Program-made: the position numbers and the translations under genes
Notes under the pieces: generated by a model
The model's input: only the letters and a program-made list of their open reading frames with translations
Told to the model about the DNA's origin: nothing
The model's database searches: none
NCBI GenBank assembly: GCA_902765855.1
Contig: CACXBF010000004.1
Location: 20,649-84,648, forward strand
Source of the DNA: an uncultured Ruminococcus sp.
Lineage (GTDB): Bacteria > Bacillota > Clostridia > Oscillospirales > Acutalibacteraceae
Reading direction: 5' to 3'
DNA: 64,000 nt
Part shown: in pieces, positions 1 to 64,000 of the stretch
How the letters are laid out: every line of letters starts with the position of its first letter
Numbering within the stretch: the stretch's first letter is position 1

Positions 1-733
<733 letters not shown>

Positions 734-734
<1 letters not shown>

Positions 735-1003
735 TGAAAAACTATCACCTTCGTATAACAACTCCTGCGGGAAATATTTTTGATGGAGATGCCGTTCGAC
801 TTTCGGTAAGGGGCGTAATGGGTGACCTTGCAATTATGGCAGGACATATACCTTTTGTTACAGCTTTAGAGGACGGAGAAATTAAGATATATCTAAGCGA
901 TAACGAGATTAAAAAAATGAACTGCATAGGTGGAGTTCTGACAGTATCTAAGGATATGGTTCAGGTTCTTGCATCAACAGCAGACTATTCTCAGGATAAA
1001 TAA
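734..1003 (+). CDS. atpC: F1 ATP synthase subunit epsilon, short form
   Basis: Epsilon subunit, part of the central rotor stalk. The 89 residues match the N-terminal beta-sandwich domain (start MKNYHLRITTPAGNIFDGDA, then GDLAIMAGHIPFVTAL). Family members are usually about 130-140 residues and end in a two-helix hairpin that can inhibit ATP hydrolysis; this protein stops right after the beta-sandwich, so that hairpin is missing. The start is coupled to atpD by a one-base overlap. A hairpin terminator follows, so this is the last gene of the operon. No truncated remainder of the C-terminal domain is visible downstream, which suggests a genuine short form and not a recent nonsense mutation. Confidence 0.93.
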
Positions 1004-1016
1004 TATTTTATATAAT

Positions 1017-1084
1017 AGAGCATAAATGGCAAAAATCTGTTAAAACGGAATTATTCCAAAACAGAAAATAGCCATATATGCTCT
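1017..1084 (+). terminator. Long hairpin after the atp operon
   Basis: AGAGCATAAATGGC pairs with GCCATATATGCTCT (13 of 14 bases) around a loop that itself holds partly complementary CTG/CAG segments. It begins 14 bases after atpC. The T-run after the stem is weak (TCGTTATTTTC), so it may act as terminator or as a 3' end stabiliser. Confidence 0.55.
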
Positions 1085-1140
1085 ATCGTTATTTTCACCA
1101 AAAATCGGTATGAAATTTTTTCAAATTAAAGCTTTCCAAC

Positions 1141-1169
1141 TTGAATTTATTATTTGTTTGTGCTATAAT
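1141..1169 (+). promoter_or_regulatory. Sigma-A promoter for the 1204 gene
   Basis: TTGAAT, a 17-base spacer, and TATAAT with an extended -10 TG (TGCTATAAT). It lies 35 bases upstream of the ATG and separates the next gene from the atp operon. Confidence 0.75.
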
Positions 1170-1203
1170 AACAATAATCGTTCGAAAAAGAGGTTGATTT
1201 TTT

Positions 1204-1746
1204 ATGATGGATAATTATAGCGAACAGATTGTCAAAAAAAGAGTAAATCCTGCAAAATTTACTTTTCTAATACTTTATTTCGTATTTGCTTTTATATTTA
1301 TACTTCTTACAGTGTACCTTTCCCAGTTCTTTGATTGGATGATTCCAGTAGCTTTGCTTATTATTTGCTTTGGTTGTTATGGTGGTTGGTATCTTTGGTC
1401 ACACAAGGGCATTGAGTATGAATATATCGTAGTTCAGGGAGAAATGACCGTTGATAAGATTATCGGTATGAAAAAGCGTAAGAGAATGTTGAAATTCGAT
1501 GTAAAAAGCGTTGATATGCTTGGCAAACTCAGTGAAAGGCCTGCTGATTTTGATGAGAAGCAATTCAAAGATTGCGTATATCATGCAACTGATTATACCG
1601 AAAGTGAGAATACATATTATGCAGCTTTGCATGATATTTACTCGAAAAAACATTGTCTTTTATATTTTGCACCTAATGAGAAAACTCTTGAAACAATGAA
1701 ACCTTTTCTTAAGAGAGAACTCAAGGTTAAGATTTTTGGTAAATAA
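1204..1746 (+). CDS. Small membrane protein, probably DUF6106 family
   Basis: A 180-residue protein with two hydrophobic helices near the N-terminus (about residues 18-40 and 46-66: FTFLILYFVFAFIFILL, and MIPVALLIICFGCYGG), followed by a cytoplasmic alpha/beta domain containing GIEYEYIVVQGEMTVDKI. The general layout and the KRKRMLKFDVKSV segment fit the DUF6106 proteins of Ruminococcaceae; function is unknown. It has its own promoter and an immediate terminator, so it is probably monocistronic. ATG at 1207 is an alternative start. The family name is from memory and not verified. Confidence 0.75.
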   Translation: MMDNYSEQIVKKRVNPAKFTFLILYFVFAFIFILLTVYLSQFFDWMIPVALLIICFGCYGGWYLWSHKGIEYEYIVVQGEMTVDKIIGMKKRKRMLKFDVKSVDMLGKLSERPADFDEKQFKDCVYHATDYTESENTYYAALHDIYSKKHCLLYFAPNEKTLETMKPFLKRELKVKIFGK

Positions 1747-1753
1747 TAAATTT

Positions 1754-1782
1754 AGCCGTCCGAATATATGGACGGCTTTTTT
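1754..1782 (+). terminator. Rho-independent terminator
   Basis: AGCCGTCC, loop GAATATAT, GGACGGCT, then a run of six T. It ends two bases before the Shine-Dalgarno of the next gene, leaving no room for a promoter between them, so the downstream gene depends on read-through or on a promoter inside the 1204 gene. Confidence 0.85.
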
Positions 1783-1800
1783 GTAAGGAGATGTTTATTT

Positions 1801-3303
1801 ATGAAGGTTTTATCCGCACAACAAATGAGAGATTTAGAGCAAGCTGCCGTTGATAATGGAGAAACTTATATCGAACTTATGGAAAGAGCTGGTACAGCCG
1901 CCGCAGAAGCACTTATCAGTTATGGTGCAGAGAGTAAGAGAGTTGTAATAATTTGTGGTAAGGGCAATAATGGCGGTGACGGTTATGTTATAGCAAGGAT
2001 TTTAAAAAAATATAACTGTATAGTTGATATAATCAAACTTGGAGAACCAAGGACAGCCGATTCTAAGCTTAATGCAGAAAAAGCTGCTGAACTTAATATA
2101 GCCATGATAAACTTTCCGGAAAATAAAAAAACTGCTTTTGAACTTATCAAAAAAGCAGATTATATTGTTGATGCAGTTTATGGTATAGGATTTCGTGGAG
2201 CTTTAGATGAAACTACGGCAGAAATTGCAAAAGCTGTCAATGATTCTAAAGCTTTTGTAATGTCAGTTGATGTCCCAAGTGGTGCCGGCTGTAATGATGG
2301 TTCAGTAAATGGAGAGTGTTTTAAAGCTAATTTAACTGTTACATTCACAACATTAAAGCCCGCACATATTTTATATCCGTCAATGGATTATTGCGGAAAA
2401 ACAGAAGTAGCAAGTGTTGGAATTTCAGATGAACTGATAAATTCATCTAAATATATTATGCAAACAACAGATGAATTTCTCGGCGAAAGGCTCTTACCTG
2501 AGCGTAGAATATCATCAAATAAAGGAACTTTCGGAACTTTGCTTGCTGTTGTGGGTAGTTACGGTATGGCAGGTGCGGCTGTTATGTGTGGAAAAGCGGC
2601 ACAAAGAAGTGGTGCAGGCTTGGTAAATATGGCTTTGCCTAAGTCAATATATCCTATAGTCGCAGGAAAGTTGATAGAGGCTGTTTTTACGCCATTATCA
2701 GAGAAAGACGGCATTTCGTCCGTTGAAAATTGCGATAAGCTTGTTTCTCTTGCAAATAAAGCTAATGCGGTCGTTCTCGGCTGTGGTATGGGACATAATG
2801 AAGATACCGAAAAAATAGTCTGTGAAATACTTAAAAATTGCGAAAAACCAATTATTCTTGATGCAGATGGAATAAATTCAGTAGTTCCGCATATACATTT
2901 ATTAAAGAAAGCCAAAGCTCCTATTATACTTACTCCTCACCCAGGTGAAATGGCAAGGCTTCTCGGTTGTACGGTTGCCGAGGTTCAGCATAACCGAACT
3001 GAAATTGCTTTGAATTTTGCCAAAGAACATAATGTAATATTAATTCTTAAAGGTGCGAATACGATTATATCTGATGGTAATATTTTGCTCGTAAATAGAA
3101 CAGGAAACGCAGGAATGGCACGAGGTGGAAGTGGTGATGTACTTGCAGGAATGATAGGTTCGCTTGCCGCACAGGGAATGAATCCATTCAGGGCCGCCGT
3201 TTGCGGAGTATATGCACATGGATTGGCAGGGGACAGGACAGCGAAAAGGCTTTCAGAAACGACAATGCTTCCTACTGATATGATTGAGGATATTAGCTTC
3301 TGA
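1801..3303 (+). CDS. nnr: Bifunctional NAD(P)H-hydrate epimerase / ADP-dependent dehydratase
   Basis: Repairs hydrated NADH and NADPH: the N-terminal domain (about residues 1-215, YjeF_N type) epimerises the R form, and the C-terminal ribokinase-like domain (about 225-495) dehydrates the S form using ADP. Visible signatures are ICGKGNNGGDGYVIAR and SVDVPSG in the first half, and LTPHPGEMARLLG and ARGGSGDVLAGMIGSLA in the second. The 500-residue length is normal for the fused enzyme. ATG 1801 is chosen because AAGGAG at 1785-1790 is well spaced; the upstream in-frame ATG at 1768 lies inside the terminator hairpin. Confidence 0.95.
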   Translation: MKVLSAQQMRDLEQAAVDNGETYIELMERAGTAAAEALISYGAESKRVVIICGKGNNGGDGYVIARILKKYNCIVDIIKLGEPRTADSKLNAEKAAELNIAMINFPENKKTAFELIKKADYIVDAVYGIGFRGALDETTAEIAKAVNDSKAFVMSVDVPSGAGCNDGSVNGECFKANLTVTFTTLKPAHILYPSMDYCGKTEVASVGISDELINSSKYIMQTTDEFLGERLLPERRISSNKGTFGTLLAVVGSYGMAGAAVMCGKAAQRSGAGLVNMALPKSIYPIVAGKLIEAVFTPLSEKDGISSVENCDKLVSLANKANAVVLGCGMGHNEDTEKIVCEILKNCEKPIILDADGINSVVPHIHLLKKAKAPIILTPHPGEMARLLGCTVAEVQHNRTEIALNFAKEHNVILILKGANTIISDGNILLVNRTGNAGMARGGSGDVLAGMIGSLAAQGMNPFRAAVCGVYAHGLAGDRTAKRLSETTMLPTDMIEDISF

Positions 3304-3320
3304 AACTGAGGGTGATATTA

Positions 3321-3848
3321 TTGCGTAGAATTCTTAAAGTAATGTTTACTGCTGTTGCTGCGATTGTACTTATTCTTTCAATAAGCTCTTGTACAGAAAA
3401 AGTTCCTAAGATACCTGAAATTGTGACAGGATTTTCGGGAAATGCCAATATAGAACTTGGCGAAACAAAATTTAAATGCAGTGTTTCGCATACAGAAAAG
3501 GGTGTGTCCTCAATTACTTTATCAAGTCCCGAAAACCTAAAGGGTATGTCTTTTAAAAATTTTGGCGGTAAATACGCAATATCATACAACGAGCTTATCT
3601 GCGAAACAGAAGAATCATTTTTGCCAAGTTCTTGTTTTGCACAGGCTATAACTAATGTTCTCGATAAAGCGTCTGAAGAGAACGGTGCAGTATATCAGAA
3701 ATCCGAGAAAGATAACGCTATATTTACAGGTACAAGCAAATCAGGAAATTTTACGATTTATGCAGAGAGTAAAACAGGTATAATAAGAAAAATAGAAATT
3801 CCTGAAATAAATGTTATAGCTAATTTTACAGATATAAAATTATTGTAA
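3321..3848 (+). CDS. Putative lipoprotein of unknown function
   Basis: A 175-residue protein with a typical lipoprotein signal: basic start MRRILK, hydrophobic stretch to residue 20 and lipobox ISSC with Cys24. The mature part has no motif I recognise; it looks beta-rich (alternating short hydrophobic segments such as FTIYAESKTGIIRKIEIP). The TTG at 3321 has a Shine-Dalgarno (GAGGGTGA) at good distance; an in-frame GTG at 3312 overlaps it and is less likely. It follows nnr by 17 bases and is probably co-transcribed. Confidence 0.8.
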   Translation: MRRILKVMFTAVAAIVLILSISSCTEKVPKIPEIVTGFSGNANIELGETKFKCSVSHTEKGVSSITLSSPENLKGMSFKNFGGKYAISYNELICETEESFLPSSCFAQAITNVLDKASEENGAVYQKSEKDNAIFTGTSKSGNFTIYAESKTGIIRKIEIPEINVIANFTDIKLL

Positions 3849-3857
3849 CATAAGATG

Positions 3858-4050
3858 GTTGGTGAAACTACCGATAAGCTAACAGACTTTTCTAAGACAG
3901 ATAAAAGTTTTGCACAAACTTTTTTTAAAAGCTTGCGGTTTTCAAAGGTAGTCACCTACGGCGGAGCCTTTGGTGGTTTTTAAGGGCAATATCTCTTTTC
4001 TTCTCAAGCGGTGGACGAAATCCATCGCTTAATACTTTTGTTAGCAACCA
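3858..4050. repeat. Modular intergenic repeat, locus A
   Basis: Contains the arm CTAAGACAGATAAAAGTTTT, a degraded AAGCTTTT/AAAAGCTTG hairpin, the CAAAGG...CCTTTGG cassette carrying an extra TAGTCACCTA hairpin (shared with the locus at 50.9 kb), a degenerate AAGGGC element and the GCGGTGGACGAAATCCATCGC hairpin split. It sits between converging genes. Confidence 0.8.
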
Positions 4051-4091
4051 ACTGCCAAGTGAACAAACACAGTATGTCTTTATACCTAACT

Positions 4092-4130
4092 CAAAATAAA
4101 CAGGCAACCATTAGTAATATGGTTGCCTGT
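4092..4130 (-). terminator. Terminator of the ftsK transcript
   Basis: Read on the minus strand: ACAGGCAACCAT, loop ATTACTA, ATGGTTGCCTG, then TTTATTTT. It lies 24 bases after the ftsK stop codon. Confidence 0.85.
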
Positions 4131-4153
4131 AATGCTATGTATAATTTTTAAAA

Positions 4154-7009
4154 TCAATTTTCATCAGGTTTATTCATTTGTCGCTCCATATATTGTTGTT
4201 GCGTAAGAAGTACCTGTCTTGGCTTTGAACCCTCATGAGGGCCGACAATTCCCATTGTTTCCATTTCATCAATAAGTCGTCCGGCTCTCGCATATCCAAG
4301 ACGAAGCCTTCTTTGCAAAAGTGAGGTTGAGGCCTGTCCGGCTTCAACTACACACTTAATTGCCTCTTCAAGCATAGGGTCTTGGTCAGAATCCTCATTT
4401 GAAATAGGTTTGGTATTGTTATTTTCAATTATGGCATTGTTTTCAATTTCTTGAGCAATGCTTTCATCATATTCACAAGCTCTGTTATTTTTGATAAACT
4501 CTACAACTTTTTCGACTTCTTCGTCATCTACAAAACAGCCTTGAACACGCTTTGGCTTTGAAGCTCCGATAGGTGCAAAAAGCATATCACCTCTGCCGAG
4601 AAGCTTATCGGCACCGCCTGAATCGAGAATAGTTCTTGAGTCTATCTGTGATTTAACTGCAAAAGCAATTCGGCTTGGAATGTTAGCTTTAATAATACCG
4701 GTAATGACATCGACAGATGGTCTTTGTGTCGCAATGACAAGGTGCATACCGGCGGCACGAGCCATTTGTGCAAGTCGGCAGATAGCGTTTTCTACATCAT
4801 TAGGAGCAGCCATCATAAGGTCAGCAAGCTCATCAATAATTATAACAATTTGCTCAAGCTTTTTAAGCTTTTCTTTCTTAGGAGCTTTTCCGCTATTTTC
4901 TGTTTCTGAAATAGCAGCGTCCATAATTTGTCGTTCTTCAGGAGTTTGCGGCATTTCAAATTCGTCTGAATTTTCATCATCGTTTATTTGAGTTTCCTCT
5001 TTGTCGATTTCAGCGTTCGTTCTTTCAACAAGTGCATTATAACCTCTTATATCACGAACATTATTTTCAGCAAAGAGCTTATATCTTTCAAGCATATGAT
5101 TTACAGCCCAGTTCAATGCACCCGCCGCTTTTCTTGGGTCAGTAACAACCGGTACAAGTAAGTGCGGAATACCATTATAAACTCCAAGCTCAACAACCTT
5201 AGGGTCAATCATAAGCAATTTAACCTCATCCGGAGTTGATTTATAAATTAAGCTTATAAGCATAGAGTTTATACATACCGATTTACCCGAACCGGTAGAA
5301 CCGGCTATAAGCAGATGAGGCATTTTAGCGAGGTCAGCAATAGTAATATTCCCCTCAATATCTCTGCCAAGCACAACAGTAAGCTTACTTTTAGCATTGT
5401 TAAATTCAGGCGATTCTATCAATTCACGCATTTTAACAACGCTTACTACCTTGTTAGCAACCTCAACACCAACGGCGGCTTTTCCTGGGATAGGTGCTTC
5501 AATTCTTACACCGACAGCGGCAAGATTCATAGCAATGTCATCAGCAAGATTTGTGATTTTACTGATTTTAACACCAGCGGCAGGCTGAAGTTCATATCTT
5601 GTTACAGCAGGACCGCGACAGATGTTTACTATACTTGCCTTAACGCCAAAGCTCGCAAGAGTTTCTATAAGCATAGAACCATTTTGGTTTAGTTCCGTTG
5701 CAATATCGCCCTCATTTGTAAATGGGGTTGGTTTCAGAAGGGTTATAGGCGGTTTGAGATAAACACTATCATTTGATAAATATTCAGAAGAATCATTTTG
5801 TATATCAAAGCTTATAGCTTCTTCATCAGTTCTTTTCTTACCTTTTTTCTTTTCAATCTGTTTTAAAGCATCAGCGATAGTTTTGTTATCATTTTCTGAA
5901 AGAATACCGTCTAATTCTTCAAAAGAGCCTGATTCATAGTTTTCATCAGTAGTTGGTTCTGATGTTGTATTATATACTTCTTTTTGAGTAGGTTCATAAA
6001 TAATAGGCTCTGAGTTATTTTGATTTTCTATATTAGGATTAGACTTTTTGCGTTTTTTACGCTTTTGAGATGTTATCGGTGGAGTATCATAATCATTTGC
6101 ATTAAAGTTATTAGAGCGTTTAGGGATATACTGCTCACTGATAAAATCATCAGGTAACATATTAGGTTTTCCCGAATCATTTCCAAGAGGTATATCTATA
6201 TGATTTTTTTTCGATTCATCAGCTCTTCTTCCATAAATATAGAATGAGTGTTTTTCTTGCTTTTGTGCTTGTTGATATTCTTGACGGACAGCCCTTTGTT
6301 TACTGATTTCCTGTTTCTTTTCAGAAACCTTAGATGAAACCTTGGAAGAAACTTTCTCCACAGGCTTTTTGAAGAAATCAACAAAACCTATAATTGTCGC
6401 ACCGGAGGCAATCATAATATCTATAAAAAGTAAAACGGCTATTATAATTCGAGAACCTGTTGCACCAAGAAATGCCATCATAGGAGCACCAAGGAGAGAG
6501 CTGAGAAGTCCACCTCCACGATAATTCATACCCTCTGTATAAGCGTCGCCCATTGCGAAAAAGACATTTTTTTCAACATTGCCGTGCGAGAAAAGATATA
6601 CAGCAGTTGTGAAAAGTACAGCTATTGATATTGCAATAAAAAATCTTAATTTCATTCTATATGGGAGAGCAGTTTTTCCGCTTTGGTATGCAATATATAT
6701 TATAACAATGGGAATAAATATTCCGCATATACCGAAAAGTCCCCAGATAAATGAATGTATAGTTGTCCAGAACATATCACCGCGAATTATGAATAAGCAG
6801 AATATTAAAATAGCAATACCTGATATTATGATAGACCTTATACGCCTACGTCGTCTGTCGTCGGCTTCAAGTTCAGCTTGGATTTTTTCTTTTTCAGCCT
6901 TGGTCATTCTTTTAGTTTTGGATTTCGTGGTTTGAGTTGCTTTTGCATTTGTATTTTTATTGCTCGATGAAGCTTTTTTAGTCGGATTTTTTTTAGAATC
7001 ATTTGCCAA
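4154..7009 (-). CDS. ftsK: FtsK/SpoIIIE DNA translocase
   Basis: Septum-located ATPase that pumps chromosomal DNA into the daughter cell or forespore. From the N-terminus: a basic tail, four to five membrane segments (about residues 58-213), a long charged linker, and the motor with Walker [10 protein letters not shown] (about 568), Walker [10 protein letters not shown] (about 726) and [20 protein letters not shown] winged-helix gamma domain (about 880-940, [20 protein letters not shown]) reads polar DNA motifs. The TTG start is supported by AGGAGGT seven bases upstream. About 60 mostly charged residues are inserted in the motor before Walker B, longer than in Bacillus SpoIIIE. Downstream of tepA and uppP, as tepA neighbours spoIIIE in Bacillus. 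Confidence 0.95.
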
Positions 7010-7034
7010 AATTCATACCTCCTATTGAAAATCA

Positions 7035-7067
7035 ATGTCACCGACTGATGAAATCGGTGACATTTTT
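7035..7067. terminator. Hairpin between uppP and ftsK
   Basis: ATGTCACCGA and TCGGTGACAT pair around a 9-base loop. The T-run is on the plus-strand side; on the minus strand, where the flanking genes lie, the tail (TGATTTTC) is weak, so it may be an attenuator or a processing site between uppP and ftsK. Confidence 0.5.
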
Positions 7068-7086
7068 AAGAACAAGTATTTAATAA

Positions 7087-8040
7087 TCAGAATGTAAGTG
7101 GCTGTTGTGTAAAGAGATTTACTCCTGAAATAAGCTCTATAATGCTGATAACAAGGCAAATTATACCGGCACCTGCCGTATAGAGAACAAAATAATACAT
7201 TCTGTTTGTAGAAAGCAACCATTTAAAAAGGCGAATAGCAAGAAAACCTACAATCGCAGATGTAATAATTCCGATTAAAGTAGGGAAAAATTCGATTGCA
7301 ACCGCTGAACCATCAGCAGGGAAGAGAGCATCTTTTCCTTCAAGAATTGCAGCCGCAATAATTGCAGGAGTTCCAAGCACGAACGAATAATCCAAAGCGC
7401 GTTGTTTGTTTAATTTTCTAAGTTCACCGGCAGTAAGAGTAGAACCTGAACGAGATATGCCAGGGAAGATAGCGGCTACCGCTTGGAAAAGACCAATAAA
7501 AATTGCATCAATAGGGTTTAGCTTTCTTCTTCCTGCGCCATCTGCACGAAGTTTTCCATGACTCTTATAAAGAATGGTAGTTTTGCGGTTTGCGTTAATT
7601 CCGATAACAAGAAGGAAACTTGTTACTAAAAGTGAAATAGCTGTAATTATCAGATATCCGTCAGAACTCCATTTATCAGCGAGGTCTTTAACTTTCATGC
7701 CTCCGCCGATAGGTAAGAAAAGTAAGAAAAGTGGCAATAGACCGATTATAAGCATCATAACGAGGTTTTCATCAGCGTCCATTTCGCCCCATTTGAACTT
7801 TCCCGTAAAGATTTTTTTCAATATTATAAAGAAGCTTTTGATAAGCCTTAAAAATAATCTCCAATATACAGCACAAACAGCCGTAAGTGTTCCGACATGG
7901 AGCATAACATTAAAGAAAAGGTTGTTGTCGTTCAAACCAAAAAAGTGCTGAAATATAGCAAGGTGTCCGCTGCTTGAAACAGGAAGAAATTCTGTAAGTC
8001 CCTGAACCGCACCAAGCACAATGGCTTCAAATATGTTCAT
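7087..8040 (-). CDS. uppP: Undecaprenyl-diphosphate phosphatase (UppP/BacA)
   Basis: Integral membrane enzyme that dephosphorylates undecaprenyl diphosphate, recycling the lipid carrier for peptidoglycan and other wall polymers. The first signature, GLTEFLPVSSSGHL (about residues 15-28), and the second, FPGISRSGSTL, hold the catalytic Glu, Ser and Arg residues of the BacA family. The 317 residues exceed the usual 265-280 because of a longer loop between membrane helices (charged segment around residues 150-175). The ATG has GGAGGT five bases upstream. It lies between tepA and ftsK on the same strand. Confidence 0.95.
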   Translation of the reverse strand: MNIFEAIVLGAVQGLTEFLPVSSSGHLAIFQHFFGLNDNNLFFNVMLHVGTLTAVCAVYWRLFLRLIKSFFIILKKIFTGKFKWGEMDADENLVMMLIIGLLPLFLLFLPIGGGMKVKDLADKWSSDGYLIITAISLLVTSFLLVIGINANRKTTILYKSHGKLRADGAGRRKLNPIDAIFIGLFQAVAAIFPGISRSGSTLTAGELRKLNKQRALDYSFVLGTPAIIAAAILEGKDALFPADGSAVAIEFFPTLIGIITSAIVGFLAIRLFKWLLSTNRMYYFVLYTAGAGIICLVISIIELISGVNLFTQQPLTF

Positions 8041-8075
8041 TATGTACCTCCGTTTATTTAACTTAAATATATATG

Positions 8076-8098
8076 TAGGGCGAACTCCGTCCGCCCAG
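8076..8098. repeat. Solitary repeat hairpin cassette
   Basis: GGGCGAACTCCGTCCGCCC is a single copy of the GGGCGAAC-loop-GTTCGCCC cassette of the modular repeats, alone between tepA and uppP. One stem pair is changed (A opposite C). It could serve as a tepA terminator, although no T-run follows on the minus strand. Confidence 0.55.
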
Positions 8099-8104
8099 GC
8101 TTAC

Positions 8105-8887
8105 TTAGGCTTTACTTTTTTTAGAAGTTTTCTTTTTAGCTTTTTTTTCTTTATCAATCATAGCGTAAAGAGCATCAAGAGCGTCAGAAAAATTGCCAAG
8201 ATTATCAATCAATCCCTCTTTAACTGCGTCCTCGCCGTCAAGCACCGTTCCAACATCGAGTACAAGTTCTCCGGTATTCATAGCAAGTTCGTTATACCTT
8301 TCGGGTTTGATATTTGAGTTTTCGCATACAAATCTTGTGATTCTTGCCTGCATACGCTGAAAATATTCAAAGGTTTGAGGAACTCCAAGAGTAAGTCCAG
8401 TCATTCTCACAGGATGAATAGTCATAGACGCAGATTTTGCTATAAAAGATTTTTTTGCAGCAACTGCAAGCGGAACGCCTATTGAATGACCTCCGCCAAG
8501 CACCATAGAAACTGTTGGTTTGCGGATTCCTGCAAGAAGCTCAGCAATAGCAAGTCCAGCCTCTACATCACCGCCAACAGTATTAAGCAGAATGAGAAGT
8601 CCGTCTATGCGAGGTTCTTCTTCAACAGCAACAATCTGAGGGATAACATGCTCATACTTTGTAGTTTTGTTTTGTGATGAGAGAATATAATGTCCTTCAA
8701 TTTGCCCGATAATAGTCAGACAGTGGATAGTATATTTGCCGTTAGAAGCAATTATACTTCCGGTTTCAATGATAGAATCAGTACGTTTTTCGCTTGTAGG
8801 ACCATTTTCATTAAGTTCATCAGCCTTTTCGTCAGGCTCTGAAGGATTTTTTATATATTGCTCATCATTTTTTTGATTTTTTTTCAT
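8105..8887 (-). CDS. tepA: ClpP-like serine protease, TepA family
   Basis: Cytoplasmic ClpP/crotonase-fold peptidase of the translocation-enhancing TepA type (260 residues). The first 55 residues are charged and low-complexity; the core has [20 protein letters not shown] (the oxyanion region), [11 protein letters not shown] with the candidate nucleophile Ser in GHSIG, and SMTIHPVRM with the candidate catalytic His. The C-terminus is lysine-rich. AGGAGG lies eight bases before the ATG. The link with ftsK/spoIIIE matches the Bacillus arrangement. The substrate is unknown here. Confidence 0.85.
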
Positions 8888-8945
8888 TATATCAGACCTC
8901 CTTTGATTAGTTTATCAAATTTAGTCGTGATACATACATTTTTAT

Positions 8946-8974
8946 TATATCATTCAGAATTAAATACATCAAGG
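8946..8974 (-). promoter_or_regulatory. Sigma-A promoter for tepA-uppP-ftsK
   Basis: On the minus strand: TTGATG, a 17-base spacer, TATAAT. It ends 59 bases before the tepA ATG and is the only strong promoter seen upstream of the three-gene run. Confidence 0.75.
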
Positions 8975-9137
8975 CAATTTTTTCTTTTTAATTTTGATAC
9001 TTCTAAAAATATTTTGGCAATAAAGTAATTTTTTCTGTCGAATTTAACTGATTATCAAAAAACAAAAGGGCGAAAGTATTTCGCCCAGAGTATATATTTA
9101 ATGTGAATTTGATAGATTTAAAAAGTTATTAAAAGTT

Positions 9138-9731
9138 TTACGCATCATAATCTCTTGAAAGTGCAATAACTTTGCCCAAGATAGTGACATTATTTGTAAT
9201 AATCGGTTCAAAATCAGGATTATGTGGCTGCAATCTTATATAATTATTTTCCTTATAAAAAGATTTTACAGTTGCCTCATCGTCTATCATTGCAACTACG
9301 ATTTCGCCATTCTCCGCGACAGGAGTTTTTTCACATATGACAATATCACCATCGAGTATGCCAATATCTCGCATACTTTCGCCAACAACATTAAGTGCAA
9401 AAAGTTCTCGTCCTTTGCGTTTACTTTCAGGAAATGGCACATATCCGGAAATATCTTCAAAAGCAAGAATAGGAATACCCGCAGTAACTTTGCCAAGAAT
9501 CGGAACCTGTGATGCTTTTTCCTCGCCAACAATGCGAATTGAGCGGTTCAGACCTGTTGTTCGGGTTATATAACCAAGTTCCTCAAGAGATTTAAGATGA
9601 GAATGAACCGTTGAAGTAGAGCTAAGACCTGTTGCCAAACAGATTTCGCGCACAGAAGGAGTAATTCCGTCTGCTATGCTTTCCTTTAAAAAGTCGAAAA
9701 CTTTTGCTTGACTTTTAGTAAGTTTTTTCAT
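9138..9731 (-). CDS. lexA: LexA repressor
   Basis: SOS repressor with self-cleavage. The N-terminal winged helix-turn-helix (residues 1-65; PSVREICLATGLSSTSTVHSH) binds operators; the C-terminal peptidase domain has the scissile Ala-Gly in GKVTAGIPILA, the catalytic Ser in VVGESMRDIGI and the catalytic Lys in DEATVKSFY. About 197 residues, normal length. ATG 9731 is spaced properly from AAGGTG; ATGs at 9737 and 9740 are possible. It starts only 12 bases (or 3 with the upstream ATG) after the radical-SAM stop, so both genes share the promoter with the LexA box at 10.64 kb and lexA is autoregulated. Confidence 0.96.
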   Translation of the reverse strand: MKKLTKSQAKVFDFLKESIADGITPSVREICLATGLSSTSTVHSHLKSLEELGYITRTTGLNRSIRIVGEEKASQVPILGKVTAGIPILAFEDISGYVPFPESKRKGRELFALNVVGESMRDIGILDGDIVICEKTPVAENGEIVVAMIDDEATVKSFYKENNYIRLQPHNPDFEPIITNNVTILGKVIALSRDYDA

Positions 9732-9743
9732 AAACATCACACC

Positions 9744-10568
9744 TTATTTTTGTTTTTTATTAGCAACCAATTTATCGTGATAGAAATAGTTTTTAAAATT
9801 AAGTCCTTGACCTTCACAATATTGATTGATTTCAAGAGCAAGCTTTTGCCAATATGAAGAATCATTTTTTATGTAAATCTGCTCATAATAAGGATAATAT
9901 TCAGAATAATTTCTTTTTATGTAGTTAAGAATAGTATATTTGTAGTTGCCTCTGAGATTAAGATTTTCAAACCAGTATTCGTCAATAAAATTCTTAGATT
10001 TCTCAATTATAGCCTTAAAGTCTGTAATATAAGGGAAGATAGGCGACATAAACAAAACAGTATAAATTCCGTTTTCGTGCAGAGCTTTTAAGGTTTTAAG
10101 TCTGTCTGAGATACTGCTTGCATTATCCATATCTGATTGAAATTTTTCATCAAGCGTGTTAATTGACATATCTACTTTGAGATTTTTGCATTGTTTGAGC
10201 AAATATGTATCACGCAAAATAAGTTTTGATTTTGTAGAAATCGTAAGTTGACAATCAGCGTTTATAAGCTGTTCGAGAATTTTTCTTGTTATACGAAAAT
10301 CCTCCTCATAAGGATTATAGCAATCTGTAACTGATGATAAAAATACAGATTTGCCTTTTATTCTCGATAGGCTGATTGGCTTTTCACATTCTTTAACATC
10401 AAGAAAGCTTCCCCAGTCTTCATTATGATTTGTAAAACGCTTCATAAAACAGGCATAGCAGTATGCACACGCATGAGGACAACCCACATATGGATTTATA
10501 ACGTAGTCACTTTCGGGGAGATTTGATTTAGTAAGATAGTCATTAACAATAATGTGATTTATCTTCAT
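9744..10568 (-). CDS. Radical SAM protein, spore-photoproduct-lyase-like family
   Basis: A 274-residue radical SAM enzyme. VGCPHACAYCYACF near the N-terminus holds the CxxxCxxC cluster motif that binds the 4Fe-4S and S-adenosylmethionine. VFLSSVTDCYNPYEE and the STKSKLILRD segment are typical of the SPL/Rv2578c-like family, whose characterised relative repairs UV photoproducts; the actual substrate is not shown. The start is taken at ATG 10568, because the longer frame would begin inside the promoter. Co-transcription with lexA from a LexA-controlled promoter suggests a DNA-damage role. Confidence 0.88.
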   Translation of the reverse strand: MKINHIIVNDYLTKSNLPESDYVINPYVGCPHACAYCYACFMKRFTNHNEDWGSFLDVKECEKPISLSRIKGKSVFLSSVTDCYNPYEEDFRITRKILEQLINADCQLTISTKSKLILRDTYLLKQCKNLKVDMSINTLDEKFQSDMDNASSISDRLKTLKALHENGIYTVLFMSPIFPYITDFKAIIEKSKNFIDEYWFENLNLRGNYKYTILNYIKRNYSEYYPYYEQIYIKNDSSYWQKLALEINQYCEGQGLNFKNYFYHDKLVANKKQK

Positions 10569-10632
10569 TTCAAGAGCCACCCCTAAATATAAATTAAGGC
10601 AATACCATACATAAGCACAATATTGCCTTAAA

Positions 10633-10661
10633 ATTATAACATATGTTCGAGAAAGTGTCAA
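10633..10661 (-). promoter_or_regulatory. Consensus promoter of the radical SAM-lexA operon
   Basis: On the minus strand: TTGACA (10656-10661), a 17-base spacer, TATAAT (10633-10638). Both hexamers match the sigma-A consensus perfectly. Transcription would start near 10626, about 58 bases before the ATG at 10568. Confidence 0.9.
10636..10649 (-). promoter_or_regulatory. LexA operator (SOS box)
   Basis: CGAACATATGTTAT on the minus strand: core GAACATATGTT fits the Gram-positive CGAAC-N4-GTTCG box, with the last two positions off. It fills the spacer and touches the -10 hexamer, the standard place for LexA to block polymerase. Confidence 0.85.
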
Positions 10662-10689
10662 ACAAAAGTTTGATTTTCGCCAAAATCCT

Positions 10690-11203
10690 ATGTGATAAAT
10701 TGATAAATTTCCCTAAAACAATTAAGAGGTTCACTCTTTTTAATAATATTGCTAACAAAAGAAAAACGGCGGATTTTATCCGCCGTTCAAAGAGCAAAGA
10801 ATGTTAAGGGCGTTGCCCTTAAAACCCACGAGGGACTCCGTCCCTCGACCCTGCAAGCTTTTGAAAAAGCTTGAGCAAAACTTTTAGCTGTTTTTAGGAA
10901 ATTGGTTAGTTAATCGGCAGTTCATTGGGAATTTCCTCGACCGCGTCAACTATTTTATCTAATCAACTACGAGCGAGACTTGTCGAGCGATTCCGTGTCT
11001 TGTCCTGTGCGGTCACGCACCGCGTCTTGACAGCGGCGGCACGCCGCTTTGAGCAAAACTTTTAAGTGTCTTTAGGAAATTGGTTAGTTAATCGGCAGTT
11101 CATTGGGAATTTCCTCGACCGCGTCAACTATCTTATCTAATCAACTACGAGCGAGACTTGTCGAGCGATTCCGCGTCTTGTCCTGTGCGGTCACGCACCG
11201 CTT
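10690..11203. repeat. Modular intergenic repeat, locus B (partly tandem)
   Basis: Order: an AACGGCGGAT/ATCCGCCGTT hairpin, AAGGGCGTTGCCCTT, GAGGGACTCCGTCCCTC, the AAGCTTTT/AAAAGCTT hairpin, the arm ending GTTTTTAGG, then GGTTAGTTAATCGGCAGTTC and the ACTACGAGCGAGACTTGTCG segment. The last part, from the arm to the GTGCGGTCACGCAC hairpin, is present twice (about 10885-11035 and 11055-11203), nearly identical. It abuts the znuB stop codon and fills the whole gap up to the lexA operon promoter. Confidence 0.85.
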
Positions 11204-12046
11204 TTAGGCTTTCTTTTTTCTGCCTATAAAGAAAGTTATGAAGTAGATTATCGCTGCAAATAATACGATTGTTCCGCCTGCTGAAGTTCCAAAATAATAT
11301 GATGAAATCAATCCCGAAACGCCCGAAACCATAGAGAATATAACAGATGTGATGTGATATGAACGCATTGAAGAAGATACATTTCTGCCTGCTGCGGCTG
11401 GAAGTACCAACAGAGAATTGATAATCATAATTCCAACCCATTTAATAGAAATGGTGACCAACAAAGCAATCATTATAACAAATAAATTATTATAAAGACG
11501 AACTCTTACTCTTTTACTTGACGCTAAGTCTGCATTTACGCTTGCAAGTAAAAGCTTATTGAAGATAATAGCCCACATAACAACCGCTGCAACAAGAACT
11601 ATTGCAAGAAGTAAAAGCTCACTCTGTGAAATTGCAAGAATATCACCAATCAGATAATTTGAATATTTCGTGAAGCCTCCGTTTGCCGAAAGAAGAACAA
11701 CTCCCAGTGCAACTCCGACAGCCGAGAAAACACCGATTATAGTATCGCTTGAGGCTGTTTCAGATTGAATTATTCCTGTTATACATAAGGCAAAGAGTAG
11801 GGCAAAACCTATCATAGATAGCATATAATTGTCTACGCCAAGCAATACGCCGATACCTATACCGGTCAATGCCGAATGTCCGAGTGCATCAGAGAAGAAC
11901 GAAAGTTTGTTGTTGACTATCATAGTTCCTGTTAAGCCAAGAAGTGGAGTAAGCATTAAAACTGCTAAAAGGGCATTTTTCATAAAATTATATTCTGCCC
12001 AATCGAAAGGTAAAAGAAAATCCATTACCGCATAAATTCCGTCCAT
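11204..12046 (-). CDS. znuB: Zinc/manganese ABC transporter permease
   Basis: A 280-residue ABC-3 family permease with about eight hydrophobic segments. NNKLSFFSDALGHSALTGIG is the characteristic family stretch that contacts the ATPase. It forms the membrane channel for the metal delivered by the lipoprotein encoded upstream. Its ATG overlaps the stop of the ATPase gene by one base, which indicates translational coupling. The 3' end runs straight into repeat locus B. The metal is inferred from the His-rich binding protein; manganese is an alternative. Confidence 0.9.
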   Translation of the reverse strand: MDGIYAVMDFLLPFDWAEYNFMKNALLAVLMLTPLLGLTGTMIVNNKLSFFSDALGHSALTGIGIGVLLGVDNYMLSMIGFALLFALCITGIIQSETASSDTIIGVFSAVGVALGVVLLSANGGFTKYSNYLIGDILAISQSELLLLAIVLVAAVVMWAIIFNKLLLASVNADLASSKRVRVRLYNNLFVIMIALLVTISIKWVGIMIINSLLVLPAAAGRNVSSSMRSYHITSVIFSMVSGVSGLISSYYFGTSAGGTIVLFAAIIYFITFFIGRKKKA

Positions 12047-12792
12047 TAAAGCACACCCTCCTCTCCAAGTCCGAATACTTCTCGAACTTCTTTGTGTTTA
12101 AGAATATTTTTCGCAGTGTCAGTAAGTACAATAGTTCCGTCAACAAGAGCTGCACGAGTGCAGTATTTTGTGACATGACCTAAATCGTGAGAAACGAGCA
12201 AAACAGGCATATGATACTCACTTCTAAGAGAAGTTACTAAATCGTAGAAAGAGCTTATTCCTCGTCTGTCAAGTGCTGAAACAGGTTCATCAAGTATAAG
12301 CATATCAGGCATAGGGTCGAGTGCGAATGCGAGTAATACACGCTGTAATTCACCACCAGAAATTCTGCCAAGTGGCTTATCAATAAGCTTTTCTGCACCA
12401 ACATGGGCAAGCATTTCTTTTGCGTGAGCGAGCTTGTCTTTTTTATGTCTGAACCATACCGGCATCATTCCGGAATTTGCACAGAATAAATCTGCAACAG
12501 TAAGCGGAGTTCCTCTGTCAAAGCTCAACGATTGAGGAACATAACCAATCTTAGGCTGAGAAATCTTCTTTCCCATACTGTTGAAATATGTTACTGTTCC
12601 GGTGTGCGGAATACGGTCCATAATTGCTTTAAGCAGAGTTGTTTTTCCTGCACCATTTCGGCCGATAATTGCTGTAATTTCGCCGTGCTTAACCTCAAGA
12701 TTAACATCATCAAGAATTTTTTGATTACCTCGTGTTACCGAGAGATGTTCAATCTTAACACTGCAATGGCATTTTTTGTGTAAATCAGTCAT
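12046..12792 (-). CDS. znuC: Zinc/manganese ABC transporter ATP-binding protein
   Basis: A 248-residue ABC ATPase that powers the metal importer. Walker A is GRNGAGKTTL (about residue 40), the Q-loop is GYVPQSLSF, the signature is ISGGELQRVLLA and Walker B is DMLILDEPVSAL, followed by the switch His in VSHDLGH. An unusual His/Cys-containing N-terminus (HKKCHCSVKIEH) precedes the first strand. It sits 19 bases after the binding-protein gene. Confidence 0.92.
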   Translation of the reverse strand: MTDLHKKCHCSVKIEHLSVTRGNQKILDDVNLEVKHGEITAIIGRNGAGKTTLLKAIMDRIPHTGTVTYFNSMGKKISQPKIGYVPQSLSFDRGTPLTVADLFCANSGMMPVWFRHKKDKLAHAKEMLAHVGAEKLIDKPLGRISGGELQRVLLAFALDPMPDMLILDEPVSALDRRGISSFYDLVTSLRSEYHMPVLLVSHDLGHVTKYCTRAALVDGTIVLTDTAKNILKHKEVREVFGLGEEGVL

Positions 12793-12811
12793 TTCAAAAT
12801 CCTTTCTATGC

Positions 12812-13756
12812 TTAGGCTAATGCTTTTTGCAAAACCTTCAAATTTTCTTGCATCATAGTTATATAGGCATCTTTATTCATATCACCACTTACTCCGGGGT
12901 CGAGGGTGTAGACCTTTGCATCAGTTTCGGCGGCTATTATATCTGCGGAAGTGTTAGGATACTGCGGTTCAACGAATAGAGCCTTAACACCAGTTTCGTT
13001 GGTTAAGTCGATTATAGACGCTAAATCCTTTGCATTAGGCTCACTTCCGGGTTCACGCTCTATAACGCTTACAATGTTTAAGTTAAATTCTTCAGCAAAG
13101 TAGTCAAATGCCTCGTGGAATGTAATAATATTTCTATCAGAAATATTTGCAAGACCGCTTTCCATTTCATTTTGTAGCTTAGTCAATTTAGCAATGTATT
13201 CCTTGCTATTTTTTCGGTATTCCTTTTCGTGATCTGGGTCAATTTTTATGATTCCCTCAGTTATATTCTCAACTTGCTTTATACAGTTAGCAACAGAAAC
13301 CCAAAGATGAGCATTATATTCGCCGTGGTCATGATTATGTTCATCTTCGTGTTCATGGTCGTGTTCGTCCTCATCTTCATCGTGATGATGCCCGTCTGCA
13401 AGAAGGCTTATACCTGTGCTGGAATCTATTATATGCAAACCATCAACTCTGTTTGCAATATCCTCAATAAAGCCCTCCATACCAGCACCATTGATTATAA
13501 AGCCATCAGATTTTTCAATATCTCGCATATTGTCAGTTGAAAGCTTAAAATCGTGCAGACAACCGACCTGAACTTCAGCCATACAATCAACTTCAACACC
13601 TTCAACACCATCAACGATATTAAGAGCCATTATATAGATAGGGTAGAAGGAGGCTAAAAATTTAACCTTGTCTTTTTGATAGTCAGTTCTTATACAGCCT
13701 GATAATAAACTGACTGCGATAGTCGTTGTTAAAAGCAACGCCAATATTTTTTTCAT
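12812..13756 (-). CDS. znuA: Zinc-binding lipoprotein of the metal ABC transporter
   Basis: Solute-binding protein of cluster A-I, 314 residues. It has a signal peptide with lipobox LLSGC (Cys21), so it is membrane-anchored. A His/Asp/Glu-rich loop at about residues 122-148 (HHHDEDEDEHDHEHEDEHNH) is the hallmark of zinc-specific members. Metal ligands are expected from the His of EYNAHLWVS, His in ITFHEAFDYF and the late acidic region. First gene of the znuA-znuC-znuB operon. Two direct ATATGTT repeats lie upstream (about 13780-13803), but I cannot assign them to a regulator. Confidence 0.93.
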   Translation of the reverse strand: MKKILALLLTTTIAVSLLSGCIRTDYQKDKVKFLASFYPIYIMALNIVDGVEGVEVDCMAEVQVGCLHDFKLSTDNMRDIEKSDGFIINGAGMEGFIEDIANRVDGLHIIDSSTGISLLADGHHHDEDEDEHDHEHEDEHNHDHGEYNAHLWVSVANCIKQVENITEGIIKIDPDHEKEYRKNSKEYIAKLTKLQNEMESGLANISDRNIITFHEAFDYFAEEFNLNIVSVIEREPGSEPNAKDLASIIDLTNETGVKALFVEPQYPNTSADIIAAETDAKVYTLDPGVSGDMNKDAYITMMQENLKVLQKALA

Positions 13757-13804
13757 AGTAAAATATCACCAACCTGTCCTTAACATATGAGTGAGTGAAC
13801 ATAT

Positions 13805-13832
13805 AAAAGGGTGAACAATCGTTCACCCTTTT
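13805..13832 (-). terminator. Terminator between DUF3006 gene and znuA
   Basis: AAAAGGGTGAAC, loop of four, GTTCACCCTTTT; works in both directions. It resembles the GGGCGAAC cassette of the modular repeats. Confidence 0.8.
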
Positions 13833-13841
13833 GCTTATGTC

Positions 13842-14015
13842 TTATTTATTTTTTGTATCGCTTATACTGATTATGCCATCATCAGAAATAACTATCATAT
13901 CTCCGCATTTAGCTTCTTTAGGCATTTCATTTTTTTCTATAGCAAACATTTTCTTTTCTTTGTCCTCACAGATGAAGAAATTTCCTTCTGTGCGGTCAAT
14001 TTTAAGCTTTCTCAT
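13842..14015 (-). CDS. Small DUF3006-like protein
   Basis: A 57-residue ORF read from the sequence: it starts MRKLKIDRTEGNFFICEDKE and contains EMPKEAKCGDMIVIS. This is the pattern of DUF3006 proteins (short beta-rich proteins of unknown function). AAGGAG lies six bases before the ATG. It follows the CNNM/CorC gene by 18 bases on the same strand and ends just before a terminator, so it is probably the last gene of that operon. Confidence 0.85.
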   Translation of the reverse strand: MRKLKIDRTEGNFFICEDKEKKMFAIEKNEMPKEAKCGDMIVISDDGIISISDTKNK

Positions 14016-14033
14016 TGTGTTCTCCTTGCTTAA

Positions 14034-15311
14034 TTATTCTTCGTCTTCCTCAGCTTCAGACGGTGTATATACAATAATCATACTTAGAATTCTTTGGTCA
14101 AGCACTTCACGAATAGTGATTTCCAGTTCTTTGTATGTAAAGCGTTCGCCTGGCTCAGGAATATTAGCGAGCTGTTCCAATGCCCAGCCACCGACAGAAT
14201 TGCTTTCGGTTTCGATATACTTTGCAGGTTTATCAAAAAGCTCGAGCATATCTGCAATAGACATATCACCGCTTACTTCATACTTATTATCAGAGATTTT
14301 AAGGGACATTTTTTCTTCCTCTTCGTCTTCGTCCCAAATCTCACCGACAATCTGCTCAAGCAAGTCTTCCATAGTTACTATACCCAAGATTCCGCCATAA
14401 TCATCAGTAACAACAGCGAGATGAATCTTGTTGTACTTGAAATCTGCAAGTAAAGCAGAGAGCTTTTTAGTCTTATAGATAAAATGTGCAGGTTGAAGCA
14501 TAGCTTCAATATTTGGCTTTTCATTATTATTTATAAGAGCCTCAAGATAATCTCTTGTGTGAAGTACACCGATTATTTTATCAATATTATCTCTGTAAAC
14601 CGGAATACGAGAGTATCTTTCTTTAAGAACAAGCTCAGTAATTTCTTCTACAGGGTCGTCAATATCTATTGCAACCATGTCTACACGAGGAGTAAGAATT
14701 TCCTCAGCTGTTTTCTCGTCAAATTCGAGAGCAGACTGTACAAGTTCGCTTTCTTGCTGTTCAAGAACGCCTTCTTCCTCGATACTTTCTATTATGTATT
14801 TAAGCTCATCTTCTGTAACTGAAGGTTCAGAATCATTGTTGTTTCGTGCAATTTTTTTATAGAGCTTATTTATTCCCATAAGAATAATAGAAATAGGGGT
14901 TAGCAAAACCATGAGAAATTTAAGAATAGGTGCAAAGGTCATACAAATTTTTTCTGCATTGCCTATTGCGATATTCTTAGGTAGAACCTCGCCGAAAATA
15001 AGAACAACTACTGTAATAACAACTGTGCTGATTACAGTACCCTGAGCTTCACCAAGAAGGTTTACAAAGAAAACTGTTGCTAAAGAAGAGTTTGCAATGT
15101 TTACAATGTTATTTCCGACAAGAATGGTCGTAAGAGCCTTGCTATATCGTTCTGCAACATATAGTGCAGTTTTAGCTTTTTTGTTGCCGTTATCGGCAAG
15201 GTTTTTAAGGCGAATCTTACTTACTGACGAGAATGCCGTTTCCGTTGATGAAAAGAATGCAGAAAGCAAAAGTAACACAACGCAAATGGCAATCGTAGAC
15301 CAAGGATCCAA
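14034..15311 (-). CDS. CNNM/CorC (HlyC) family membrane protein
   Basis: A 425-residue membrane protein with an N-terminal DUF21/CNNM domain of about four helices (LSAFFSSTETAFSSVSKIRL, then VVVLIFGEVLPKNIAI), a pair of CBS domains (about residues 205-325; EILTPRVDMVAIDID and LAVVTDDYGGILGIVTMEDL) and a C-terminal CorC/HlyC domain. Family members are linked to magnesium or other cation efflux; no haemolysin role is implied. The start is TTG with GGAG upstream; an ATG nearby is out of frame. The tail is strongly acidic (EAEEDEE). Confidence 0.92.
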   Translation of the reverse strand: MDPWSTIAICVVLLLLSAFFSSTETAFSSVSKIRLKNLADNGNKKAKTALYVAERYSKALTTILVGNNIVNIANSSLATVFFVNLLGEAQGTVISTVVITVVVLIFGEVLPKNIAIGNAEKICMTFAPILKFLMVLLTPISIILMGINKLYKKIARNNNDSEPSVTEDELKYIIESIEEEGVLEQQESELVQSALEFDEKTAEEILTPRVDMVAIDIDDPVEEITELVLKERYSRIPVYRDNIDKIIGVLHTRDYLEALINNNEKPNIEAMLQPAHFIYKTKKLSALLADFKYNKIHLAVVTDDYGGILGIVTMEDLLEQIVGEIWDEDEEEEKMSLKISDNKYEVSGDMSIADMLELFDKPAKYIETESNSVGGWALEQLANIPEPGERFTYKELEITIREVLDQRILSMIIVYTPSEAEEDEE

Positions 15312-15454
15312 AAATCATCACTCCAAATAAAATGTTTATGCACAATTTGAAATATTTCATTGTGCAATTAAGAATTACTTCTTCCTATTATATAAATTAT
15401 TAAAGTAATTATATTTCTTAATTAGAATAAAGAGAAAAATAAATTGTAAAATTT

Positions 15455-15745
15455 AGCGGCGAGCCGCCGCCCCCAAGACGCGGAATCGCTCGACAAGTCT
15501 CGCTCGTGGTGAATACAAGAAGTTTTTCCACGCGGAGGATTAAATTACCGCTTGACTGATGCACTTCTTTTAGACACTTAAAAGTTTTGCTCAAGCTTTT
15601 TCAAAAGCTTGCAGGGTTGAGGGACGGAATCTCTCATAGGTTTCAACGCCCTTAACTTTTCTTTGCCCTCTAAGTGGAGGACTTAGTCCGCCACTTGATT
15701 TCTTTTGTTAGTAAAGTCGAATAGCGAACCATTTTAAGTGAAGTG
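15455..15745. repeat. Modular intergenic repeat, locus C
   Basis: Order: GCGGCGAGCCGCCGC, CCCAAGACGCGGAATCGCTC with the inverted GACAAGTCTCGCTCG segment, an arm with GACACTTAAAAGTTTTGCTC, CAAGCTTTTTCAAAAGCTTG, a decayed GAGGGACGGAATCTCTC cassette and GGCGGACT-like elements. The stretch 15312-15454 upstream of it holds only AT-rich DNA where the CNNM gene promoter must lie; I could not fix its hexamers. 15745-15813 shows nothing. Confidence 0.8.
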
Positions 15746-15813
15746 CTTCCACTACCTGTAGAATCGCTCTTTAAGTTTCATTCAAACTTTTTAAAAGCTA
15801 TCATCAGTCTAAA

Positions 15814-16470
15814 TTATCCCAGAACAGAATAATATATAGTTATTTTCGTTACGATATTATCCTTAAAATCAAGCGAAATCATTTTACTTGTATCCTCATT
15901 TGAGGTATAAGTATATATTCCGGAATTGCTGTCAGTTATACTTCTTGTTTCAGGTATGCCAAATGCTTTATCAGCATCGTCCATACTATCTCCAACAGTA
16001 ATTCCAAGAACAGAAAGTAAAGAATTACTTGCCATAGCGTCAGCGTTTTCCTGAGAAATTATATCCAGTTTAACTTTCTTGAGTTTTGTGTCATCACTTT
16101 GTTCGTCATTGCTTACATTATATATATCATAAGAAATTGATTTAGCCTTGTTGCTAAGTAGATTGCCGATAAGTCTGCCGGAGGTATCTTTATCACCGCT
16201 AAAAAGCTTAGTGCCAAGAGTAAAATCCTTTCCAAAATCAGAAATACAAGGGGGAGACGGTAGCATTGTTCCATTTATTTGTATGCTGTCAAAGGCTTTT
16301 TTAATATCAAATTTTTTATCAGTTTTAATGCTGCGAGCATCTGAAACAATATTTTGATTTTCAGATACGGTACTGTTTTGATTGTCGGTTTGTCCTTGAG
16401 AACAAGCCGCAGCAGAGAGTAAGAGCATAGCAGAAAATATAAGAACGGTTAGTTTAAAAGCTTTTTTCAA
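15814..16470 (-). CDS. Putative lipoprotein of unknown function
   Basis: A 218-residue protein with a lipoprotein signal: MKKAFKL, a hydrophobic stretch and lipobox SAAAC. The mature start is polar and low-complexity (Asn/Ser/Gln-rich linker), followed by a domain with GITVGDSMDDADKAFGIPE, a segment seen in SmpA/BamE-like folds, and an aromatic end (ITIYYSVLG). TTG 16470 is preferred because AAAGGTGAT sits just upstream; a GTG at 16479 overlaps that site. No function assigned. It follows the phosphatase gene by 16 bases. Confidence 0.78.
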   Translation of the reverse strand: MKKAFKLTVLIFSAMLLLSAAACSQGQTDNQNSTVSENQNIVSDARSIKTDKKFDIKKAFDSIQINGTMLPSPPCISDFGKDFTLGTKLFSGDKDTSGRLIGNLLSNKAKSISYDIYNVSNDEQSDDTKLKKVKLDIISQENADAMASNSLLSVLGITVGDSMDDADKAFGIPETRSITDSNSGIYTYTSNEDTSKMISLDFKDNIVTKITIYYSVLG

Positions 16471-16486
16471 GATAATCACCTTTCAT

Positions 16487-17116
16487 TCAATCATTTATTT
16501 CAGGAGGATATGGAACTGTATTATAAACTTCAATAACCTTATCACGCATCCAAAGACCAGGAGTTATTCTTGTTGCATAGCCATAACCGCAATCCATACG
16601 CCAATCGTAGCTATGAGCCTGAGGAAGTCCGTATACGGCAAGAAGCGTCATAATTACTCCGCCATGAGTGACGATAGTTGCGGAAGAAATGCCCGAAGTC
16701 ATCATAGAGTTTACAAGACGCTCAAAACCAAGACATACTCTGCGAGTAAAGTCCGCACCACTTTCTCCGTTTGGTGGAGGAGTTTTTTCTGAATTTGAAA
16801 GCCATTCTGCAAATTTAGGTTCACCAGCAAGCTGTGCGGCAGTTTTGCCTTCCCAGTCTCCAAAATTACATTCTGAAAATGCACCATTTAAAGTGACATT
16901 TTGCGATGGAAAAATAGCTTCACAGGTTTCAAGACAGCGAGAAAGAGGGCTTGATATAAGCATTTCTGTGCGTGGATAGCCTTGCTCATTGCTTATTTTT
17001 AAGAGCTGTTCTCTGCCTTTTGGTGAAAGGTGTACATCAGTTACGCCTATATAAGCACCTTGAACATTAGCTTCAGTTTGCCCATGACGGATAAAATTGA
17101 TTTGATAAGATTTCAT
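16487..17116 (-). CDS. Histidine phosphatase family protein
   Basis: A 209-residue member of the phosphoglycerate-mutase-like histidine phosphatases. The catalytic RHG motif is in INFIRHGQTEAN, the supporting Arg in SSPLSRCLETC, Glu in NFGDWEGKTAAQL and the second His in IVTHGGVIMTL. Related enzymes act on alpha-ribazole phosphate, phosphoglycerate or other small phosphates; the substrate cannot be told from sequence. AAGGAG lies upstream of the ATG. It is divergent from the XRE regulator at 17201. Confidence 0.9.
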   Translation of the reverse strand: MKSYQINFIRHGQTEANVQGAYIGVTDVHLSPKGREQLLKISNEQGYPRTEMLISSPLSRCLETCEAIFPSQNVTLNGAFSECNFGDWEGKTAAQLAGEPKFAEWLSNSEKTPPPNGESGADFTRRVCLGFERLVNSMMTSGISSATIVTHGGVIMTLLAVYGLPQAHSYDWRMDCGYGYATRITPGLWMRDKVIEVYNTVPYPPEIND

Positions 17117-17140
17117 ATAAAATTTCTCCTTAAAATTTCT

Positions 17141-17168
17141 TTACAAATAGTTATGAGAGTAGTATAAT
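17141..17168 (+). promoter_or_regulatory. Promoter of the XRE regulator
   Basis: TTACAA, a 16-base spacer, TATAAT, ending 32 bases before the TTG start. Confidence 0.6.
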
Positions 17169-17200
17169 CTACAATAAGTATTTTTGTGAGGTGAATCATA

Positions 17201-17887
17201 TTGAATACAGATTTTCCACGAATTATTACACTATTGAGAAAAGAAAAAGGTATGAGTCAAAAGCAAGTTGCCGCTGAGCTTGGAATATCTCAGGCTTTGC
17301 TTTCACATTACGAGAAAGGGATAAGGGAATGCGGTTTAGATTTTCTTGTTCGTGTAGCAAAATATTATGATGTTTCCTGTGATTATCTTGTCGGGATTAC
17401 ATCAGACCGAAAGGGAGCTGTGCTCAATATAGAAAGTACAGAAAATCATTCTAATGAAAAACCTCAGTGCGATAGTCATTGTGCAAACCTTGCTAATCTC
17501 AATAGAAAGCTTGTAATGAATTCGGTTTATGTTATTTTCAATATACTTGCACAAACAGGTAATAAAAACCTTACAAGTGAAGTTTCGTCATATCTTATGG
17601 TTTCTGTTTATAAGATGTTTAGATTGCTATATAATGCAAATCCACAAAATCCACAAGATTTTTTTGCTATAAATACTGAGCTTCAAAGAGGGCTTTCTTC
17701 AGCATTGATGCTTGTCAATGAAGCTAACGCAGAGGTTTCAGCAAAAACATTCATAAAAAATATATATAAGGATAGAGAAATAAGCCTTTCGCCAAGTGTG
17801 ATACAAGAGCGTTATCCGCAATATGCGGCGGCACTTTCAGACCTTATTAAGATTGCAGAAAATAATATGACAAATTACTATTTATAA
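17201..17887 (+). CDS. XRE-family transcriptional regulator
   Basis: A 228-residue cytoplasmic regulator. The N-terminal helix-turn-helix (residues 8-65; KGMSQKQVAAELGISQALLS, then ECGLDFLVRVAKYYDVSCDYLVG) binds DNA. The rest is helical and unassigned; it has two Cys/His positions (CDSHCANL) that could bind a metal or be incidental. The TTG start has GAGGTGA upstream. It has its own promoter and terminator. The target is unknown; the divergent phosphatase gene is a candidate. Confidence 0.88.
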   Translation: MNTDFPRIITLLRKEKGMSQKQVAAELGISQALLSHYEKGIRECGLDFLVRVAKYYDVSCDYLVGITSDRKGAVLNIESTENHSNEKPQCDSHCANLANLNRKLVMNSVYVIFNILAQTGNKNLTSEVSSYLMVSVYKMFRLLYNANPQNPQDFFAINTELQRGLSSALMLVNEANAEVSAKTFIKNIYKDREISLSPSVIQERYPQYAAALSDLIKIAENNMTNYYL

Positions 17888-17902
17888 TTTCATATAATAA
17901 AG

Positions 17903-17935
17903 AAGCGACTGTGTTAATACAGTCGCTTTTATTTG
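17903..17935. terminator. Bidirectional terminator
   Basis: AAGCGACTGT, loop GTTAAT, ACAGTCGCTT, then TTATTT; A-rich on the other side, so it serves both the XRE gene and the converging pseudokinase gene. Confidence 0.85.
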
Positions 17936-17949
17936 AATTGGTTTATTGC

Positions 17950-19593
17950 TTAATCAGAGGTTTCTGCACCAAGGCTTACGGTAATTGTAAGCTTAGAACC
18001 ATAAGGAGCAGTATCGCCAACCTTATAGTCCTTATATCCGATAACCGCACCCTTTGCGACTTGGTCATTTGCAACCTCTGTTTTATTTACGATAAAGCCC
18101 ATGCCGCTGAGAGTTTTAATAGCTTCTTCAACAGTAAGATTATTTATTGCAGGAAGCTCTCTCTGCTGAGGTCCTTTACTTACGACAACTACGATTGTAG
18201 AACCTTTAGTTACAACTGAACCAGCCTCAGGAATTTGAGAAATTATATTTCCCTCTTTAACTGTATTGCTGAACATTGCTTCACTCTCTTGAAGAACGCT
18301 ATATTCAGCATTGCTTGAATCTGAGAGTACACGATTATATTCCTTATCACAGAGATTCGGAACAACTATAGAATCAGGGTCAGAAGTATCGATTATGGCA
18401 GATGCTGCTGAACTTACAGAGGAATCTTCATCAGCATTGCTTTCACCATTAGATATAACGATATTAAAGTTAGATTGGCTAACCCATATAATAGCAGCAA
18501 CTACAAGAATAAGTAAAGCTGAAAGGCAGGAGACGAGTACCCACGCAAAGCCTGGAATACCGCTCTTTTTCTTTGCATTATAACTTCTTACAGCGGCTGC
18601 CTGAACTGCATTACGAGTAGCCTCATTCTGAATAGCACGAACGGTTGGAGCGGCAGAAAGCTGAGTTTTAAGGTCGGCACAGGTTTTAGTTCTTGCACTT
18701 CTGAGAACCTGAAGTCCGCCGGCAAGAGCTGTTACAACATGAGGTGGAAGTTGCTTAAAAACTGATGTAGGGAGCGGAAGCTTGCCGTCAGGTTTACGCT
18801 TGTCCGCATCTTCCGGAAGGCGACCTGTCAAAGCGAAGAAAAGAGTTGCCGTAAAGCCATAAACATCTGTACGTTCATCAAGATATGCATTTGGGTCATA
18901 TTGTTCAGGAGCAGAACAACCATCAAAAAGCTCTGCGTCAATCATATCATTCTGTTGACGGATTTCTCTTATAGCAAAGCTTTGAAGTCTGAGTTTTCCG
19001 GCAGGTGTTACTACAAGGCTTTCCGGATTTATACCAAAGTGAGTAATTCCTGCCTCATGAATTGATGTAAGAGCAGAAAGAACAGGCATAAACATTGGTC
19101 TTGCAGTATTCCAATCAATAGAGCCGCCGCTTCTCTCAATATATTCGCTAAATGTAATGCAGTCGAGCTTTTCCTCTACAGTATAGCAAGTACCATTTTC
19201 AGAGAAAATATCGTAAATCGGTGTTATGGATGAAAGTTCACGAAGTCTTGCAAGAGTTCTGTAATATTCAAGGAAAGATTTTTTCAGAGTTTCAAAGGTC
19301 TGTTCGCTGCCTTCACGAATAACAAGGTCTACGTTTCCGGGAGCTCGTCCGCAGATTCCTGACGGAAGAAATTCGTGAATAATGATAGCAGAGTGCATAA
19401 AATTATCATAACCTATATAGTAAGCGCCTTCAACACTGTTGTCAATTTGCTTGCCCACTAAATAACGCTCTTGAAGGATTGTACCCAATGGAAGAAAGGG
19501 TGCAGACTGTACAGAGTCCTTATCAAATCCGCAATGTGGGCATTTCTGCTCACCGTTAATTTCGCACATACAACCTAAACATAATTGCGACAT
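17950..19593 (-). CDS. Zinc-ribbon / pseudokinase / PASTA membrane protein
   Basis: A 547-residue protein. Residues 1-25 hold a zinc ribbon (CLGCMCEINGEQKCPHCG). Residues 40-310 have the layout of a bacterial Ser/Thr kinase, but catalytic positions are lost: the VAIK lysine region reads AIIIHEFLP, the HRD loop reads THFGINPESL with no Asp, and DFG is replaced by QSFAIRE. The SAPEQY and TDVYGFTATLFFALTG segments are kept. A transmembrane helix at about 346-370 is followed by a Ser/Asp linker and two PASTA-like repeats (about 410-545) outside the cell. Probably a peptidoglycan-sensing scaffold, not an enzyme. ATG 19593 is preferred over GTG 19605. Confidence 0.87.
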   Translation of the reverse strand: MSQLCLGCMCEINGEQKCPHCGFDKDSVQSAPFLPLGTILQERYLVGKQIDNSVEGAYYIGYDNFMHSAIIIHEFLPSGICGRAPGNVDLVIREGSEQTFETLKKSFLEYYRTLARLRELSSITPIYDIFSENGTCYTVEEKLDCITFSEYIERSGGSIDWNTARPMFMPVLSALTSIHEAGITHFGINPESLVVTPAGKLRLQSFAIREIRQQNDMIDAELFDGCSAPEQYDPNAYLDERTDVYGFTATLFFALTGRLPEDADKRKPDGKLPLPTSVFKQLPPHVVTALAGGLQVLRSARTKTCADLKTQLSAAPTVRAIQNEATRNAVQAAAVRSYNAKKKSGIPGFAWVLVSCLSALLILVVAAIIWVSQSNFNIVISNGESNADEDSSVSSAASAIIDTSDPDSIVVPNLCDKEYNRVLSDSSNAEYSVLQESEAMFSNTVKEGNIISQIPEAGSVVTKGSTIVVVVSKGPQQRELPAINNLTVEEAIKTLSGMGFIVNKTEVANDQVAKGAVIGYKDYKVGDTAPYGSKLTITVSLGAETSD

Positions 19594-19848
19594 GAATAAA
19601 GCCACCTATCTCCGTGCTGAATCAAATTTTAGAAATAATTACAAGCGAAAGCTGCACGGTGCTTATAACTTGTTTGCCAATATATAATTGATTATATCAT
19701 AGTTGATAGTAAAAAAGCAAGTTTTAGTAAAGGGATAAGAATTACAAATTTGTAAATTTAAGCATAATTTTAGTAAAGTATATGAAATTTGGAAAAAACC
19801 TATAAAATTTGTACGGAACATATGTGATGTTTTTGTGTAAAAATGATA

Positions 19849-19877
19849 TTGCAATATATATAAGAATAATATATAAT
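19849..19877 (+). promoter_or_regulatory. tRNA-Ala promoter
   Basis: TTGCAA, a 17-base spacer, TATAAT, 14 bases before the tRNA 5' end. Confidence 0.7.
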
Positions 19878-19891
19878 GTAGCAAATCACAT

Positions 19892-19967
<76 letters not shown>

Positions 19968-19982
19968 CATATAATGTATAAT

Positions 19983-20013
19983 AAATTCTCTCGAAGTATT
20001 GCGGGAGAATTTT
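19983..20013 (+). terminator. Terminator after tRNA-Ala
   Basis: AAATTCTCTCG, loop AAGTATTG, CGGGAGAATTTT. The following 200 bases (20014-20213) are AT-rich and show no gene or RNA structure I can support. Confidence 0.7.
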
Positions 20014-20213
20014 GTATTTTAATATTTTAAAATACAATTTTTTACATTATAAGGATAAATTTACATAACAGTAGGATATTAATTGAAGATTTGCACGATA
20101 ATGAGTATAGTAGTATTAAAGTATCAATAAAACAACAATGCTTGTTTAATCTATTAAAGATGAGTTTCAAGCGTGTTAGTAATTGTAAAATAATAACTTT
20201 TTGAGTTGAGTAC

Positions 20214-20242
20214 TTGACGGGTTTGTGTAAAAGTGCTATAAT
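20214..20242 (+). promoter_or_regulatory. Promoter of the pilus cluster
   Basis: TTGACG, a 17-base spacer, TATAAT, 87 bases before the likely start codon, leaving a leader of about 80 bases. Confidence 0.8.
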
Positions 20243-20328
20243 TAAGAAAAGTTTAAAGAAAATTATGTAAACAGTAGGCTACAATTCATTATTAAGATGC
20301 AAAAAGGTTTATGGAGGTTTATGCTATT

Positions 20329-23300
20329 ATGATAATGACATCGACATCGAAACGAAAACTAACATCAAGTGTGGCGATTTTGTGTGCCTTAATGATACTT
20401 ATAGGCATTTTCCCTATGAATCTTTTTAATAGAAATAAAGCTGAAGCTGCGGGCAGCGATACATATACAAATACTTGGCTTTATTTTGATACATCGAATG
20501 TTTCAAGCTTGTGGAATGGTACTGTTTATCTAAATTGCCCGTCATGGGGAACAAAGCAATATGAGATGACAAAAATTCCAGGCACAAATGTTTATGCACT
20601 TGATACTTCAAAATGGGATAAATTGGGTACAAGCGGAGAAATTTATTTTTCATCTGGTAATTTACGCACCACTAATTTAGGTAATTTGGAATATATCTTT
20701 GGCAATAGTAAAGTTTCTGGAGCAGCTACAAATATATTTAATGTACTTGTTTGTCAAAATAGCCAAACGAATAATCAATATATCTGCAAAAGAGAAAATA
20801 GATATAATCAAATAATTGCGAGTGGCAGTTCAACAATAAATACGAAAGGCGATGGAATAATTAGCACAGTGGTTCCTACTCAAGGAAATTCCAAGCCTGC
20901 ACATAATCCTGAAAAACTCTATTTTAACAGTACTTTCTATGACTATTATAGTGATTATGAAATAGAAAAAGGTGAAAATAGAAAGGATATAAATAACAGC
21001 AAAGATAGTAGATATGATAATACCAATGGTTATGGTTGGACAAATACCAGATATATACAAGCTCAGTGGTTTGATAGGGCTTTAAGTAATTTCTATTCTA
21101 CTAATAAAGTATCCAAACCATTATATTTCGGACATTTTCAATCAAAGAATAGTGGTGAAACATTTTTAGGTATAAGTAGTATCTTGCAGTTATATGGTTC
21201 TTATTATAATAATGAAAATCCAAATATGACTTGGCAGAATAGAAATTTTTTCTATTATAATAACTCTGAGTTCAGAAATTCATGTAATAATTGCTTTGAT
21301 AGAGTAAACAGCCATACACATGAAACTAATGTTGCAGTTCAAGGTCTTTTTGGAAAGACCTTGAATAATGGAAATATTACAATTCCTACAAGCAGTAGTG
21401 GTGTATATGGCACTGACACAGGAACAGTGAATGCACCTTACTTTGATAAAGCTTTCTTAAGAGGAAATAATTCTTATAAAACAGCATATGGTAATGTTTA
21501 TGAAAATGTTGATTTCCCATTTGTTAAAAATAGCGATGGCTATTGGGAATTTAACAGTGCTGACGCTAATCAGACAGTAAGACTTAAACAAACTACAAGC
21601 GGAGAGTATTACTTAGATGAAGTAGGTTCAAGTGGTGTGGTATATGGTTATACAGATGGTAAAATAATCAATGTGCCAAACTTCTTCCCATTTAATTCAA
21701 ATAGTGATTTTACTGAACTGAAAAATATTAGTTGGGATACAACAGCATCTGTAAATAATGTTAATGATCCATCAGGTAATAAGCTGAATGTTCAGGCAAA
21801 AACAAATGGTACATATGTTGATAAATTAAATTATGGCTTTGGTGTTAAGCTTGAAATTCCATTCACACTTAATGATACAGGCAAGGATCAGAATGGTAAT
21901 GATATTGTGTTTAATTTCTCAGGTGATGATGATGTTTTAGTTTATGTTGATGGTAAACTTGCCTTAGACTTAGGTGGTTCACATGGCGCTGTTGGTGGCA
22001 ATATCAACTTTGCAACAAAAAAGACTACAGTTACAAAGGTAAAAACCTCTACAGCAGAAAACTCTAATGTTACTAAAACTTTTAGTGAACTTGATTTAAC
22101 AGCCGGAAAAGGAAGCCATACTATTACGCTCTTCTATATGGAGCGTGGTATTTGGGAATCTAATATGAAGATTACATTTAATATGGTTCCTGAAACACAG
22201 CTTGATGTTGAAAAGGAAGTAAATACATCAAATGTTGATTCCGATATTCAAAAAGCTATTTCTGATAATGTAGATAAGATTGATTTTAATTTTGATGTTT
22301 CAGAAGCAAAAACACAGAAAACATTGAAAGAAACAACAACCAATAATACTACATCAACAAGCAATGTTATAACAAATGCTAGTAATACAATTACTCAAAC
22401 TACATATAGTGGAAAAAGTGCATTATATTATCAATTAAATGACTTCGGTAGTCAAGGTAATTATGGTGCTAAAATTCCTTTTAAAAGTGATGGAACAACC
22501 GTAGATTTGAGCAATGCAGAGTATATATATTTTTGGGTATATAATACGAATAGTGGTTATGCAAATAATGACCCTCGTATAGGCTTATTTAACAGTAGTG
22601 GAGACGGTACTTATAATAATGGAGCTTTGATGTCTACATTAGGAACTGCTCCGGAATGTTGGGCTGAATTCCTTTCTTATAATAGCAATAATAATAAATT
22701 TGAGTCCGGTAAATGGAAGCAAATTAAAATATCCATTAGTAAATTGAAAGAAAAGAATTCTGGTATTAATTTAAGTAATGTCAAGTATTTAATGGTTTCA
22801 TTTTGGGCTAGCACAAAGTTCTATATTTCCGATATAGGATATGCAAGTTATGTTGATGAATCTGGTAGTTTTACACAAACGCAAAAGGAATATACCTTAA
22901 ATACAGATACAGCAATAAAGCAAACAAGCAATGAAGGTGCTTTTACACTTGAAAATGGTGATATTTCTCATTTTGTAAATCAGTTTGATACAGGTTCTAG
23001 TTTAAAAGTACATGAGGCAGATAAGTATAAATATAATAATACTGAGTATAACATATCAGACCTGTTCTCAACTGAATGGCAATTATATTCAGGAAAAACA
23101 TTAAGAGCCGATAGTACAGCTTCTGCTTATAGCAGTAAGAATAAGTATTATGCAGATGATAATTCAACTGCTTATACTAATGCATTTAAGTTTTCTGGTT
23201 CTATCAGTGCTCCGGATAAAGTTAAGTTTATAAATAGTATAAAAACACAAAAGTTAAAGATAACTAAAAAACTTATTGATTCTGATGGCAACCCATTAAC

Positions 23301-24396
23301 TGCTACAAGTGATAAGACATTTAATTTCAATGTCGAATTTACGAATGTTGGTGGCATTAATCTTGAAAATAGCACGGTTACTAAGCAAGTTAATGTAACA
23401 ATACCAAATGGTAGCTCAGAAGCAAGTGCTGAAATAACTGGTATCCCTGTTGGAACAAACTTTAATGTCAGTGAAACTAATGGTGATGATTATACAGTAT
23501 CGTATAGTCCAAAGACTGGTACCATAGTTAGTGGCAGTGATATTACTGTAACAGTTACTAATAAGGAAGCTCCTCAGCTTACTGAGTACACAGCGATAAA
23601 AAATTGGTCTGATGGAGTTCCGGAAAATGATACACAAATCACTTTACAGCTTCAAAGTAAAACCACAGGTAGTTTTACAAATGTTAAGAATGGTAATGTA
23701 AGTATTAAAAAAACATCAAGCGGTTTTACAGTTGCCGGTGGTAATAGAAGTAACCTAATAGTTGATTCTGACGGAAAAACTTGGACATATAAATACACTG
23801 ATTTGCCAAAAAAATCTGGTGGTAATGATATAACATACCGAGTTATAGAAAGTGTAGTTCCTAAGGGTTATGAGATGACTGTCATACATAGTGATAACAA
23901 GTCAATAATAACCAATACAAAAATCAAGACTTCTGTTACTGTAGAAAAGAAATGGAAAGATAGTACCGATTCTGATATGACCGATACAAGTAATTTAAGT
24001 ATAAAATTACAGCTTAAGCAAAATGGTGAATCTTATGGCAACGTCATCACACTTGATAATAAGTCTGGTTGGAAATATACATTTAATAATCTTCCTAAAA
24101 CTGATTTAGTCGGAAAGGATTATAAGTATACCATTGAAGAAGTTGGAGTTGCTGATAATGGTAGAATAACTATTGATGGCAAAACCTTTGTTGTAAGTTA
24201 TTCTGACGATGGTCTTACAGTAACGAATAAGGAACTTGCTCCGATAGTAATGCCGGAAGCAGGTGGAGAAGGTAAAAATCCATTTAATTTCGTTTTATTT
24301 GGAGCAATAGCCATAGCGTTAGCAGGTGGTTTGTTGCTATTAAATAAAAAATATGCATTTTTGCATATAAAAAAGTCATCAAAGGAGGTGCAATAA
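20329..24396 (+). CDS. Large pilus tip adhesin with fibro-slime and Cna-B-type domains
   Basis: A 1355-residue secreted, wall-linked protein. Signal/anchor helix at about residues 10-33. Residues 440-625 form a fibro-slime/PA14-like domain (FSGDDDVLVYVDGKLALDL, then ITLFYMERGIWESNMKITF). Residues about 674-840 look like an inserted beta-sandwich carbohydrate-binding-like domain (AEYIYFWVYNT, FYISDIGYASY). Three Cna-B-type domains follow (about 975, 1084 and 1200). The end has VMPEAGGEG, a helix and a short basic tail: a sorting signal with MPEAG in place of LPXTG. GGAGG lies 11 bases before ATG 20329. First gene of the sortase cluster, so it is taken as the tip subunit. Confidence 0.88.
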   Translation: MIMTSTSKRKLTSSVAILCALMILIGIFPMNLFNRNKAEAAGSDTYTNTWLYFDTSNVSSLWNGTVYLNCPSWGTKQYEMTKIPGTNVYALDTSKWDKLGTSGEIYFSSGNLRTTNLGNLEYIFGNSKVSGAATNIFNVLVCQNSQTNNQYICKRENRYNQIIASGSSTINTKGDGIISTVVPTQGNSKPAHNPEKLYFNSTFYDYYSDYEIEKGENRKDINNSKDSRYDNTNGYGWTNTRYIQAQWFDRALSNFYSTNKVSKPLYFGHFQSKNSGETFLGISSILQLYGSYYNNENPNMTWQNRNFFYYNNSEFRNSCNNCFDRVNSHTHETNVAVQGLFGKTLNNGNITIPTSSSGVYGTDTGTVNAPYFDKAFLRGNNSYKTAYGNVYENVDFPFVKNSDGYWEFNSADANQTVRLKQTTSGEYYLDEVGSSGVVYGYTDGKIINVPNFFPFNSNSDFTELKNISWDTTASVNNVNDPSGNKLNVQAKTNGTYVDKLNYGFGVKLEIPFTLNDTGKDQNGNDIVFNFSGDDDVLVYVDGKLALDLGGSHGAVGGNINFATKKTTVTKVKTSTAENSNVTKTFSELDLTAGKGSHTITLFYMERGIWESNMKITFNMVPETQLDVEKEVNTSNVDSDIQKAISDNVDKIDFNFDVSEAKTQKTLKETTTNNTTSTSNVITNASNTITQTTYSGKSALYYQLNDFGSQGNYGAKIPFKSDGTTVDLSNAEYIYFWVYNTNSGYANNDPRIGLFNSSGDGTYNNGALMSTLGTAPECWAEFLSYNSNNNKFESGKWKQIKISISKLKEKNSGINLSNVKYLMVSFWASTKFYISDIGYASYVDESGSFTQTQKEYTLNTDTAIKQTSNEGAFTLENGDISHFVNQFDTGSSLKVHEADKYKYNNTEYNISDLFSTEWQLYSGKTLRADSTASAYSSKNKYYADDNSTAYTNAFKFSGSISAPDKVKFINSIKTQKLKITKKLIDSDGNPLTATSDKTFNFNVEFTNVGGINLENSTVTKQVNVTIPNGSSEASAEITGIPVGTNFNVSETNGDDYTVSYSPKTGTIVSGSDITVTVTNKEAPQLTEYTAIKNWSDGVPENDTQITLQLQSKTTGSFTNVKNGNVSIKKTSSGFTVAGGNRSNLIVDSDGKTWTYKYTDLPKKSGGNDITYRVIESVVPKGYEMTVIHSDNKSIITNTKIKTSVTVEKKWKDSTDSDMTDTSNLSIKLQLKQNGESYGNVITLDNKSGWKYTFNNLPKTDLVGKDYKYTIEEVGVADNGRITIDGKTFVVSYSDDGLTVTNKELAPIVMPEAGGEGKNPFNFVLFGAIAIALAGGLLLLNKKYAFLHIKKSSKEVQ

Positions 24397-24509
24397 TCCT
24401 CCTGAAAAAGTTATTGATTATAAGCTAAGGTGCGAGGCATATAATCATATAACTGCTAAAAAATGGAATCGCACAGAAAACAATATTATCCGATATGGAG
24501 GTAAAAATT

Positions 24510-26087
24510 ATGAAAGCTAAGAAAATCTTTAAAGGAATGACTGCCGCTGCTGTTGCTGCTGTACTCGCAGCATCTATGGTACCAATGACTGCTTTTGCAG
24601 CCGGTGTTACAATCACAGTTAAGCCTGTAAATAATTTGGATGAGCATGCTACTACTTCTAAAGCATTAAAAACAACATATAATATATATAAGGTTTTTGA
24701 TGCTAACTATGCTGTTCAAGAAGCTTTTAAAGATGTAAGCGTAACAATGACAAAGTCAGATAATTCCACTGATACATTTTCACTTAAAGATTCAGATGCA
24801 GACAAGAAATTATCTAAATATTGTTCCGCAACAGCTAATCCTAATAATTACAAAGCAAATATAAAGGCATTAACAGATGCATTGGTACCTGCAGCTACTG
24901 CACCTGATGTAACTGTGCTGGATATTACAGCAGATACTACTGTAACTTTGGATTCTAATTGCTACTATCTTGTTGTTCCTACAGCAGATGCACAGATGAA
25001 TATAGCACCATCTCTTATTACTGCTGCTAGCAATTTAACTGTTGCTCCAAAGACTTCTTCAATATCTGTTGATAAGTCTATTGAAAGTGTAAATAGTAAA
25101 ACAGATAATGTTTCTACATCAAAAAATTCAGCAGCTGTAAAGATAGGTGATACAGTTTCCTATTCTATTAAATCTCAGATTCCATCTTATGCTGATGCTG
25201 TAAAGGAAATAGCACAAGATTATACTATTACTGATACTCCAACAGCTGGATTATCTATTAAATTCGATAAAGTAGCTGATGATAGTGATCCAACAGACGG
25301 TATTGTTGTTGAAATTACAGGTGGTACAACAGCAACAAAAGGAACAGACTATACTATAACAAAAAATACTGGTGATGGTGGATTTAAAGTAGTATTTTCA
25401 GATGCTTATGTACTTGCTAATGGTGGCAAGGATGTAGTTGTTAATTTTGATGCAGAAGTTAATGAGAATGCTGTAGTAAATACAACAGGTAACGTCAATG
25501 ACGCTAAGGTTTCATTTGATAATGACTATAAAGAAGCAAATTCTGAAAAGCCTACAGATATTGATGATAAGGTAACTGTCTACAGAACAAAAATGGATTT
25601 TGTTAAGGAATTCGTTGGTAAAGATGGACAGAAAAAAACAACTCCAATAGCTGGAGCAAGTTTCACACTTTCTAAAAAGAATAGCACTGGTACTTACGAG
25701 CAAATCGCTACATTTACAACAACTGCTACAGTTAATAGCACCACATTCGAGAGACTCGATGTAGGCGATTATAAACTCGAAGAAATAAATGCACCAGAAG
25801 GCTATGCTAAGCTTGCTCCTGTAGAATTCACAATTGCGGCTCCTCTTACAGAGGGTGGCGAATACAACGGTGTATTTAATTTTTCAACAGAGAACTCAAC
25901 ACTTAAATTGGAAGCAAGTACTGATGGAACATACTATACTGGAACAATTACAAACGTAGAAGGCCAAACACTTCCAGGCACAGGTGGAATGGGCACAATC
26001 ATCTTCACAGTTGCTGGTGCAGGCGTAGTACTTGTAGCTGGTATCATGCTTATCGTTTACATGAAGAAGAGAAAGATTGAGGAATAA
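24510..26087 (+). CDS. LPXTG-anchored major pilin (SpaA/SpaH type)
   Basis: A 525-residue shaft pilin. Sec signal to about residue 31 (MTAFAAG), N-terminal domain, a middle domain with KIGDTVSYSIKSQIPSYAD (isopeptide-forming D2 type), and a C-terminal Cna-B domain with PIAGASFTLSK and the E-box-like YKLEEINAPEGY. The sorting signal LPGTGG at about residue 488 is followed by a hydrophobic helix and the tail KKRKIEE. Sortase C should polymerise it through a lysine; I cannot pick that lysine with confidence. ATG 24510 follows GGAGG by eight bases; an upstream in-frame ATG overlaps that site. Codon use is much richer in GCT/ACT/GTT than in neighbouring genes, which fits high expression. Confidence 0.93.
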   Translation: MKAKKIFKGMTAAAVAAVLAASMVPMTAFAAGVTITVKPVNNLDEHATTSKALKTTYNIYKVFDANYAVQEAFKDVSVTMTKSDNSTDTFSLKDSDADKKLSKYCSATANPNNYKANIKALTDALVPAATAPDVTVLDITADTTVTLDSNCYYLVVPTADAQMNIAPSLITAASNLTVAPKTSSISVDKSIESVNSKTDNVSTSKNSAAVKIGDTVSYSIKSQIPSYADAVKEIAQDYTITDTPTAGLSIKFDKVADDSDPTDGIVVEITGGTTATKGTDYTITKNTGDGGFKVVFSDAYVLANGGKDVVVNFDAEVNENAVVNTTGNVNDAKVSFDNDYKEANSEKPTDIDDKVTVYRTKMDFVKEFVGKDGQKKTTPIAGASFTLSKKNSTGTYEQIATFTTTATVNSTTFERLDVGDYKLEEINAPEGYAKLAPVEFTIAAPLTEGGEYNGVFNFSTENSTLKLEASTDGTYYTGTITNVEGQTLPGTGGMGTIIFTVAGAGVVLVAGIMLIVYMKKRKIEE

Positions 26088-26128
26088 TTTATACTTATTC
26101 TTTAATTTTACTTAGCTAATTGTTAAAT

Positions 26129-26162
26129 CTGCTCCGCTCCGTTTTGGTCGGAGCAGGTTTTC
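26129..26162 (+). terminator. Attenuator-like hairpin between major pilin and sortases
   Basis: CTGCTCCG and CGGAGCAG around a 12-base loop, then GTTTT. A second stem, AGGGGCTTG/CAAGCCTCT, follows at 26164-26199. A leaky terminator here would give many pilin transcripts and few sortase transcripts. Confidence 0.7.
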
Positions 26163-26225
26163 CAAGGGGCTTGGCTCAGAAATGTGGCAAGCCTCTCGGA
26201 AAACTTTGCGAAAGGGCGTAAAAAC

Positions 26226-27113
26226 TTGAAACACAAAAAGCTTAGGAAATGGCCGCTCTTTGTTATGGCAATACTCTTTTTTGTTGGTGTTGCGTCCGTT
26301 CTTTATCCATTCGTGGGTAATTTGGTTTCGGTTATGACCGCCAATGTTGTTATCGGCAGCTATGATGAAGAGGTTAAAAATCTTGATACCTCGGAAATTG
26401 ACGAGCTATTCGCCAAAGCTAATGAGTATAACAAAAGTCTTTACGGCGGCTTAAAAACCAATGTAGACGCAAAGTGTCTTAATCGCACAGACGGTATAAT
26501 GTGTTATGTCGATGTACCAAAGGTTAATATCTACTTACCCGTATATTATGGTACTTCTCATGAAGTCCTCGAAAAAGGTTGTGGATATCTCGAAAATACT
26601 TCTTTGCCGGTTGGCGGCAAAAATACACATAGTGTAATTTCGGGACACACGGGTTTGCCGAGTGCTGAAATGTTTACCCAGCTTGACCAAGTCAAAATAG
26701 GCGATATGTTTTATATACATATTCTTAATAAAATTCTTGCCTATAAGATTGATAAAATCCAAGATGTTAAGCCGGATGAAACGGATAATCTTAGGATTGT
26801 TTCCGGAGAAGATTATGTCACACTCTTAACTTGCACACCTTATGGCATCAATGACCGCCGACTTCTTGTGCGTGGAACTCGTGTTCCATATACTCCTGAT
26901 GAGAATAGCGGAAGTACCTCAGAAATTACTGAGCCGCCGACATCTGATGATGCACTATTTCAGAATGTTATAAACCAGATTATTATAATCGGTGTGATTG
27001 TACTTATTGCTATTATCGTTTTCATTATTGCTTGTATAATACTTCATAAGGACCGCAAAAAAGTAGAAAAATATCAGCAAGATAAGCAATCAAATGAAAA
27101 GCAGGAGGAATAG
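26226..27113 (+). CDS. Class C sortase (pilin polymerase) 1
   Basis: A 295-residue membrane transpeptidase. An N-terminal helix (about residues 12-35) and a C-terminal helix (about 253-280) flank the catalytic domain. The catalytic His is in SVISGHTGLPSA, the Cys in VTLLTCTPYGINDRRLLVRG and the Arg in the same segment. A lid region with NRTDGIMCYVDVPKVNIYLP precedes it. The TTG start at 26226 has AAAGGG upstream; the longer frame from GTG 26184 would begin inside a hairpin. The second sortase has exactly the same length, which supports this start. The stop is followed after two bases by sortase 2. Confidence 0.92.
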   Translation: MKHKKLRKWPLFVMAILFFVGVASVLYPFVGNLVSVMTANVVIGSYDEEVKNLDTSEIDELFAKANEYNKSLYGGLKTNVDAKCLNRTDGIMCYVDVPKVNIYLPVYYGTSHEVLEKGCGYLENTSLPVGGKNTHSVISGHTGLPSAEMFTQLDQVKIGDMFYIHILNKILAYKIDKIQDVKPDETDNLRIVSGEDYVTLLTCTPYGINDRRLLVRGTRVPYTPDENSGSTSEITEPPTSDDALFQNVINQIIIIGVIVLIAIIVFIIACIILHKDRKKVEKYQQDKQSNEKQEE

Positions 27114-27115
27114 CA

Positions 27116-28003
27116 ATGGGAACAATAAAAAAGCGTGTAAAGCGCAGGCTTCCGCTTGTATTTATCTTTCTGTTTTTGCTCGTTGGCATTGCAATTTTTA
27201 TATATCCGAAAGTCAGTAATTGGCTTTCAGTATATACATCTCGTGTAGAAATTGGCTCATATAATGATGCAGTCAAGAAAATGGATACTTCACAAATTGA
27301 AGCTCTCGAGAAAAAAGCAAAAGATTATAATGAAGCCCTTGCAAAAAAGGATACACAAGCACTTTCAGTAATAAACTATGAAGCACTTTTAACAGTAACA
27401 GACGCAATCGGCTATATAGATATTCCAAAAATAAATATTTATTTGCCGATTTTTCATGATATGTCTGATGAAGTCCTCCAAAAAGGTGTAGGTCATATGG
27501 AGGGAACATCGCTTCCGGTTGGTGGAAAAAGTACCCATGCAGTTTTGCCTGCACACACAGGCTTGCCGTCTGCAGAGCTTTTTACAGACCTTGACAAAAT
27601 GGAACTTGGTGATGTATTTTATATTCATGTCCTTGGCAAGGTTCTTGCGTATAAGGTTGACCAGATTAAAGTGGTTTTGCCCGAAGATGATAGTGACATA
27701 CAGATTATCGAAGGCGAAGACTATGTCACACTTTTAACCTGTACACCATATGGCATCAATGACCACAGACTTCTTGTTCGTGGAACCCGTATTCCATATG
27801 AAGAAAAGTCAAAAGAAATTACCGCTACACCGCCAACACAAAATGACGATAAGGAACAGCTTCCGGTTGAAGTTATAGCAACTATTGCAGCGATTATTGT
27901 TGCTACAATAGTCATAGCGATAATTTTGTTAATTCTTTTCTTGCCGGTAGGTAAGAAAAGCAAAAATAAAGAAAAAGCAAGCAAAGAAAAACAAAAATCT
28001 TAG
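27116..28003 (+). CDS. Class C sortase (pilin polymerase) 2
   Basis: A 295-residue paralogue of the preceding gene, with the same layout: N-terminal helix (about residues 13-33), catalytic HTGLPSAELF and VTLLTCTPYGINDHRLLVRG, and a C-terminal helix then a lysine-rich tail. The two share long identical blocks and look like a tandem duplication that has since diverged. AGGAGG lies seven bases before the ATG. One sortase may build the shaft while the other adds the minor or tip subunit; which does which is not visible. Confidence 0.92.
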   Translation: MGTIKKRVKRRLPLVFIFLFLLVGIAIFIYPKVSNWLSVYTSRVEIGSYNDAVKKMDTSQIEALEKKAKDYNEALAKKDTQALSVINYEALLTVTDAIGYIDIPKINIYLPIFHDMSDEVLQKGVGHMEGTSLPVGGKSTHAVLPAHTGLPSAELFTDLDKMELGDVFYIHVLGKVLAYKVDQIKVVLPEDDSDIQIIEGEDYVTLLTCTPYGINDHRLLVRGTRIPYEEKSKEITATPPTQNDDKEQLPVEVIATIAAIIVATIVIAIILLILFLPVGKKSKNKEKASKEKQKS

Positions 28004-28017
28004 AGGGAGGAAATTTT

Positions 28018-29064
28018 ATGAGATATAAATATCTGAAAAAATTTATAGCAATGCTTATGTTATGTGCATTTGCAATAAGCTTTTCGGTTATAGGTGTTAA
28101 TGCATCCGATACAAAGCTTGGCTCAATAACTGTTGAAGTAAACGAGGTTACTCAAGGTATAAATTTAAAACTGATTGATGTTGCAGATTATGTCAACGGA
28201 AGCTATATAATGAATGACAATTTTAAAGATTGCAAAGTTTCTTTTGATGGCTGGGAAGATACAAGTATAGCTAAGAAAATTAGTTACACACTTGAAGAAT
28301 ATGCAAAAAACAATAATATTTCTGGCATTGTAACTGATATTCAGTCTGATGGAAAGGCATATTTTAAAAATCTTTCAGCAGATAAATTATATCTTATAAT
28401 TCAGCCTGATGAAGATGATGAATATATAATTCAACCGTCAATAACAATTATGCCTTATATGAGCGATAATAAAAAGATATACGACATCAATATGAAGGCA
28501 AAATTTGCAGAGAATGAAATTTTTAGTCAGTCAGCAGTAATTTTGAATAAGCGCGGCGATAATGCAGAGCCTCTTGCTGGAGCAACTTTCAGCTTTCAAA
28601 GCAAAACCTATTATAATGATTCCGAAAATATTCCCGATAATGTCGAGAAAGGCTCAGATTCAAAGGGCAATTACTATTGGAAATCTTACGGTTCAGATTT
28701 GACTACAAATGCACAAGGACAGATAGTCATTAAGAGGCTTCCATTCGGAACATATCGTTTTATAGAAACTCAAGCTCCAACTGGATATATACTTGATTCA
28801 AATCCGCGTGAATTTACATTATCAAGCCACGGTTCAGTTAAGCTCGAAAATACTCGCTATGTTCGCAGAGCAGGTAATATTGTAGAATTAACTGTTGTTA
28901 ATTCTAAAGAGGATATAGAAAGCTCAGTTCCGTCTACACCAACACCGCCTGTAAAAACTTCTGATGACTCAAATAATACACCATATATATTTATGTTCTG
29001 TATTGCAGGTTTGCTTGTTTTTGCAACAATTAAGAGCTACTCTTTAAGAAAGAATAATAAATAA
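28018..29064 (+). CDS. Minor (basal or accessory) pilin with SpaA/Cna-B domain
   Basis: A 348-residue secreted pilin-like protein. Signal peptide to about residue 30 (GVNAS), a first domain resembling the N-terminal domain of class C-sorted pilins, and a Cna-B/SpaA domain (about 180-300) with PLAGATFSFQSK and RFIETQAPTGYILDSN. The C-terminal signal is degenerate: a proline linker PSTPTPPVKTSDD, then a hydrophobic helix and a basic end. Its small size and last position suggest a basal subunit joined to the wall. AGGGAGG precedes the ATG. Confidence 0.87.
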   Translation: MRYKYLKKFIAMLMLCAFAISFSVIGVNASDTKLGSITVEVNEVTQGINLKLIDVADYVNGSYIMNDNFKDCKVSFDGWEDTSIAKKISYTLEEYAKNNNISGIVTDIQSDGKAYFKNLSADKLYLIIQPDEDDEYIIQPSITIMPYMSDNKKIYDINMKAKFAENEIFSQSAVILNKRGDNAEPLAGATFSFQSKTYYNDSENIPDNVEKGSDSKGNYYWKSYGSDLTTNAQGQIVIKRLPFGTYRFIETQAPTGYILDSNPREFTLSSHGSVKLENTRYVRRAGNIVELTVVNSKEDIESSVPSTPTPPVKTSDDSNNTPYIFMFCIAGLLVFATIKSYSLRKNNK

Positions 29065-29070
29065 AAATAA

Positions 29071-29104
29071 AACGCTTCCGTATAAATTTGCGGAAGCGTT
29101 TTTT
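29071..29104 (+). terminator. Terminator of the pilus cluster
   Basis: AACGCTTCCG and CGGAAGCGTT around a 10-base loop, then TTTT, seven bases after the minor pilin stop. Confidence 0.9.
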
Positions 29105-29195
29105 ACAAGAATAGATAACAATTCTATTGTATAAAAAGAATATTTGCTATTTATTTTACATATTAATTTAGTTATATTATATAGGGGGAGATGTA

Positions 29196-30308
29196 ATGGC
29201 GAATAATATTTTTGATTATATGTTTTGGCGTGGCGATTTATCCTTTAGTGAAAGGGAATTTAATGATGTAGATGGAGTTATTCTTGCAAGATTGTCTTAC
29301 TTGCCGTTTGAGCTTATAATGAAACAAAATTCGAATAAAGAAATAACAATCGCAGAAATGGCAAAAAAATTGATAGCCTATCCAAATATAGAAAATATAG
29401 TCATACAAAAAGAGGATATTCAATTTTTAAATGAACTTTTAAATAGTAGGCGTTTTAATAGTATGAAACTGTTTGCTTATGTCAATAAAATTGACGAGAA
29501 AACGCAGACGCAATTTTCTGCTATTACAATAAGAATTAACGAAAGTGAGCTTTATATATCTTTCCGAGGAACAGACAATACGCTTATAGGTTGGAAAGAA
29601 GATTTCAATATGGGCTTTGTTTTTCCAGTGCCCGCACAAGAATTAGCTGTTGATTATATAGAAAAAATCGCATCAGAGCATAGTGAAAATATGCTTGTTG
29701 GCGGACACTCAAAGGGAGGAAATCTCGCAGTTTACTCTGCAGCGTTTTGTAGCGAGACTGTTCAAAATAGAATAGAAATCGTTTATAATTTTGATGGACC
29801 AGGTTTTGATGAAAAAGTTTTGCAAAAAGAAGGCTATAAGAGAATTTGCGATAAAGTTAATACATTTGTGCCACAATCATCTGTTGTAGGAATGTTGCTT
29901 GGTCACGAAGAAAGATATATTATTGTACATAGCACACAACTTGGGCTTTTACAGCACGACCTTTATTCTTGGAGTGTGCAGATAGATAGTTTTATTTGTC
30001 TTGAGGCTGTCGATAATACAAGTATATTCATTGATTATACGCTCAAAGCGTGGATTGCAAATTTAGATTATAAACAACGTGAAAAATTTGTTGATACTAT
30101 GTATACAATTCTTACAAAGACAAATGCCAATACTGTAAAAGAGCTTGAAGGCAATCTTTTTATGAATGCAATAACTATGCTTAAATCAATCAAGGACCTT
30201 GATGAACCTACACGCAAGGCATTAACTCAAGTTTTTATGTCGCTTTTAAAGAGTACAAGAGTAGGACTATTGCAGGTTGTCATAAACAAAGACCTTATTG
30301 TTAAATGA
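29196..30308 (+). CDS. DUF2974 (Mbeg1-like) alpha/beta hydrolase-type protein
   Basis: A 370-residue protein of the DUF2974 family. Its core has LYISFRGTDNTLIGWKEDFN and MLVGGHSKGGNLAVYSA, in which GHSKG is a lipase-like nucleophile elbow with Ser; an Asp is available in YNFDGPGFDE. Family members are common in Firmicutes and are of uncertain function, with esterase or lipase activity presumed. No signal peptide is seen, so it is probably cytoplasmic. GGGGGAG lies upstream of the ATG. It has its own terminator and is not part of the pilus operon. Confidence 0.88.
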   Translation: MANNIFDYMFWRGDLSFSEREFNDVDGVILARLSYLPFELIMKQNSNKEITIAEMAKKLIAYPNIENIVIQKEDIQFLNELLNSRRFNSMKLFAYVNKIDEKTQTQFSAITIRINESELYISFRGTDNTLIGWKEDFNMGFVFPVPAQELAVDYIEKIASEHSENMLVGGHSKGGNLAVYSAAFCSETVQNRIEIVYNFDGPGFDEKVLQKEGYKRICDKVNTFVPQSSVVGMLLGHEERYIIVHSTQLGLLQHDLYSWSVQIDSFICLEAVDNTSIFIDYTLKAWIANLDYKQREKFVDTMYTILTKTNANTVKELEGNLFMNAITMLKSIKDLDEPTRKALTQVFMSLLKSTRVGLLQVVINKDLIVK

Positions 30309-30359
30309 TGTAGGTTGTTAGTTTATAGTAGCTTTAAGTTAATTGAGAATATAGAGATT

Positions 30360-30381
30360 TTGCTTATAGAAAGCAATTTTT
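30360..30381 (+). terminator. Terminator after the DUF2974 gene
   Basis: TTGCTT, loop of five, AAGCAA, then TTTTT. The stem is short. Confidence 0.6.
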
Positions 30382-30414
30382 CATTTTCACCATAGCTTGA
30401 TATTCACAGGGAAC

Positions 30415-30710
30415 TTCCTAAGAAAAACATTCCACTAGAATATTTTTATACCTTCCTAAGCTTTGAGAGGTATAAAATGTTTCGCCGCCTGTGGACGGCA
30501 ACCAAAGGCTTGACCTAAATTTTAAATGTCTTAAAGAAATTGTTTAACAAATCGTAGGGGCGAACTATGTTCACCCATTCGGTAGTTTAGACCTCTGTGT
30601 GGGTAAACTTCATATACTCACTACGAGCGAGACTTGTCGAGCGATTCCTCATCTTGGGAGCGGCGGCTCGTCGCCTTGAACTAACTTTTAAGTATCTTAG
30701 AAAATTTGAT
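30415..30710. repeat. Modular intergenic repeat, locus D
   Basis: A worn copy: AACATTCCACTAGAATAT hairpin remnant, GCCGCCTGTGGACGGC, GGCTTGACCTAAATTTTAAA arm, GGGGCGAACTATGTTCACCC with a stem G-to-A change, the ACTACGAGCGAGACTTGTCG segment, GGAGCGGCGGCTCGTCGCC, and a final arm ending AAGTATCTTAG. It fills the gap to the HAD gene promoter. Confidence 0.75.
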
Positions 30711-30765
30711 GAAACTTTTAACTTTTGTTAAATAAAAAAATAAACAAAATTTATCCTATAAAATG

Positions 30766-30794
30766 TTGATTTATCTTCAAAAATGTATTAAAAT
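30766..30794 (+). promoter_or_regulatory. Promoter of the HAD gene
   Basis: TTGATT, a 17-base spacer, TAAAAT, 34 bases before the ATG. Confidence 0.55.
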
Positions 30795-30828
30795 AGGGTA
30801 AAATTCATTTGGATTGGAGAAAAATTTT

Positions 30829-31554
30829 ATGTATAAAAATTACCTTTTTGACCTTTATGGAACATTAGTAGATATTCATACAGACGAGGGCAAAAAAAGC
30901 CTTTGGCGTGGTTTTAAGAATCTTCTTGCTATGTATGGTGCAAAATATAAAACAAAGGAACTTCAAAGTAAGTATAATGAACTTTGCGAAAAGGCAAAAA
31001 AGGCTGTTCCAGCAACAAAGTATACAGATGAGCCGGAGCCGGAACTTCTTGATGTTTTCAAGGGGCTTGTAACTGAAAAGGGAGCAGAATGCAGCGATGA
31101 ATTAGCTGCATTTTTAGCTGCTTCATTTCGTGCAATGTCATTAAAGTATATTAAGCTCTATGATGGTGCTTTAGATTTACTTCGCTCTTTAAAAGAAGCA
31201 GGCGGAAAAGTTTATTTACTTTCCAATGCACAAAGTTCATTCACAAAGCCAGAATTAAAACTTCTCGGAATTTATGATGAATTTGACGGTATAGTAATTT
31301 CTTCAGATGAGGGTTGCAAAAAGCCTGATGTAAAGTTCTACCAAACAATTCTCAAACGCTATAAACTAAAGAAATCAGAAACAATTATGATTGGCAACGA
31401 TTACATAACCGATATAAAAGGTTCGCACGATGCGGGACTTGCTTCCCTCTATATTCACACAAATATATCGCCTGAAATTGAAGGTGAACTTCTTGCTGAT
31501 TATAAGGTTATGGACGGTAGTCTTAAAAAAGCCAAAAAGCTTTTACTTAAATAA
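30829..31554 (+). CDS. HAD-superfamily phosphatase
   Basis: A 241-residue HAD hydrolase. The nucleophile motif is FDLYGTLVD (first Asp is the nucleophile), motif II is YLLSNAQSS, motif III is the Lys of CKKPDVKFY and motif IV is MIGNDYITDIKGSHDAGL. The helical cap is inserted after motif I (about residues 17-100). The substrate is unknown. GGAG lies nine bases before ATG 30829. It is followed after 27 bases by two TrkA-like genes and may share their transcript. Confidence 0.9.
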   Translation: MYKNYLFDLYGTLVDIHTDEGKKSLWRGFKNLLAMYGAKYKTKELQSKYNELCEKAKKAVPATKYTDEPEPELLDVFKGLVTEKGAECSDELAAFLAASFRAMSLKYIKLYDGALDLLRSLKEAGGKVYLLSNAQSSFTKPELKLLGIYDEFDGIVISSDEGCKKPDVKFYQTILKRYKLKKSETIMIGNDYITDIKGSHDAGLASLYIHTNISPEIEGELLADYKVMDGSLKKAKKLLLK

Positions 31555-31581
31555 TATGTCCGTTTTGGAGGATTCATTATT

Positions 31582-32202
31582 ATGAATATACTCATAATTG
31601 GTTGTGGAAATTTAGGTTCTGTTCTTGCAAACGAGTTTGATAGAAATGGCCACGATGTTTCTGTTGTTGACGAAAATCCTGATAGAATACATCTTCTGCA
31701 CGAAGATTTTGACGGGCTTTTTGTAACAGGCATAGCTATGGATATGGATGTTCTGCGTGATGCAGGTGTAGAAAGTTGCGATGCCGTTGCAGTAGTAACA
31801 TCAGACGACAACCTCAATATAACGGTTTCACAGATTGTAAAGAAATTTTTCGGAGTAGAGAATGTTATTACCCGAATAACTAATTCCTATCGTGAAAATG
31901 CCTTCAAAAATAAATTTGGTCTGAAAACGATATGTCAAACCAACATTTCAGCTAATGCTATTTACTCTGCCATTATTGGTGGAGGAGATAACATCAATAT
32001 TGCTGATAATTCCAATTTTATGATTGATTCAATCAAGGTTGACGATAAATATGTAGGCAGAGCAATTTCAGCCTTGCCATTAAAAGATGGTGCGTCATTG
32101 TTTGGAATCAAGCGTAAAAGCGGAAAAGTGCTTATTTATGACCTGATGTCAAATATAGAGGTTGAGTCAGGAGATACAGCTCTATATATCAGAGAAGGAT
32201 AA
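31582..32202 (+). CDS. TrkA-type potassium uptake regulator 1
   Basis: A 206-residue cytoplasmic RCK protein. A Rossmann NAD-binding domain (MNILIIGCGNLGSVLANEF, then VVDENPDR) is followed by a TrkA-C domain (about 125-205; FMIDSIKVDDKYVGRAISAL). Such proteins gate TrkH/KtrB potassium channels in response to nucleotides. GGAGG precedes the ATG. No channel subunit gene lies in the window. Confidence 0.9.
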   Translation: MNILIIGCGNLGSVLANEFDRNGHDVSVVDENPDRIHLLHEDFDGLFVTGIAMDMDVLRDAGVESCDAVAVVTSDDNLNITVSQIVKKFFGVENVITRITNSYRENAFKNKFGLKTICQTNISANAIYSAIIGGGDNINIADNSNFMIDSIKVDDKYVGRAISALPLKDGASLFGIKRKSGKVLIYDLMSNIEVESGDTALYIREG

Positions 32203-32226
32203 TTTCAGTACGAAAGGAAAAAAGCT

Positions 32227-32889
32227 ATGAAGGTTATAATTGCAGGTGGCGGAAGACTTGGTTATAGCTTGGCAAGAAATTTGATTGACCGAAGATATGA
32301 TGTATCGGTTATTGAAATTTCAAAACAAGCAAGCGAAAAAGTAGCAAACGAACTTCAGATAGAAGTTGTCTGCGGAGATGCCACAAATATAGAAACACTT
32401 AATTCTTTAGATTTCAACGATGTAGATTGCTTTATAGCAGTTACAGGTCGTGACCAGGATAATATAGTAGCCTCACAGCTTGCCAAAAATGAGTTGAAAA
32501 TTCCAAAAGTTATAGCTCGTGCAAATAATCCAAGAAATCTTGAGGCTATGAGAAAGCTTGATATTGATATAGTTGTTAGTAGTACAGAAATAATAACCAA
32601 GATGATAGAACAAGAGGTCGTAAATGCTGGCGCTCAACTTCTTGCAACCTTGAATAGAGGAAAAGCTGCAATATTGTCATTTACTTTGCCGGAAAATTCA
32701 GCACTTGACGGCTATGCAATCAAAGATATAAAAATGCCGGCATCATCTCTTATAGTATCTGTTGTGAGGGGAGAACAGTTATATATTCCACGAGGAGATA
32801 CAGTAATTCATTCAAAAGATGAGATAGTAATATTCTGTGGTGATGATTCGCAGAAATCAGTTAAAAAACTGTGGACTGCCATAAAATAA
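32227..32889 (+). CDS. TrkA-type potassium uptake regulator 2
   Basis: A 220-residue paralogue of the preceding gene: MKVIIAGGGRLGYSLARNL and VIEISKQASEKVANEL in the NAD-binding domain, VTGRDQDNIVASQLAKN, and a TrkA-C domain at the end (YAIKDIKMPASSLIVSVVRG). It follows with a 24-base gap and GAAAGGA upstream. The pair may form a hetero-ring or serve two channels. Confidence 0.9.
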   Translation: MKVIIAGGGRLGYSLARNLIDRRYDVSVIEISKQASEKVANELQIEVVCGDATNIETLNSLDFNDVDCFIAVTGRDQDNIVASQLAKNELKIPKVIARANNPRNLEAMRKLDIDIVVSSTEIITKMIEQEVVNAGAQLLATLNRGKAAILSFTLPENSALDGYAIKDIKMPASSLIVSVVRGEQLYIPRGDTVIHSKDEIVIFCGDDSQKSVKKLWTAIK

Positions 32890-32919
32890 AGTAAGTGTGT
32901 TGACATAGATAAAGAAACT

Positions 32920-33107
32920 GTCAATTAGCTAACAAACTTTCCTAAGACAATTAAAAGTTTTGCTCAAGCTTTTTCAAAAGCTTGCAGGGTCGAGGGACGG
33001 AGTCCCTCGTGGGTTTTAAGGGCAAAGCCCTTAACATTCCTTTCTTTCAAGGGCGGACGTAGTCCGCCCTAATCGGTAGTTCATTGGTAATTTCTGCATT
33101 AGCTACC
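32920..33107. repeat. Modular intergenic repeat, locus E
   Basis: A clean example: AATTAGCTAACAAACTTTCC, arm CTAAGACAATTAAAAGTTTT, CAAGCTTTTTCAAAAGCTTG, GAGGGACGGAGTCCCTC, AAGGGCAAAGCCCTT, GGGCGGACGTAGTCCGCCC, then ATCGGTAGTTCATTGG. All four hairpins are perfect. It lies between converging genes. Confidence 0.88.
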
Positions 33108-33136
33108 ATAAAACTTATATTAGAATAATATAAACT

Positions 33137-33517
33137 TTATAGTATATTATTTATAGTAGGAATTTCCAGATCTCTGAAATGCTCAAGTTCATTTTCAATA
33201 CGCTTACATTCTGCATAAAATTCAGGAAGTTCGCCGCTTTTCAGATAGCTTTCTGCGACAGCGATATTTTCGCAGATTTCGTCAGGCTTTTCATGAGAAA
33301 TAAATATCAGCATAGATTCAACATTGCTTTCCCAAAGCTCTTTAAGCTTTTTAATTGTTTGGATAGCTTCTTTTTCATTACCGTCAGTCATTTGTTGCTG
33401 TGCTGTTTTTAAGTGTTCAGAAGCGCGTTGAGCTTCTTTTGTATTCAGCGTAAATTCAAAAGTGCATAATACTGCTACAATAAAAATCAAAATAATTGCT
33501 ATAAATAATCGTTTCAA
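33137..33517 (-). CDS. DUF4363 family protein
   Basis: A 126-residue protein with an N-terminal membrane helix (residues 3-21: RLFIAIILIFIVAVLCTF) and a helical outer domain (LKELWESNVESMLIFISHEK). It fits the DUF4363 family of Clostridia, often found with DUF421 genes; function unknown. The TTG start overlaps the stop codon of the DUF421 gene and has AAGGAG eight bases upstream, so translation is coupled. Confidence 0.85.
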   Translation of the reverse strand: MKRLFIAIILIFIVAVLCTFEFTLNTKEAQRASEHLKTAQQQMTDGNEKEAIQTIKKLKELWESNVESMLIFISHEKPDEICENIAVAESYLKSGELPEFYAECKRIENELEHFRDLEIPTINNIL

Positions 33518-34191
33518 ATCTTACGCTCCTTTTCAATAATTTTATATTCGCCTTGTCTGTTGGCAATCATAAGGAAAACATCGTTTAATTCGGTGTTTTC
33601 CTTTTTTAGTGTGTCAAAAAGCCAATCTCTGCTAAGACCACATATTTTGAGAGAACATTTTGAAATTTCTCCGTCACTTATTACAACAGCCTCAAGCCCT
33701 TTATCATCTGGTTTTATTCCAAGCTCCTTAGCGGTAGGTACATCCTTTTCAGGCTTTTTAAGAACACTCAGTTTGCCGTTTGTTTCTACAATAGCAAATC
33801 CTACATCTTCAATGTTAAAAATACCCTGTTGTCTAAGTTCCTCAGATAAATCTTCCGTACTCATTCTAAGTCGGTGCATTTCGCCCTGATTGATTTTGCC
33901 GTCAGAGATTATAACAATAGGCTTTCCGCAGATGATTCTGCGAAAACCGGCTCGTTTAAGCATAAGGAGAGATATTATAATTTCACAGACGATAAGAATA
34001 AGAATAGGCACAATACCGCTCAAAAGACTTTGTTCAGTATTTTGCATAGGAATTGCAGCAATATCAGAAATCAGAAGCGTAACTACAAGTTCGCTTGTCT
34101 GTAATTCTCCAATCTGTCGTTTTCCCATAATCCTTATCGCAAGAATAATCACTATATAAAGTAGAATAGTTCGTATAACAGAAATAATCAT
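33514..34191 (-). CDS. DUF421 (YetF-type) membrane protein
   Basis: A 225-residue protein with three N-terminal helices and the DUF421 signatures IRIMGKRQIGELQTSELVVTLLIS and, in the soluble part, GKPIVIISDGKINQGEMHRLRMS. Bacillus relatives (YetF, YdfS, YkjA, YrbG) are linked to spore coat or germination, but no activity is known. Together with DUF4363 it sits divergent from the germinant receptor genes, which fits a spore role. Confidence 0.9.
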   Translation of the reverse strand: MIISVIRTILLYIVIILAIRIMGKRQIGELQTSELVVTLLISDIAAIPMQNTEQSLLSGIVPILILIVCEIIISLLMLKRAGFRRIICGKPIVIISDGKINQGEMHRLRMSTEDLSEELRQQGIFNIEDVGFAIVETNGKLSVLKKPEKDVPTAKELGIKPDDKGLEAVVISDGEISKCSLKICGLSRDWLFDTLKKENTELNDVFLMIANRQGEYKIIEKERKI

Positions 34192-34270
34192 AATTCAACA
34201 CCTTTCACTTCAAGTTATATTGTATCAATAATTTGTGGAATAATTCGCAAAAAATTCCTCAAAATAAAAA

Positions 34271-34450
34271 CAGGTTAAGGACTTTGCCCTAAATTTTAAG
34301 TAGAGACAAACTGTTTTCGCCCGTTCGGTAGCTCATTGGAAATTTAGTCAACTGCGTCAACAATCTTTCCTAATTCATTACGAGCGAGGCTTGCTGCAGG
34401 TCGTCACCTGACGCAATTCCGCGTCTTGAGAGCGGCGGCTCGCCGCTTGA
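34271..34450. repeat. Modular intergenic repeat, locus F
   Basis: AAACTGTTTTCGCCCGTTCGGTAGCTC, then the CTGCGTCAACAATC segment, ACGAGCGAGGCTTGC carrying an extra GCAGGTCGTCACCTG insert, and GAGCGGCGGCTCGCCGC. It fills most of the divergent gap between the DUF421 gene and gerA; it ends about 20 bases before the gerA start, so the gerA promoter must lie inside or at the edge of the repeat. Confidence 0.78.
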
Positions 34451-34473
34451 GTATAACAATATGAGGTGATATT

Positions 34474-36015
34474 GTGTATCGTTTTATAAACGAGCTGAAA
34501 AATATATATCAAAAACCAGAACCCAAAAAGAAAGAAGAAAAAACAACACCACTCTCTAAATCTTTAGATGAGAATACTGCAATTCTCGAAAAACGCTTTG
34601 ATAAGAGTGCTGACCTAACAATTCATAAAATGACTTTGAATGGTATCCGCTTTGGAGTAATCACAATAGAGGGTATGGTTAATAAGGAAATTCTTGCCTT
34701 GGGCGTAATAAGGCCAGTTTCGAATGAAAGCTATGACTGTACTCCGGAAGAGGCTTTCAGAAAAATTTCCGATACTGTTCTCTGTACTTCCGAGCAGATA
34801 GAAATTGCAACTATTGAAGATGTAGACAAATTCATTATGTCAGGTTTTGCGGTAGTTGCTGTTGACGGTTACGCAAAAATGCTTGCACTCGGCATACAAG
34901 GCTTTAGCTTTAGAAGTGTTTCCGAACCGGATTCCGATGTAGTGCAAAGAGGTTCCAAAGAGGGCTTTGTAGAACCGCTAAGAATAAATATGTCGCTCAT
35001 TCGCCGAAGAATGAAAACTCCAAAAATGAAATTTGAAACAATGACAATCGGCAGTGAGAGCAAAACCGATATTTGCCTTTGCTATATGACAGATATAGTT
35101 TCTCCGAGTATTTTGCGAAAACTAAAAAAGCGTCTTAATTCAATAAATCTTAAAACGGTTATGGCATCAGGTTATATTGCGCCTTATCTTGAGCAGAAGG
35201 GTGATTTTTCATTTTTCAGTGGAGTTGGAATTTCCGAACGCCCCGATACAGTTTGTGGAAAAATCTCCGAAGGAAGAATTGCGATATTAGTTGATGGAAC
35301 ACCCTCAGCCCTGATAGTTCCGTTTTTGTTTGTAGAATATTTTCAAACGCTCGATGATTATTCTAATCGTGCATATTTTGCGACATTTACTCGTTGGCTT
35401 AAGTATATAGCATTTTTCATAGCAATAATGCTTCCCGGAGTATATGTTGCAGTAGGTTCGTTTCACCCTGAATTATTCCCGTCACAGCTTTTAGGAAAAA
35501 TTGCAGGTTCAATAGCAGCAACGCCTATGCCACTCGGTGTAGAAACAATAGTAATTCATTTTGTCTATGAAATAATGCGAGAAGCCGGTTTGCGTATGCC
35601 ACAGCCCTTAGGACACGCAGTAAGTATAGTCGGAGCATTGGTAATAGGAGAAACCGCTGTAAATGCAGGCTTAATCGGAGCGCCTACACTTATGGTCGTA
35701 GCCCTGACAGCGATATGTTCATATGTAATTCCGAGCCTTTATGCCCCGACAGCAGTTTTGAGGTTTTTATTTATAATAGCCGGTTCATTTCTCGGAATAT
35801 GGGGAGTAATGCTTTTATTCTGTATGGTGCTTGTAAATATCTGCGGAAAGAAAAGCTTTGATGTTCCTTATACAGCACCGGTTTCTCCGTTCAGTATGAC
35901 AGCTATGCGAGATGTATTTGTGAGAGCGGGTTGGAAATTACTTTCAAAATCCACCTCAACTATTCAGAGTATGCCCGGCACAGAAATTCAAGGAAGTGAT
36001 GACGATGACGACTAA
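34474..36015 (+). CDS. gerKA: Spore germinant receptor subunit A
   Basis: A 513-residue GerA-family protein of the inner spore membrane. It has a soluble N-terminal domain (about residues 30-290), with LTIHKMTLNGIRFGVITIEG and ILVDGTPSALIVPFLFVEYF, then four to six helices (YIAFFIAIMLPGVYVAV; VSIVGALVIGETAVNAGLIG) and a short acidic tail (GSDDDDD). GerA subunits form an oligomeric ion channel opened by nutrients. GTG start with GAGGTGA upstream. It overlaps the following gene. Which amino acid or sugar is sensed cannot be told. Confidence 0.92.
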   Translation: MYRFINELKNIYQKPEPKKKEEKTTPLSKSLDENTAILEKRFDKSADLTIHKMTLNGIRFGVITIEGMVNKEILALGVIRPVSNESYDCTPEEAFRKISDTVLCTSEQIEIATIEDVDKFIMSGFAVVAVDGYAKMLALGIQGFSFRSVSEPDSDVVQRGSKEGFVEPLRINMSLIRRRMKTPKMKFETMTIGSESKTDICLCYMTDIVSPSILRKLKKRLNSINLKTVMASGYIAPYLEQKGDFSFFSGVGISERPDTVCGKISEGRIAILVDGTPSALIVPFLFVEYFQTLDDYSNRAYFATFTRWLKYIAFFIAIMLPGVYVAVGSFHPELFPSQLLGKIAGSIAATPMPLGVETIVIHFVYEIMREAGLRMPQPLGHAVSIVGALVIGETAVNAGLIGAPTLMVVALTAICSYVIPSLYAPTAVLRFLFIIAGSFLGIWGVMLLFCMVLVNICGKKSFDVPYTAPVSPFSMTAMRDVFVRAGWKLLSKSTSTIQSMPGTEIQGSDDDDD

Positions 36016-38158
36016 CAGAGGAATGATAACAGCAGGACAGCTTTTTGTATTGCTGTTCATAAGCCGAGCAATCGTAACAATAACATATAGCCCCGAATTA
36101 TCTTCGGATGATGATATGTGGAATCACTTGCTTTCGGCGATGTTCGCTTTTCCGCTTTCATTGATAATGCTTATTCCAACACTTCTCTTGTGGAAGCTGA
36201 ATCGTGATATGTCTGTTTTGGAATATGGCGAAGATATTTTCAAAAGGCTTTCAATTATAATTTCGCTGTTTTATGCAGTATATTTTATAATGGTTTGCGG
36301 TTACGGAATTGCACTTTATAATAAATTCGTTTCTCTTGGAGTTAATGGAGAAGCACCTGTTTTTGCGGTAGCTGTAGCTGTTTTGGTGGCATCTTGCTAT
36401 GGTGCATTTAAGGGAGTTGAGGCAATCGCTCGTGCGTCAGGACTTATTCTGATAGGACTTATCGCAACCGTTCTTATTTTGATTTTTGCTCTTACACCAT
36501 CTATCGATACTGAAAATTACCGTACGATTTTATCAACAAGTTACACTTCAACCTATAATGGCACAATTCTTATGCTTTCAAGAATGTCCTGCATACCTGC
36601 GATAGCGGTTTTATATCCTATAGTTAAAGGAAATATCGCAAAGGGTAGTGTGCTTTGGTGTAGTTCAATTTTCATCTTGGTAATGATTTCAATAATTCTT
36701 GTAACAGGTTCGCTTGGAGATTACCTCAAGAATAGCGTATTCCCGGTTTATCAGGCGGCAAAAACTGTAAATATCGGTTTTTTACAAAGGCTGGACGCAT
36801 TATTCATAGGATTGTGGACGGCAGGTCTATTCTGCCGACTTTCTCTCTTTTTGTATCTTTTTGCCTTGTGCGTAGGTAAGGCTTTTGGCAAGAGAGCGTC
36901 ACGCTTTGCAATTATAGTCGGAGGAGCAGCAATTTTAATATTCGGGACGGTGACAGCAGATATGGGATTTACAAGCTTTATCTTTAACATCAATTTCTGG
37001 TTGTGGTTTACTCTTATTTCAGCGGTATTTATACCAACATTTTTACTGATATGTTATGCAGTAAAATCAAGTGGAAAGAAAAATAAAACTCGCAAAAAGA
37101 GCGGAGCAAAGGCTCTTATTTTAACAATAGGAATAGGTTTGACTGTTCTTACATGTTCAGGTTGTATGAGTAGGGCAGAGCTTAACGAAAAAGTCATAGT
37201 AGAGGGTATAGGCATAGATAAAGAAAATGATAAATATACACTTACAGCTATGGTATTAAATATCGAGAGTACAGAAGAAGCCTTACCACCAAATATAGTT
37301 TCTGCATCAGGAAGTTCTGTTGCAGAATGTTTTGATAATATTTCACGCAATACAGGAAGACAAGTTATGCTTAGCAGTAATCGTTTTATAGCTATGAATA
37401 AAGTAGCCGCCAAGGTTGCTGATGAAGTTCTTTCATACTTTAATAATAGCTTTGAGGCAAGACCTGATGCTTTTATTTATGTAACAGAGGGAAATACCGC
37501 AAATATGTTAAGTAACGAAAAGGTTCTTGATACAATGACTGCCGAAGATATTGCTATGATTGGCGGAGATTATTCAGACGGTACAGTCAAAGCTTGTGAA
37601 TATAAAGAATATAAAGCGTCAGATAATAGCGGAATTTATGACATTTCTGTTCCTATACTAACGCTTGATGAAAGCAAAGCACGAATAATTCCTGACGGTG
37701 TAGCTTTATTTCGTAAGGGAAAGATGAGCGGAACGCTTACAACAAACGAATCTATAATTCTTAATATTCTTTCAGATAATGTAAGTGGTGCGGTCATTTC
37801 TCTTGATGACGATAAAAAAACGCCTATAAAGATAGTTTCAGCGAAGTCCGAAAATAACATTAGCCATAATAAAGATATATTTAATTATTCAAAAAATCTC
37901 GAAGTATCTCTTGAACTTCCCGAGGGTAGTAATTCGCAAAACGAAAAACTCCTCGAACAAGTCGAGAAGTTTCTTAAAAAATCGTGTTATGAAACTGCCG
38001 AAAAAGCCATAAAAACTTATAGTAGCGATATTCTTAGAATAGGGAAAAAGGCACAAAACGGTTTTTATTATGATTTTGAAAAAATCAAAGATTGGCACGA
38101 GACATTAAAATCTGTAAAGCTTGATTTTTCGGTTAAAGCAAATTTTGTACGCTCATAG
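36005..38158 (+). CDS. Fused germinant receptor subunits B and C
   Basis: A single 717-residue ORF. Residues 1-360 are a GerB-type amino-acid permease-like protein with ten helices (MITAGQLFVLLFISRAIVTI; FLQRLDALFIGLWTAGLFCR). After a basic linker (SSGKKNKTRKKSGAK) a hydrophobic segment ends in the lipobox TCSGC with Cys387, and residues 387-717 are a GerC lipoprotein (SRAELNEKVIVEGIGIDKE; NTGRQVMLSSNRFIAMN). B and C are separate genes in the classical operons. No Met, stop or Shine-Dalgarno lies at the junction that would permit separate translation. ATG 36005 is best spaced from AAGGA; GTG 35996 and ATG 35999 are possible. Confidence 0.9.
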   Translation: MTTNRGMITAGQLFVLLFISRAIVTITYSPELSSDDDMWNHLLSAMFAFPLSLIMLIPTLLLWKLNRDMSVLEYGEDIFKRLSIIISLFYAVYFIMVCGYGIALYNKFVSLGVNGEAPVFAVAVAVLVASCYGAFKGVEAIARASGLILIGLIATVLILIFALTPSIDTENYRTILSTSYTSTYNGTILMLSRMSCIPAIAVLYPIVKGNIAKGSVLWCSSIFILVMISIILVTGSLGDYLKNSVFPVYQAAKTVNIGFLQRLDALFIGLWTAGLFCRLSLFLYLFALCVGKAFGKRASRFAIIVGGAAILIFGTVTADMGFTSFIFNINFWLWFTLISAVFIPTFLLICYAVKSSGKKNKTRKKSGAKALILTIGIGLTVLTCSGCMSRAELNEKVIVEGIGIDKENDKYTLTAMVLNIESTEEALPPNIVSASGSSVAECFDNISRNTGRQVMLSSNRFIAMNKVAAKVADEVLSYFNNSFEARPDAFIYVTEGNTANMLSNEKVLDTMTAEDIAMIGGDYSDGTVKACEYKEYKASDNSGIYDISVPILTLDESKARIIPDGVALFRKGKMSGTLTTNESIILNILSDNVSGAVISLDDDKKTPIKIVSAKSENNISHNKDIFNYSKNLEVSLELPEGSNSQNEKLLEQVEKFLKKSCYETAEKAIKTYSSDILRIGKKAQNGFYYDFEKIKDWHETLKSVKLDFSVKANFVRS

Positions 38159-38166
38159 ATATAATA

Positions 38167-39003
38167 TCAAGTCTCTTTTCGTCTAAATATGTGTTTTATT
38201 CTTTCATTGTTTTTCTGAATATCACCGAGATAGAAAGAAACGATAAATCCCAAAATTAAAAACAATATTGAAATTGCCGAAGTAGTATTCAAGCTTAATA
38301 CACAGCTTTCGTTTAGAACGCTTGGAATAATGGAGATAAACAATCCAAATATTATTGAGAATGTAGCTGTATAGAAATTTTTAACCAAGACATTCATTAT
38401 AAATGAAATTAAAAAAGCGCCGATAAGTAAGCCAAATCCGGCAGGAATCAATACTCTGAAATTTAAATTTGCAAGCGAGCTGACATATAGTTCATATAAA
38501 CCAAATGTAGATAATATTACTGCACTGTCAACGCCTGGAACTATAGATGAAGCTGCAACAGCCACTCCCAATAATACAGCCTGTAAAAAGTTCGGATTTT
38601 TTATTTGAGGAAAAGCACCACTGTTCAGTGAAAAAAGTGTAATGCCTACACAAGCCGCCGCAACTATAAATATATAGTATTTTTTTGAAAACCCATTCTT
38701 TTTAACTTCTTTAAAGAATAATGGAATTGTGCCAAGAACAAGACCAAGGAAAGTAAAGCGAGTCTGCATTTCAAAATTATTTAAGAAAAAATCGACTACC
38801 TTGCTAAAAATCAATACACCAATTCCAAATCCAATTATTAATGGAATTAGAAAAATAACATTTTTCTTAAAGTTCTTAAAAAGAGTGCTTATGGCATTGA
38901 GAGTTTTTTGATACAATCCGAAAATAACAAGCAATACACTTCCGCTCAAGCCCGGAGCAATACCACCTATTCCGACAATTATTCCCTTTAATAGAGTTTT
39001 CAT
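38167..39003 (-). CDS. DUF368 membrane protein
   Basis: A 278-residue protein with eight or so hydrophobic helices and the DUF368 signature GIIVGIGGIAPGLSGSVLL near the N-terminus, with a related repeat AVAASSIVPGVDSAVILSTFG in the second half. DUF368 proteins are proposed polyprenyl-phosphate flippases or transporters in Firmicutes and archaea; the role is not established here. ATG 39003 follows GAGG; an upstream in-frame TTG at 39021 overlaps it. It converges on the germinant receptor operon with an 8-base gap. Confidence 0.9.
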   Translation of the reverse strand: MKTLLKGIIVGIGGIAPGLSGSVLLVIFGLYQKTLNAISTLFKNFKKNVIFLIPLIIGFGIGVLIFSKVVDFFLNNFEMQTRFTFLGLVLGTIPLFFKEVKKNGFSKKYYIFIVAAACVGITLFSLNSGAFPQIKNPNFLQAVLLGVAVAASSIVPGVDSAVILSTFGLYELYVSSLANLNFRVLIPAGFGLLIGAFLISFIMNVLVKNFYTATFSIIFGLFISIIPSVLNESCVLSLNTTSAISILFLILGFIVSFYLGDIQKNNERIKHIFRRKET

Positions 39004-39260
39004 AGTCAACCTCGCAATCAATATTATAACTATTGGGCAGTTTTGATATATTATATAATATTATAGGTCTAATATACAATAAGATATTTAAAATGCTTTT
39101 ATAAATTTAGTAAAATTTCAGTAAAATAAATAAATTTGAGTTTATACAATATATAGAAAAATAATTTTCACATAAGGCAATATTTTCTTTTGTCGTTAGC
39201 AGATGAAAAAATCTTTGTTATATTATTATTTACTTATGTTGTAAATAATTCCGAACAAAA
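39004..39260. other. Gap with no gene seen
   Basis: Very AT-rich. It must contain the DUF368 promoter on the minus strand; a possible TTGTAT, 18-base spacer, TATAAT pair lies around 39050-39085. No ORF, repeat cassette or folded RNA is supported. Confidence 0.5.
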
Positions 39261-39318
39261 TAAAACAGCTCACAAATCAATTTATAGATTTGCAAGCTGC
39301 TTAATATAAGCTGTTTTA
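39261..39318 (-). terminator. Nested hairpin terminator of the P-type ATPase gene
   Basis: Outer stem TAAAACAGCT with AGCTGTTTTA, inner stem CAAATC/GATTTG; on the minus strand the structure is followed by TTTTGTT. It lies six bases after the ATPase stop codon. Confidence 0.7.
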
Positions 39319-39323
39319 AATTA

Positions 39324-41417
39324 TTATTCTTCAGAATCTTTTTCTTCAAGTAAATTGGTCATACTCTTTAAGCTAATTCCCAATGTTGACATATTGTGAA
39401 ATAGAGCAGATGTTGTCGGAGGAATTATACCGCTTACACCGAGAATAATCAGCATAAGATTGAACGAAACAATAAAGCGATAATTTCTGTGTATTCTTGC
39501 CATAAGTGCTTCGCTTAATTTTCTCAAAGTAACAATTTCAAAGAGATTTTCGGAAGCGATGGTTATATCGGCAATTTCCTTGGCAATAGCCGCACCGGTA
39601 TTTATTGCAATACCTGCATCAGCCTCAGAAAGTGCCGGAGAATCGTTGACTCCATCACCAATCATAATAACCTTTCTGCCTTTTGCTTTTTCATTTCTTA
39701 TGAAATCAGCTTTATCTTCAGGTAGAACTTCAGCATAATATTCATCTACGCCAACAATCTTGGCAACTGCTTTAGCAGTCTTTTTGTTGTCGCCTGTCAT
39801 CATTACAACTTTGGATATACCACATTTATGCAAAGCAGCAATAGCGTCCTTTGCCTCTGAACGAAGTGGGTCATATATGCATATTACAGCAGCAAGTTCA
39901 CCCGAAATGCAAAGGTAAAGGTGGGAGTATTCAGGAGAAAGTGAGTGGAATTTTTCCTCATCGCCCTCAGGAATAGAACAGCCCTCGTCCTCAAATACGA
40001 AATGATAACTTCCTATAATAACCTTCTTATCATTTACAGCACTTGAAATTCCATGTGCAACAACATATTTAACTTCAGAGTGATATTCCTCGTGTGAAAG
40101 ACCGCGCTTTTTAGCCTCATCAACAACAGCATTCGCCATAGAATGAGGATAATGTTCTTCAAGACAAGCAGCAAGACGAAGCATTTCGTCCTCAGTATGA
40201 TTACCAAAGGTAACTACCTTTGCAACCTTTGGAGTAGCATAGGTAAGAGTACCGGTCTTGTCAAAAACAACCGTATCAGCGTTTGCGACAGCTTCAAGAA
40301 AGCGTCCGCCCTTTACAGAAATGTTGTAGTCGTTGCTTTCACGCATTGCAGATAATACTGCAATAGGCATAGCAAGCTTTAATGCACAAGAGAAATCAAC
40401 CATAAGAATAGCCATAGCTTTTGTGACATTTCTTGTGAGTAGGTAAGTTAGAATTGTTCCTCCGAGCATATATGGAACAAGCTTGTCTGCAAGAGAAGAA
40501 GCCTTATCTTCGGCTGCGGATTTGAGCTTTTCAGATTCCTCAATCATACGAACGATTCTGTCATACTTACCGCTGCCGGAAGCCTTATCTACGCAGATTA
40601 CACATTCGCCTTCCTCGGCGACAGTTCCGGCATAAACATAACTGCCTACTGTTTTAACAACCGGCAAAGATTCACCTGTCATAGATGACTGATTAACAGT
40701 GGCCTCTCCGCTTATAACCTTACCATCAAGCGGAATCATATTTCCTGTTCTTACAACAATCTTATCTCCTGCCTGTATATCTCCGATAGGAACAAGCACT
40801 TCGCAAGTATCAGTTTTGAGCCATACCTTGTCAACATTCAACGACATTGTACTTGCAAGGTCAGCGACAGATTTTTTATGAGTCCAATCTTCCAATATTT
40901 CGCCAAGATTAAGCATAAACATTACGGAAGAAGCAGTGCTGAAATCTCCTCGTATAATGGAAACCGAAACGGCTGTTGCATCAAGAACCGAAACCGAAAG
41001 CTTGCGGTTCAGTAAAGCTTTCAAGCCCTTCTTAATATACTTAATAGAGCGGAAAAGTGTGATGGCGGTTTTTATTGGTGCTGGCAGAAAAAGCTTTGTT
41101 ACCATATGAGATACGGTAGAAAAAACAAGTCTATCTTCAAAATCTCTGTGAAGTTGTCTTGAGGTATGCTCAGGAACAAGCTCAAGAGCCTCTGCGGCTT
41201 TAAAAGAAAATTCTGCCAAAGCACGAATAATATTTTTTCGCTCAGTTTTATAGAGTATAATTGCGTCTTGGGTTCGGTCGTATACCTTAACACTTGTAAC
41301 GCCGTCAATATTACGCATATAATATTCAAGAATATCAGCGTCATGAAGTGTCATACGGCTGCACATAAGATGTACACGAATACGGCCACGAGATTCATGC
41401 AATATTTTACATTTCAT
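39324..41417 (-). CDS. HMA2-type heavy-metal P-type ATPase
   Basis: A 697-residue P1B-like ATPase. The N-terminus (residues 1-75) is a degenerate HMA fold without the CxxC metal site (SRGRIRVHLMCSRMTLHDAD). The phosphorylation motif is VVFDKTGTLTY (Asp about 384), with TGES, MMTGDNKKTA and GDGVNDSPAL present. The transport helix reads DFSCALKLAMP, so the usual CPC is replaced by SCA. That is unlike copper or cadmium pumps and recalls the manganese/zinc CtpC-type group. GGAGG lies seven bases before the ATG. It is downstream of the DUF6110-like gene with a hairpin in between. The metal is not determined. Confidence 0.88.
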   Translation of the reverse strand: MKCKILHESRGRIRVHLMCSRMTLHDADILEYYMRNIDGVTSVKVYDRTQDAIILYKTERKNIIRALAEFSFKAAEALELVPEHTSRQLHRDFEDRLVFSTVSHMVTKLFLPAPIKTAITLFRSIKYIKKGLKALLNRKLSVSVLDATAVSVSIIRGDFSTASSVMFMLNLGEILEDWTHKKSVADLASTMSLNVDKVWLKTDTCEVLVPIGDIQAGDKIVVRTGNMIPLDGKVISGEATVNQSSMTGESLPVVKTVGSYVYAGTVAEEGECVICVDKASGSGKYDRIVRMIEESEKLKSAAEDKASSLADKLVPYMLGGTILTYLLTRNVTKAMAILMVDFSCALKLAMPIAVLSAMRESNDYNISVKGGRFLEAVANADTVVFDKTGTLTYATPKVAKVVTFGNHTEDEMLRLAACLEEHYPHSMANAVVDEAKKRGLSHEEYHSEVKYVVAHGISSAVNDKKVIIGSYHFVFEDEGCSIPEGDEEKFHSLSPEYSHLYLCISGELAAVICIYDPLRSEAKDAIAALHKCGISKVVMMTGDNKKTAKAVAKIVGVDEYYAEVLPEDKADFIRNEKAKGRKVIMIGDGVNDSPALSEADAGIAINTGAAIAKEIADITIASENLFEIVTLRKLSEALMARIHRNYRFIVSFNLMLIILGVSGIIPPTTSALFHNMSTLGISLKSMTNLLEEKDSEE

Positions 41418-41439
41418 TATTTTGCCTCCAGATAAAAAG

Positions 41440-41474
41440 AAAGAGCCGACTAAAAGGACGGCTCTTTTAAATTA
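41440..41474 (-). terminator. Attenuator between DUF6110-like gene and ATPase
   Basis: On the minus strand: AAAGAGCCG, 10-base loop, CGGCTCTTT, CTTTTT. It lies between the two genes and would leave more transcript for the small protein than for the pump. Confidence 0.7.
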
Positions 41475-41503
41475 TGCGATAGATGCATAAAAATTATTGA
41501 AAA

Positions 41504-41842
41504 TTATTCTTCAACTTTTGTTTCTGTTTCAGCAGTAGCCTCAGCAGGAGCGTCCTCGTTATTTTCTGTTGATTCATCAGAAACTACATCTTCAGAAGCG
41601 GCATCTTCGATAGCTTCTTCTTTTGCGGCACGCTGTTCATTGATTTCCTTAGCGTCTGCAAGAATATCATCAGCATTTTCCTTAATAGTAGTAACTGTTG
41701 TCATAACGCTCTCCTTAGCACGAAGAACAGCAGCAGTTGTATGTGTGTATGCTTTCTTTGCGTCTTTGCTGCTTAAAAGCTTGATACCAGCAGTTCCGAA
41801 TAGAACACCAGCAGCAAAAAGACCTAATTTAGCGAATTTCAT
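41504..41842 (-). CDS. Small membrane protein, DUF6110-like, P-ATPase partner candidate
   Basis: A 112-residue protein: one N-terminal helix (residues 4-24, KLGLFAAGVLFGTAGIKLLS), an amphipathic helical part (YTHTTAAVLRAKESVMTTV, then DDILADAKEINEQRAAKEE) and an Ala/Glu/Asp-rich disordered tail of about 40 residues ending KVEE. It precedes the P-type ATPase on the same strand. The architecture recalls the mycobacterial PacL (DUF1490) proteins that cluster and assist CtpC-type pumps, but lacks their His-rich end. GGAGG upstream of the ATG. The DUF number is from memory. Confidence 0.78.
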   Translation of the reverse strand: MKFAKLGLFAAGVLFGTAGIKLLSSKDAKKAYTHTTAAVLRAKESVMTTVTTIKENADDILADAKEINEQRAAKEEAIEDAASEDVVSDESTENNEDAPAEATAETETKVEE

Positions 41843-42044
41843 AATCGAAACCTCCTATTAATTTTTGTTATATTCGCATATAAAAGCCAGAATAAAAATA
41901 TGATATTCAGCATAAAAATTGCCATAATCATAATTCTGTGTGGAAATATAATATCACAAAATTCGACAATATTCAAGGTTTTGTAAAAACTTTTTAAAAA
42001 ATTCAAAAATTTTTCGTATTTGTATGTAAGAAATAGATATAAAA

Positions 42045-43223
42045 TCAGTGTTTAGATTTTTTCTTCATAGCCGATTCATAAGCGGCTATAAATTGCTTTG
42101 CCATATTATCGCTCGGAATATCATTTCTTGAACGCCTTACAACATTCTTGATAATTCTTTTTCCGTCAACATCAAGAGATGAAAGCTGTTTCATTCTGTC
42201 GCCAAACTCTGAGGCTTTTTCATAGGTAAAACCGTTTACGCCTTCTTTAACAAATTCTTGCGTATATTTATCACGTTTCAGAAGTACAGGCAAGCCACAA
42301 GCTATTGCTTCAAGTACAGACATAGACATCAGACCTGTCGTCGCAGCACTTACATATACATTACTTGCAGCATAATATTCAGGCATAAGTGAGTGTGGAA
42401 TTTCACCGGTAAATGTAACCTGACTTTCAATTTTCAGATATTTAGTCCAATCCTTGAGAGAATCTATTTCAGTTCCGTCACCTACAATCATAAGGTGCAT
42501 ATTATCTCTTACACTTATGAACTGAGCCCATTCTTGCAAAAGGTATTCAACACTCTTATCAGTATCAAGTCTGCCGGCAAACATTGCAAGGGTAACATCA
42601 GGTGAAATGTTATATTTTTCGCGAAGCTTTTGAATACTTTCAGGTGTAGTATTCTGATAATTAAAAGAACTTATATCTGTATCAGATGGAATAACCTTTA
42701 TATGTTTATCCTTTCTGCCGGATGAAGCGAGATATTCGTGAGCGCGACCGCTTGATGCAGTAATAACATCACAGTTATCGACCATATCAAGAAGACGGCT
42801 TTTTTCTACCATAGTGCCAATTTTAAGTTTAATTTTTGAATTTTCGTAAAAGAATCTATCCTCATAATAATCCTGAATAGAATATACCGTAGGTATACCA
42901 AGCCTATGAGCAATCGAAAGACCAAGCTTACCCATTGCCGTATCAGTATTTATATGAATAATATCAGGATTAAATTCAAGAATTTTTTTAAGCATTGTCT
43001 GGTTATTTGGATTTTTCAGCGACATACCATATTTGTTATTTGCAGATTTCGCAGGACAGCGAAGTATGCCGTCCTCAAAGGTTGTTGAAGAAACATCAGT
43101 AGACGAAGTAACAACAAGAACTTCATGACCAAGCGATATAAGGCTCTTTCTAAGAACGCTTATAAAGCTTGATATTCCGCTGAGGTACGGAAGATATATT
43201 TCACTGAAAATTGCAATTTTCAC
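42045..43223 (-). CDS. GT4-family glycosyltransferase
   Basis: A 392-residue GT-B glycosyltransferase of the diacylglycerol glucosyltransferase type. The N-terminal half begins KIAIFSEIYLPYLSGISSFI and has PDIIHINTDTAMGKLGLS; the C-terminal nucleotide-sugar domain has MFAGRLDTDKSVEYLL, the VTFTGEIPHSLMPEYYAASNV acceptor-side segment (shown in part) and the EX7E region in SVLEAIACGLPV. No membrane helix; such enzymes act at the inner face of the membrane, making glucosyl-diacylglycerol or similar lipids. GTG 43223 is preferred over GTG 43232 on spacing from AGGTGAT. Confidence 0.88.
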   Translation of the reverse strand: MKIAIFSEIYLPYLSGISSFISVLRKSLISLGHEVLVVTSSTDVSSTTFEDGILRCPAKSANNKYGMSLKNPNNQTMLKKILEFNPDIIHINTDTAMGKLGLSIAHRLGIPTVYSIQDYYEDRFFYENSKIKLKIGTMVEKSRLLDMVDNCDVITASSGRAHEYLASSGRKDKHIKVIPSDTDISSFNYQNTTPESIQKLREKYNISPDVTLAMFAGRLDTDKSVEYLLQEWAQFISVRDNMHLMIVGDGTEIDSLKDWTKYLKIESQVTFTGEIPHSLMPEYYAASNVYVSAATTGLMSMSVLEAIACGLPVLLKRDKYTQEFVKEGVNGFTYEKASEFGDRMKQLSSLDVDGKRIIKNVVRRSRNDIPSDNMAKQFIAAYESAMKKKSKH

Positions 43224-43470
43224 AAAAATCACCTATTTCCGAAATTTAATAATTGGATTTATTATTTTAGTATCTTTTTTGACATATATAATATATTTAT
43301 AAAAATTTATTCTTATATAATTATATCATATGGACTGCTTTTTTCAAGTATTATTAAAGAAAAGCAGAATTGTTGTTATTTTTGACGAACAAAAAATATT
43401 CAAGATGAGTATAATATTTTTTGTTTTTAAATTGCCATATATCAGCATTAAAACTGGAAACAAAAAACGA
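43224..43470. other. Gap with no gene seen
   Basis: AT-rich divergent region between the glycosyltransferase and the ferredoxin-like gene. Apart from the ferredoxin promoter at its right edge, I see nothing I can name. Confidence 0.5.
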
Positions 43471-43498
43471 TTGCACAAAGTTTGAACTATGTTATAAT
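43471..43498 (+). promoter_or_regulatory. Promoter of the ferredoxin-like gene
   Basis: TTGCAC, a 16-base spacer, TATAAT, 36 bases before the ATG. Confidence 0.6.
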
Positions 43499-43534
43499 AA
43501 ATTTGCATTCAGAAAAAACCAGGAGGATTATATA

Positions 43535-43825
43535 ATGATTCGTAGAATTATACAGATTGATGAAGAAAAATGTAATGGCTGTGGAGCTTGTGCAAAAGCG
43601 TGTCATGAAAATGCCATTGGTATGGTAAATGGCAAGGCAAAGCTTTTGCGTGACGATTATTGCGATGGACTCGGCGATTGTTTGCCAACCTGTCCAACAG
43701 GAGCAATTACATTTATAGAGCGAGAAGCCGCCGAATATGATGCTGCCGCAGTTGAGGCAAATAAAAAAAATCTGAGCAACAAAACCAAACTCCACATATG
43801 GGAGGTTGTCCAGGAAGCCGTATAG
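43535..43825 (+). pseudogene. Ferredoxin-like protein, 5' part before a frameshift
   Basis: A 96-codon frame starting MIRRIIQIDEEKCNGCGACA with AGGAGG upstream. Two 4Fe-4S sites are visible: CNGCGACAKAC and CDGLGDCLPTC with a nearby CPTG. After residue about 76 (AAVEANKKN) the frame enters an A8 tract at 43763-43770 and then reads a short non-homologous tail to a stop at 43825. The continuation of the family protein lies in the -1 frame. It can be a frameshift mutation, a sequencing error at the homopolymer, or programmed slippage. Electron transfer is the expected role; the partner is unknown. Confidence 0.8.
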
Positions 43826-44247
43826 CAAGCTTTAATAAGCGTGATGTTTCGGTTGAGAATGTTTCATCAACATTTGTCAGTTCACAGCTCCGTCAATGGC
43901 CTGTTCAGATTAAACTCGCACCGATTAACGCACCATATTTTAATGAAGCAAATCTACTTATTGCCGCAGACTGTTCAGCATATGCTTATGGAAATTTCCA
44001 TAATGATTTTATGCTTGGAAAGGTAACACTCATAGGTTGTCCAAAGCTTGATTCCGTAGATTATTCAGAAAAACTTACTGAAATTATCAGAAATAATGTT
44101 ATATCAAGTATAACAGTTGTGAGAATGGAAGTACCATGTTGCGGAGGAATAGAATACGCAGTTAAAACAGCTATCAAAAATAGTGGTAAAGATGTGCCAT
44201 GTCAGGTAGTAACACTTTCCATTGACGGCAATCGTTGTACTTACTAA
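43768..44247 (+). pseudogene. Ferredoxin-like protein, 3' part in the -1 frame
   Basis: The frame continues from the A8 tract as SEQQNQTPHMGGCPGSRIAS, giving about 160 codons. It contains WPVQIKLAPINAPYFNEANL, LIAADCSAYAYGNFHNDFM, TLIGCPKLD and VVRMEVPCCGGIEYAVKTA, which form the C-terminal domain that normally follows the two ferredoxin clusters in one polypeptide. The internal ATG at 43798 has no Shine-Dalgarno in front of it, so independent translation is unlikely. Conserved cysteines (GCP, PCCGG) are intact, which argues against long decay. Confidence 0.8.
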
Positions 44248-44249
44248 TT

Positions 44250-44866
44250 AGCTAACCAACTTCCCAAAAGACACTTTAGCGGTCGCACTTCCCAAAGACA
44301 GCCAAAAGTTTTGCTCAAGGCGGCGAGCCGCCGCTCCCAAGACGCGGAATCGCTCGGCTTTGCCTCGTTCGGTGTGGATAAAAGAAATTTGTTGACGCGG
44401 TCGGGGAAACTACCGGGGGGCGAACACAGTTCGCCCATACAATTAGCTGATATACTTATCTAAGACAGATAAAAGTTTTGCTCAAGCTTTTTTAAAAGCT
44501 TGCGGATTCCAAAGGCGGAGCCTTTGGTGGGTTTTAAGGGCGAAGCCCTTAACATTCTTTGCTCCTATTAGCGGTGGACTTTGTCCGCCGCTAATTTCTT
44601 TTGTCAGTAACATTAGTCAAAAATTACGGACAAAGTCCGCAATTAGATAGCAAGAAAAGTTAAGGGCGTTGCCCTTAAGCGGCGAGCCGCCGCACCCAAG
44701 ACGCAGAATCGGTTTTGCAAGCAAAACCTCGACATTCGCAATAGAAGTTTGTTGATGCGGTCGAAGAAATTTCCAATGGACTACCTAGAGGGCGGACTCC
44801 GTCCCTCAACCCTGCAAGCCTTTAAAAAGGCTTGACCTAAACTTTAAGTGTCTTAGAGAAGTCTGT
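44250..44866. repeat. Modular intergenic repeat, locus G (largest, compound)
   Basis: Starts AATTAGCTAACCAACTTCCC; then GCGGCGAGCCGCCGC, CCCAAGACGCGGAATCGCTC, GGGCGAACACAGTTCGCCC, arm CTAAGACAGATAAAAGTTTT, AAGCTTTTTTAAAAGCTT, CCAAAGGCGGAGCCTTTGG, AAGGGCGAAGCCCTT, GCGGTGGACTTTGTCCGCCGC, GCGGACAAAGTCCGC, AAGGGCGTTGCCCTT, a second GCGGCGAGCCGCCGC, GGGCGGACTCCGTCCCTC and a closing arm GGCTTGACCTAAACTTTAAG ending in GTCTTAG. It looks like two elements, one entering the other. Fills the gap between converging genes. Confidence 0.88.
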
Positions 44867-44875
44867 AAATATAGA

Positions 44876-44909
44876 AAAATGAGTTCGGTAAAATTCCGAA
44901 CTCATTTTT
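44876..44909 (-). terminator. metE terminator
   Basis: AAAAATGAGTTCGG, loop TAAAATT, CCGAACTCATTTTT; symmetrical, 20 bases after the metE stop. Confidence 0.9.
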
Positions 44910-44928
44910 GTTAGCTGTTTAAATTTAA

Positions 44929-47202
44929 TTATTTAATCTTATTTCTAAGATTTTTTGTTGCAGTAACCAAATTTTTAAGGCTTGCAGTTGTTTCAATTTC
45001 GCCTCTTGTTTTAAGCCCACAGTCAGGATTTACCCAAAGCTTGTCAATGCTGATTTTTTCGAGCATTTTCTCAATAGCATTTTCAATTTCCTCAACAGAT
45101 GGAACTCTTGGAGAATGAATATCATAAACACCGGGTCCGACTTCTGTCTTGAAGTTGTTTTCTTTGAGAGAATCGAGTATAAGCAAGTCAGAACGAGAAG
45201 CTTCAAAGGTGATAACATCAGCATCCATTTGGTCGATTGCAGGAATAATATCAGTAAATTCACTGTAACACATATGTGTATGAATCTGAGTTTCAGCCTT
45301 TACGCCACTGTGAACAAGTCTGAAAGCCGGAATAGCCCAGTCGAGATATTCACAGTACCAGTCGGATTTACGCAAAGGAAGCTTTTCACGAAGAGCAGCC
45401 TCGTCTATTTGAATTACCTTTATTCCGTTTGCCTCTAAGTCCAAAACCTCATCACGAATTGCGAGGGCAATTTGATAAGTGCTTTCCTTGATAGATATAT
45501 CTTCACGAGGGAAAGACCAGTTAAGTATAGTAACAGGTCCGGTAAGCATACCTTTTACAGGTTTATCTGTAAGGCTTTGTGCATATACAGACCATTCAAC
45601 AGTCATTGCTTTAGGACGAGAAACATCGCCCCAGATAATAGGTGGTTTTACACAGCGTGTGCCATAAGACTGTACCCAAGCTTTTTCAGTAAAGAGATAG
45701 CCGTTAAGCTGTTCGCCGAAATACTCAACCATATCATTTCTTTCAAATTCGCCATGAACAAGTACATCAAGTCCGATTTCCTCTTGCAAAGAAATGCACT
45801 CAGCAATCTTTTTACGGTTAAACTCGTTATATTCGCTTTCGGAGATATTTCCCTTCTTGAAAGCGGAACGGTTTGCCTTAACATCAGCAGTCTGAGGGAA
45901 AGAACCTATTGTAGTTGTAGGGAGAACAGGAAGTCCAAATTCCTTTTTCTGAATTTTTTCTCTTTCGTTAAATTCAGGAAGTCTTGTAAAATCTTTTTTC
46001 TGAATACCGGCAACTCTTTTTTGAACAGCGTCATCATAGCAATTAGTTCTGTTTTCAAAAAGCTTGCAGTTAGCAATATATGCAGCCTCATTCTCAAAAT
46101 TATTCTTGTCTGCAAGAACTTTAAGCTCAGCAAGCTCAACAAGCTTTTCTTCTGCAAAAGAGAAATGACTTGTATATTCAGCAGAAAGCTTAGTTTCATT
46201 TTTAAGTGTATAAGGAACATGAAGTAGGGAACAGGAGCTGCTTATAACAGTGTTTATACCCTTTGCTTTAAGTTCGGAAAGAAGTGCGAGTGTTTTCTTA
46301 TAATTGTTTTTCCAGATATTCTTGCCATTTACAACGCCTGCGAATAAAAGCTTATCCTTAGGGAAACCGTTTTTCTCGATAAGTTCAAGAGTTTTCTTGC
46401 CCTCGATGAAGTCAAGACCTATGCCATCAAAATCAAGAGCAGTAAGCTGATTATAAATGTCACGAACATCACCGAAATAAGTTTGAAGTAAAAGCTTTAC
46501 AGACTTTTTGTTGCTGATAATTCCGCTATAAAGCTTGTTAAAGAGTGCAATATCTTCTTCGCTTAAATCGTGAACGAGATAAGGCTCATCAAATTGTACC
46601 CATTCTGCATCAAGCTTTGAAAATTCAGCAAGTAAATCAAAATAAGCCTTGATAATATCCTCGCAGAAATCTTCAGCTTGCTTTGAACCAGTATATCTGA
46701 GTAACTTTAATAAAGTAAATGCACCTACAACAACAGGCTTTGTCTTAACTCCGAGAGTATTAGCTTCATTAAATTGCTCAAAAGGCTTTGTGCCGGTAAG
46801 CTTAACTTCTGTTGTATCTTCAATTTCAGGAACCATATAATGGTAGTTTGTATTGAACCATTTTTTCATAGCTAAAGCCTTAACATCGCCGTTTTCGCCC
46901 TGATAACCTCTTGCCATTGCAAAATAGGTATCAAGCTCGGAAAGATTAAGATTCTTATAGCGTTCAGGAATAATATTAAAAAGTACAGCTGTATCAAGTG
47001 TGCAATCGTAGAATGAGAAATCGTTTGATGGAATAAAATCAAGACCGCTGTTTTTCAAAGTAGTCCATTGGGTTTGTCTGATATTTTTAGCTGTTTGTTG
47101 AAGTTCGCAAGCTGAAATTTCGCCTCTGAAATATTTTTCTGTTGCGAATTTAAGTTCTCTAAGAGTACCAACTCTCGGAAATCCGATTATAGATGTAAGC
47201 AT
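44929..47202 (-). CDS. metE: Cobalamin-independent methionine synthase
   Basis: A 757-residue enzyme transferring the methyl group of methyltetrahydrofolate-polyglutamate to homocysteine. The N-terminal barrel starts [20 protein letters not shown]; the catalytic C-terminal barrel has [32 protein letters not shown], the zinc ligands in [10 protein letters not shown] and the final Cys in [10 protein letters not shown]. Length is normal. AAGGAG precedes the ATG. It would consume the homocysteine made by the sulfur cluster at 52-61 kb. No S-box or T-box leader is visible upstream. Confidence 0.97.
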
Positions 47203-47247
47203 ATATCTTTTCTCCTTCTTTAAAATAATATTTTTATCTTGTTGTTT

Positions 47248-47276
47248 ATTTTACTATTACAAAAAGAAATTGTAAA
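47248..47276 (-). promoter_or_regulatory. metE promoter
   Basis: On the minus strand: TTTACA, a 17-base spacer, TAAAAT, 46 bases before the ATG. Upstream (47280-47320) are overlapping inverted GATAT/ATATC elements that could be an operator. Confidence 0.6.
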
Positions 47277-47322
47277 ATATCAAAAAATATCGCTTTGATA
47301 TAGCTTTAGGTTATATCAAATT

Positions 47323-47815
47323 AAAAGTTTCGCTCGAGCCTTTTCAAAGGCTCGTAGGTCAAGGGCAACGCCCTTGTCGCTCTCCGCAGAGAGCGAAATA
47401 CTTTATGCTCTAAAAGCGCAGGAGGGTAGAAAAACATTCCGGTGGAATGTTTTTCGTAGGGAACCCTCGCAGGGGGTTCCCTGTAAGACTAATGTTACTA
47501 ACAAGAGAGAATTTAGCGGTGGACAAAGTCCACCGCTTTGGAAGTAAAGAAATGTTAAGGGCGTTGCCCTTAAAACCCACCAAAGGCTCCGCCTTTGGAA
47601 ACCGCAAGCCTTTGAAAAGGCTTGACCTAAACTTTTATCTGTCTTGAGGAAGTGCGTTAGTTAATTGTAAGGGCGAACTGTGTTCGCCCGCTTGGTAATT
47701 TTTTCGACCGCGTCAATTAACTTCCCTTGTTCACTACGAGCGAGACTTGTCGAGCGATTCCGCGTCTTGACCGCGGCGGCACGCCGCCTTTACCTAAACT
47801 TTAATTGTCTAAGAT
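47323..47815. repeat. Modular intergenic repeat, locus H
   Basis: Left arm TTAAAAGTTTCGCTCGAGCC, AAGGGCAACGCCCTT, CGCTCTCCGCAGAGAGCG, ACATTCCGGTGGAATGT, GGAACCCTCGCAGGGGGTTCC written as its two halves GGAACCC/GGGTTCC, AGCGGTGGACAAAGTCCACC, AAGGGCGTTGCCCTT, CCAAAGGCTCCGCCTTTGG, arm GGCTTGACCTAAACTTTTAT, GGGCGAACTGTGTTCGCCC, ACTACGAGCGAGACTTGTCG and GCGGCGGCACGCCGC. Two cassettes (CATTCC and GAACCC) are unique to this locus. It lies between diverging genes whose promoters flank it. Confidence 0.86.
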
Positions 47816-47858
47816 TAGTACATAAGTTAATATTAAATAACAGCGATTTAATATTAGC

Positions 47859-47888
47859 TTGACAAAAAATGAAAACAGAGAGTATTAT
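47859..47888 (+). promoter_or_regulatory. Promoter of the phosphodiesterase gene
   Basis: TTGACA, an 18-base spacer, TATTAT, 30 bases before the ATG. Confidence 0.65.
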
Positions 47889-47918
47889 GTAATAAATGCT
47901 TTTGTTAGGAGTGTTAAA

Positions 47919-48437
47919 ATGAAGATTTTTATAGCATCGGATATTCATGGTTCGGAACATTACTGTAAAATTATGGCTGAAAAATATCGTGAGGAGGGTG
48001 CAGATAAGCTGTTACTTCTTGGCGATTTACTATATCATGGGCCACGAAATGATTTACCGCTTGGATATAATCCAAAAGGTGTTATAGCTATTCTTAATTC
48101 TCTTAAAAACGAGATAATATGTGTTCGTGGAAACTGTGATACAGAGGTTGACCAAATGGTTCTGGATTTTCCTATTATGGCAGAGTATGCAATAATTTAT
48201 GACGGAAATAAAACTATTTATGCTACACATGGACATAAATTCAATCCGCAGAATCCCCCAATGCTTAAAAGCGGAGATATTCTTTTGAATGGACATACAC
48301 ACATTCCTGCAAATGAAACCTTCGGAGAATTTTATTATGTAAATCCGGGCTCAGTTTCCATTCCAAAAAACGGAAGTAATCATAGCTATATGATTTATGA
48401 GAACGGTGAATTTACATTAAAAAAACTGTGCGATTGA
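47919..48437 (+). CDS. yfcE: YfcE-type metallophosphodiesterase
   Basis: A 172-residue calcineurin-like phosphoesterase. The metal ligands appear in order: ASDIHGS, LLLGDLLYHGPRND, VRGNCD, ATHGH and LNGHTHIP. The layout and length match YfcE/YsnB-type enzymes, which hydrolyse phosphodiesters in vitro; the cellular substrate is unknown. ATG 47919 has AGGAG at good distance; the longer in-frame start at 47859 lies within the -35 hexamer. Confidence 0.93.
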   Translation: MKIFIASDIHGSEHYCKIMAEKYREEGADKLLLLGDLLYHGPRNDLPLGYNPKGVIAILNSLKNEIICVRGNCDTEVDQMVLDFPIMAEYAIIYDGNKTIYATHGHKFNPQNPPMLKSGDILLNGHTHIPANETFGEFYYVNPGSVSIPKNGSNHSYMIYENGEFTLKKLCD

Positions 48438-48523
48438 TGTAAATATAATTCTTTTTGCAATATAATCTACACAATATGCAAGAAACACTGCCAATTTATG
48501 CAAATTTTTTAGGAGTCTTTATA

Positions 48524-48552
48524 TTGACAAGGCGATTTATAAGCACTATAAT
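48524..48552 (+). promoter_or_regulatory. serC-serA promoter
   Basis: TTGACA, a 17-base spacer, TATAAT. The leader of about 58 bases carries a small GCGGAAAAACCGC hairpin just before the Shine-Dalgarno. Confidence 0.85.
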
Positions 48553-48615
48553 TAAAGATGTTACTTATCATAATATTATGCGGAAAAACCGCAAATTTAT
48601 TGGAGGCTAAATATA

Positions 48616-49701
48616 ATGAGCAGAGTATACAATTTTTCGGCAGGCCCTTCTATGCTTCCCGAATCAGTTCTTAAAAAGGCAGCAGCAGAAATGCTGGACT
48701 ATGAGGGTAGCGGTCAATCCGTTATGGAGATGAGCCACCGTTCAAAGATTTACGGTACAATTATCGAGGGTGCAGAAAGCCTTCTTCGTGAGGTTATGAA
48801 CATTCCTGATAACTATAAGGTTCTCTTCCTCCAGGGCGGTGCGTCAACACAGTTCGCTGCTATTCCTCTCAACCTTATGAATGGTTCAGGCAAGGCTGAC
48901 TATGTTCTTACAGGTCAATGGGCAACAAAGGCTTATAAAGAGGCTGCACGCTATGGCGAAGCTAATGTAGTTGCTTCTTCTAAGGATAAGACTTTCTCAT
49001 ATATTCCTAAGCTCGACCCATCAACATTCACAAAGGATGCTGACTATTTCTATATTTGTATGAATAATACAATCTACGGCACAGTTTATCATGAAATTCC
49101 TGAAACAGGAAATGTACCGCTTGTTGCTGATATTTCTTCCTGCATTCTTTCTACACCACTTGATGTTTCCAAGTTTGGTATGGTTTATGCAGGTGCTCAG
49201 AAGAATATGGCTCCTGCTGGTCTTACAGTAGTAATCATTCGTGAGGATCTCATTGGTCATGCTCGTGACATCACTCCTACAATGCTCGATTACAAGACAC
49301 ACGCAGATAACGGCTCTATGTTCAATACACCACCTTGCTACACAATCTACATTGCAAAGCTCGTTCTTGAGTGGATTAAGAACGAAATCGGCGGTCTTGA
49401 GAATATGCAGAAGCTCAACGAGAAGAAAGCAGCATTGCTTTATAACTTCCTTGATAATTCTAAGATGTTCAGAGGCACAGTTGTTCCAGAGGATCGTTCA
49501 CTTATGAATGTACCTTTCGTTACAGGCAGTGATGAGCTTGACGCTAAGTTCGTTAAGGAAGCAACAGAGCATGGTCTTGTTAATATCAAGGGACATAGAA
49601 CAGTTGGCGGTATGCGTGCTTCCATCTACAATGCAATGCCATATGAGGGAGTAGAAGCTCTTGTTAAGTTTATGGCAGAGTTCGAGGCTAAGAACGCCTA
49701 A
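48616..49701 (+). CDS. serC: Phosphoserine aminotransferase
   Basis: A 361-residue PLP enzyme converting 3-phosphohydroxypyruvate to phosphoserine. Signatures: RVYNFSAGPSMLPESVL at the start, FLQGGASTQFAAIPLN for phosphate binding, and the PLP lysine in VYAGAQKNMAPAGLT. The end has NIKGHRTVGGMRASIYNAM. GGAGG precedes the ATG. Codons are strongly biased to a narrow set, as in highly expressed genes. It is followed after 29 bases by serA. The serB step is not encoded here. Confidence 0.97.
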   Translation: MSRVYNFSAGPSMLPESVLKKAAAEMLDYEGSGQSVMEMSHRSKIYGTIIEGAESLLREVMNIPDNYKVLFLQGGASTQFAAIPLNLMNGSGKADYVLTGQWATKAYKEAARYGEANVVASSKDKTFSYIPKLDPSTFTKDADYFYICMNNTIYGTVYHEIPETGNVPLVADISSCILSTPLDVSKFGMVYAGAQKNMAPAGLTVVIIREDLIGHARDITPTMLDYKTHADNGSMFNTPPCYTIYIAKLVLEWIKNEIGGLENMQKLNEKKAALLYNFLDNSKMFRGTVVPEDRSLMNVPFVTGSDELDAKFVKEATEHGLVNIKGHRTVGGMRASIYNAMPYEGVEALVKFMAEFEAKNA

Positions 49702-49730
49702 TCATAAATAACATCAGAGGGTTGATTTTA

Positions 49731-50876
49731 ATGTATAATATTCTTACACTTAATAAAATCTCTAAGGCAGGACTTTCTCGCCTTGGCGATAACTACAATG
49801 TTGCAGATTCTGTTGAAAATCCTGATGCAGTTCTTGTTCGTTCAGCATCTATGCACGATATGGAACTTCCTTCAAGCCTTCTCGCAATCGCAAGAGCAGG
49901 TGCAGGCGTCAACAATATTCCTCTTGATAAATGCACAGAGCAGGGTATCGTAGTTTTCAATACACCTGGTGCTAATGCAAATGCTGTTAAGGAACTTGTT
50001 CTTTCAGCATTGTTCCTCAGCTCAAGAAAGATTGTTGAGGGTATTGAGTGGGCAAAGACTCTTAAGGATAATGCAGATGCAGCAAAGCTCGTAGAAAAAG
50101 GAAAGAGCCAGTTTGTCGGTCCTGAAATCAAGGGCAAGACACTTGGCGTAATCGGTCTTGGTGCTATCGGTATTCTTGTTGCTAATGCAGCAGTTTCACT
50201 CGGAATGAATGTTCTCGGTTACGACCCATTCATTTCTGTTGACGCAGCATGGGGACTTTCACCAAAGGTTAAACATGTTGTTTCTCTTGATGATATTTTC
50301 GAAAATAGCGATTATATCACGCTCCATGTTCCGCTCACACCAGAAACAAAGGGTGTAATCGGCAAGGAGAACATTGCAAAGATGAAGGACGGCGTTCGTA
50401 TTCTCAACTTTGCTCGTGGAGATTTGGCTGATAATGAAGCAGTTCTTTCATCAGTTGCTGATGGAAAAATTGCAAAGTATATCACAGACTTTGCAGCACC
50501 GGAACTTCTTGATGTTGAAAATGTAATCGTAACACCTCACCTCGGTGCGTCTACACCTGAATCAGAAGATAACTGTGCAAAGATGGCTGCTGACGAGATT
50601 AAGGATTACCTTGAGAATGGTAATATCAAGAATTCCGTAACACTTCCGGCAGTTTCTATGGCTCGTGGCACAGGTACAAGAATTTGTGTTATTCACAAGA
50701 ATGTTCCAAATATGATTAGTGCGGTAACAACTGCTCTTGCGGGTGCTAACATTGAGAATATGCAGAGCAAATCAAGAAAAGAATACGCATACACAATACT
50801 TGATGTAACAGGCGATTTTGATGTAGCTGCTATTGAAGCTATTGATGGCATTATCAAGGTAAGAGTAATCAAGTAA
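49731..50876 (+). CDS. serA: D-3-phosphoglycerate dehydrogenase
   Basis: A 381-residue NAD-dependent enzyme making 3-phosphohydroxypyruvate, the first step of serine synthesis. The nucleotide-binding motif is LGVIGLGAIGILVANAA, the catalytic Arg is in LNFARGDLAD and the catalytic His in VTPHLGASTPESEDN. Residues about 310-381 form an ACT domain (RICVIHKNVPNMISAVTTAL) of the type that binds serine. GAGGG lies upstream of ATG 49731. Serine is the carbon skeleton of cysteine and feeds one-carbon units for metE. Confidence 0.96.
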   Translation: MYNILTLNKISKAGLSRLGDNYNVADSVENPDAVLVRSASMHDMELPSSLLAIARAGAGVNNIPLDKCTEQGIVVFNTPGANANAVKELVLSALFLSSRKIVEGIEWAKTLKDNADAAKLVEKGKSQFVGPEIKGKTLGVIGLGAIGILVANAAVSLGMNVLGYDPFISVDAAWGLSPKVKHVVSLDDIFENSDYITLHVPLTPETKGVIGKENIAKMKDGVRILNFARGDLADNEAVLSSVADGKIAKYITDFAAPELLDVENVIVTPHLGASTPESEDNCAKMAADEIKDYLENGNIKNSVTLPAVSMARGTGTRICVIHKNVPNMISAVTTALAGANIENMQSKSRKEYAYTILDVTGDFDVAAIEAIDGIIKVRVIK

Positions 50877-50897
50877 TTGATTTAAATAAGTATAATA

Positions 50898-50932
50898 AAA
50901 AGCTCAAGGAAATTATCCTTGGGCTTTTTTTA
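50898..50932 (+). terminator. serCA terminator
   Basis: AAAGCTCAAGG and CCTTGGGCTTT around a 7-base loop, then TTTT. Confidence 0.88.
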
Positions 50933-50938
50933 TCTTAG

Positions 50939-51389
50939 CGAACTCACTTCCTCCAAGACCTTAAAAGTTTTGCTCAAGCTTTTTCAAAAGCTTGCAGTTT
51001 CCAAAGGTAGTCACCTATGGCAGAGCCTTTGGTCGCTCTCCGCAGAGAGCGAAATACTTTTGGGCGAAGCCCAACATTTGTTTTTTTCTTAGGCGAACGC
51101 AGTTCGCCTTTATCAACTAATGTTGCTAATAAGAGAAAATTAAGCGGTGGACTCTGTCCACCGCTTTAGAATCAAAAAGCCTTTAAAAAGGCTTGACCTA
51201 AATTTTCAGTTGTCTTAGAAAAATCTGTCAGCTAATCGTAGGGGCGAACTGTGTTCGCCCGCTCGGTAGTTTCTTCGCCCGCGTCAATCAACTTTCCTTA
51301 ATCCACAACGAGCGAGACTTGTCGAGCGATTCCGCGTCTTGACCGCGGCGGCACGCCGCCTTGACCTAAACTTTAGCAGTCTTAGGAAA
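50939..51389. repeat. Modular intergenic repeat, locus I
   Basis: Left arm CTTAAAAGTTTTGCTCAAGC, AAGCTTTTTCAAAAGCTT, CCAAAGG...CCTTTGG with the TAGTCACCTA insert, CGCTCTCCGCAGAGAGCG, GGCGAACGCAGTTCGCC, AAGCGGTGGACTCTGTCC, arm GGCTTGACCTAAATTTTCAG, GGGCGAACTGTGTTCGCCC, ACGAGCGAGACTTGTCGAGC, GCGGCGGCACGCCGC and a second closing arm. It fills the gap between converging serA and the Rrf2 gene and abuts the latter's stop codon. Confidence 0.86.
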
Positions 51390-51394
51390 GCTGG

Positions 51395-51847
51395 TCAAAT
51401 ATAATACATAAACTGATCCTCTTGGCTATCAAGTCTTTGACAGTAATCATCGCAAATATCTTTAAGAGTAATTTTCTCTGCGTAATCCTGCAAATATGAA
51501 GTCATATTGTTCCATAAATCATCATTTATAGTATCTATCATAGTTGAATTTTTGTTATTAGTATCAAAATACACATCAGAAAGAATATTAGGGTCAAGTG
51601 CATTTATAATATCCTTTAAGGTAATTTGATTACATGGCTTTGTTATAACATATCCTCCATTAGAACCCTTCTGACTTCTGATAAGCATAGCAAGTCTTAG
51701 AGCAGGGAGTATCTGTTCAAGATATTTCGGGGAAATATTCTGACGTTTAGAAATACTTGTTGTGGTAACAACTCGTCCGCCTTGTGAATTTGTGGCAATA
51801 TCTATCATAGCCATAATACCTAATTGAACTTTCATTGGTACTTTCAA
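51395..51847 (-). CDS. Rrf2-family regulator, CymR-like
   Basis: A 150-residue Rrf2 protein with a winged helix-turn-helix (residues 5-85; QLGIMAMIDIATNSQGG, RQNISPKYLEQILPALRLAM, KGSNGGYVITKP). It lacks the three-cysteine cluster of IscR/NsrR; only scattered Cys (ICDDYCQRL) occur near the end. That fits CymR, the Firmicutes repressor of sulfur uptake and cysteine synthesis, and it is divergent from the sulfate-to-homocysteine cluster. The TTG at 51847 is best placed relative to AAAGGAG; ATG 51835 is the alternative. Confidence 0.85.
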   Translation of the reverse strand: MKVPMKVQLGIMAMIDIATNSQGGRVVTTTSISKRQNISPKYLEQILPALRLAMLIRSQKGSNGGYVITKPCNQITLKDIINALDPNILSDVYFDTNNKNSTMIDTINDDLWNNMTSYLQDYAEKITLKDICDDYCQRLDSQEDQFMYYI

Positions 51848-51902
51848 AAAGAACACGCTCCTTTAAAAATTTTATTTAATTACATACGAAACATATAATA
51901 AT

Positions 51903-51912
51903 AATAGGTTAT
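51903..51912 (+). promoter_or_regulatory. Candidate Rrf2 operator half-site
   Basis: TAATAGGTTAT-type element, repeated as AGTAGGTTAT at 52045-52054 (over the -10 of the sulfur cluster) and inverted as AATACCTATT at 52020-52029. The arrangement between diverging regulator and target is what one expects for autoregulated Rrf2 sites; binding is not shown. Confidence 0.4.
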
Positions 51913-52028
51913 CACAGTTTTTCTGGAAAATCAATATATACTAAATAAATAAGCATTGTAAGAAATATAAAAAATAGACTTATATAAAAATAAAAATTAT
52001 ATAAAGTGCTAAAATCTTATAATACCTA

Positions 52029-52057
52029 TTGAAATTATATGTTAAGTAGGTTATAAT
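52029..52057 (+). promoter_or_regulatory. Promoter of the sulfur assimilation cluster
   Basis: TTGAAA, a 17-base spacer, TATAAT. The spacer lies within ACCTA...TAGGT, an inverted pair around the promoter, consistent with repressor control. Confidence 0.72.
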
Positions 52058-52098
52058 TGGAAGCACTTCAAGGTTTGTTGAAAAGGGTTGGTGATATT

Positions 52099-53346
52099 AT
52101 GGAGTTTAATACAGCTTTATTGCACCGAGGATTTGAGATTGATAAAAAGACAGGAGCTACACTTACTCCGATTTATCAAGTAAGTGCTTTCTCGCAGGAA
52201 TCTGCTGAACAGCTCGAAAAAGTCTTTAATAATAAAGCCCCTGGTTTTGCATATACAAGAATAAGCAATCCGACAGTTTCATCTTTCGAGAGCCGAATTG
52301 CTTCTATAGAAAACGGAATAGGGGCGATTGCCTGTTCGTCAGGTATGGCGGCTGTTACGATGTCACTTTTAAATATATTAGAAGCTGGCGATGAGATTAT
52401 AGCAGGTTCAGGACTTTTCGGAGGAACAATAGATTTATTTTCAGACCTGAAAGCTTTCGGAATTACGACTAAGTTCGTAGAACATATTTCAGCCGAAAGC
52501 GTAGAACCTCTCATAAACGATAAAACAAAGGCAGTTTTTACAGAGCTTATAGGAAATCCAAAGCTTGATATTGTCGATATAAAAGAGGTTTCAGAGCTTG
52601 TCCATAAATATAATATTCCACTTATAATAGATAGTACGACAGCTACTTCTTACCTTATCCGACCAATAGATTTCGGAGCAGATATAGTAATTCATTCCTC
52701 ATCAAAGTATATAAATGGCGGAGGAAATTCTATCAGCGGAATAATAGTTGACAGTGGCAACTTTAAATGGGATACTGATAAGTATAAGGGAATGGCTGAA
52801 TATAAGAAGTACGGAAAATTTGCTTATCTCGCAAAGCTAAGAAACGGAATATGGAGAAATGTTGGTTGTTGTCTTTCACCATTCAATGCGTTCCTTAATT
52901 CCGTTGGTCTTGAAACTCTCGGCCTACGAATGGAGCGTATTTGTGATAACGCCTTGAAACTTGCCGAATATCTGAGTACAGCAGACGGAGTTGAAGTTAA
53001 TTATCCGGCCCTTGAAAGCTCACCGTATTATCCGCTTGCAAAGCGAATGTTTAACGGAAAAGGTGGAGCAATCTTAACAATTCGTGCAGGTAGCAAAGAG
53101 AGAGCCTTTAATCTTATCAATAACCTTAAATACTCAATAAACGCTACTAATATAGGTGATGTAAGAACCCTTGTCATTCACCCGTCAAGCACGATATATG
53201 CTCATAGCACAGAAGCTCAGAAGCAATCTGCAGGCGTTTATGAAGATAGCATTCGAGTAAGCGTTGGCATAGAGGATATAAAAGACCTGATAGAAGACTT
53301 CGAGCAAGCAATAAACAAGATGAATGCTTCCAGCTATAACTCTTAA
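52099..53346 (+). CDS. metY: O-acetylhomoserine sulfhydrylase-type PLP enzyme
   Basis: A 415-residue Cys/Met-metabolism PLP enzyme. Signatures: GFAYTRISNPTVSSFESRIA, CSSGMAAVTMSLLNIL, and the PLP lysine in IHSSSKYINGGGNSISG. The length and the GLETLGLRMERICDNAL segment fit MetY, which makes homocysteine from O-acetylhomoserine and sulfide. In Wolinella a MetY-like enzyme takes sulfur from the thiocarboxylate of HcyS, and the same partners lie here. ATG 52099 follows GGTGAT; the longer frame begins inside the promoter. First gene of the cluster. Confidence 0.93.
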   Translation: MEFNTALLHRGFEIDKKTGATLTPIYQVSAFSQESAEQLEKVFNNKAPGFAYTRISNPTVSSFESRIASIENGIGAIACSSGMAAVTMSLLNILEAGDEIIAGSGLFGGTIDLFSDLKAFGITTKFVEHISAESVEPLINDKTKAVFTELIGNPKLDIVDIKEVSELVHKYNIPLIIDSTTATSYLIRPIDFGADIVIHSSSKYINGGGNSISGIIVDSGNFKWDTDKYKGMAEYKKYGKFAYLAKLRNGIWRNVGCCLSPFNAFLNSVGLETLGLRMERICDNALKLAEYLSTADGVEVNYPALESSPYYPLAKRMFNGKGGAILTIRAGSKERAFNLINNLKYSINATNIGDVRTLVIHPSSTIYAHSTEAQKQSAGVYEDSIRVSVGIEDIKDLIEDFEQAINKMNASSYNS

Positions 53347-53404
53347 CATTTTATAAATAAAGTTTAGTTCAAGGGAGAGAATCCCTTGCAAGGAGGAGTA
53401 ACAA

Positions 53405-54265
53405 ATGGCAGTCGATTATGCAACTCTTAAAAAAGGCGGATTTATGCGTCAAAAACAAAAAAATAATTTTTCTCTTAGGTTGAGAGTTGTCGGAGGAAAT
53501 CTTACAGCTAAGCAGCTTGCAAAAATTGCTGAAGTTTCTGATAAATACGGAGATGGCTATGTACATCTCACATCAAGACAGAGTGTAGAAATTCCATTTA
53601 TTAAGTTAGATGATATAGAAGAAGTTAAGAATACACTTGCAGAGGGCGATGTAGAGCCTGGCGTTTGCGGACCGAGAGTTCGTACAATAACAGCCTGTCA
53701 GGGACAAGCAGTATGTCCAAGTGGCTGTATTGATACATATGCTCTTGCAAAGGAGCTTGATGACAGATATTTCGCAATGGAGCTTCCACATAAGTTCAAG
53801 TTCGGCATAACAGGCTGTCAGAATAACTGCCTTAAATCCGAAGAAAACGACTTAGGAATCAAGGGTGGAATAAAGGTCGATTGGAGAGAAAGCGATTGTA
53901 TCGGTTGTGGCGTATGTGTAAAAGCTTGCCGACAGAATGCAATCACTCTTAAAGACGGCAAAATCACTGTTGACAAGAGCAAATGTAATTTCTGCGGAAG
54001 ATGTTTCAAAGCTTGCCCGACAGATGCGTGGGATACAGTTCATGGATATATAGTTTCCTTCGGTGGCTTGTTTGGTAATTCAATAAATAAGGGCGAAACA
54101 ATAATCCCATTTATTGAGGACAAAGAAAAGCTTATGAGAATTTGTGATGCTGCTATAAAGTTCTTTGCAGATAATGCAAAGCCAAGCGAGCGTTTCAAGT
54201 TTACAATAGACCGAGTAGGAAAAGAAAAATTTGAAGAAAAGATTTTGGAGGCATACAATGGCTGA
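53405..54265 (+). CDS. Small siroheme sulfite reductase with ferredoxin domain
   Basis: A 286-residue enzyme expected to reduce sulfite to sulfide with six electrons. An N-terminal ferredoxin-like half-domain (FSLRLRVVGGNLTAKQLAKI, then YVHLTSRQSVEIPFI) is followed by the siroheme/4Fe-4S ligands CQGQAVC and GCQNNC, and two 4Fe-4S sites (CIGCGVCVKAC and CNFCGRCFKAC) inserted before the C-terminal part. This is the AsrC-like single-subunit layout of anaerobes, much smaller than CysI. GGAGG precedes the ATG. It overlaps the tusA-like gene by eight bases. Confidence 0.87.
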   Translation: MAVDYATLKKGGFMRQKQKNNFSLRLRVVGGNLTAKQLAKIAEVSDKYGDGYVHLTSRQSVEIPFIKLDDIEEVKNTLAEGDVEPGVCGPRVRTITACQGQAVCPSGCIDTYALAKELDDRYFAMELPHKFKFGITGCQNNCLKSEENDLGIKGGIKVDWRESDCIGCGVCVKACRQNAITLKDGKITVDKSKCNFCGRCFKACPTDAWDTVHGYIVSFGGLFGNSINKGETIIPFIEDKEKLMRICDAAIKFFADNAKPSERFKFTIDRVGKEKFEEKILEAYNG

Positions 54266-54503
54266 TTTTATTATTGATGATATCGTAGATATTACAGATG
54301 TAGTTTGCCCTACAACCTTTGTAAAAGCAAAGGTTGCTTTAGAGGAACTTGATGACGGACAGATTTTATCAGTTAAGATGAACGACGGCGAACCGGTTCA
54401 GAATGTCCCAAGAAGTATTAAGGAAGAGGGACATCAGATTCTGAAACTCATAGATAATGAGGACGGCACTTATAATCTTATCGTAAAAAAGGTTGGTGAT
54501 TAA
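54258..54503 (+). CDS. TusA-like sulfur carrier protein
   Basis: An 81-residue protein of the TusA/SirA fold: DITDVVCPTTFVKAKVALEEL contains the sulfur-accepting Cys in a CPTT context in place of the common CPxP. It probably carries a persulfide between enzymes of the cluster. ATG 54258 has GGAGG seven bases upstream; a longer in-frame start exists but overlaps the preceding gene further. It is adjacent to the sulfite reductase and thioredoxin genes. Confidence 0.88.
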   Translation: MADFIIDDIVDITDVVCPTTFVKAKVALEELDDGQILSVKMNDGEPVQNVPRSIKEEGHQILKLIDNEDGTYNLIVKKVGD

Positions 54504-54821
54504 ATGGCAGCTCGTGTTAATACAGAGAATTTTGAGCAGGAAGTTCTTAATTCAGATAAGCTTGTTTTAACAGATTTCTATTCAGATAGCTGTATTCCTT
54601 GCAAGAGATTGTCACCGGTTCTTTCAGAGCTTGAAAAAGAATATGACGATATCTTAAAGGTTGTCAAGGTAAACATAAACTTTGATTCAGCTCTTATGGA
54701 AAAATACGAAGTTCAGGCGTCGCCGACAATCATTTTCTTTAAAGACGGTCAAGAGCAGTCAAGACTCAGAGGTGCTGTCAAGAAGTCAGAAATAGTTGAC
54801 GAGATAGAAAAATTAAAGTAA
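54504..54821 (+). CDS. Thioredoxin-family protein, CIPC active site
   Basis: A 105-residue thioredoxin fold. The redox motif is SDSCIPCKRLSPVL, with CIPC in place of CGPC, and the cis-proline is in QASPTIIFF. It starts directly after the tusA-like stop codon. In this cluster it probably supplies electrons to the APS reductase or keeps the sulfur carriers reduced. Confidence 0.92.
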   Translation: MAARVNTENFEQEVLNSDKLVLTDFYSDSCIPCKRLSPVLSELEKEYDDILKVVKVNINFDSALMEKYEVQASPTIIFFKDGQEQSRLRGAVKKSEIVDEIEKLK

Positions 54822-54837
54822 GTAGGAGAGATAATTA

Positions 54838-55043
54838 TGAAAATCACAGTAGCAGGCGTAAACAAAGAGGTTGCAGATAATCTTACAGTTGCACAGCTCG
54901 TTATAGATGAAAAGGTAGAAACCCCGGAATATGTCACAGTTACAATCAACGATGAATTTGTCGAGAGCGGTGCATTTGAAAGCACAACACTCAAAGACGG
55001 TGATGTTGTAGAGTTCCTTTATTTCATGGGAGGTGGTCAGTAA
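54838..55043 (+). CDS. ThiS/HcyS-like sulfur carrier
   Basis: A 68-residue beta-grasp (ubiquitin-like) protein: MKITVAGVNKEVADNLTVAQ to DGDVVEFLYFMGGGQ. ThiS and MoaD proteins must end in Gly-Gly to be adenylated; this one ends Gly-Gly-Gly-Gln, so at least the last residue would have to be removed. The JAMM protease gene two genes downstream provides the activity, as in the HcyS/HcyD and CysO/Mec pairs. AGGAG precedes the ATG. Its stop overlaps the start of the adenylyltransferase gene. Confidence 0.88.
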
Positions 55044-55855
55044 TGGCTTTCACAAACGAACAGCTTGAGCGTTATTCAAGACACATTATATTAAAAGAAG
55101 TCGGAGCAAAGGGACAGAAAAAGCTCCTCAATGCTAAGGTCCTTATTATCGGTGCAGGCGGTTTAGGTTCACCGGTTGCTCTATATCTTGCAGCAGCAGG
55201 TGTTGGAACTATCGGTATTGCAGATGCAGATGATGTAGATTTATCAAACCTCCAGCGTCAGGTTATTCACACAACAAAAGATGTCGGAACTCCAAAGGTT
55301 GAGTCCGCAAAGAAAACTATGGAAGAAATTAATCCTGATGTTAAAGTTATTACATATCATACCTTTGTTACAAGCGAAAATATCCTTGATTTGATTAAGG
55401 ACTACGATTTCATTATTGACGGCACAGATAACTTCCCGGCAAAATTCCTCATCAATGATGCTTGCGTAATGGCAAAGAAACCGTTCTCACACGCAGGAAT
55501 CATTCGTTTCCAGGGACAGCTTATGACTTATGTTCCGGGAAAAGGTCCTTGCTACAGATGTGTATTCAGAAATCCACCTCCAAAGGACGCTGTTCCTACT
55601 TGTAAGCAAGCAGGTGTTATCGGTGCAATGGGCGGCGTTATCGGAAGCCTTCAGGCAATGGAAGCTATCAAGTATATTCTTGGTCAGGGCAACTTGCTTA
55701 CAGGCTATCTCCTTACATATAATGCTCTTAAAATGGAGTTCAGAAAGGTTAAGCTTCCAAGCAATACAGATAATTGCCCAATTTGTGGCAAGCACCCGAC
55801 TATCACAAAACTTATCGACTACGAACAGGCAGAATGTGACGGTGTACATTTATGA
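55043..55855 (+). CDS. HcyF/MoeB/ThiF-like E1 adenylyltransferase
   Basis: A 270-residue E1-like enzyme that would activate the C-terminus of the carrier as acyl-adenylate for thiocarboxylate formation. Nucleotide-binding VLIIGAGGLGSPVALYLAAA, the adenylation Asp region DGTDNFPAKFLINDAC, the zinc pairs CYRCVF and CPICG, and a possible catalytic Cys in VPTCKQAGV are all visible. No rhodanese domain, so sulfide or persulfide must come from another protein. It overlaps both neighbours (1 and 4 bases). Confidence 0.93.
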   Translation: MAFTNEQLERYSRHIILKEVGAKGQKKLLNAKVLIIGAGGLGSPVALYLAAAGVGTIGIADADDVDLSNLQRQVIHTTKDVGTPKVESAKKTMEEINPDVKVITYHTFVTSENILDLIKDYDFIIDGTDNFPAKFLINDACVMAKKPFSHAGIIRFQGQLMTYVPGKGPCYRCVFRNPPPKDAVPTCKQAGVIGAMGGVIGSLQAMEAIKYILGQGNLLTGYLLTYNALKMEFRKVKLPSNTDNCPICGKHPTITKLIDYEQAECDGVHL

Positions 55856-56265
55856 TTAAGCTATCAAAATCAGATTACGAAAAAATTCTTGCACACGCAG
55901 AAAAAGAACTTCCCAATGAGGCTTGTGGTTTGATTGCAGGTACAGTTGAAAACGGTGATAAGATAATAAAGGAAGTTTATCTTCTCACAAATATAGACCA
56001 TTCCAATGAGCATTTTACACTTGACCCAAAAGAACAGCTTGCCGCAATCAAGGATATGAGAAGTAAAGGCTATGTACCGCTTGGCAACTGGCATTCTCAC
56101 CCAGAGTCGCCATCAAGACCTTCGGAAGAGGATAAAAGACTTGCCTATGACAGCAAAGCAAGCTATATGATTTTATCTCTTATGAATAGAGCTGAGCCTG
56201 TATTAAATTCATTCAAAATCACTGGAGATACCGCAAAAAAAGAAGAACTCATAATAGAGGATTAA
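55852..56265 (+). CDS. JAMM/Mpn+ metalloprotease, HcyD-like
   Basis: A 137-residue zinc peptidase of the Mec/JAB1 type. The metal site is GNWHSHPESPSRPSEEDKR (HxH, seven residues, Ser, two residues, Asp), and the catalytic Glu is in LPNEACGLIAG. It is expected to trim the Gln tail of the ThiS-like carrier or to release its product. Translation is coupled to the adenylyltransferase gene by a 4-base overlap. Confidence 0.92.
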   Translation: MIKLSKSDYEKILAHAEKELPNEACGLIAGTVENGDKIIKEVYLLTNIDHSNEHFTLDPKEQLAAIKDMRSKGYVPLGNWHSHPESPSRPSEEDKRLAYDSKASYMILSLMNRAEPVLNSFKITGDTAKKEELIIED

Positions 56266-56273
56266 GAATAAAC

Positions 56274-56475
56274 CTTCCATAAGACACTCAAAGTTTAGGT
56301 CAAGCCTTTTTAAAGGCTTGCGGTTTCCAAAGGCAGAGCCTTTGGTAGGTTTTAAGGGCAAAGCCCTTAACATTCTTTGCACTCTAAGTGCGGACAAAGT
56401 CCGCACTTAATAACTAATGTTGTTAACAAAAGAAAAAAGGCTCAAGCGAAACTTTTAAGGTTCTTGGGAAAGTGC
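56274..56475. repeat. Modular intergenic repeat, locus J (inside the sulfur cluster)
   Basis: A compact whole element: left arm AAGACACTCAAAGTTTAGG, AAGCC/GGCTT hairpin, CCAAAGGCAGAGCCTTTGG, AAGGGCAAAGCCCTT, GTGCGGACAAAGTCCGCAC, and right arm GGCTCAAGCGAAACTTTTAA ending in TTCTTGG. It separates the first seven from the last four genes of the cluster; both sides are plus strand and no promoter is evident between the repeat and aprA. Confidence 0.88.
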
Positions 56476-56503
56476 GGTAGTTTCAAAAAATGAGGGAAGC
56501 AAT

Positions 56504-58183
56504 ATGAAGACAGAAAAGCTTACAACAGATATTCTGATTATAGGCGGCGGAACAGCAGGTTGCTATGCGGCTTTGACAATATCCGAAAATTCCGATAAAA
56601 AAGTTATAATCTGCGAAAAGGCACATATAAAGAGAAGTGGTTGCCTTGCAGCTGGTGTAAACGCTCTTAACGCATATATCACAGAGGGCAGAACGCCTCA
56701 GGACTATGTTGATTACGCAAAGCACGATGCAGATGGCATAGTAAGAGAAGATTTGCTCCTTACAATGTCCGAAAGACTTAATTCCGTTACACATAGGCTT
56801 GAACAGCTCGGACTTGTAATTCTCAAGGACGAAAACGGCAAGTATGTAACACGAGGAAACCGCAATCTTAAAATAAATGGTGAAAACATAAAGCCGATAC
56901 TCGCTAAAGCAGTAGAAGCCTTGCCAAATACAACTATTCTCAATAGAGTAAATGTAATCGACTTTGCCGTCAAGGATAACAGAATCCAGGGAGCTTTTGG
57001 AATAGGCATAGATGATGATACTTTCTATACTATTGAGGCTAAGGCAGTAATAATTGCCACAGGTGGTGCGGCAGGACTTTATAAGCCAAATAATCCAGGT
57101 TTTTCACGCCATAAAATGTGGTATCCGCCATTCAATACAGGTGCAGGCTATGCAATGGGAATAAAGGCCGGTGCAGAAATGACCACTTTTGAAATGCGTT
57201 TCATAGCTTTAAGATGTAAAGATACGATTGCCCCAACAGGTACTCTTGCACAGGGTGTCGGAGCTAAACAAGTAAATTCACTTGGAGAAGTTTATGAAAC
57301 AAAATATGGCTTAACTACTTCCGAGAGAGTTTATGGCACAGTCAATGAGAATCAAGAGGGCAGAGGTCCTTGCTATCTCAGAACAGAGGGCATTACGCCC
57401 GAACAGGACGAATCCTTGCTAAAAGCATATTTGAATATGGCTCCTTCACAAACTATCAAGTGGATAGAGAGTGGAAAAAATCCATCTCAGCAGAATGTTG
57501 AAATCGAGGGTACAGAGCCTTACATAGTAGGCGGACACACAGCAAGTGGCTATTGGGTTGATACAAAGAGAGCAACCACAATAAATGGCTTGTTTGCAGG
57601 CGGTGATGTTGCCGGCGGTGCTCCGCAGAAATATGTCACAGGTGCTTTGGCAGAAGGTGAGATTGCAGCCCTTTCCGCAGTTGAATATGTTTCCGAAAAT
57701 GATATTTCACCTATCGAGAGTAGTAATATAGACAGCCACATTTCAGAGGTTGAAAACTTTCTTACCAAAAAGGATTCCCACTTTACAACAGAACAGCTTG
57801 AAGAGGCTATGCAGAGTGTTATGGATTCTTATGCAGGTGGTATTAAAACAAATTATCGTTTTAATGAGAAACAGCTTGATATTGCAGACTATAAGATTAA
57901 ACAGCTCACAGAGCTTTCAAATTCGCTTTACGCAGAAGATTTTCAGGAACTTATGTATATCTATGAACTTCGTGAAAGACTTACAGTTTGCAGAAGTGTT
58001 ATAGCACATCTCAAAGCAAGAAAAGAAACCCGTTGGCATAGCTTTGCAGAAAATCTTGATTATCCGAATAAGGACGATAAGAATTTTAATAAATATGTCA
58101 ATTCACGCTTTGAAAACGGCGAAATAAAAATAATCCTTCGTGATTTAGTACCGGGAGGTAAGAGCTATGAGCATAGCAATTAA
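56504..58183 (+). CDS. aprA: Adenylylsulfate reductase alpha-type flavoprotein
   Basis: A 559-residue FAD protein of the fumarate reductase/AprA family. FAD-binding DILIIGGGTAGCYAALTI starts it, with AVIIATGGAAGLYKPNN, YAMGIKAGAEMTTFEMRF and GLFAGGDVAGGAPQKYVTGA following. It is shorter than the dissimilatory enzyme (about 650 residues). With the ferredoxin subunit downstream and ATP sulfurylase next, it should reduce adenylylsulfate to sulfite plus AMP; succinate or aspartate oxidation is less likely given the context. GAGGGAAG precedes the ATG. Confidence 0.88.
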   Translation: MKTEKLTTDILIIGGGTAGCYAALTISENSDKKVIICEKAHIKRSGCLAAGVNALNAYITEGRTPQDYVDYAKHDADGIVREDLLLTMSERLNSVTHRLEQLGLVILKDENGKYVTRGNRNLKINGENIKPILAKAVEALPNTTILNRVNVIDFAVKDNRIQGAFGIGIDDDTFYTIEAKAVIIATGGAAGLYKPNNPGFSRHKMWYPPFNTGAGYAMGIKAGAEMTTFEMRFIALRCKDTIAPTGTLAQGVGAKQVNSLGEVYETKYGLTTSERVYGTVNENQEGRGPCYLRTEGITPEQDESLLKAYLNMAPSQTIKWIESGKNPSQQNVEIEGTEPYIVGGHTASGYWVDTKRATTINGLFAGGDVAGGAPQKYVTGALAEGEIAALSAVEYVSENDISPIESSNIDSHISEVENFLTKKDSHFTTEQLEEAMQSVMDSYAGGIKTNYRFNEKQLDIADYKIKQLTELSNSLYAEDFQELMYIYELRERLTVCRSVIAHLKARKETRWHSFAENLDYPNKDDKNFNKYVNSRFENGEIKIILRDLVPGGKSYEHSN

Positions 58184-58481
58184 CAAACAAAAATGCGTTG
58201 GTTGTGGAAGATGCCGAAATGTCTGTCCCGGAAGTCTTATCAAAATAGATGAGAGCGGTAAGGCATATATCAAGTATCCAAAGGATTGCTGGGGCTGTAC
58301 CTCTTGCATTAAGGAATGTCCCGTACACGCAATAAATTTTTATCTCGGTGCGGATATAGGCGGTATGGGCAGTATGGTTCATACCGAAAAGAACGGAGAT
58401 ATTCTAAGCTGGATAATAGAAAAACCTCAGGGCGATACCATTAAGATAGATATAAACCAAAGGGAATCAAATAAGTATTAA
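58167..58481 (+). CDS. aprB: Adenylylsulfate reductase beta-type ferredoxin subunit
   Basis: A 104-residue protein with two 4Fe-4S motifs, CVGCGRCRNVCPG and CWGCTSCIKECPV, which would pass electrons to the flavin of the alpha subunit. The C-terminal tail is shorter than in dissimilatory AprB. It overlaps the alpha gene by 17 bases and has GGGAGGT upstream. A 12-base gap separates it from cysD. Confidence 0.9.
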   Translation: MSIAINKQKCVGCGRCRNVCPGSLIKIDESGKAYIKYPKDCWGCTSCIKECPVHAINFYLGADIGGMGSMVHTEKNGDILSWIIEKPQGDTIKIDINQRESNKY

Positions 58482-58493
58482 GGAGAGAAGAAA

Positions 58494-59393
58494 ATGAGTG
58501 AACTTTCAAACCTTGACGAACTCGAAGCAGAAGCTATATACATCATCAGAGAAGTAGCAGCCGAATGTGAAAAGCCGGTAATGCTTTATTCAATAGGAAA
58601 AGATAGCTCCGTAATGCTTCATCTTGCTATGAAAGCGTTTTATCCCGAAAAACCTCCTTTTCCTTTTATGCACATAGATACAACATGGAAGTTTAAGGAT
58701 ATGATTAAATTCCGTGATGAAACAGCCAAGAAACTCGGTATAGAAATGATAGTCTATACAAATGAAGACGGAGTTAAGCAGGGAATAAACCCATTTGACC
58801 ACGGAGCAGCTTATACTGATATTATGAAAACTCAGGCTCTCAAGCAGGCACTTACCAAATACGGCTTTACAGCAGCATTCGGTGGCGGTAGGCGTGACGA
58901 GGAAAAGTCGAGAGCAAAGGAAAGAATTTTCTCTTTCAGAAATGAAGCTCAGGCATGGGACCCAAAAAATCAGCGTCCTGAAATGTGGAAACTCTATAAT
59001 ACAAAGATTAAAAAGGGCGAGAGCATAAGAGTTTTCCCAATCTCAAACTGGACAGAAAAAGATATATGGCAGTATATCAAGCGTGAAAATATAGATATAG
59101 TTCCTCTTTATTTTGCGGCTGAACGCCCTGTTGTAGAGCGTGACGGCAACATCATAATGGTTGATGATGACCGTTTCCCACTCAAAGAGGGAGAAGTTCC
59201 GCAAATGAAGTCAGTTCGTTTCAGAACACTTGGTTGCTATCCGCTTACAGGCGGTATAGAATCCACTGCAACTACACTCGATGAAATCATTGATGAAACT
59301 CTAAGCTCAGTATCCTCAGAGCGTACATCAAGAGTTATCGATAATGAGGCGGCAGGAAGTATGGAGCGTAGAAAAAGGGAGGGCTATTTCTAA
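58494..59393 (+). CDS. cysD: Sulfate adenylyltransferase small subunit
   Basis: A 299-residue PP-loop ATP pyrophosphatase that makes adenylylsulfate from ATP and sulfate with CysN. The PP-loop is [19 protein letters not shown]; further conserved parts are [32 protein letters not shown] and [15 protein letters not shown]. The end ERRKREGYF is typical. AAGGAGAG precedes the ATG, and its stop overlaps the start of cysN by one base. Confidence 0.97.
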
Positions 59394-61081
59394 TGAAAGG
59401 ATTACTTAAATTTATAACCTGCGGAAGTGTTGATGACGGAAAATCAACACTTATCGGACATATATTATATGATGCAAAGTTGATTTATGCTGACCAGGAA
59501 AAAGCTCTTGAGCTTGATAGTAAGGTTGGCAGCCGAAACGGTGCAATAGACTATTCGCTTCTCCTTGATGGACTTATGGCAGAGCGTGAGCAAGGTATTA
59601 CAATAGATGTTGCTTATCGTTATTTTACAACAGATAACAGAAGCTTTATAGTTGCCGATACCCCAGGCCACGAAGAATATACAAGAAATATGGCAGTAGG
59701 TGCGTCCTTTGCAGATTTAGCCGTTATCCTTGTTGACGCTTCACAAGGCGTTCTTATTCAGACAAGGCGTCACGCAAGAATCTGCAAACTTATGGGTATT
59801 CGTTACTTTGTCTTTGCCGTAAATAAGATGGATTTAGTCGGTTACAGCAAGGAACGCTTTGATGAAATCGTAAAGCAGATTGATGAGCTTAAAGAAGAAC
59901 TTAAACTTGATAATGTAAAAATTATTCCTTTGTCAGCAACAGAGGGCGATAATGTCACCACCAAGTCCGAAAATATCAAGTGGTATGACGGAGTTCCGCT
60001 TTTAGAGTATCTCGAAACTGTTGATATATCCTCATCAGATGAGGAAAAAGGTTTCTATATGCCGGTTCAGAGAGTCTGCCGTCCGGACCATACATTCAGA
60101 GGTTTTCAGGGACAAATTGAAGCAGGAAGTATAAGCGTAGGCGACGAGATTGTTGCATTGCCAAGCAACGAAAAGGCAAATGTCAAGAGCGTTTTTGTTA
60201 CAGACAAAGAGGTAAAATCAGCACATAAAGGCCAACCTGTAACAATAACCTTAGATAAAGAGGTTGATGTTTCAAGAGGCTGTGTGCTTTCAAAAAATGC
60301 TGATATTGCAGTATATAAAAAGCTCAAGGTTTCACTTCTTTGGATGGACGATGAACCACTCGTTATCGGCAAGGATTATCTTGTCAAGCTTGGCACAAAG
60401 ACTATTTCAGGCATTATTACAGCCGTTGATTATGCAGTTAATGTAAATACAGGCGAGCATATCAAGACAGAAACTCTCGAAAAGAATGGTATAGCTGTTT
60501 GCGAAATTCTCCTCACAGAAGCTATTGTTGCAGACCTTTTCTCCGCACATAAAACACTCGGAGAAATTATTCTCATTGATAGAGTTACCAATATGACATC
60601 AGCTTGCGGTGTTGTTGAGAATGTCAGCCAAAAGGCAGTTTCAGGTTCAGCAAAGGCATCATTCAAGCTTGGCGATGTTGAAGCAAGAGGCGATATATTT
60701 GAGGAATTCTACTATGATACATCAAGCCTTAATGTTTTGAAGTATCAGCCGGTAAGAAACACCTATACAGTCGGCGATGAAATTCCTGTTGACGGTGAAA
60801 GCTACCATTATCCGGATAGCTTTGATATAATCGTACTTCGTGACCAAGTAGCTATTAGCGTAAGAGATAAGAAAATCACAGCTATTATTCCTGCGAGCGA
60901 GTATGAATATAGCGGTTTCCCTGTTATAAATGGACGAGGCTTTGAGGTTGTCGCAGACAGTAATGAAGCTGTACAAGACTTCCTTAAAGAATACAATTCT
61001 CTTGCAGATAGCAACGACCCACAATTCTTTGCTAAGTGGATTAAGTTCAATACTTATCGTAAGATTATAATTAAAGCCTAA
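59393..61081 (+). CDS. cysN: Sulfate adenylyltransferase large subunit (GTPase)
   Basis: A 562-residue elongation-factor-like GTPase whose hydrolysis drives sulfate activation. G1 is GSVDDGKSTLIGHILYD, switch II is ADTPGHEEYTRNMAVGA, G4 is AVNKMDLVGYSK, followed by beta-barrel domains II and III (about residues 230-420). About 130 extra residues at the C-terminus (from about 430) do not look like a CysC APS kinase: no Walker A is present. So the pathway stops at adenylylsulfate, which agrees with the AprAB-type reductase. Confidence 0.95.
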   Translation: MKGLLKFITCGSVDDGKSTLIGHILYDAKLIYADQEKALELDSKVGSRNGAIDYSLLLDGLMAEREQGITIDVAYRYFTTDNRSFIVADTPGHEEYTRNMAVGASFADLAVILVDASQGVLIQTRRHARICKLMGIRYFVFAVNKMDLVGYSKERFDEIVKQIDELKEELKLDNVKIIPLSATEGDNVTTKSENIKWYDGVPLLEYLETVDISSSDEEKGFYMPVQRVCRPDHTFRGFQGQIEAGSISVGDEIVALPSNEKANVKSVFVTDKEVKSAHKGQPVTITLDKEVDVSRGCVLSKNADIAVYKKLKVSLLWMDDEPLVIGKDYLVKLGTKTISGIITAVDYAVNVNTGEHIKTETLEKNGIAVCEILLTEAIVADLFSAHKTLGEIILIDRVTNMTSACGVVENVSQKAVSGSAKASFKLGDVEARGDIFEEFYYDTSSLNVLKYQPVRNTYTVGDEIPVDGESYHYPDSFDIIVLRDQVAISVRDKKITAIIPASEYEYSGFPVINGRGFEVVADSNEAVQDFLKEYNSLADSNDPQFFAKWIKFNTYRKIIIKA

Positions 61082-61088
61082 ATTTATT

Positions 61089-61131
61089 AACAGCCTAAGT
61101 CAAAAATAGACTAAGGCTGTTTACTTTTTTA
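61089..61131 (+). terminator. Terminator of the sulfur cluster
   Basis: AACAGCCTAAGTC and GACTAAGGCTGTT (one mismatch), then TACTTTTTTATTT. Confidence 0.85.
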
Positions 61132-61159
61132 TTTAAAAAGTATATAATATAGCTAATAT

Positions 61160-61622
61160 ACTTCTTTAAGATACTTAAAAGTTTTGCTCAAGCTTTTTTA
61201 AAAGCTTGCAGTTTCCAAAGGCAGAGCCTTTGGTCGCTCTCCGCAGAGAGCGAAACACCTTTGGGCGAAGACCAACATTAGTCAATAAAGGCGAACGAAG
61301 TTCGCCCTCTCGGTAGTTTCAACGACCGCGGCAACAATCTACTTTTACTTACTACGAGCGAGACTTGTCGAGCGATTCCGCGTCTCGGGAGCGGCGGCTC
61401 GCCGCTTTAAAAAGGCTTGACCTAAACTTTTAAGTATCTTAGAGCAAGTGCATTAGCTAAGCGTAGGAGCGAACGAAGTTCGCCCTTTCGGTAGTTTCAA
61501 CGACCGTGGCAACAATCTGCTCTTACTCACTACGAGCGAGACTTGTCGAGCGATTCCGCGTCTCGGGAGCGGCGGCTCGCCGCTTTGAAAAGGCTCGAGC
61601 GAAACTTTTAATTTTCTTGGGA
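61160..61622. repeat. Modular intergenic repeat, locus K (tandem)
   Basis: The left arm AAGATACTTAAAAGTTTTGC (61168) and right arm ending TTTTAAGTATCTT (61440) form a 26-base inverted pair enclosing AAGCTTTTTTAAAAGCTT, CCAAAGGCAGAGCCTTTGG, CGCTCTCCGCAGAGAGCG, GGCGAACGAAGTTCGCC, ACTACGAGCGAGACTTGTCG and GAGCGGCGGCTCGCCGC. The second half (GCGAACGAAGTTCGCC to GCGGCTCGCCGC) is then repeated almost exactly at 61470-61585, closing with a worn arm. It fills the gap between cysN and the flavodoxin gene. Confidence 0.88.
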
Positions 61623-61653
61623 AAGTCTATAAAATAATTTGGAGGAATCTAAA

Positions 61654-62130
61654 ATGAGTAAAAAATTAGTAGCGTATTTTTCTGCAAGTGGTGTAACTGC
61701 AAAGTTGGCAAAAAGACTTGCTAATGCAGTAGATGCTGATATTTTCGAGATAAAGCCCGAAAAACCATATACCACCGCAGACCTTGACTGGACAAATAAG
61801 AAAAGCCGTTCAAGCGTAGAGATGAGCGATAAGAGCTTCAGACCTGCTGTTGCCGAAAAGCTTGATAATATCGCAGATTATGATACTATTTATGTAGGAT
61901 TTCCGATATGGTGGTATGTTGCCCCTACAATTATAAATACATTTCTTGAGCAGTACGATTTAACAGGCAAAACAATTATACCTTTCGCAACCTCAGGCAC
62001 AAGCCCTATGGGAAAGACAAATTCAGAGCTTGCACCATCTTGCAAGGGTGCAATTTTGAAAGAGGGCAAGCGTTTTGAAGCAAATGCTGACGAAGCAGAA
62101 CTCAAAAAGTGGGCAGATAGTATCCGTTAG
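61654..62130 (+). CDS. Flavodoxin
   Basis: A 158-residue FMN-binding electron carrier. The phosphate-binding loop is in YFSASGVTAKLAKRLAN, the isoalloxazine region in YVGFPIWWYVAPTIINTFL, and the second loop in FATSGTSPMGKTN. The type resembles Flavodoxin_4 proteins of gut Firmicutes. GGAGG lies seven bases before ATG 61654; the upstream in-frame TTG overlaps it. Repeat locus K directly precedes it, so its promoter is either within that repeat or is shared with the sulfur cluster by read-through. Confidence 0.92.
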   Translation: MSKKLVAYFSASGVTAKLAKRLANAVDADIFEIKPEKPYTTADLDWTNKKSRSSVEMSDKSFRPAVAEKLDNIADYDTIYVGFPIWWYVAPTIINTFLEQYDLTGKTIIPFATSGTSPMGKTNSELAPSCKGAILKEGKRFEANADEAELKKWADSIR

Positions 62131-62141
62131 GAGTTGAAATA

Positions 62142-62816
62142 GTGTATCGAATCTTTATCGTTGAGGACGACCCTACAATGTCCATAGCAATGAAAAAGCA
62201 GATAGAGTTATGGGGTTATCAAGTAAAATGTGCGAAGAATTTCCAGAATATAATTTCAGAGTTTACAGAGTTTGACCCACAACTTGTATTGCTGGATATT
62301 ATGTTACCATTTTATAATGGTTATCATTGGTGCAGTGAAATAAGAAAAATCTCAAAAGTCCCGATTATGTTCATATCCTCAGCATCAGATAATATGAATA
62401 TCGTAATGGCTATGAATATGGGCGGAGATGATTTCATTGCTAAGCCTTTTGATTTAAATGTTCTCACAGCCAAGATACAGGCGATTCTAAGAAGAACCTA
62501 TGATTTCTCAGGAAATATTTCTGTCTTAGAGCATAAGGGTGCGATACTCAACCTTAATGATATGACGCTGACATTTAAAAATAATAAGCTTGAATTAACA
62601 AAAAATGAATTTCGTATTCTTCAAATGCTTATGGAGAATAAGGGTAAAACTGTAAGCCGAAATTCTCTTATGGTTCGTTTGTGGGAAAGCGATATATATG
62701 TTGAAGAAAATACTCTTTCCGTAAATATAAATCGTTTGAGAAAAAAACTTGATTCTATCGGTTTGAATGATTTTATTCGTACAAAATCAGGCAGTGGATA
62801 TATAATCGGTTCATAA
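62142..62816 (+). CDS. OmpR/PhoB-type response regulator, BceR-like
   Basis: A 224-residue regulator. Receiver domain: IFIVEDDPTMSIAMKKQIEL with the acidic pair, the phosphorylated Asp in PQLVLLDIMLPFYNGY and the Lys in GDDFIAKPFD. The C-terminal winged helix (about 125-222; FRILQMLMENKGKTVSRNSL) binds DNA. GTG start preceded by GAGTTGAA. It is followed after one base by its kinase. Confidence 0.93.
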   Translation: MYRIFIVEDDPTMSIAMKKQIELWGYQVKCAKNFQNIISEFTEFDPQLVLLDIMLPFYNGYHWCSEIRKISKVPIMFISSASDNMNIVMAMNMGGDDFIAKPFDLNVLTAKIQAILRRTYDFSGNISVLEHKGAILNLNDMTLTFKNNKLELTKNEFRILQMLMENKGKTVSRNSLMVRLWESDIYVEENTLSVNINRLRKKLDSIGLNDFIRTKSGSGYIIGS

Positions 62817-62826
62817 GGTGAAGTCT

Positions 62827-63810
62827 ATGAAAAAAAGCTTTTTTAAGATACTATTTCGCTACCTGCACCAATATCGTTTGATACTTATTTTCTTTGCTGT
62901 ATTTATAGTAACATTTATAAGTGTATTTTTTGCATATGGAGTTTCATTAGAACCAATTTTTTATGCGTCTATGCTTTATCTTATATTCAGCTTGATTTTT
63001 TTAACTGCTAATTTTATTCCGTTTTATAGGAAACATTGTCAGCTTGAAGAAATTCGCAAGAATATAGATGTACTTATAAATGATTTGCCCGAACCGAAAA
63101 ATCAGATAGAGGAAGATTATAGTAATATGCTAAAGGCACTTTGGCATATTTATACGGACGAGCATAATCAATCGCAAATTAAGCAAAAAGAAAGTATAGA
63201 GTATTATACAACATGGGTTCATCAGATAAAAACGCCAATTTCAGCTATGCGTCTTTTCTTGCAAACAGAAGATACAGAGCAAAATGCCATGCTTTTAACA
63301 GAACTTTTCAGAATAGAGCAATATGTAGAAATGGTATTATGCTATTTCAGAACGGATAGTTCATCAAGCGACTTTGTTTTCAAGGAATATTCGCTTGATA
63401 GCATTATCCGACAAGCCATAAGAAAATATGCACCGCAATTTGTGAGAAAGCGAATAAGGCTTATATATGACGGCACAACTGAAAGAATAGTAACAGATGA
63501 GAAATGGCTCTTATTTGTTATAGAACAGATACTTTCAAATGCGATTAAATATACCACAAAGGGCAGTGTCACAATAGCTGTAAATGACGGAATAATTTCT
63601 ATTTCAGATACAGGAATAGGCATATCCGAAGAAGATTTGCCAAGAATATTCGAGAAAGGCTTTACAGGTTATAATGGCAGAGCTGATAAAAAATCCACTG
63701 GTTTAGGCTTATACTTATGTAAGAGGATTACAGATAAGCTTTCTAATGAAATATCTGTTAAATCCGAGGTTGGCAAAGGCACAACTGTAATTATTAAAAC
63801 AACTGTTTAG
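62827..63810 (+). CDS. Sensor histidine kinase, BceS-like
   Basis: A 327-residue kinase with two closely spaced helices (about residues 13-35 and 40-62) and almost no extracellular loop, the hallmark of intramembrane-sensing kinases. The phosphorylated His is in TWVHQIKTPISAMRLFL; the ATPase domain has EQILSNAIKYTTKG, ISDTGIGISEEDLPRIFEKG and STGLGLYLCK. Such kinases usually sense antimicrobial peptides through a BceAB-type ABC transporter, which would be expected beyond the window. ATG 62827 has AAGGTGA upstream. Confidence 0.92.
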   Translation: MKKSFFKILFRYLHQYRLILIFFAVFIVTFISVFFAYGVSLEPIFYASMLYLIFSLIFLTANFIPFYRKHCQLEEIRKNIDVLINDLPEPKNQIEEDYSNMLKALWHIYTDEHNQSQIKQKESIEYYTTWVHQIKTPISAMRLFLQTEDTEQNAMLLTELFRIEQYVEMVLCYFRTDSSSSDFVFKEYSLDSIIRQAIRKYAPQFVRKRIRLIYDGTTERIVTDEKWLLFVIEQILSNAIKYTTKGSVTIAVNDGIISISDTGIGISEEDLPRIFEKGFTGYNGRADKKSTGLGLYLCKRITDKLSNEISVKSEVGKGTTVIIKTTV

Positions 63811-63811
63811 C

Positions 63812-64000
63812 TAAGCGGCAAGCCTCCGTTCACAAGACACTCAAAATTTAGGTCAAGCCTTTGAAAAGGCTCGAGCGAAACTTTTATTTGTCTTAGAAAA
63901 GTCAGTCAACAAATTGTAGAAATAAACTGTGTTTGCCCGTTCGGTAGTTACTTCGACCGCGGCAACCATCTTCCATCACTTACTACGAGCGAGGCAAAAC
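63812..64000. repeat. Modular intergenic repeat, locus L (runs off the window)
   Basis: Begins with the minimal form: the two arms (63834-63894) directly joined through the AAGCCTTTGAAAAGGCTC hairpin with no inner cassettes, then AACTGTGTTTGCCCGTTCGG, a decayed GGGCGAAC cassette, the CGACCGCGGCAACC segment and ACTACGAGCGAGGC up to the window end. Confidence 0.82.

What the first reader, a model, noticed from the sequence alone, without database searches (positions are those of the whole stretch)
3858..64000. A family of modular hairpin repeats at twelve intergenic loci with conserved stems and free loops
Twelve loci (3.9, 10.7, 15.5, 30.4, 32.9, 34.3, 44.3, 47.3, 50.9, 56.3, 61.2 and 63.8 kb) are mosaics of the same short palindromic cassettes: GAGGGAC/GTCCCTC, CCAAAGGC/GCCTTTGG, AAGGGC/GCCCTT, GCGGAC/GTCCGC, GGGCGAAC/GTTCGCCC, CGCTCTC/GAGAGCG, GCGGCGAGCCGCCGC and AAGCTTTT/AAAAGCTT. 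Loops change between copies (GGAC with TTT, AAA, TTA, GTA or TCT then GTCC; GGGC with GTT, AAA, GAA or AAC then GCCC) while the stems stay. That is selection, or copying, at the level of structure. Cassette order is similar but cassettes are gained and lost. They take up about 6% of the window, sit only between genes, and occur in converging, diverging and same-strand gaps. I know of no name for this family.
Basis: seen in the sequence. Interest (0 to 1): 0.8.

Follow-up and report, generated by a model that had tools for sequence, protein, structure and literature searches.

The report
Shuffling hairpin repeats between gut-bacterium genes
Between the genes of a relative of the gut bacterium Pseudoruminococcus massiliensis lie mosaics of short DNA palindromes whose stems are swapped and whose loops sometimes flip, most likely a REP-like repeat system reshaped by DNA copying rather than a set of RNA genes.

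Summary
In detail: 12 repeat runs, 3,873 bases, 6.05% of the window, none overlapping the ORFs. The genome is a close relative of Pseudoruminococcus massiliensis (about 92% identity). The repeats form a roughly ordered element: CH1, CH2, CH3, CH4, optional CH5, core, CH6. Rfam has no match.

Stems covary strongly but without favouring wobble. Against P. massiliensis, changed pairs are two-sided in 47 of 65 cases in family hairpins (17 of 34 without the swapped CH3 stems) and 2 of 33 in other hairpins. Five of seven differing CH1/CH5 loops are exact reverse complements, 0 of 17 in CH2/CH3. I read this as cassette exchange plus some template switching, not RNA selection.

CH5 is a GTAG-tagged REP. 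P. massiliensis has a RAYT-like transposase gene, absent from the window's genome, with two inverted CH5 REPs inside its reading frame. A covariance model finds the CH2-CH3-CH4 trio in 15 of 79 genomes searched, own included; I checked sequences in four others. New variant of REP/BIME mosaics. What moves the large element is unknown.

The parts
3857..4048 (-). run 1: CH4, CH3 with a nested hairpin insert, degenerate CH2, CH1 (reverse orientation); converging gap
10737..11201 (+). run 2: CH1-CH2-CH3-CH4, then core units repeated with a 178-bp period; same-strand gap
15447..15714 (-). run 3: CH6, core, CH4, CH3, partial CH2, CH1; about 111 bp with CH6 and core have no counterpart in P. massiliensis; same-strand gap
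30417..30708 (+). run 4: partial element with imperfect CH5, core, CH6; the syntenic 28-bp gap of P. massiliensis has no repeat; same-strand gap
32893..33073 (-). run 5: CH4-CH3(GAGGGAC)-CH2-CH1; CH3 is CCAAAGGC in P. massiliensis with near-identical flanks; converging gap
34325..34446 (+). run 6: core part with a nested CAGGTCGTCACCTG hairpin, and CH6; diverging gap
44284..44869 (.). run 7: composite in both orientations with CH5, CH1 and several CH2, CH3, CH4, CH6 copies; converging gap
47318..47830 (+). run 8: fullest copy; CH1 47515-47537, CH2 47555-47573, CH3 47580-47598, CH4 47605-47624, CH5 47671-47689, core 47737-47762, CH6 47773-47787; preceded by an inverted part with the CGCTCTC hairpin 47377-47396; diverging gap
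50934..51390 (.). run 9: inverted left half, then CH1, CH4, CH5 with GTAG tag (51238-51260), core, CH6; converging gap; a separate terminator-like hairpin lies before it at 50897-50929
56267..56438 (-). run 10: CH4-CH3-CH2-CH1; P. massiliensis has extra repeat sequence here; same-strand gap
61150..61638 (.). run 11: inverted left part, then two tandem 178-bp units, each with a CH5-like hairpin, core and CH6; same-strand gap
63854..63995 (+). run 12: CH4, degenerate CH5, start of the core; cut by the window end

Best explanation
The loci are mosaics of non-autonomous palindromic repeats (REP/BIME-like). A larger, roughly ordered element (CH1-CH2-CH3-CH4, a GTAG-containing slot, core, CH6, sometimes in inverted pairs) was spread between genes, probably in an ancestor. 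Smaller hairpins, among them the GTAG-tagged REP CH5, were inserted into it. In P. massiliensis a RAYT-like HUH transposase that carries two CH5 REPs inside its own reading frame is the likely mobiliser of CH5; the window's genome lacks it. Afterwards the copies change by copying at the DNA level: exchange of whole hairpin cassettes between dispersed copies, gain and loss of units, and, at least at CH1/CH5, replication template switching that flips the loop and can equalise the arms. Shown here: order, slot states, stem swaps, two-sided changes, loop flips, the transposase gene with internal REPs and its presence/absence. Inferred: that the transposase moves CH5, that template switching is the mutational step, that the large element is non-autonomous. 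What first moved the large element is unknown.
For: 12 runs and 6.05% of the window. Of 82 oriented CH2 copies 70 are followed by a CH3 type, 55 preceded by a CH1-type hairpin; 58 distinct ones have CH2, a CH3-type slot and a CH4-like arm in order. The slot between TTAGCTAAT and TCGACCGCG exists empty (CGGTAGTTTCT), with an 11-nt addition, with the 27-nt GTAG REP, or with a different GTAG-flanked hairpin. Syntenic repeat-bearing gaps: 29 of 40 in both genomes, 4 only in the window's genome, 7 only in P. massiliensis (the sample favours sites with the core in P. massiliensis, and in 4 of the 7 the aligned blocks overlap, so those are rough). CH3 stem swaps at orthologous sites. Pairs changed on both sides 47, one side 18 in 94 equal-length family hairpins; 2 and 31 in 33 non-family ones (Fisher 2e-10; without CH3 17 and 17, 8e-5). 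Exact reverse-complement loops: 5 of 7 differing CH1/CH5 loops, 0 of 17 in CH2/CH3 (Fisher 0.0005), 0 of 33 non-family; random pairing of copies gives 20% among differing CH1/CH5 loops (P 0.005). GTAG hairpin in 24 of 295 genomes of the order, own included; RAYT-like hits in 11 of 12 carriers and 6 of 17 non-carriers, both sets hand-picked by me. RAYT gene with both REPs in frame, and the empty 485-bp site in the window's genome. PDB match of that protein: TnpArep 4er8, E 1.4e-5. Runs in 28 of 49 converging, 64 of 212 same-strand, 13 of 74 diverging gaps (p 1.8e-5), like the REP preference in the abstract of PMC3733652. Template switching gives arm homogenisation and spacer inversion (PMC8604942, abstract) and multibase compensatory changes (PMC8794818, abstract).
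Against: The window's genome has no RAYT found: its only intact Y1 transposase is an IS200 TnpA. Only 7 of 19 GGCGAAC hairpins in the sample carry an exact GTAG tag and I saw no such tag on CH2, CH3 or CH4, so RAYT movement does not explain the main element. All RAYT-like hits are below the curated cut-off of 80 bits, and 6 of 17 non-carriers have one too. Two-sided changes come mostly from CH3 swaps (30 of 47); CH2 has 0 two-sided and 6 one-sided, so arm correction is not general. One of the five CH1/CH5 flips and the CH4 flip also differ in stem and flanks and may be replacements; the raw number of flips (5 of 22) is not far above random pairing (3.6). CH2 and CH3, with 8-bp stems, do not flip. 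No polarity was set for any presence/absence difference (no outgroup). CH1 in one orientation is followed by a T-run in 25 of 55 copies, which suits a host function.
Confidence: 0.55

Rival explanations
1. Structured RNA or 3'-end elements kept by selection: the hairpins terminate transcription or protect mRNA ends, so stems are kept while sequences drift.
For: Strong covariation. CH1 in orientation B is followed by a T-run in 25 of 55 copies against 1 of 55 in orientation A, 11.6% at control intergenic positions and 6.0% at positions inside runs. 30 terminator-like sites in 44001-64000 against 14.6 in shuffles, many in the runs. Converging gaps favoured. CH2 stem columns 94-100% conserved against 46-91% in the immediate flanks.
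Against: Few wobble states: A1 has 133 two-sided cells, 9 wobble and 18 unpaired; A2 190, 6 and 11 (that alignment is fitted to the structure). G-T does not exceed A-C (17 against 29). In same-strand gaps orientation B runs with the genes in 27 and against them in 20 copies (p 0.38). Some runs lie in diverging gaps, and at 50.9 kb a separate terminator-like hairpin precedes the run.
Confidence: 0.2
2. Non-autonomous element of a lost DNA transposase (MITE-like): the TTAGCTAAC..CTAAGACA..AAAAGTTT ends are terminal inverted repeats. This overlaps with the best explanation.
For: One clean presence/absence site (sample C2 85154-85455, 300 bp in the window's genome, 0 in P. massiliensis) has inverted ends AACAGATTTTCTAAAGACAATTAAAAGT and AACTTATCTAAGACATCTAAAAGT. 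The outer segment recurs in 8 copies in the window (family D6).
Against: No target-site duplication seen at that site; several runs do not end there. No transposase family other than Y1 was searched for.
Confidence: 0.25
3. Chromosome-structuring or protein-binding sites (as proposed for E. coli REPs and gyrase, PMC3733652), kept for a DNA role.
For: Palindromic, mostly intergenic, many copies; the DNA-level pattern of change does not exclude a DNA-binding role.
Against: Very uneven density along contig C1: 0 to 2,816 run bases per 20 kb, none between 240 and 300 kb; presence differs between close relatives and among genera. No binding protein was looked for.
Confidence: 0.1

Closest known systems
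BIMEs and REP elements (Escherichia, Pseudomonas); GTAG-tagged REPs of Di Nocera et al. 2013 (PMC3733652)
   Same: Short palindromes with 2-4-nt loops and compensated stems, high copy number, mostly intergenic, preference for converging and same-strand gaps, grouped in mosaics; CH5 carries the GTAG tag; RAYT-like gene in the sister species.
   Different: Only CH5 and a few other inserts are GTAG-flanked; several different stems in slots of one larger element; no RAYT found in the window's genome; that paper's main text has no occurrence of Firmicutes, Clostridi or Ruminococc; it reports frequent G-T pairs, not favoured here.
REPINs and RAYTs (Bertels and Rainey 2011, PMC3116915; TnpAREP, PMC8266576; passages seen)
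   Same: The P. massiliensis RAYT-like gene holds two REPs inverted with GTAG tags outwards, the layout of a REPIN.
   Different: Here that pair lies inside the transposase reading frame, with the HUH motif encoded between them. In the mosaics no inverted tagged CH5 doublet within 400 nt was found (8 tagged in the G000 sample, no doublet; 19 in the P. massiliensis sample, two same-orientation doublets).
Small dispersed repeats of cyanobacteria (Elhai et al. 2008; paper not held; recalled)
   Same: Very short palindromic units inserted into other repeats, no evident transposase.
   Different: Different sequences and hosts; recalled only, not compared.
Hairpin-associated template-switch mutations (PMC8794818, PMC8604942; outline and abstract read)
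   Same: Arm homogenisation, multibase compensatory change and spacer inversion, as seen here at CH1/CH5.
   Different: Those studies concern RNA genes and yeast coding DNA, not a repeat family.

Membership tests
GTAG REP superfamily | unpaired GTAG at one end of a short palindrome (stems mostly 6-13 bp) | tested here: met
   CH5 only: 7 of 19 GGCGAAC hairpins with exact tag in the sample; slot states; definition in PMC3733652 section 5
GTAG REP superfamily | RAYT in the same genome | tested here: not met
   window's genome: none found; P. massiliensis has a 60.1-bit hit, below the cut-off of 80. [quoted passage not shown]
BIME | several palindromic units in both orientations with conserved linkers, intergenic | tested here: met
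   8 of 66 gaps hold CH2 in both orientations
CGTC REP superfamily | CGTC tag, 8-9-bp stem with A-T in the first two positions, 4-5-nt loop, short CCA tail | tested here: not met
   CH6 follows CGTC but its stem is GCGGCG with 3-nt loops against the definition in PMC3733652 section 6
REPIN | two inverted REPs with a spacer as the unit | tested here: not met
   for the mosaics: no inverted tagged CH5 doublet within 400 nt in the samples; such a pair exists inside RAYT-like genes
IS200/IS605-derived palindromic elements | hairpin ends like those of the resident IS200 | tested here: not met
   by eye only: the IS200 copies have other end hairpins
MITE | terminal inverted repeats and target-site duplication | tested here: inconclusive
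   one site with inverted ends, no duplication seen
Any Rfam RNA family | match at or above the gathering score | tested here: not met
   (only a tRNA in the window; none in L182, L183, L188); at E up to 5 over 47250-47860: two weak hits far below gathering

The most novel reading that the evidence does not exclude
In this order of gut Clostridia, RAYT-like genes carry an inverted GTAG-REP pair (a REPIN) inside their own reading frame, around the HUH-coding segment, with a stem type that differs between genomes but sits at two homologous places in the protein. Such genes seed REPs that become part of larger three-hairpin mosaics, shared across genera, in which stems turn over as whole cassettes and by template switching, so that strong covariation arises without selection on any RNA.
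Probability: 0.35. Interest if true: 0.75.

Novelty: new variant of a known kind. Interest (0 to 1): 0.6.

Why it matters
Covariation is taken as the best sign of a functional RNA. Here is a repeat family with strong covariation that looks largely produced by DNA copying: swapped cassettes, two-sided changes without favoured wobble, and flipped loops at orthologous sites, beside other hairpins in the same genomes as a control. It could let one measure hairpin template switching in bacteria. It also extends REP/RAYT biology to gut Clostridia, with transposase genes that encode REPs inside their own protein-coding sequence.

Tried and rejected
Ideas dropped. (1) RNA-only family: Rfam negative; wobble test not in favour. 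(2) IS200-derived ends: the ends differ by eye. (3) 'The sister species has no Y1 transposase', from the PF01797 search: wrong; the NCBIfam model found a RAYT-like gene. (4) 'Genus-only family', from exact or near-exact patterns (2 of 60 and 2 of 200 genomes, own included): wrong for the trio; the covariance model finds it in 15 of 79. The core 27-mer was seen only in the two close species (one search listed only P. massiliensis, records near the window being left out there). (5) CGTC REP: definition not met. (6) Terminator role judged by orientation: no bias. (7) Viral contigs: 0 matches of one trio pattern.

Limits. Of the 15 genomes with covariance hits I looked at sequences of G000, G001, G026, G022, G013 and G002; not at G010, G019, G032, G046, G048, G067, G327, G330, G336. 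Stretches fetched from G032 (3), G067 (2), G336 (1) and G019 (1) had no hit at E 0.001. A1 holds 52 of the 58 distinct oriented copies; I left out six with an indel or degenerate arm. (106 hairpins) is superseded (140, overlapping set); one search keeps only perfect stems of 7 or more with 25 of 35 flank bases matching on each side, and 11 families rows 'length differs' (13 hairpins in all) were set aside from loop and pair counts. The 872-kb sample is partly chosen for core matches; only C1 1-400000 and the window were not. One search's C1 stem-9 control was spoiled.

Papers. PMC3733652: abstract, sections 5, 6, 7, 16 and part 1 of 17, and a word search. PMC3116915, PMC6006769, PMC8266576, PMC8049555, PMC2817692, PMC8726730: word searches and passages only (the last and PMC2817692 gave no passage). 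PMC8794818, PMC8604942: outline and abstract. Elhai 2008 and doi 10.1093/gbe/evx146: not held. That no name was found, and that internal REPs in RAYT genes were not seen in print, rests on paper searches and those word searches in an open-licence library.
Full report
WHERE. The window is G000:C4:20649-84648 of a 2.39-Mb, 43-contig genome. A relative in the same genus, G001, is Pseudoruminococcus massiliensis Marseille-P3876 by its contig lengths; NCBI places it in Clostridia, Acutalibacteraceae. Fetched syntenic blocks average 91.9% identity over 311 kb. A third genome of the genus, G002, aligns at about 70-74%.

OBSERVATION. I compared an 872,650-base sample of the genome (window; 480 kb of contig C1; stretches of others, many picked because they carry the core) with itself. 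The window has exactly 12 runs, 3,873 bases, 6.05%, none overlapping an ORF. The hairpin excess over one Markov simulation is large for stems of 8 or more (57 against 16). Density is uneven: contig C1 has from 0 to 2,816 run bases per 20 kb. The names CH1-CH6 and 'core' are mine.

ANATOMY. Read in the direction of the core, the fullest copy (47.3 kb) is CH1 AGCGGTGGAC-NNN-GTCCACCGCT, CH2 TTAAGGGC-NNN-GCCCTTAA, linker AACCCA, CH3, CH4 CAAGCCTTT..AAAGGCTTG followed by ACCTAAACTTTT, a GTAG-containing slot with or without CH5, a core (ACGAGCGAGACTTGTCGAGCGATTCCG), and CH6. CH2 occurs in both orientations in 8 of 66 gaps that hold it. The core unit also occurs in tandem with a 178-bp period at 10.9 and 61.3 kb. 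Of 82 oriented CH2 copies, the next slot holds GAGGGAC in 45, CCAAAGGC in 25, the CH6 type in 10, other in 2; CH2 loops are GTT 36, TTT 24, TTC 19, others 3; a hairpin was found upstream in 60, with loops in both complementary states, and 55 of these are of CH1 type. CH2 stem columns are 94-100% conserved, immediate flanks 46-91%.

INSERTIONS. At the slot between TTAGCTAAT and TCGACCGCG I see CGGTAGTTTCT (empty), the same with 11 more bases, CG[TAGGGGCGAACTGTGTTCGCCCGCTCG]GTAGTTTCT, and another GTAG-flanked hairpin. Nested hairpins also sit inside CH3 and CH4 at orthologous sites where the other genome has none. In 40 syntenic gaps with repeats, 29 have them in both genomes, 4 only in G000, 7 only in P. 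massiliensis (the loci favour P. massiliensis sites with the core, and 4 of the 7 have overlapping alignment blocks). The 30.4-kb run is absent in P. massiliensis.

HOW HAIRPINS CHANGE. At 32.9 kb the flanks are nearly identical, yet CH3 is GAGGGAC in one species and CCAAAGGC in the other, and two loops differ. Over 140 orthologous hairpins (127 of equal length, 94 of them family), changed pairs are two-sided 47 and one-sided 18 times in family hairpins, 2 and 31 in the 33 non-family ones. Thirty of the 47 are CH3 swaps; without CH3 the family has 17 and 17; CH2 alone has 0 and 6. Loops that differ: CH1/CH5 7, of which 5 exact reverse complements; CH2 8 and CH3 9, none; non-family 7, none. Random pairing of CH1/CH5 loops among copies gives 20% reverse complements among differing pairs (chance of 5 or more of 7: 0.005), though the raw number, 5 of 22, is not far above the 3.6 of random pairing. 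One of the five flips comes with a changed stem and diverged flanks; another has one stem pair changed on both sides. Covariation: for CH2-CH3-CH4, 133 cells with both sides changed against 49.1 in shuffles (0 of 500 as high), 9 wobble cells, 18 unpaired; the number of pair types, 17, is below the shuffles' 21.0. For CH1, 28 distinct arm pairs, 29 cells against 5.5. Non-Watson-Crick cells: G-T 17, A-C 29 (p 0.10). A transcribed, selected RNA should tolerate G-U on one strand; this is not seen. Template switching predicts arm homogenisation and spacer inversion (PMC8604942, abstract) and multibase compensatory changes (PMC8794818, abstract). Whole-stem swaps fit exchange between dispersed copies. 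That CH2 and CH3 do not flip is unexplained; their stems are shorter.

TRANSPOSASE. PF01797 finds one intact IS200 TnpA and two remnants in G000. In P. massiliensis that search found nothing, but NCBIfam NF047646 finds a RAYT-like gene (60.1 bits; cut-off 80), a 157-aa frame; its PDB match is TnpArep 4er8, E 1.4e-5. The frame contains GTAGGGGCGAACTGTGTTCGCCCG (encoding VGANCVRP) and, inverted, the same hairpin (NGRTQFAP), on either side of the HUH motif PNHIHLI (the motif's name is recalled). The gene is a clean 485-bp presence in P. massiliensis against G000, and no RAYT was found in G000. Among 18 RAYT-like frames (17 of the 39 hits plus this gene), 7 have perfect hairpins at both homologous places, 3 at one, 8 at neither. 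GTAGGGGCGAACNNNGTTCGCCCG occurs in 24 of 295 genomes of the order, own included (Oscillospirales in GTDB, by recall). Of 12 of these carriers, hand-picked, 11 have a RAYT-like hit, and of 17 hand-picked non-carriers outside the genus 6 (Fisher 0.003). All hits are below the curated cut-off.

SPREAD. Near-exact patterns found the core in 2 of 60 and the CH2-CH3 block in 2 of 200 genomes, own included. A covariance model of CH2-CH3-CH4 finds matches in 15 of 79 genomes, 13 of 73 genera, own included. In G026 (E down to 7.7e-18) and G022 (1.2e-17) the slots and linkers are clear, with other stems; in G013 and G002 the CH3 and CH4 slots and linkers are recognisable. The remaining nine genomes were not looked at. 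Alignment A2 (50 matches: 42 from G026, 5 G022, 2 G013, 1 G002) has 190 cells changed on both sides, 6 wobble, 11 unpaired (fitted to the model). Rfam has nothing above gathering score.

HOST ROLE. Runs favour converging gaps (28 of 49) over same-strand (64 of 212) and diverging (13 of 74) ones (p 1.8e-5; crude ORF calls). CH1 in orientation B is followed by a T-run in 25 of 55 copies, in orientation A in 1 of 55; control 11.6%. Orientation relative to genes is not biased (27 against 20). A by-product as terminator is possible; a selected RNA role is not needed.

VERDICT. A real mosaic of palindromes, without a name in the searches made, seen in several genera; works like REP/BIME repeats, contains a GTAG-REP unit, and changes largely by DNA copying. 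New variant of a known kind. The mover of the large element is not known.

Noticed in passing
L135 1291-1764 (P. massiliensis G001:C16) and L136, L140, L145, L146, L147, L152: RAYT-like genes with an inverted pair of GTAG-REP hairpins inside the reading frame at two homologous protein positions.
   Followed up: partly
L135 1268-1752 against G000:C1 near 264.97 kb: The RAYT-like gene is a clean 485-bp presence/absence between what look like a methyltransferase gene and a queH-like gene (names by eye).
   Followed up: yes
L031 972-1481 (G000:C19); L032; L033: One intact IS200 tnpA and two remnants in the window's genome.
   Followed up: yes
L183 1560-2150 (G022): A tandem array of short CH4-like units (AAGCCTTTAAAAAGGCTTAACCTAAACCTAATTA) beside two CH2-CH3 copies.
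   Followed up: no
L145, L146, L147, L148 and others: Different genomes of the order have different GTAG-hairpin stems beside or inside RAYT-like genes (GGGCGACC, GGACGGCC, GGGCGATT and others).
   Followed up: partly
G000 contig C1, 240-300 kb: 60 kb without any repeat run in a contig that otherwise carries them; it includes what look by eye like ribosomal protein genes.
   Followed up: no
window 43602-44826: About 1.2 kb with an ORF next to run 7 is missing at the syntenic place in P. massiliensis.
   Followed up: no
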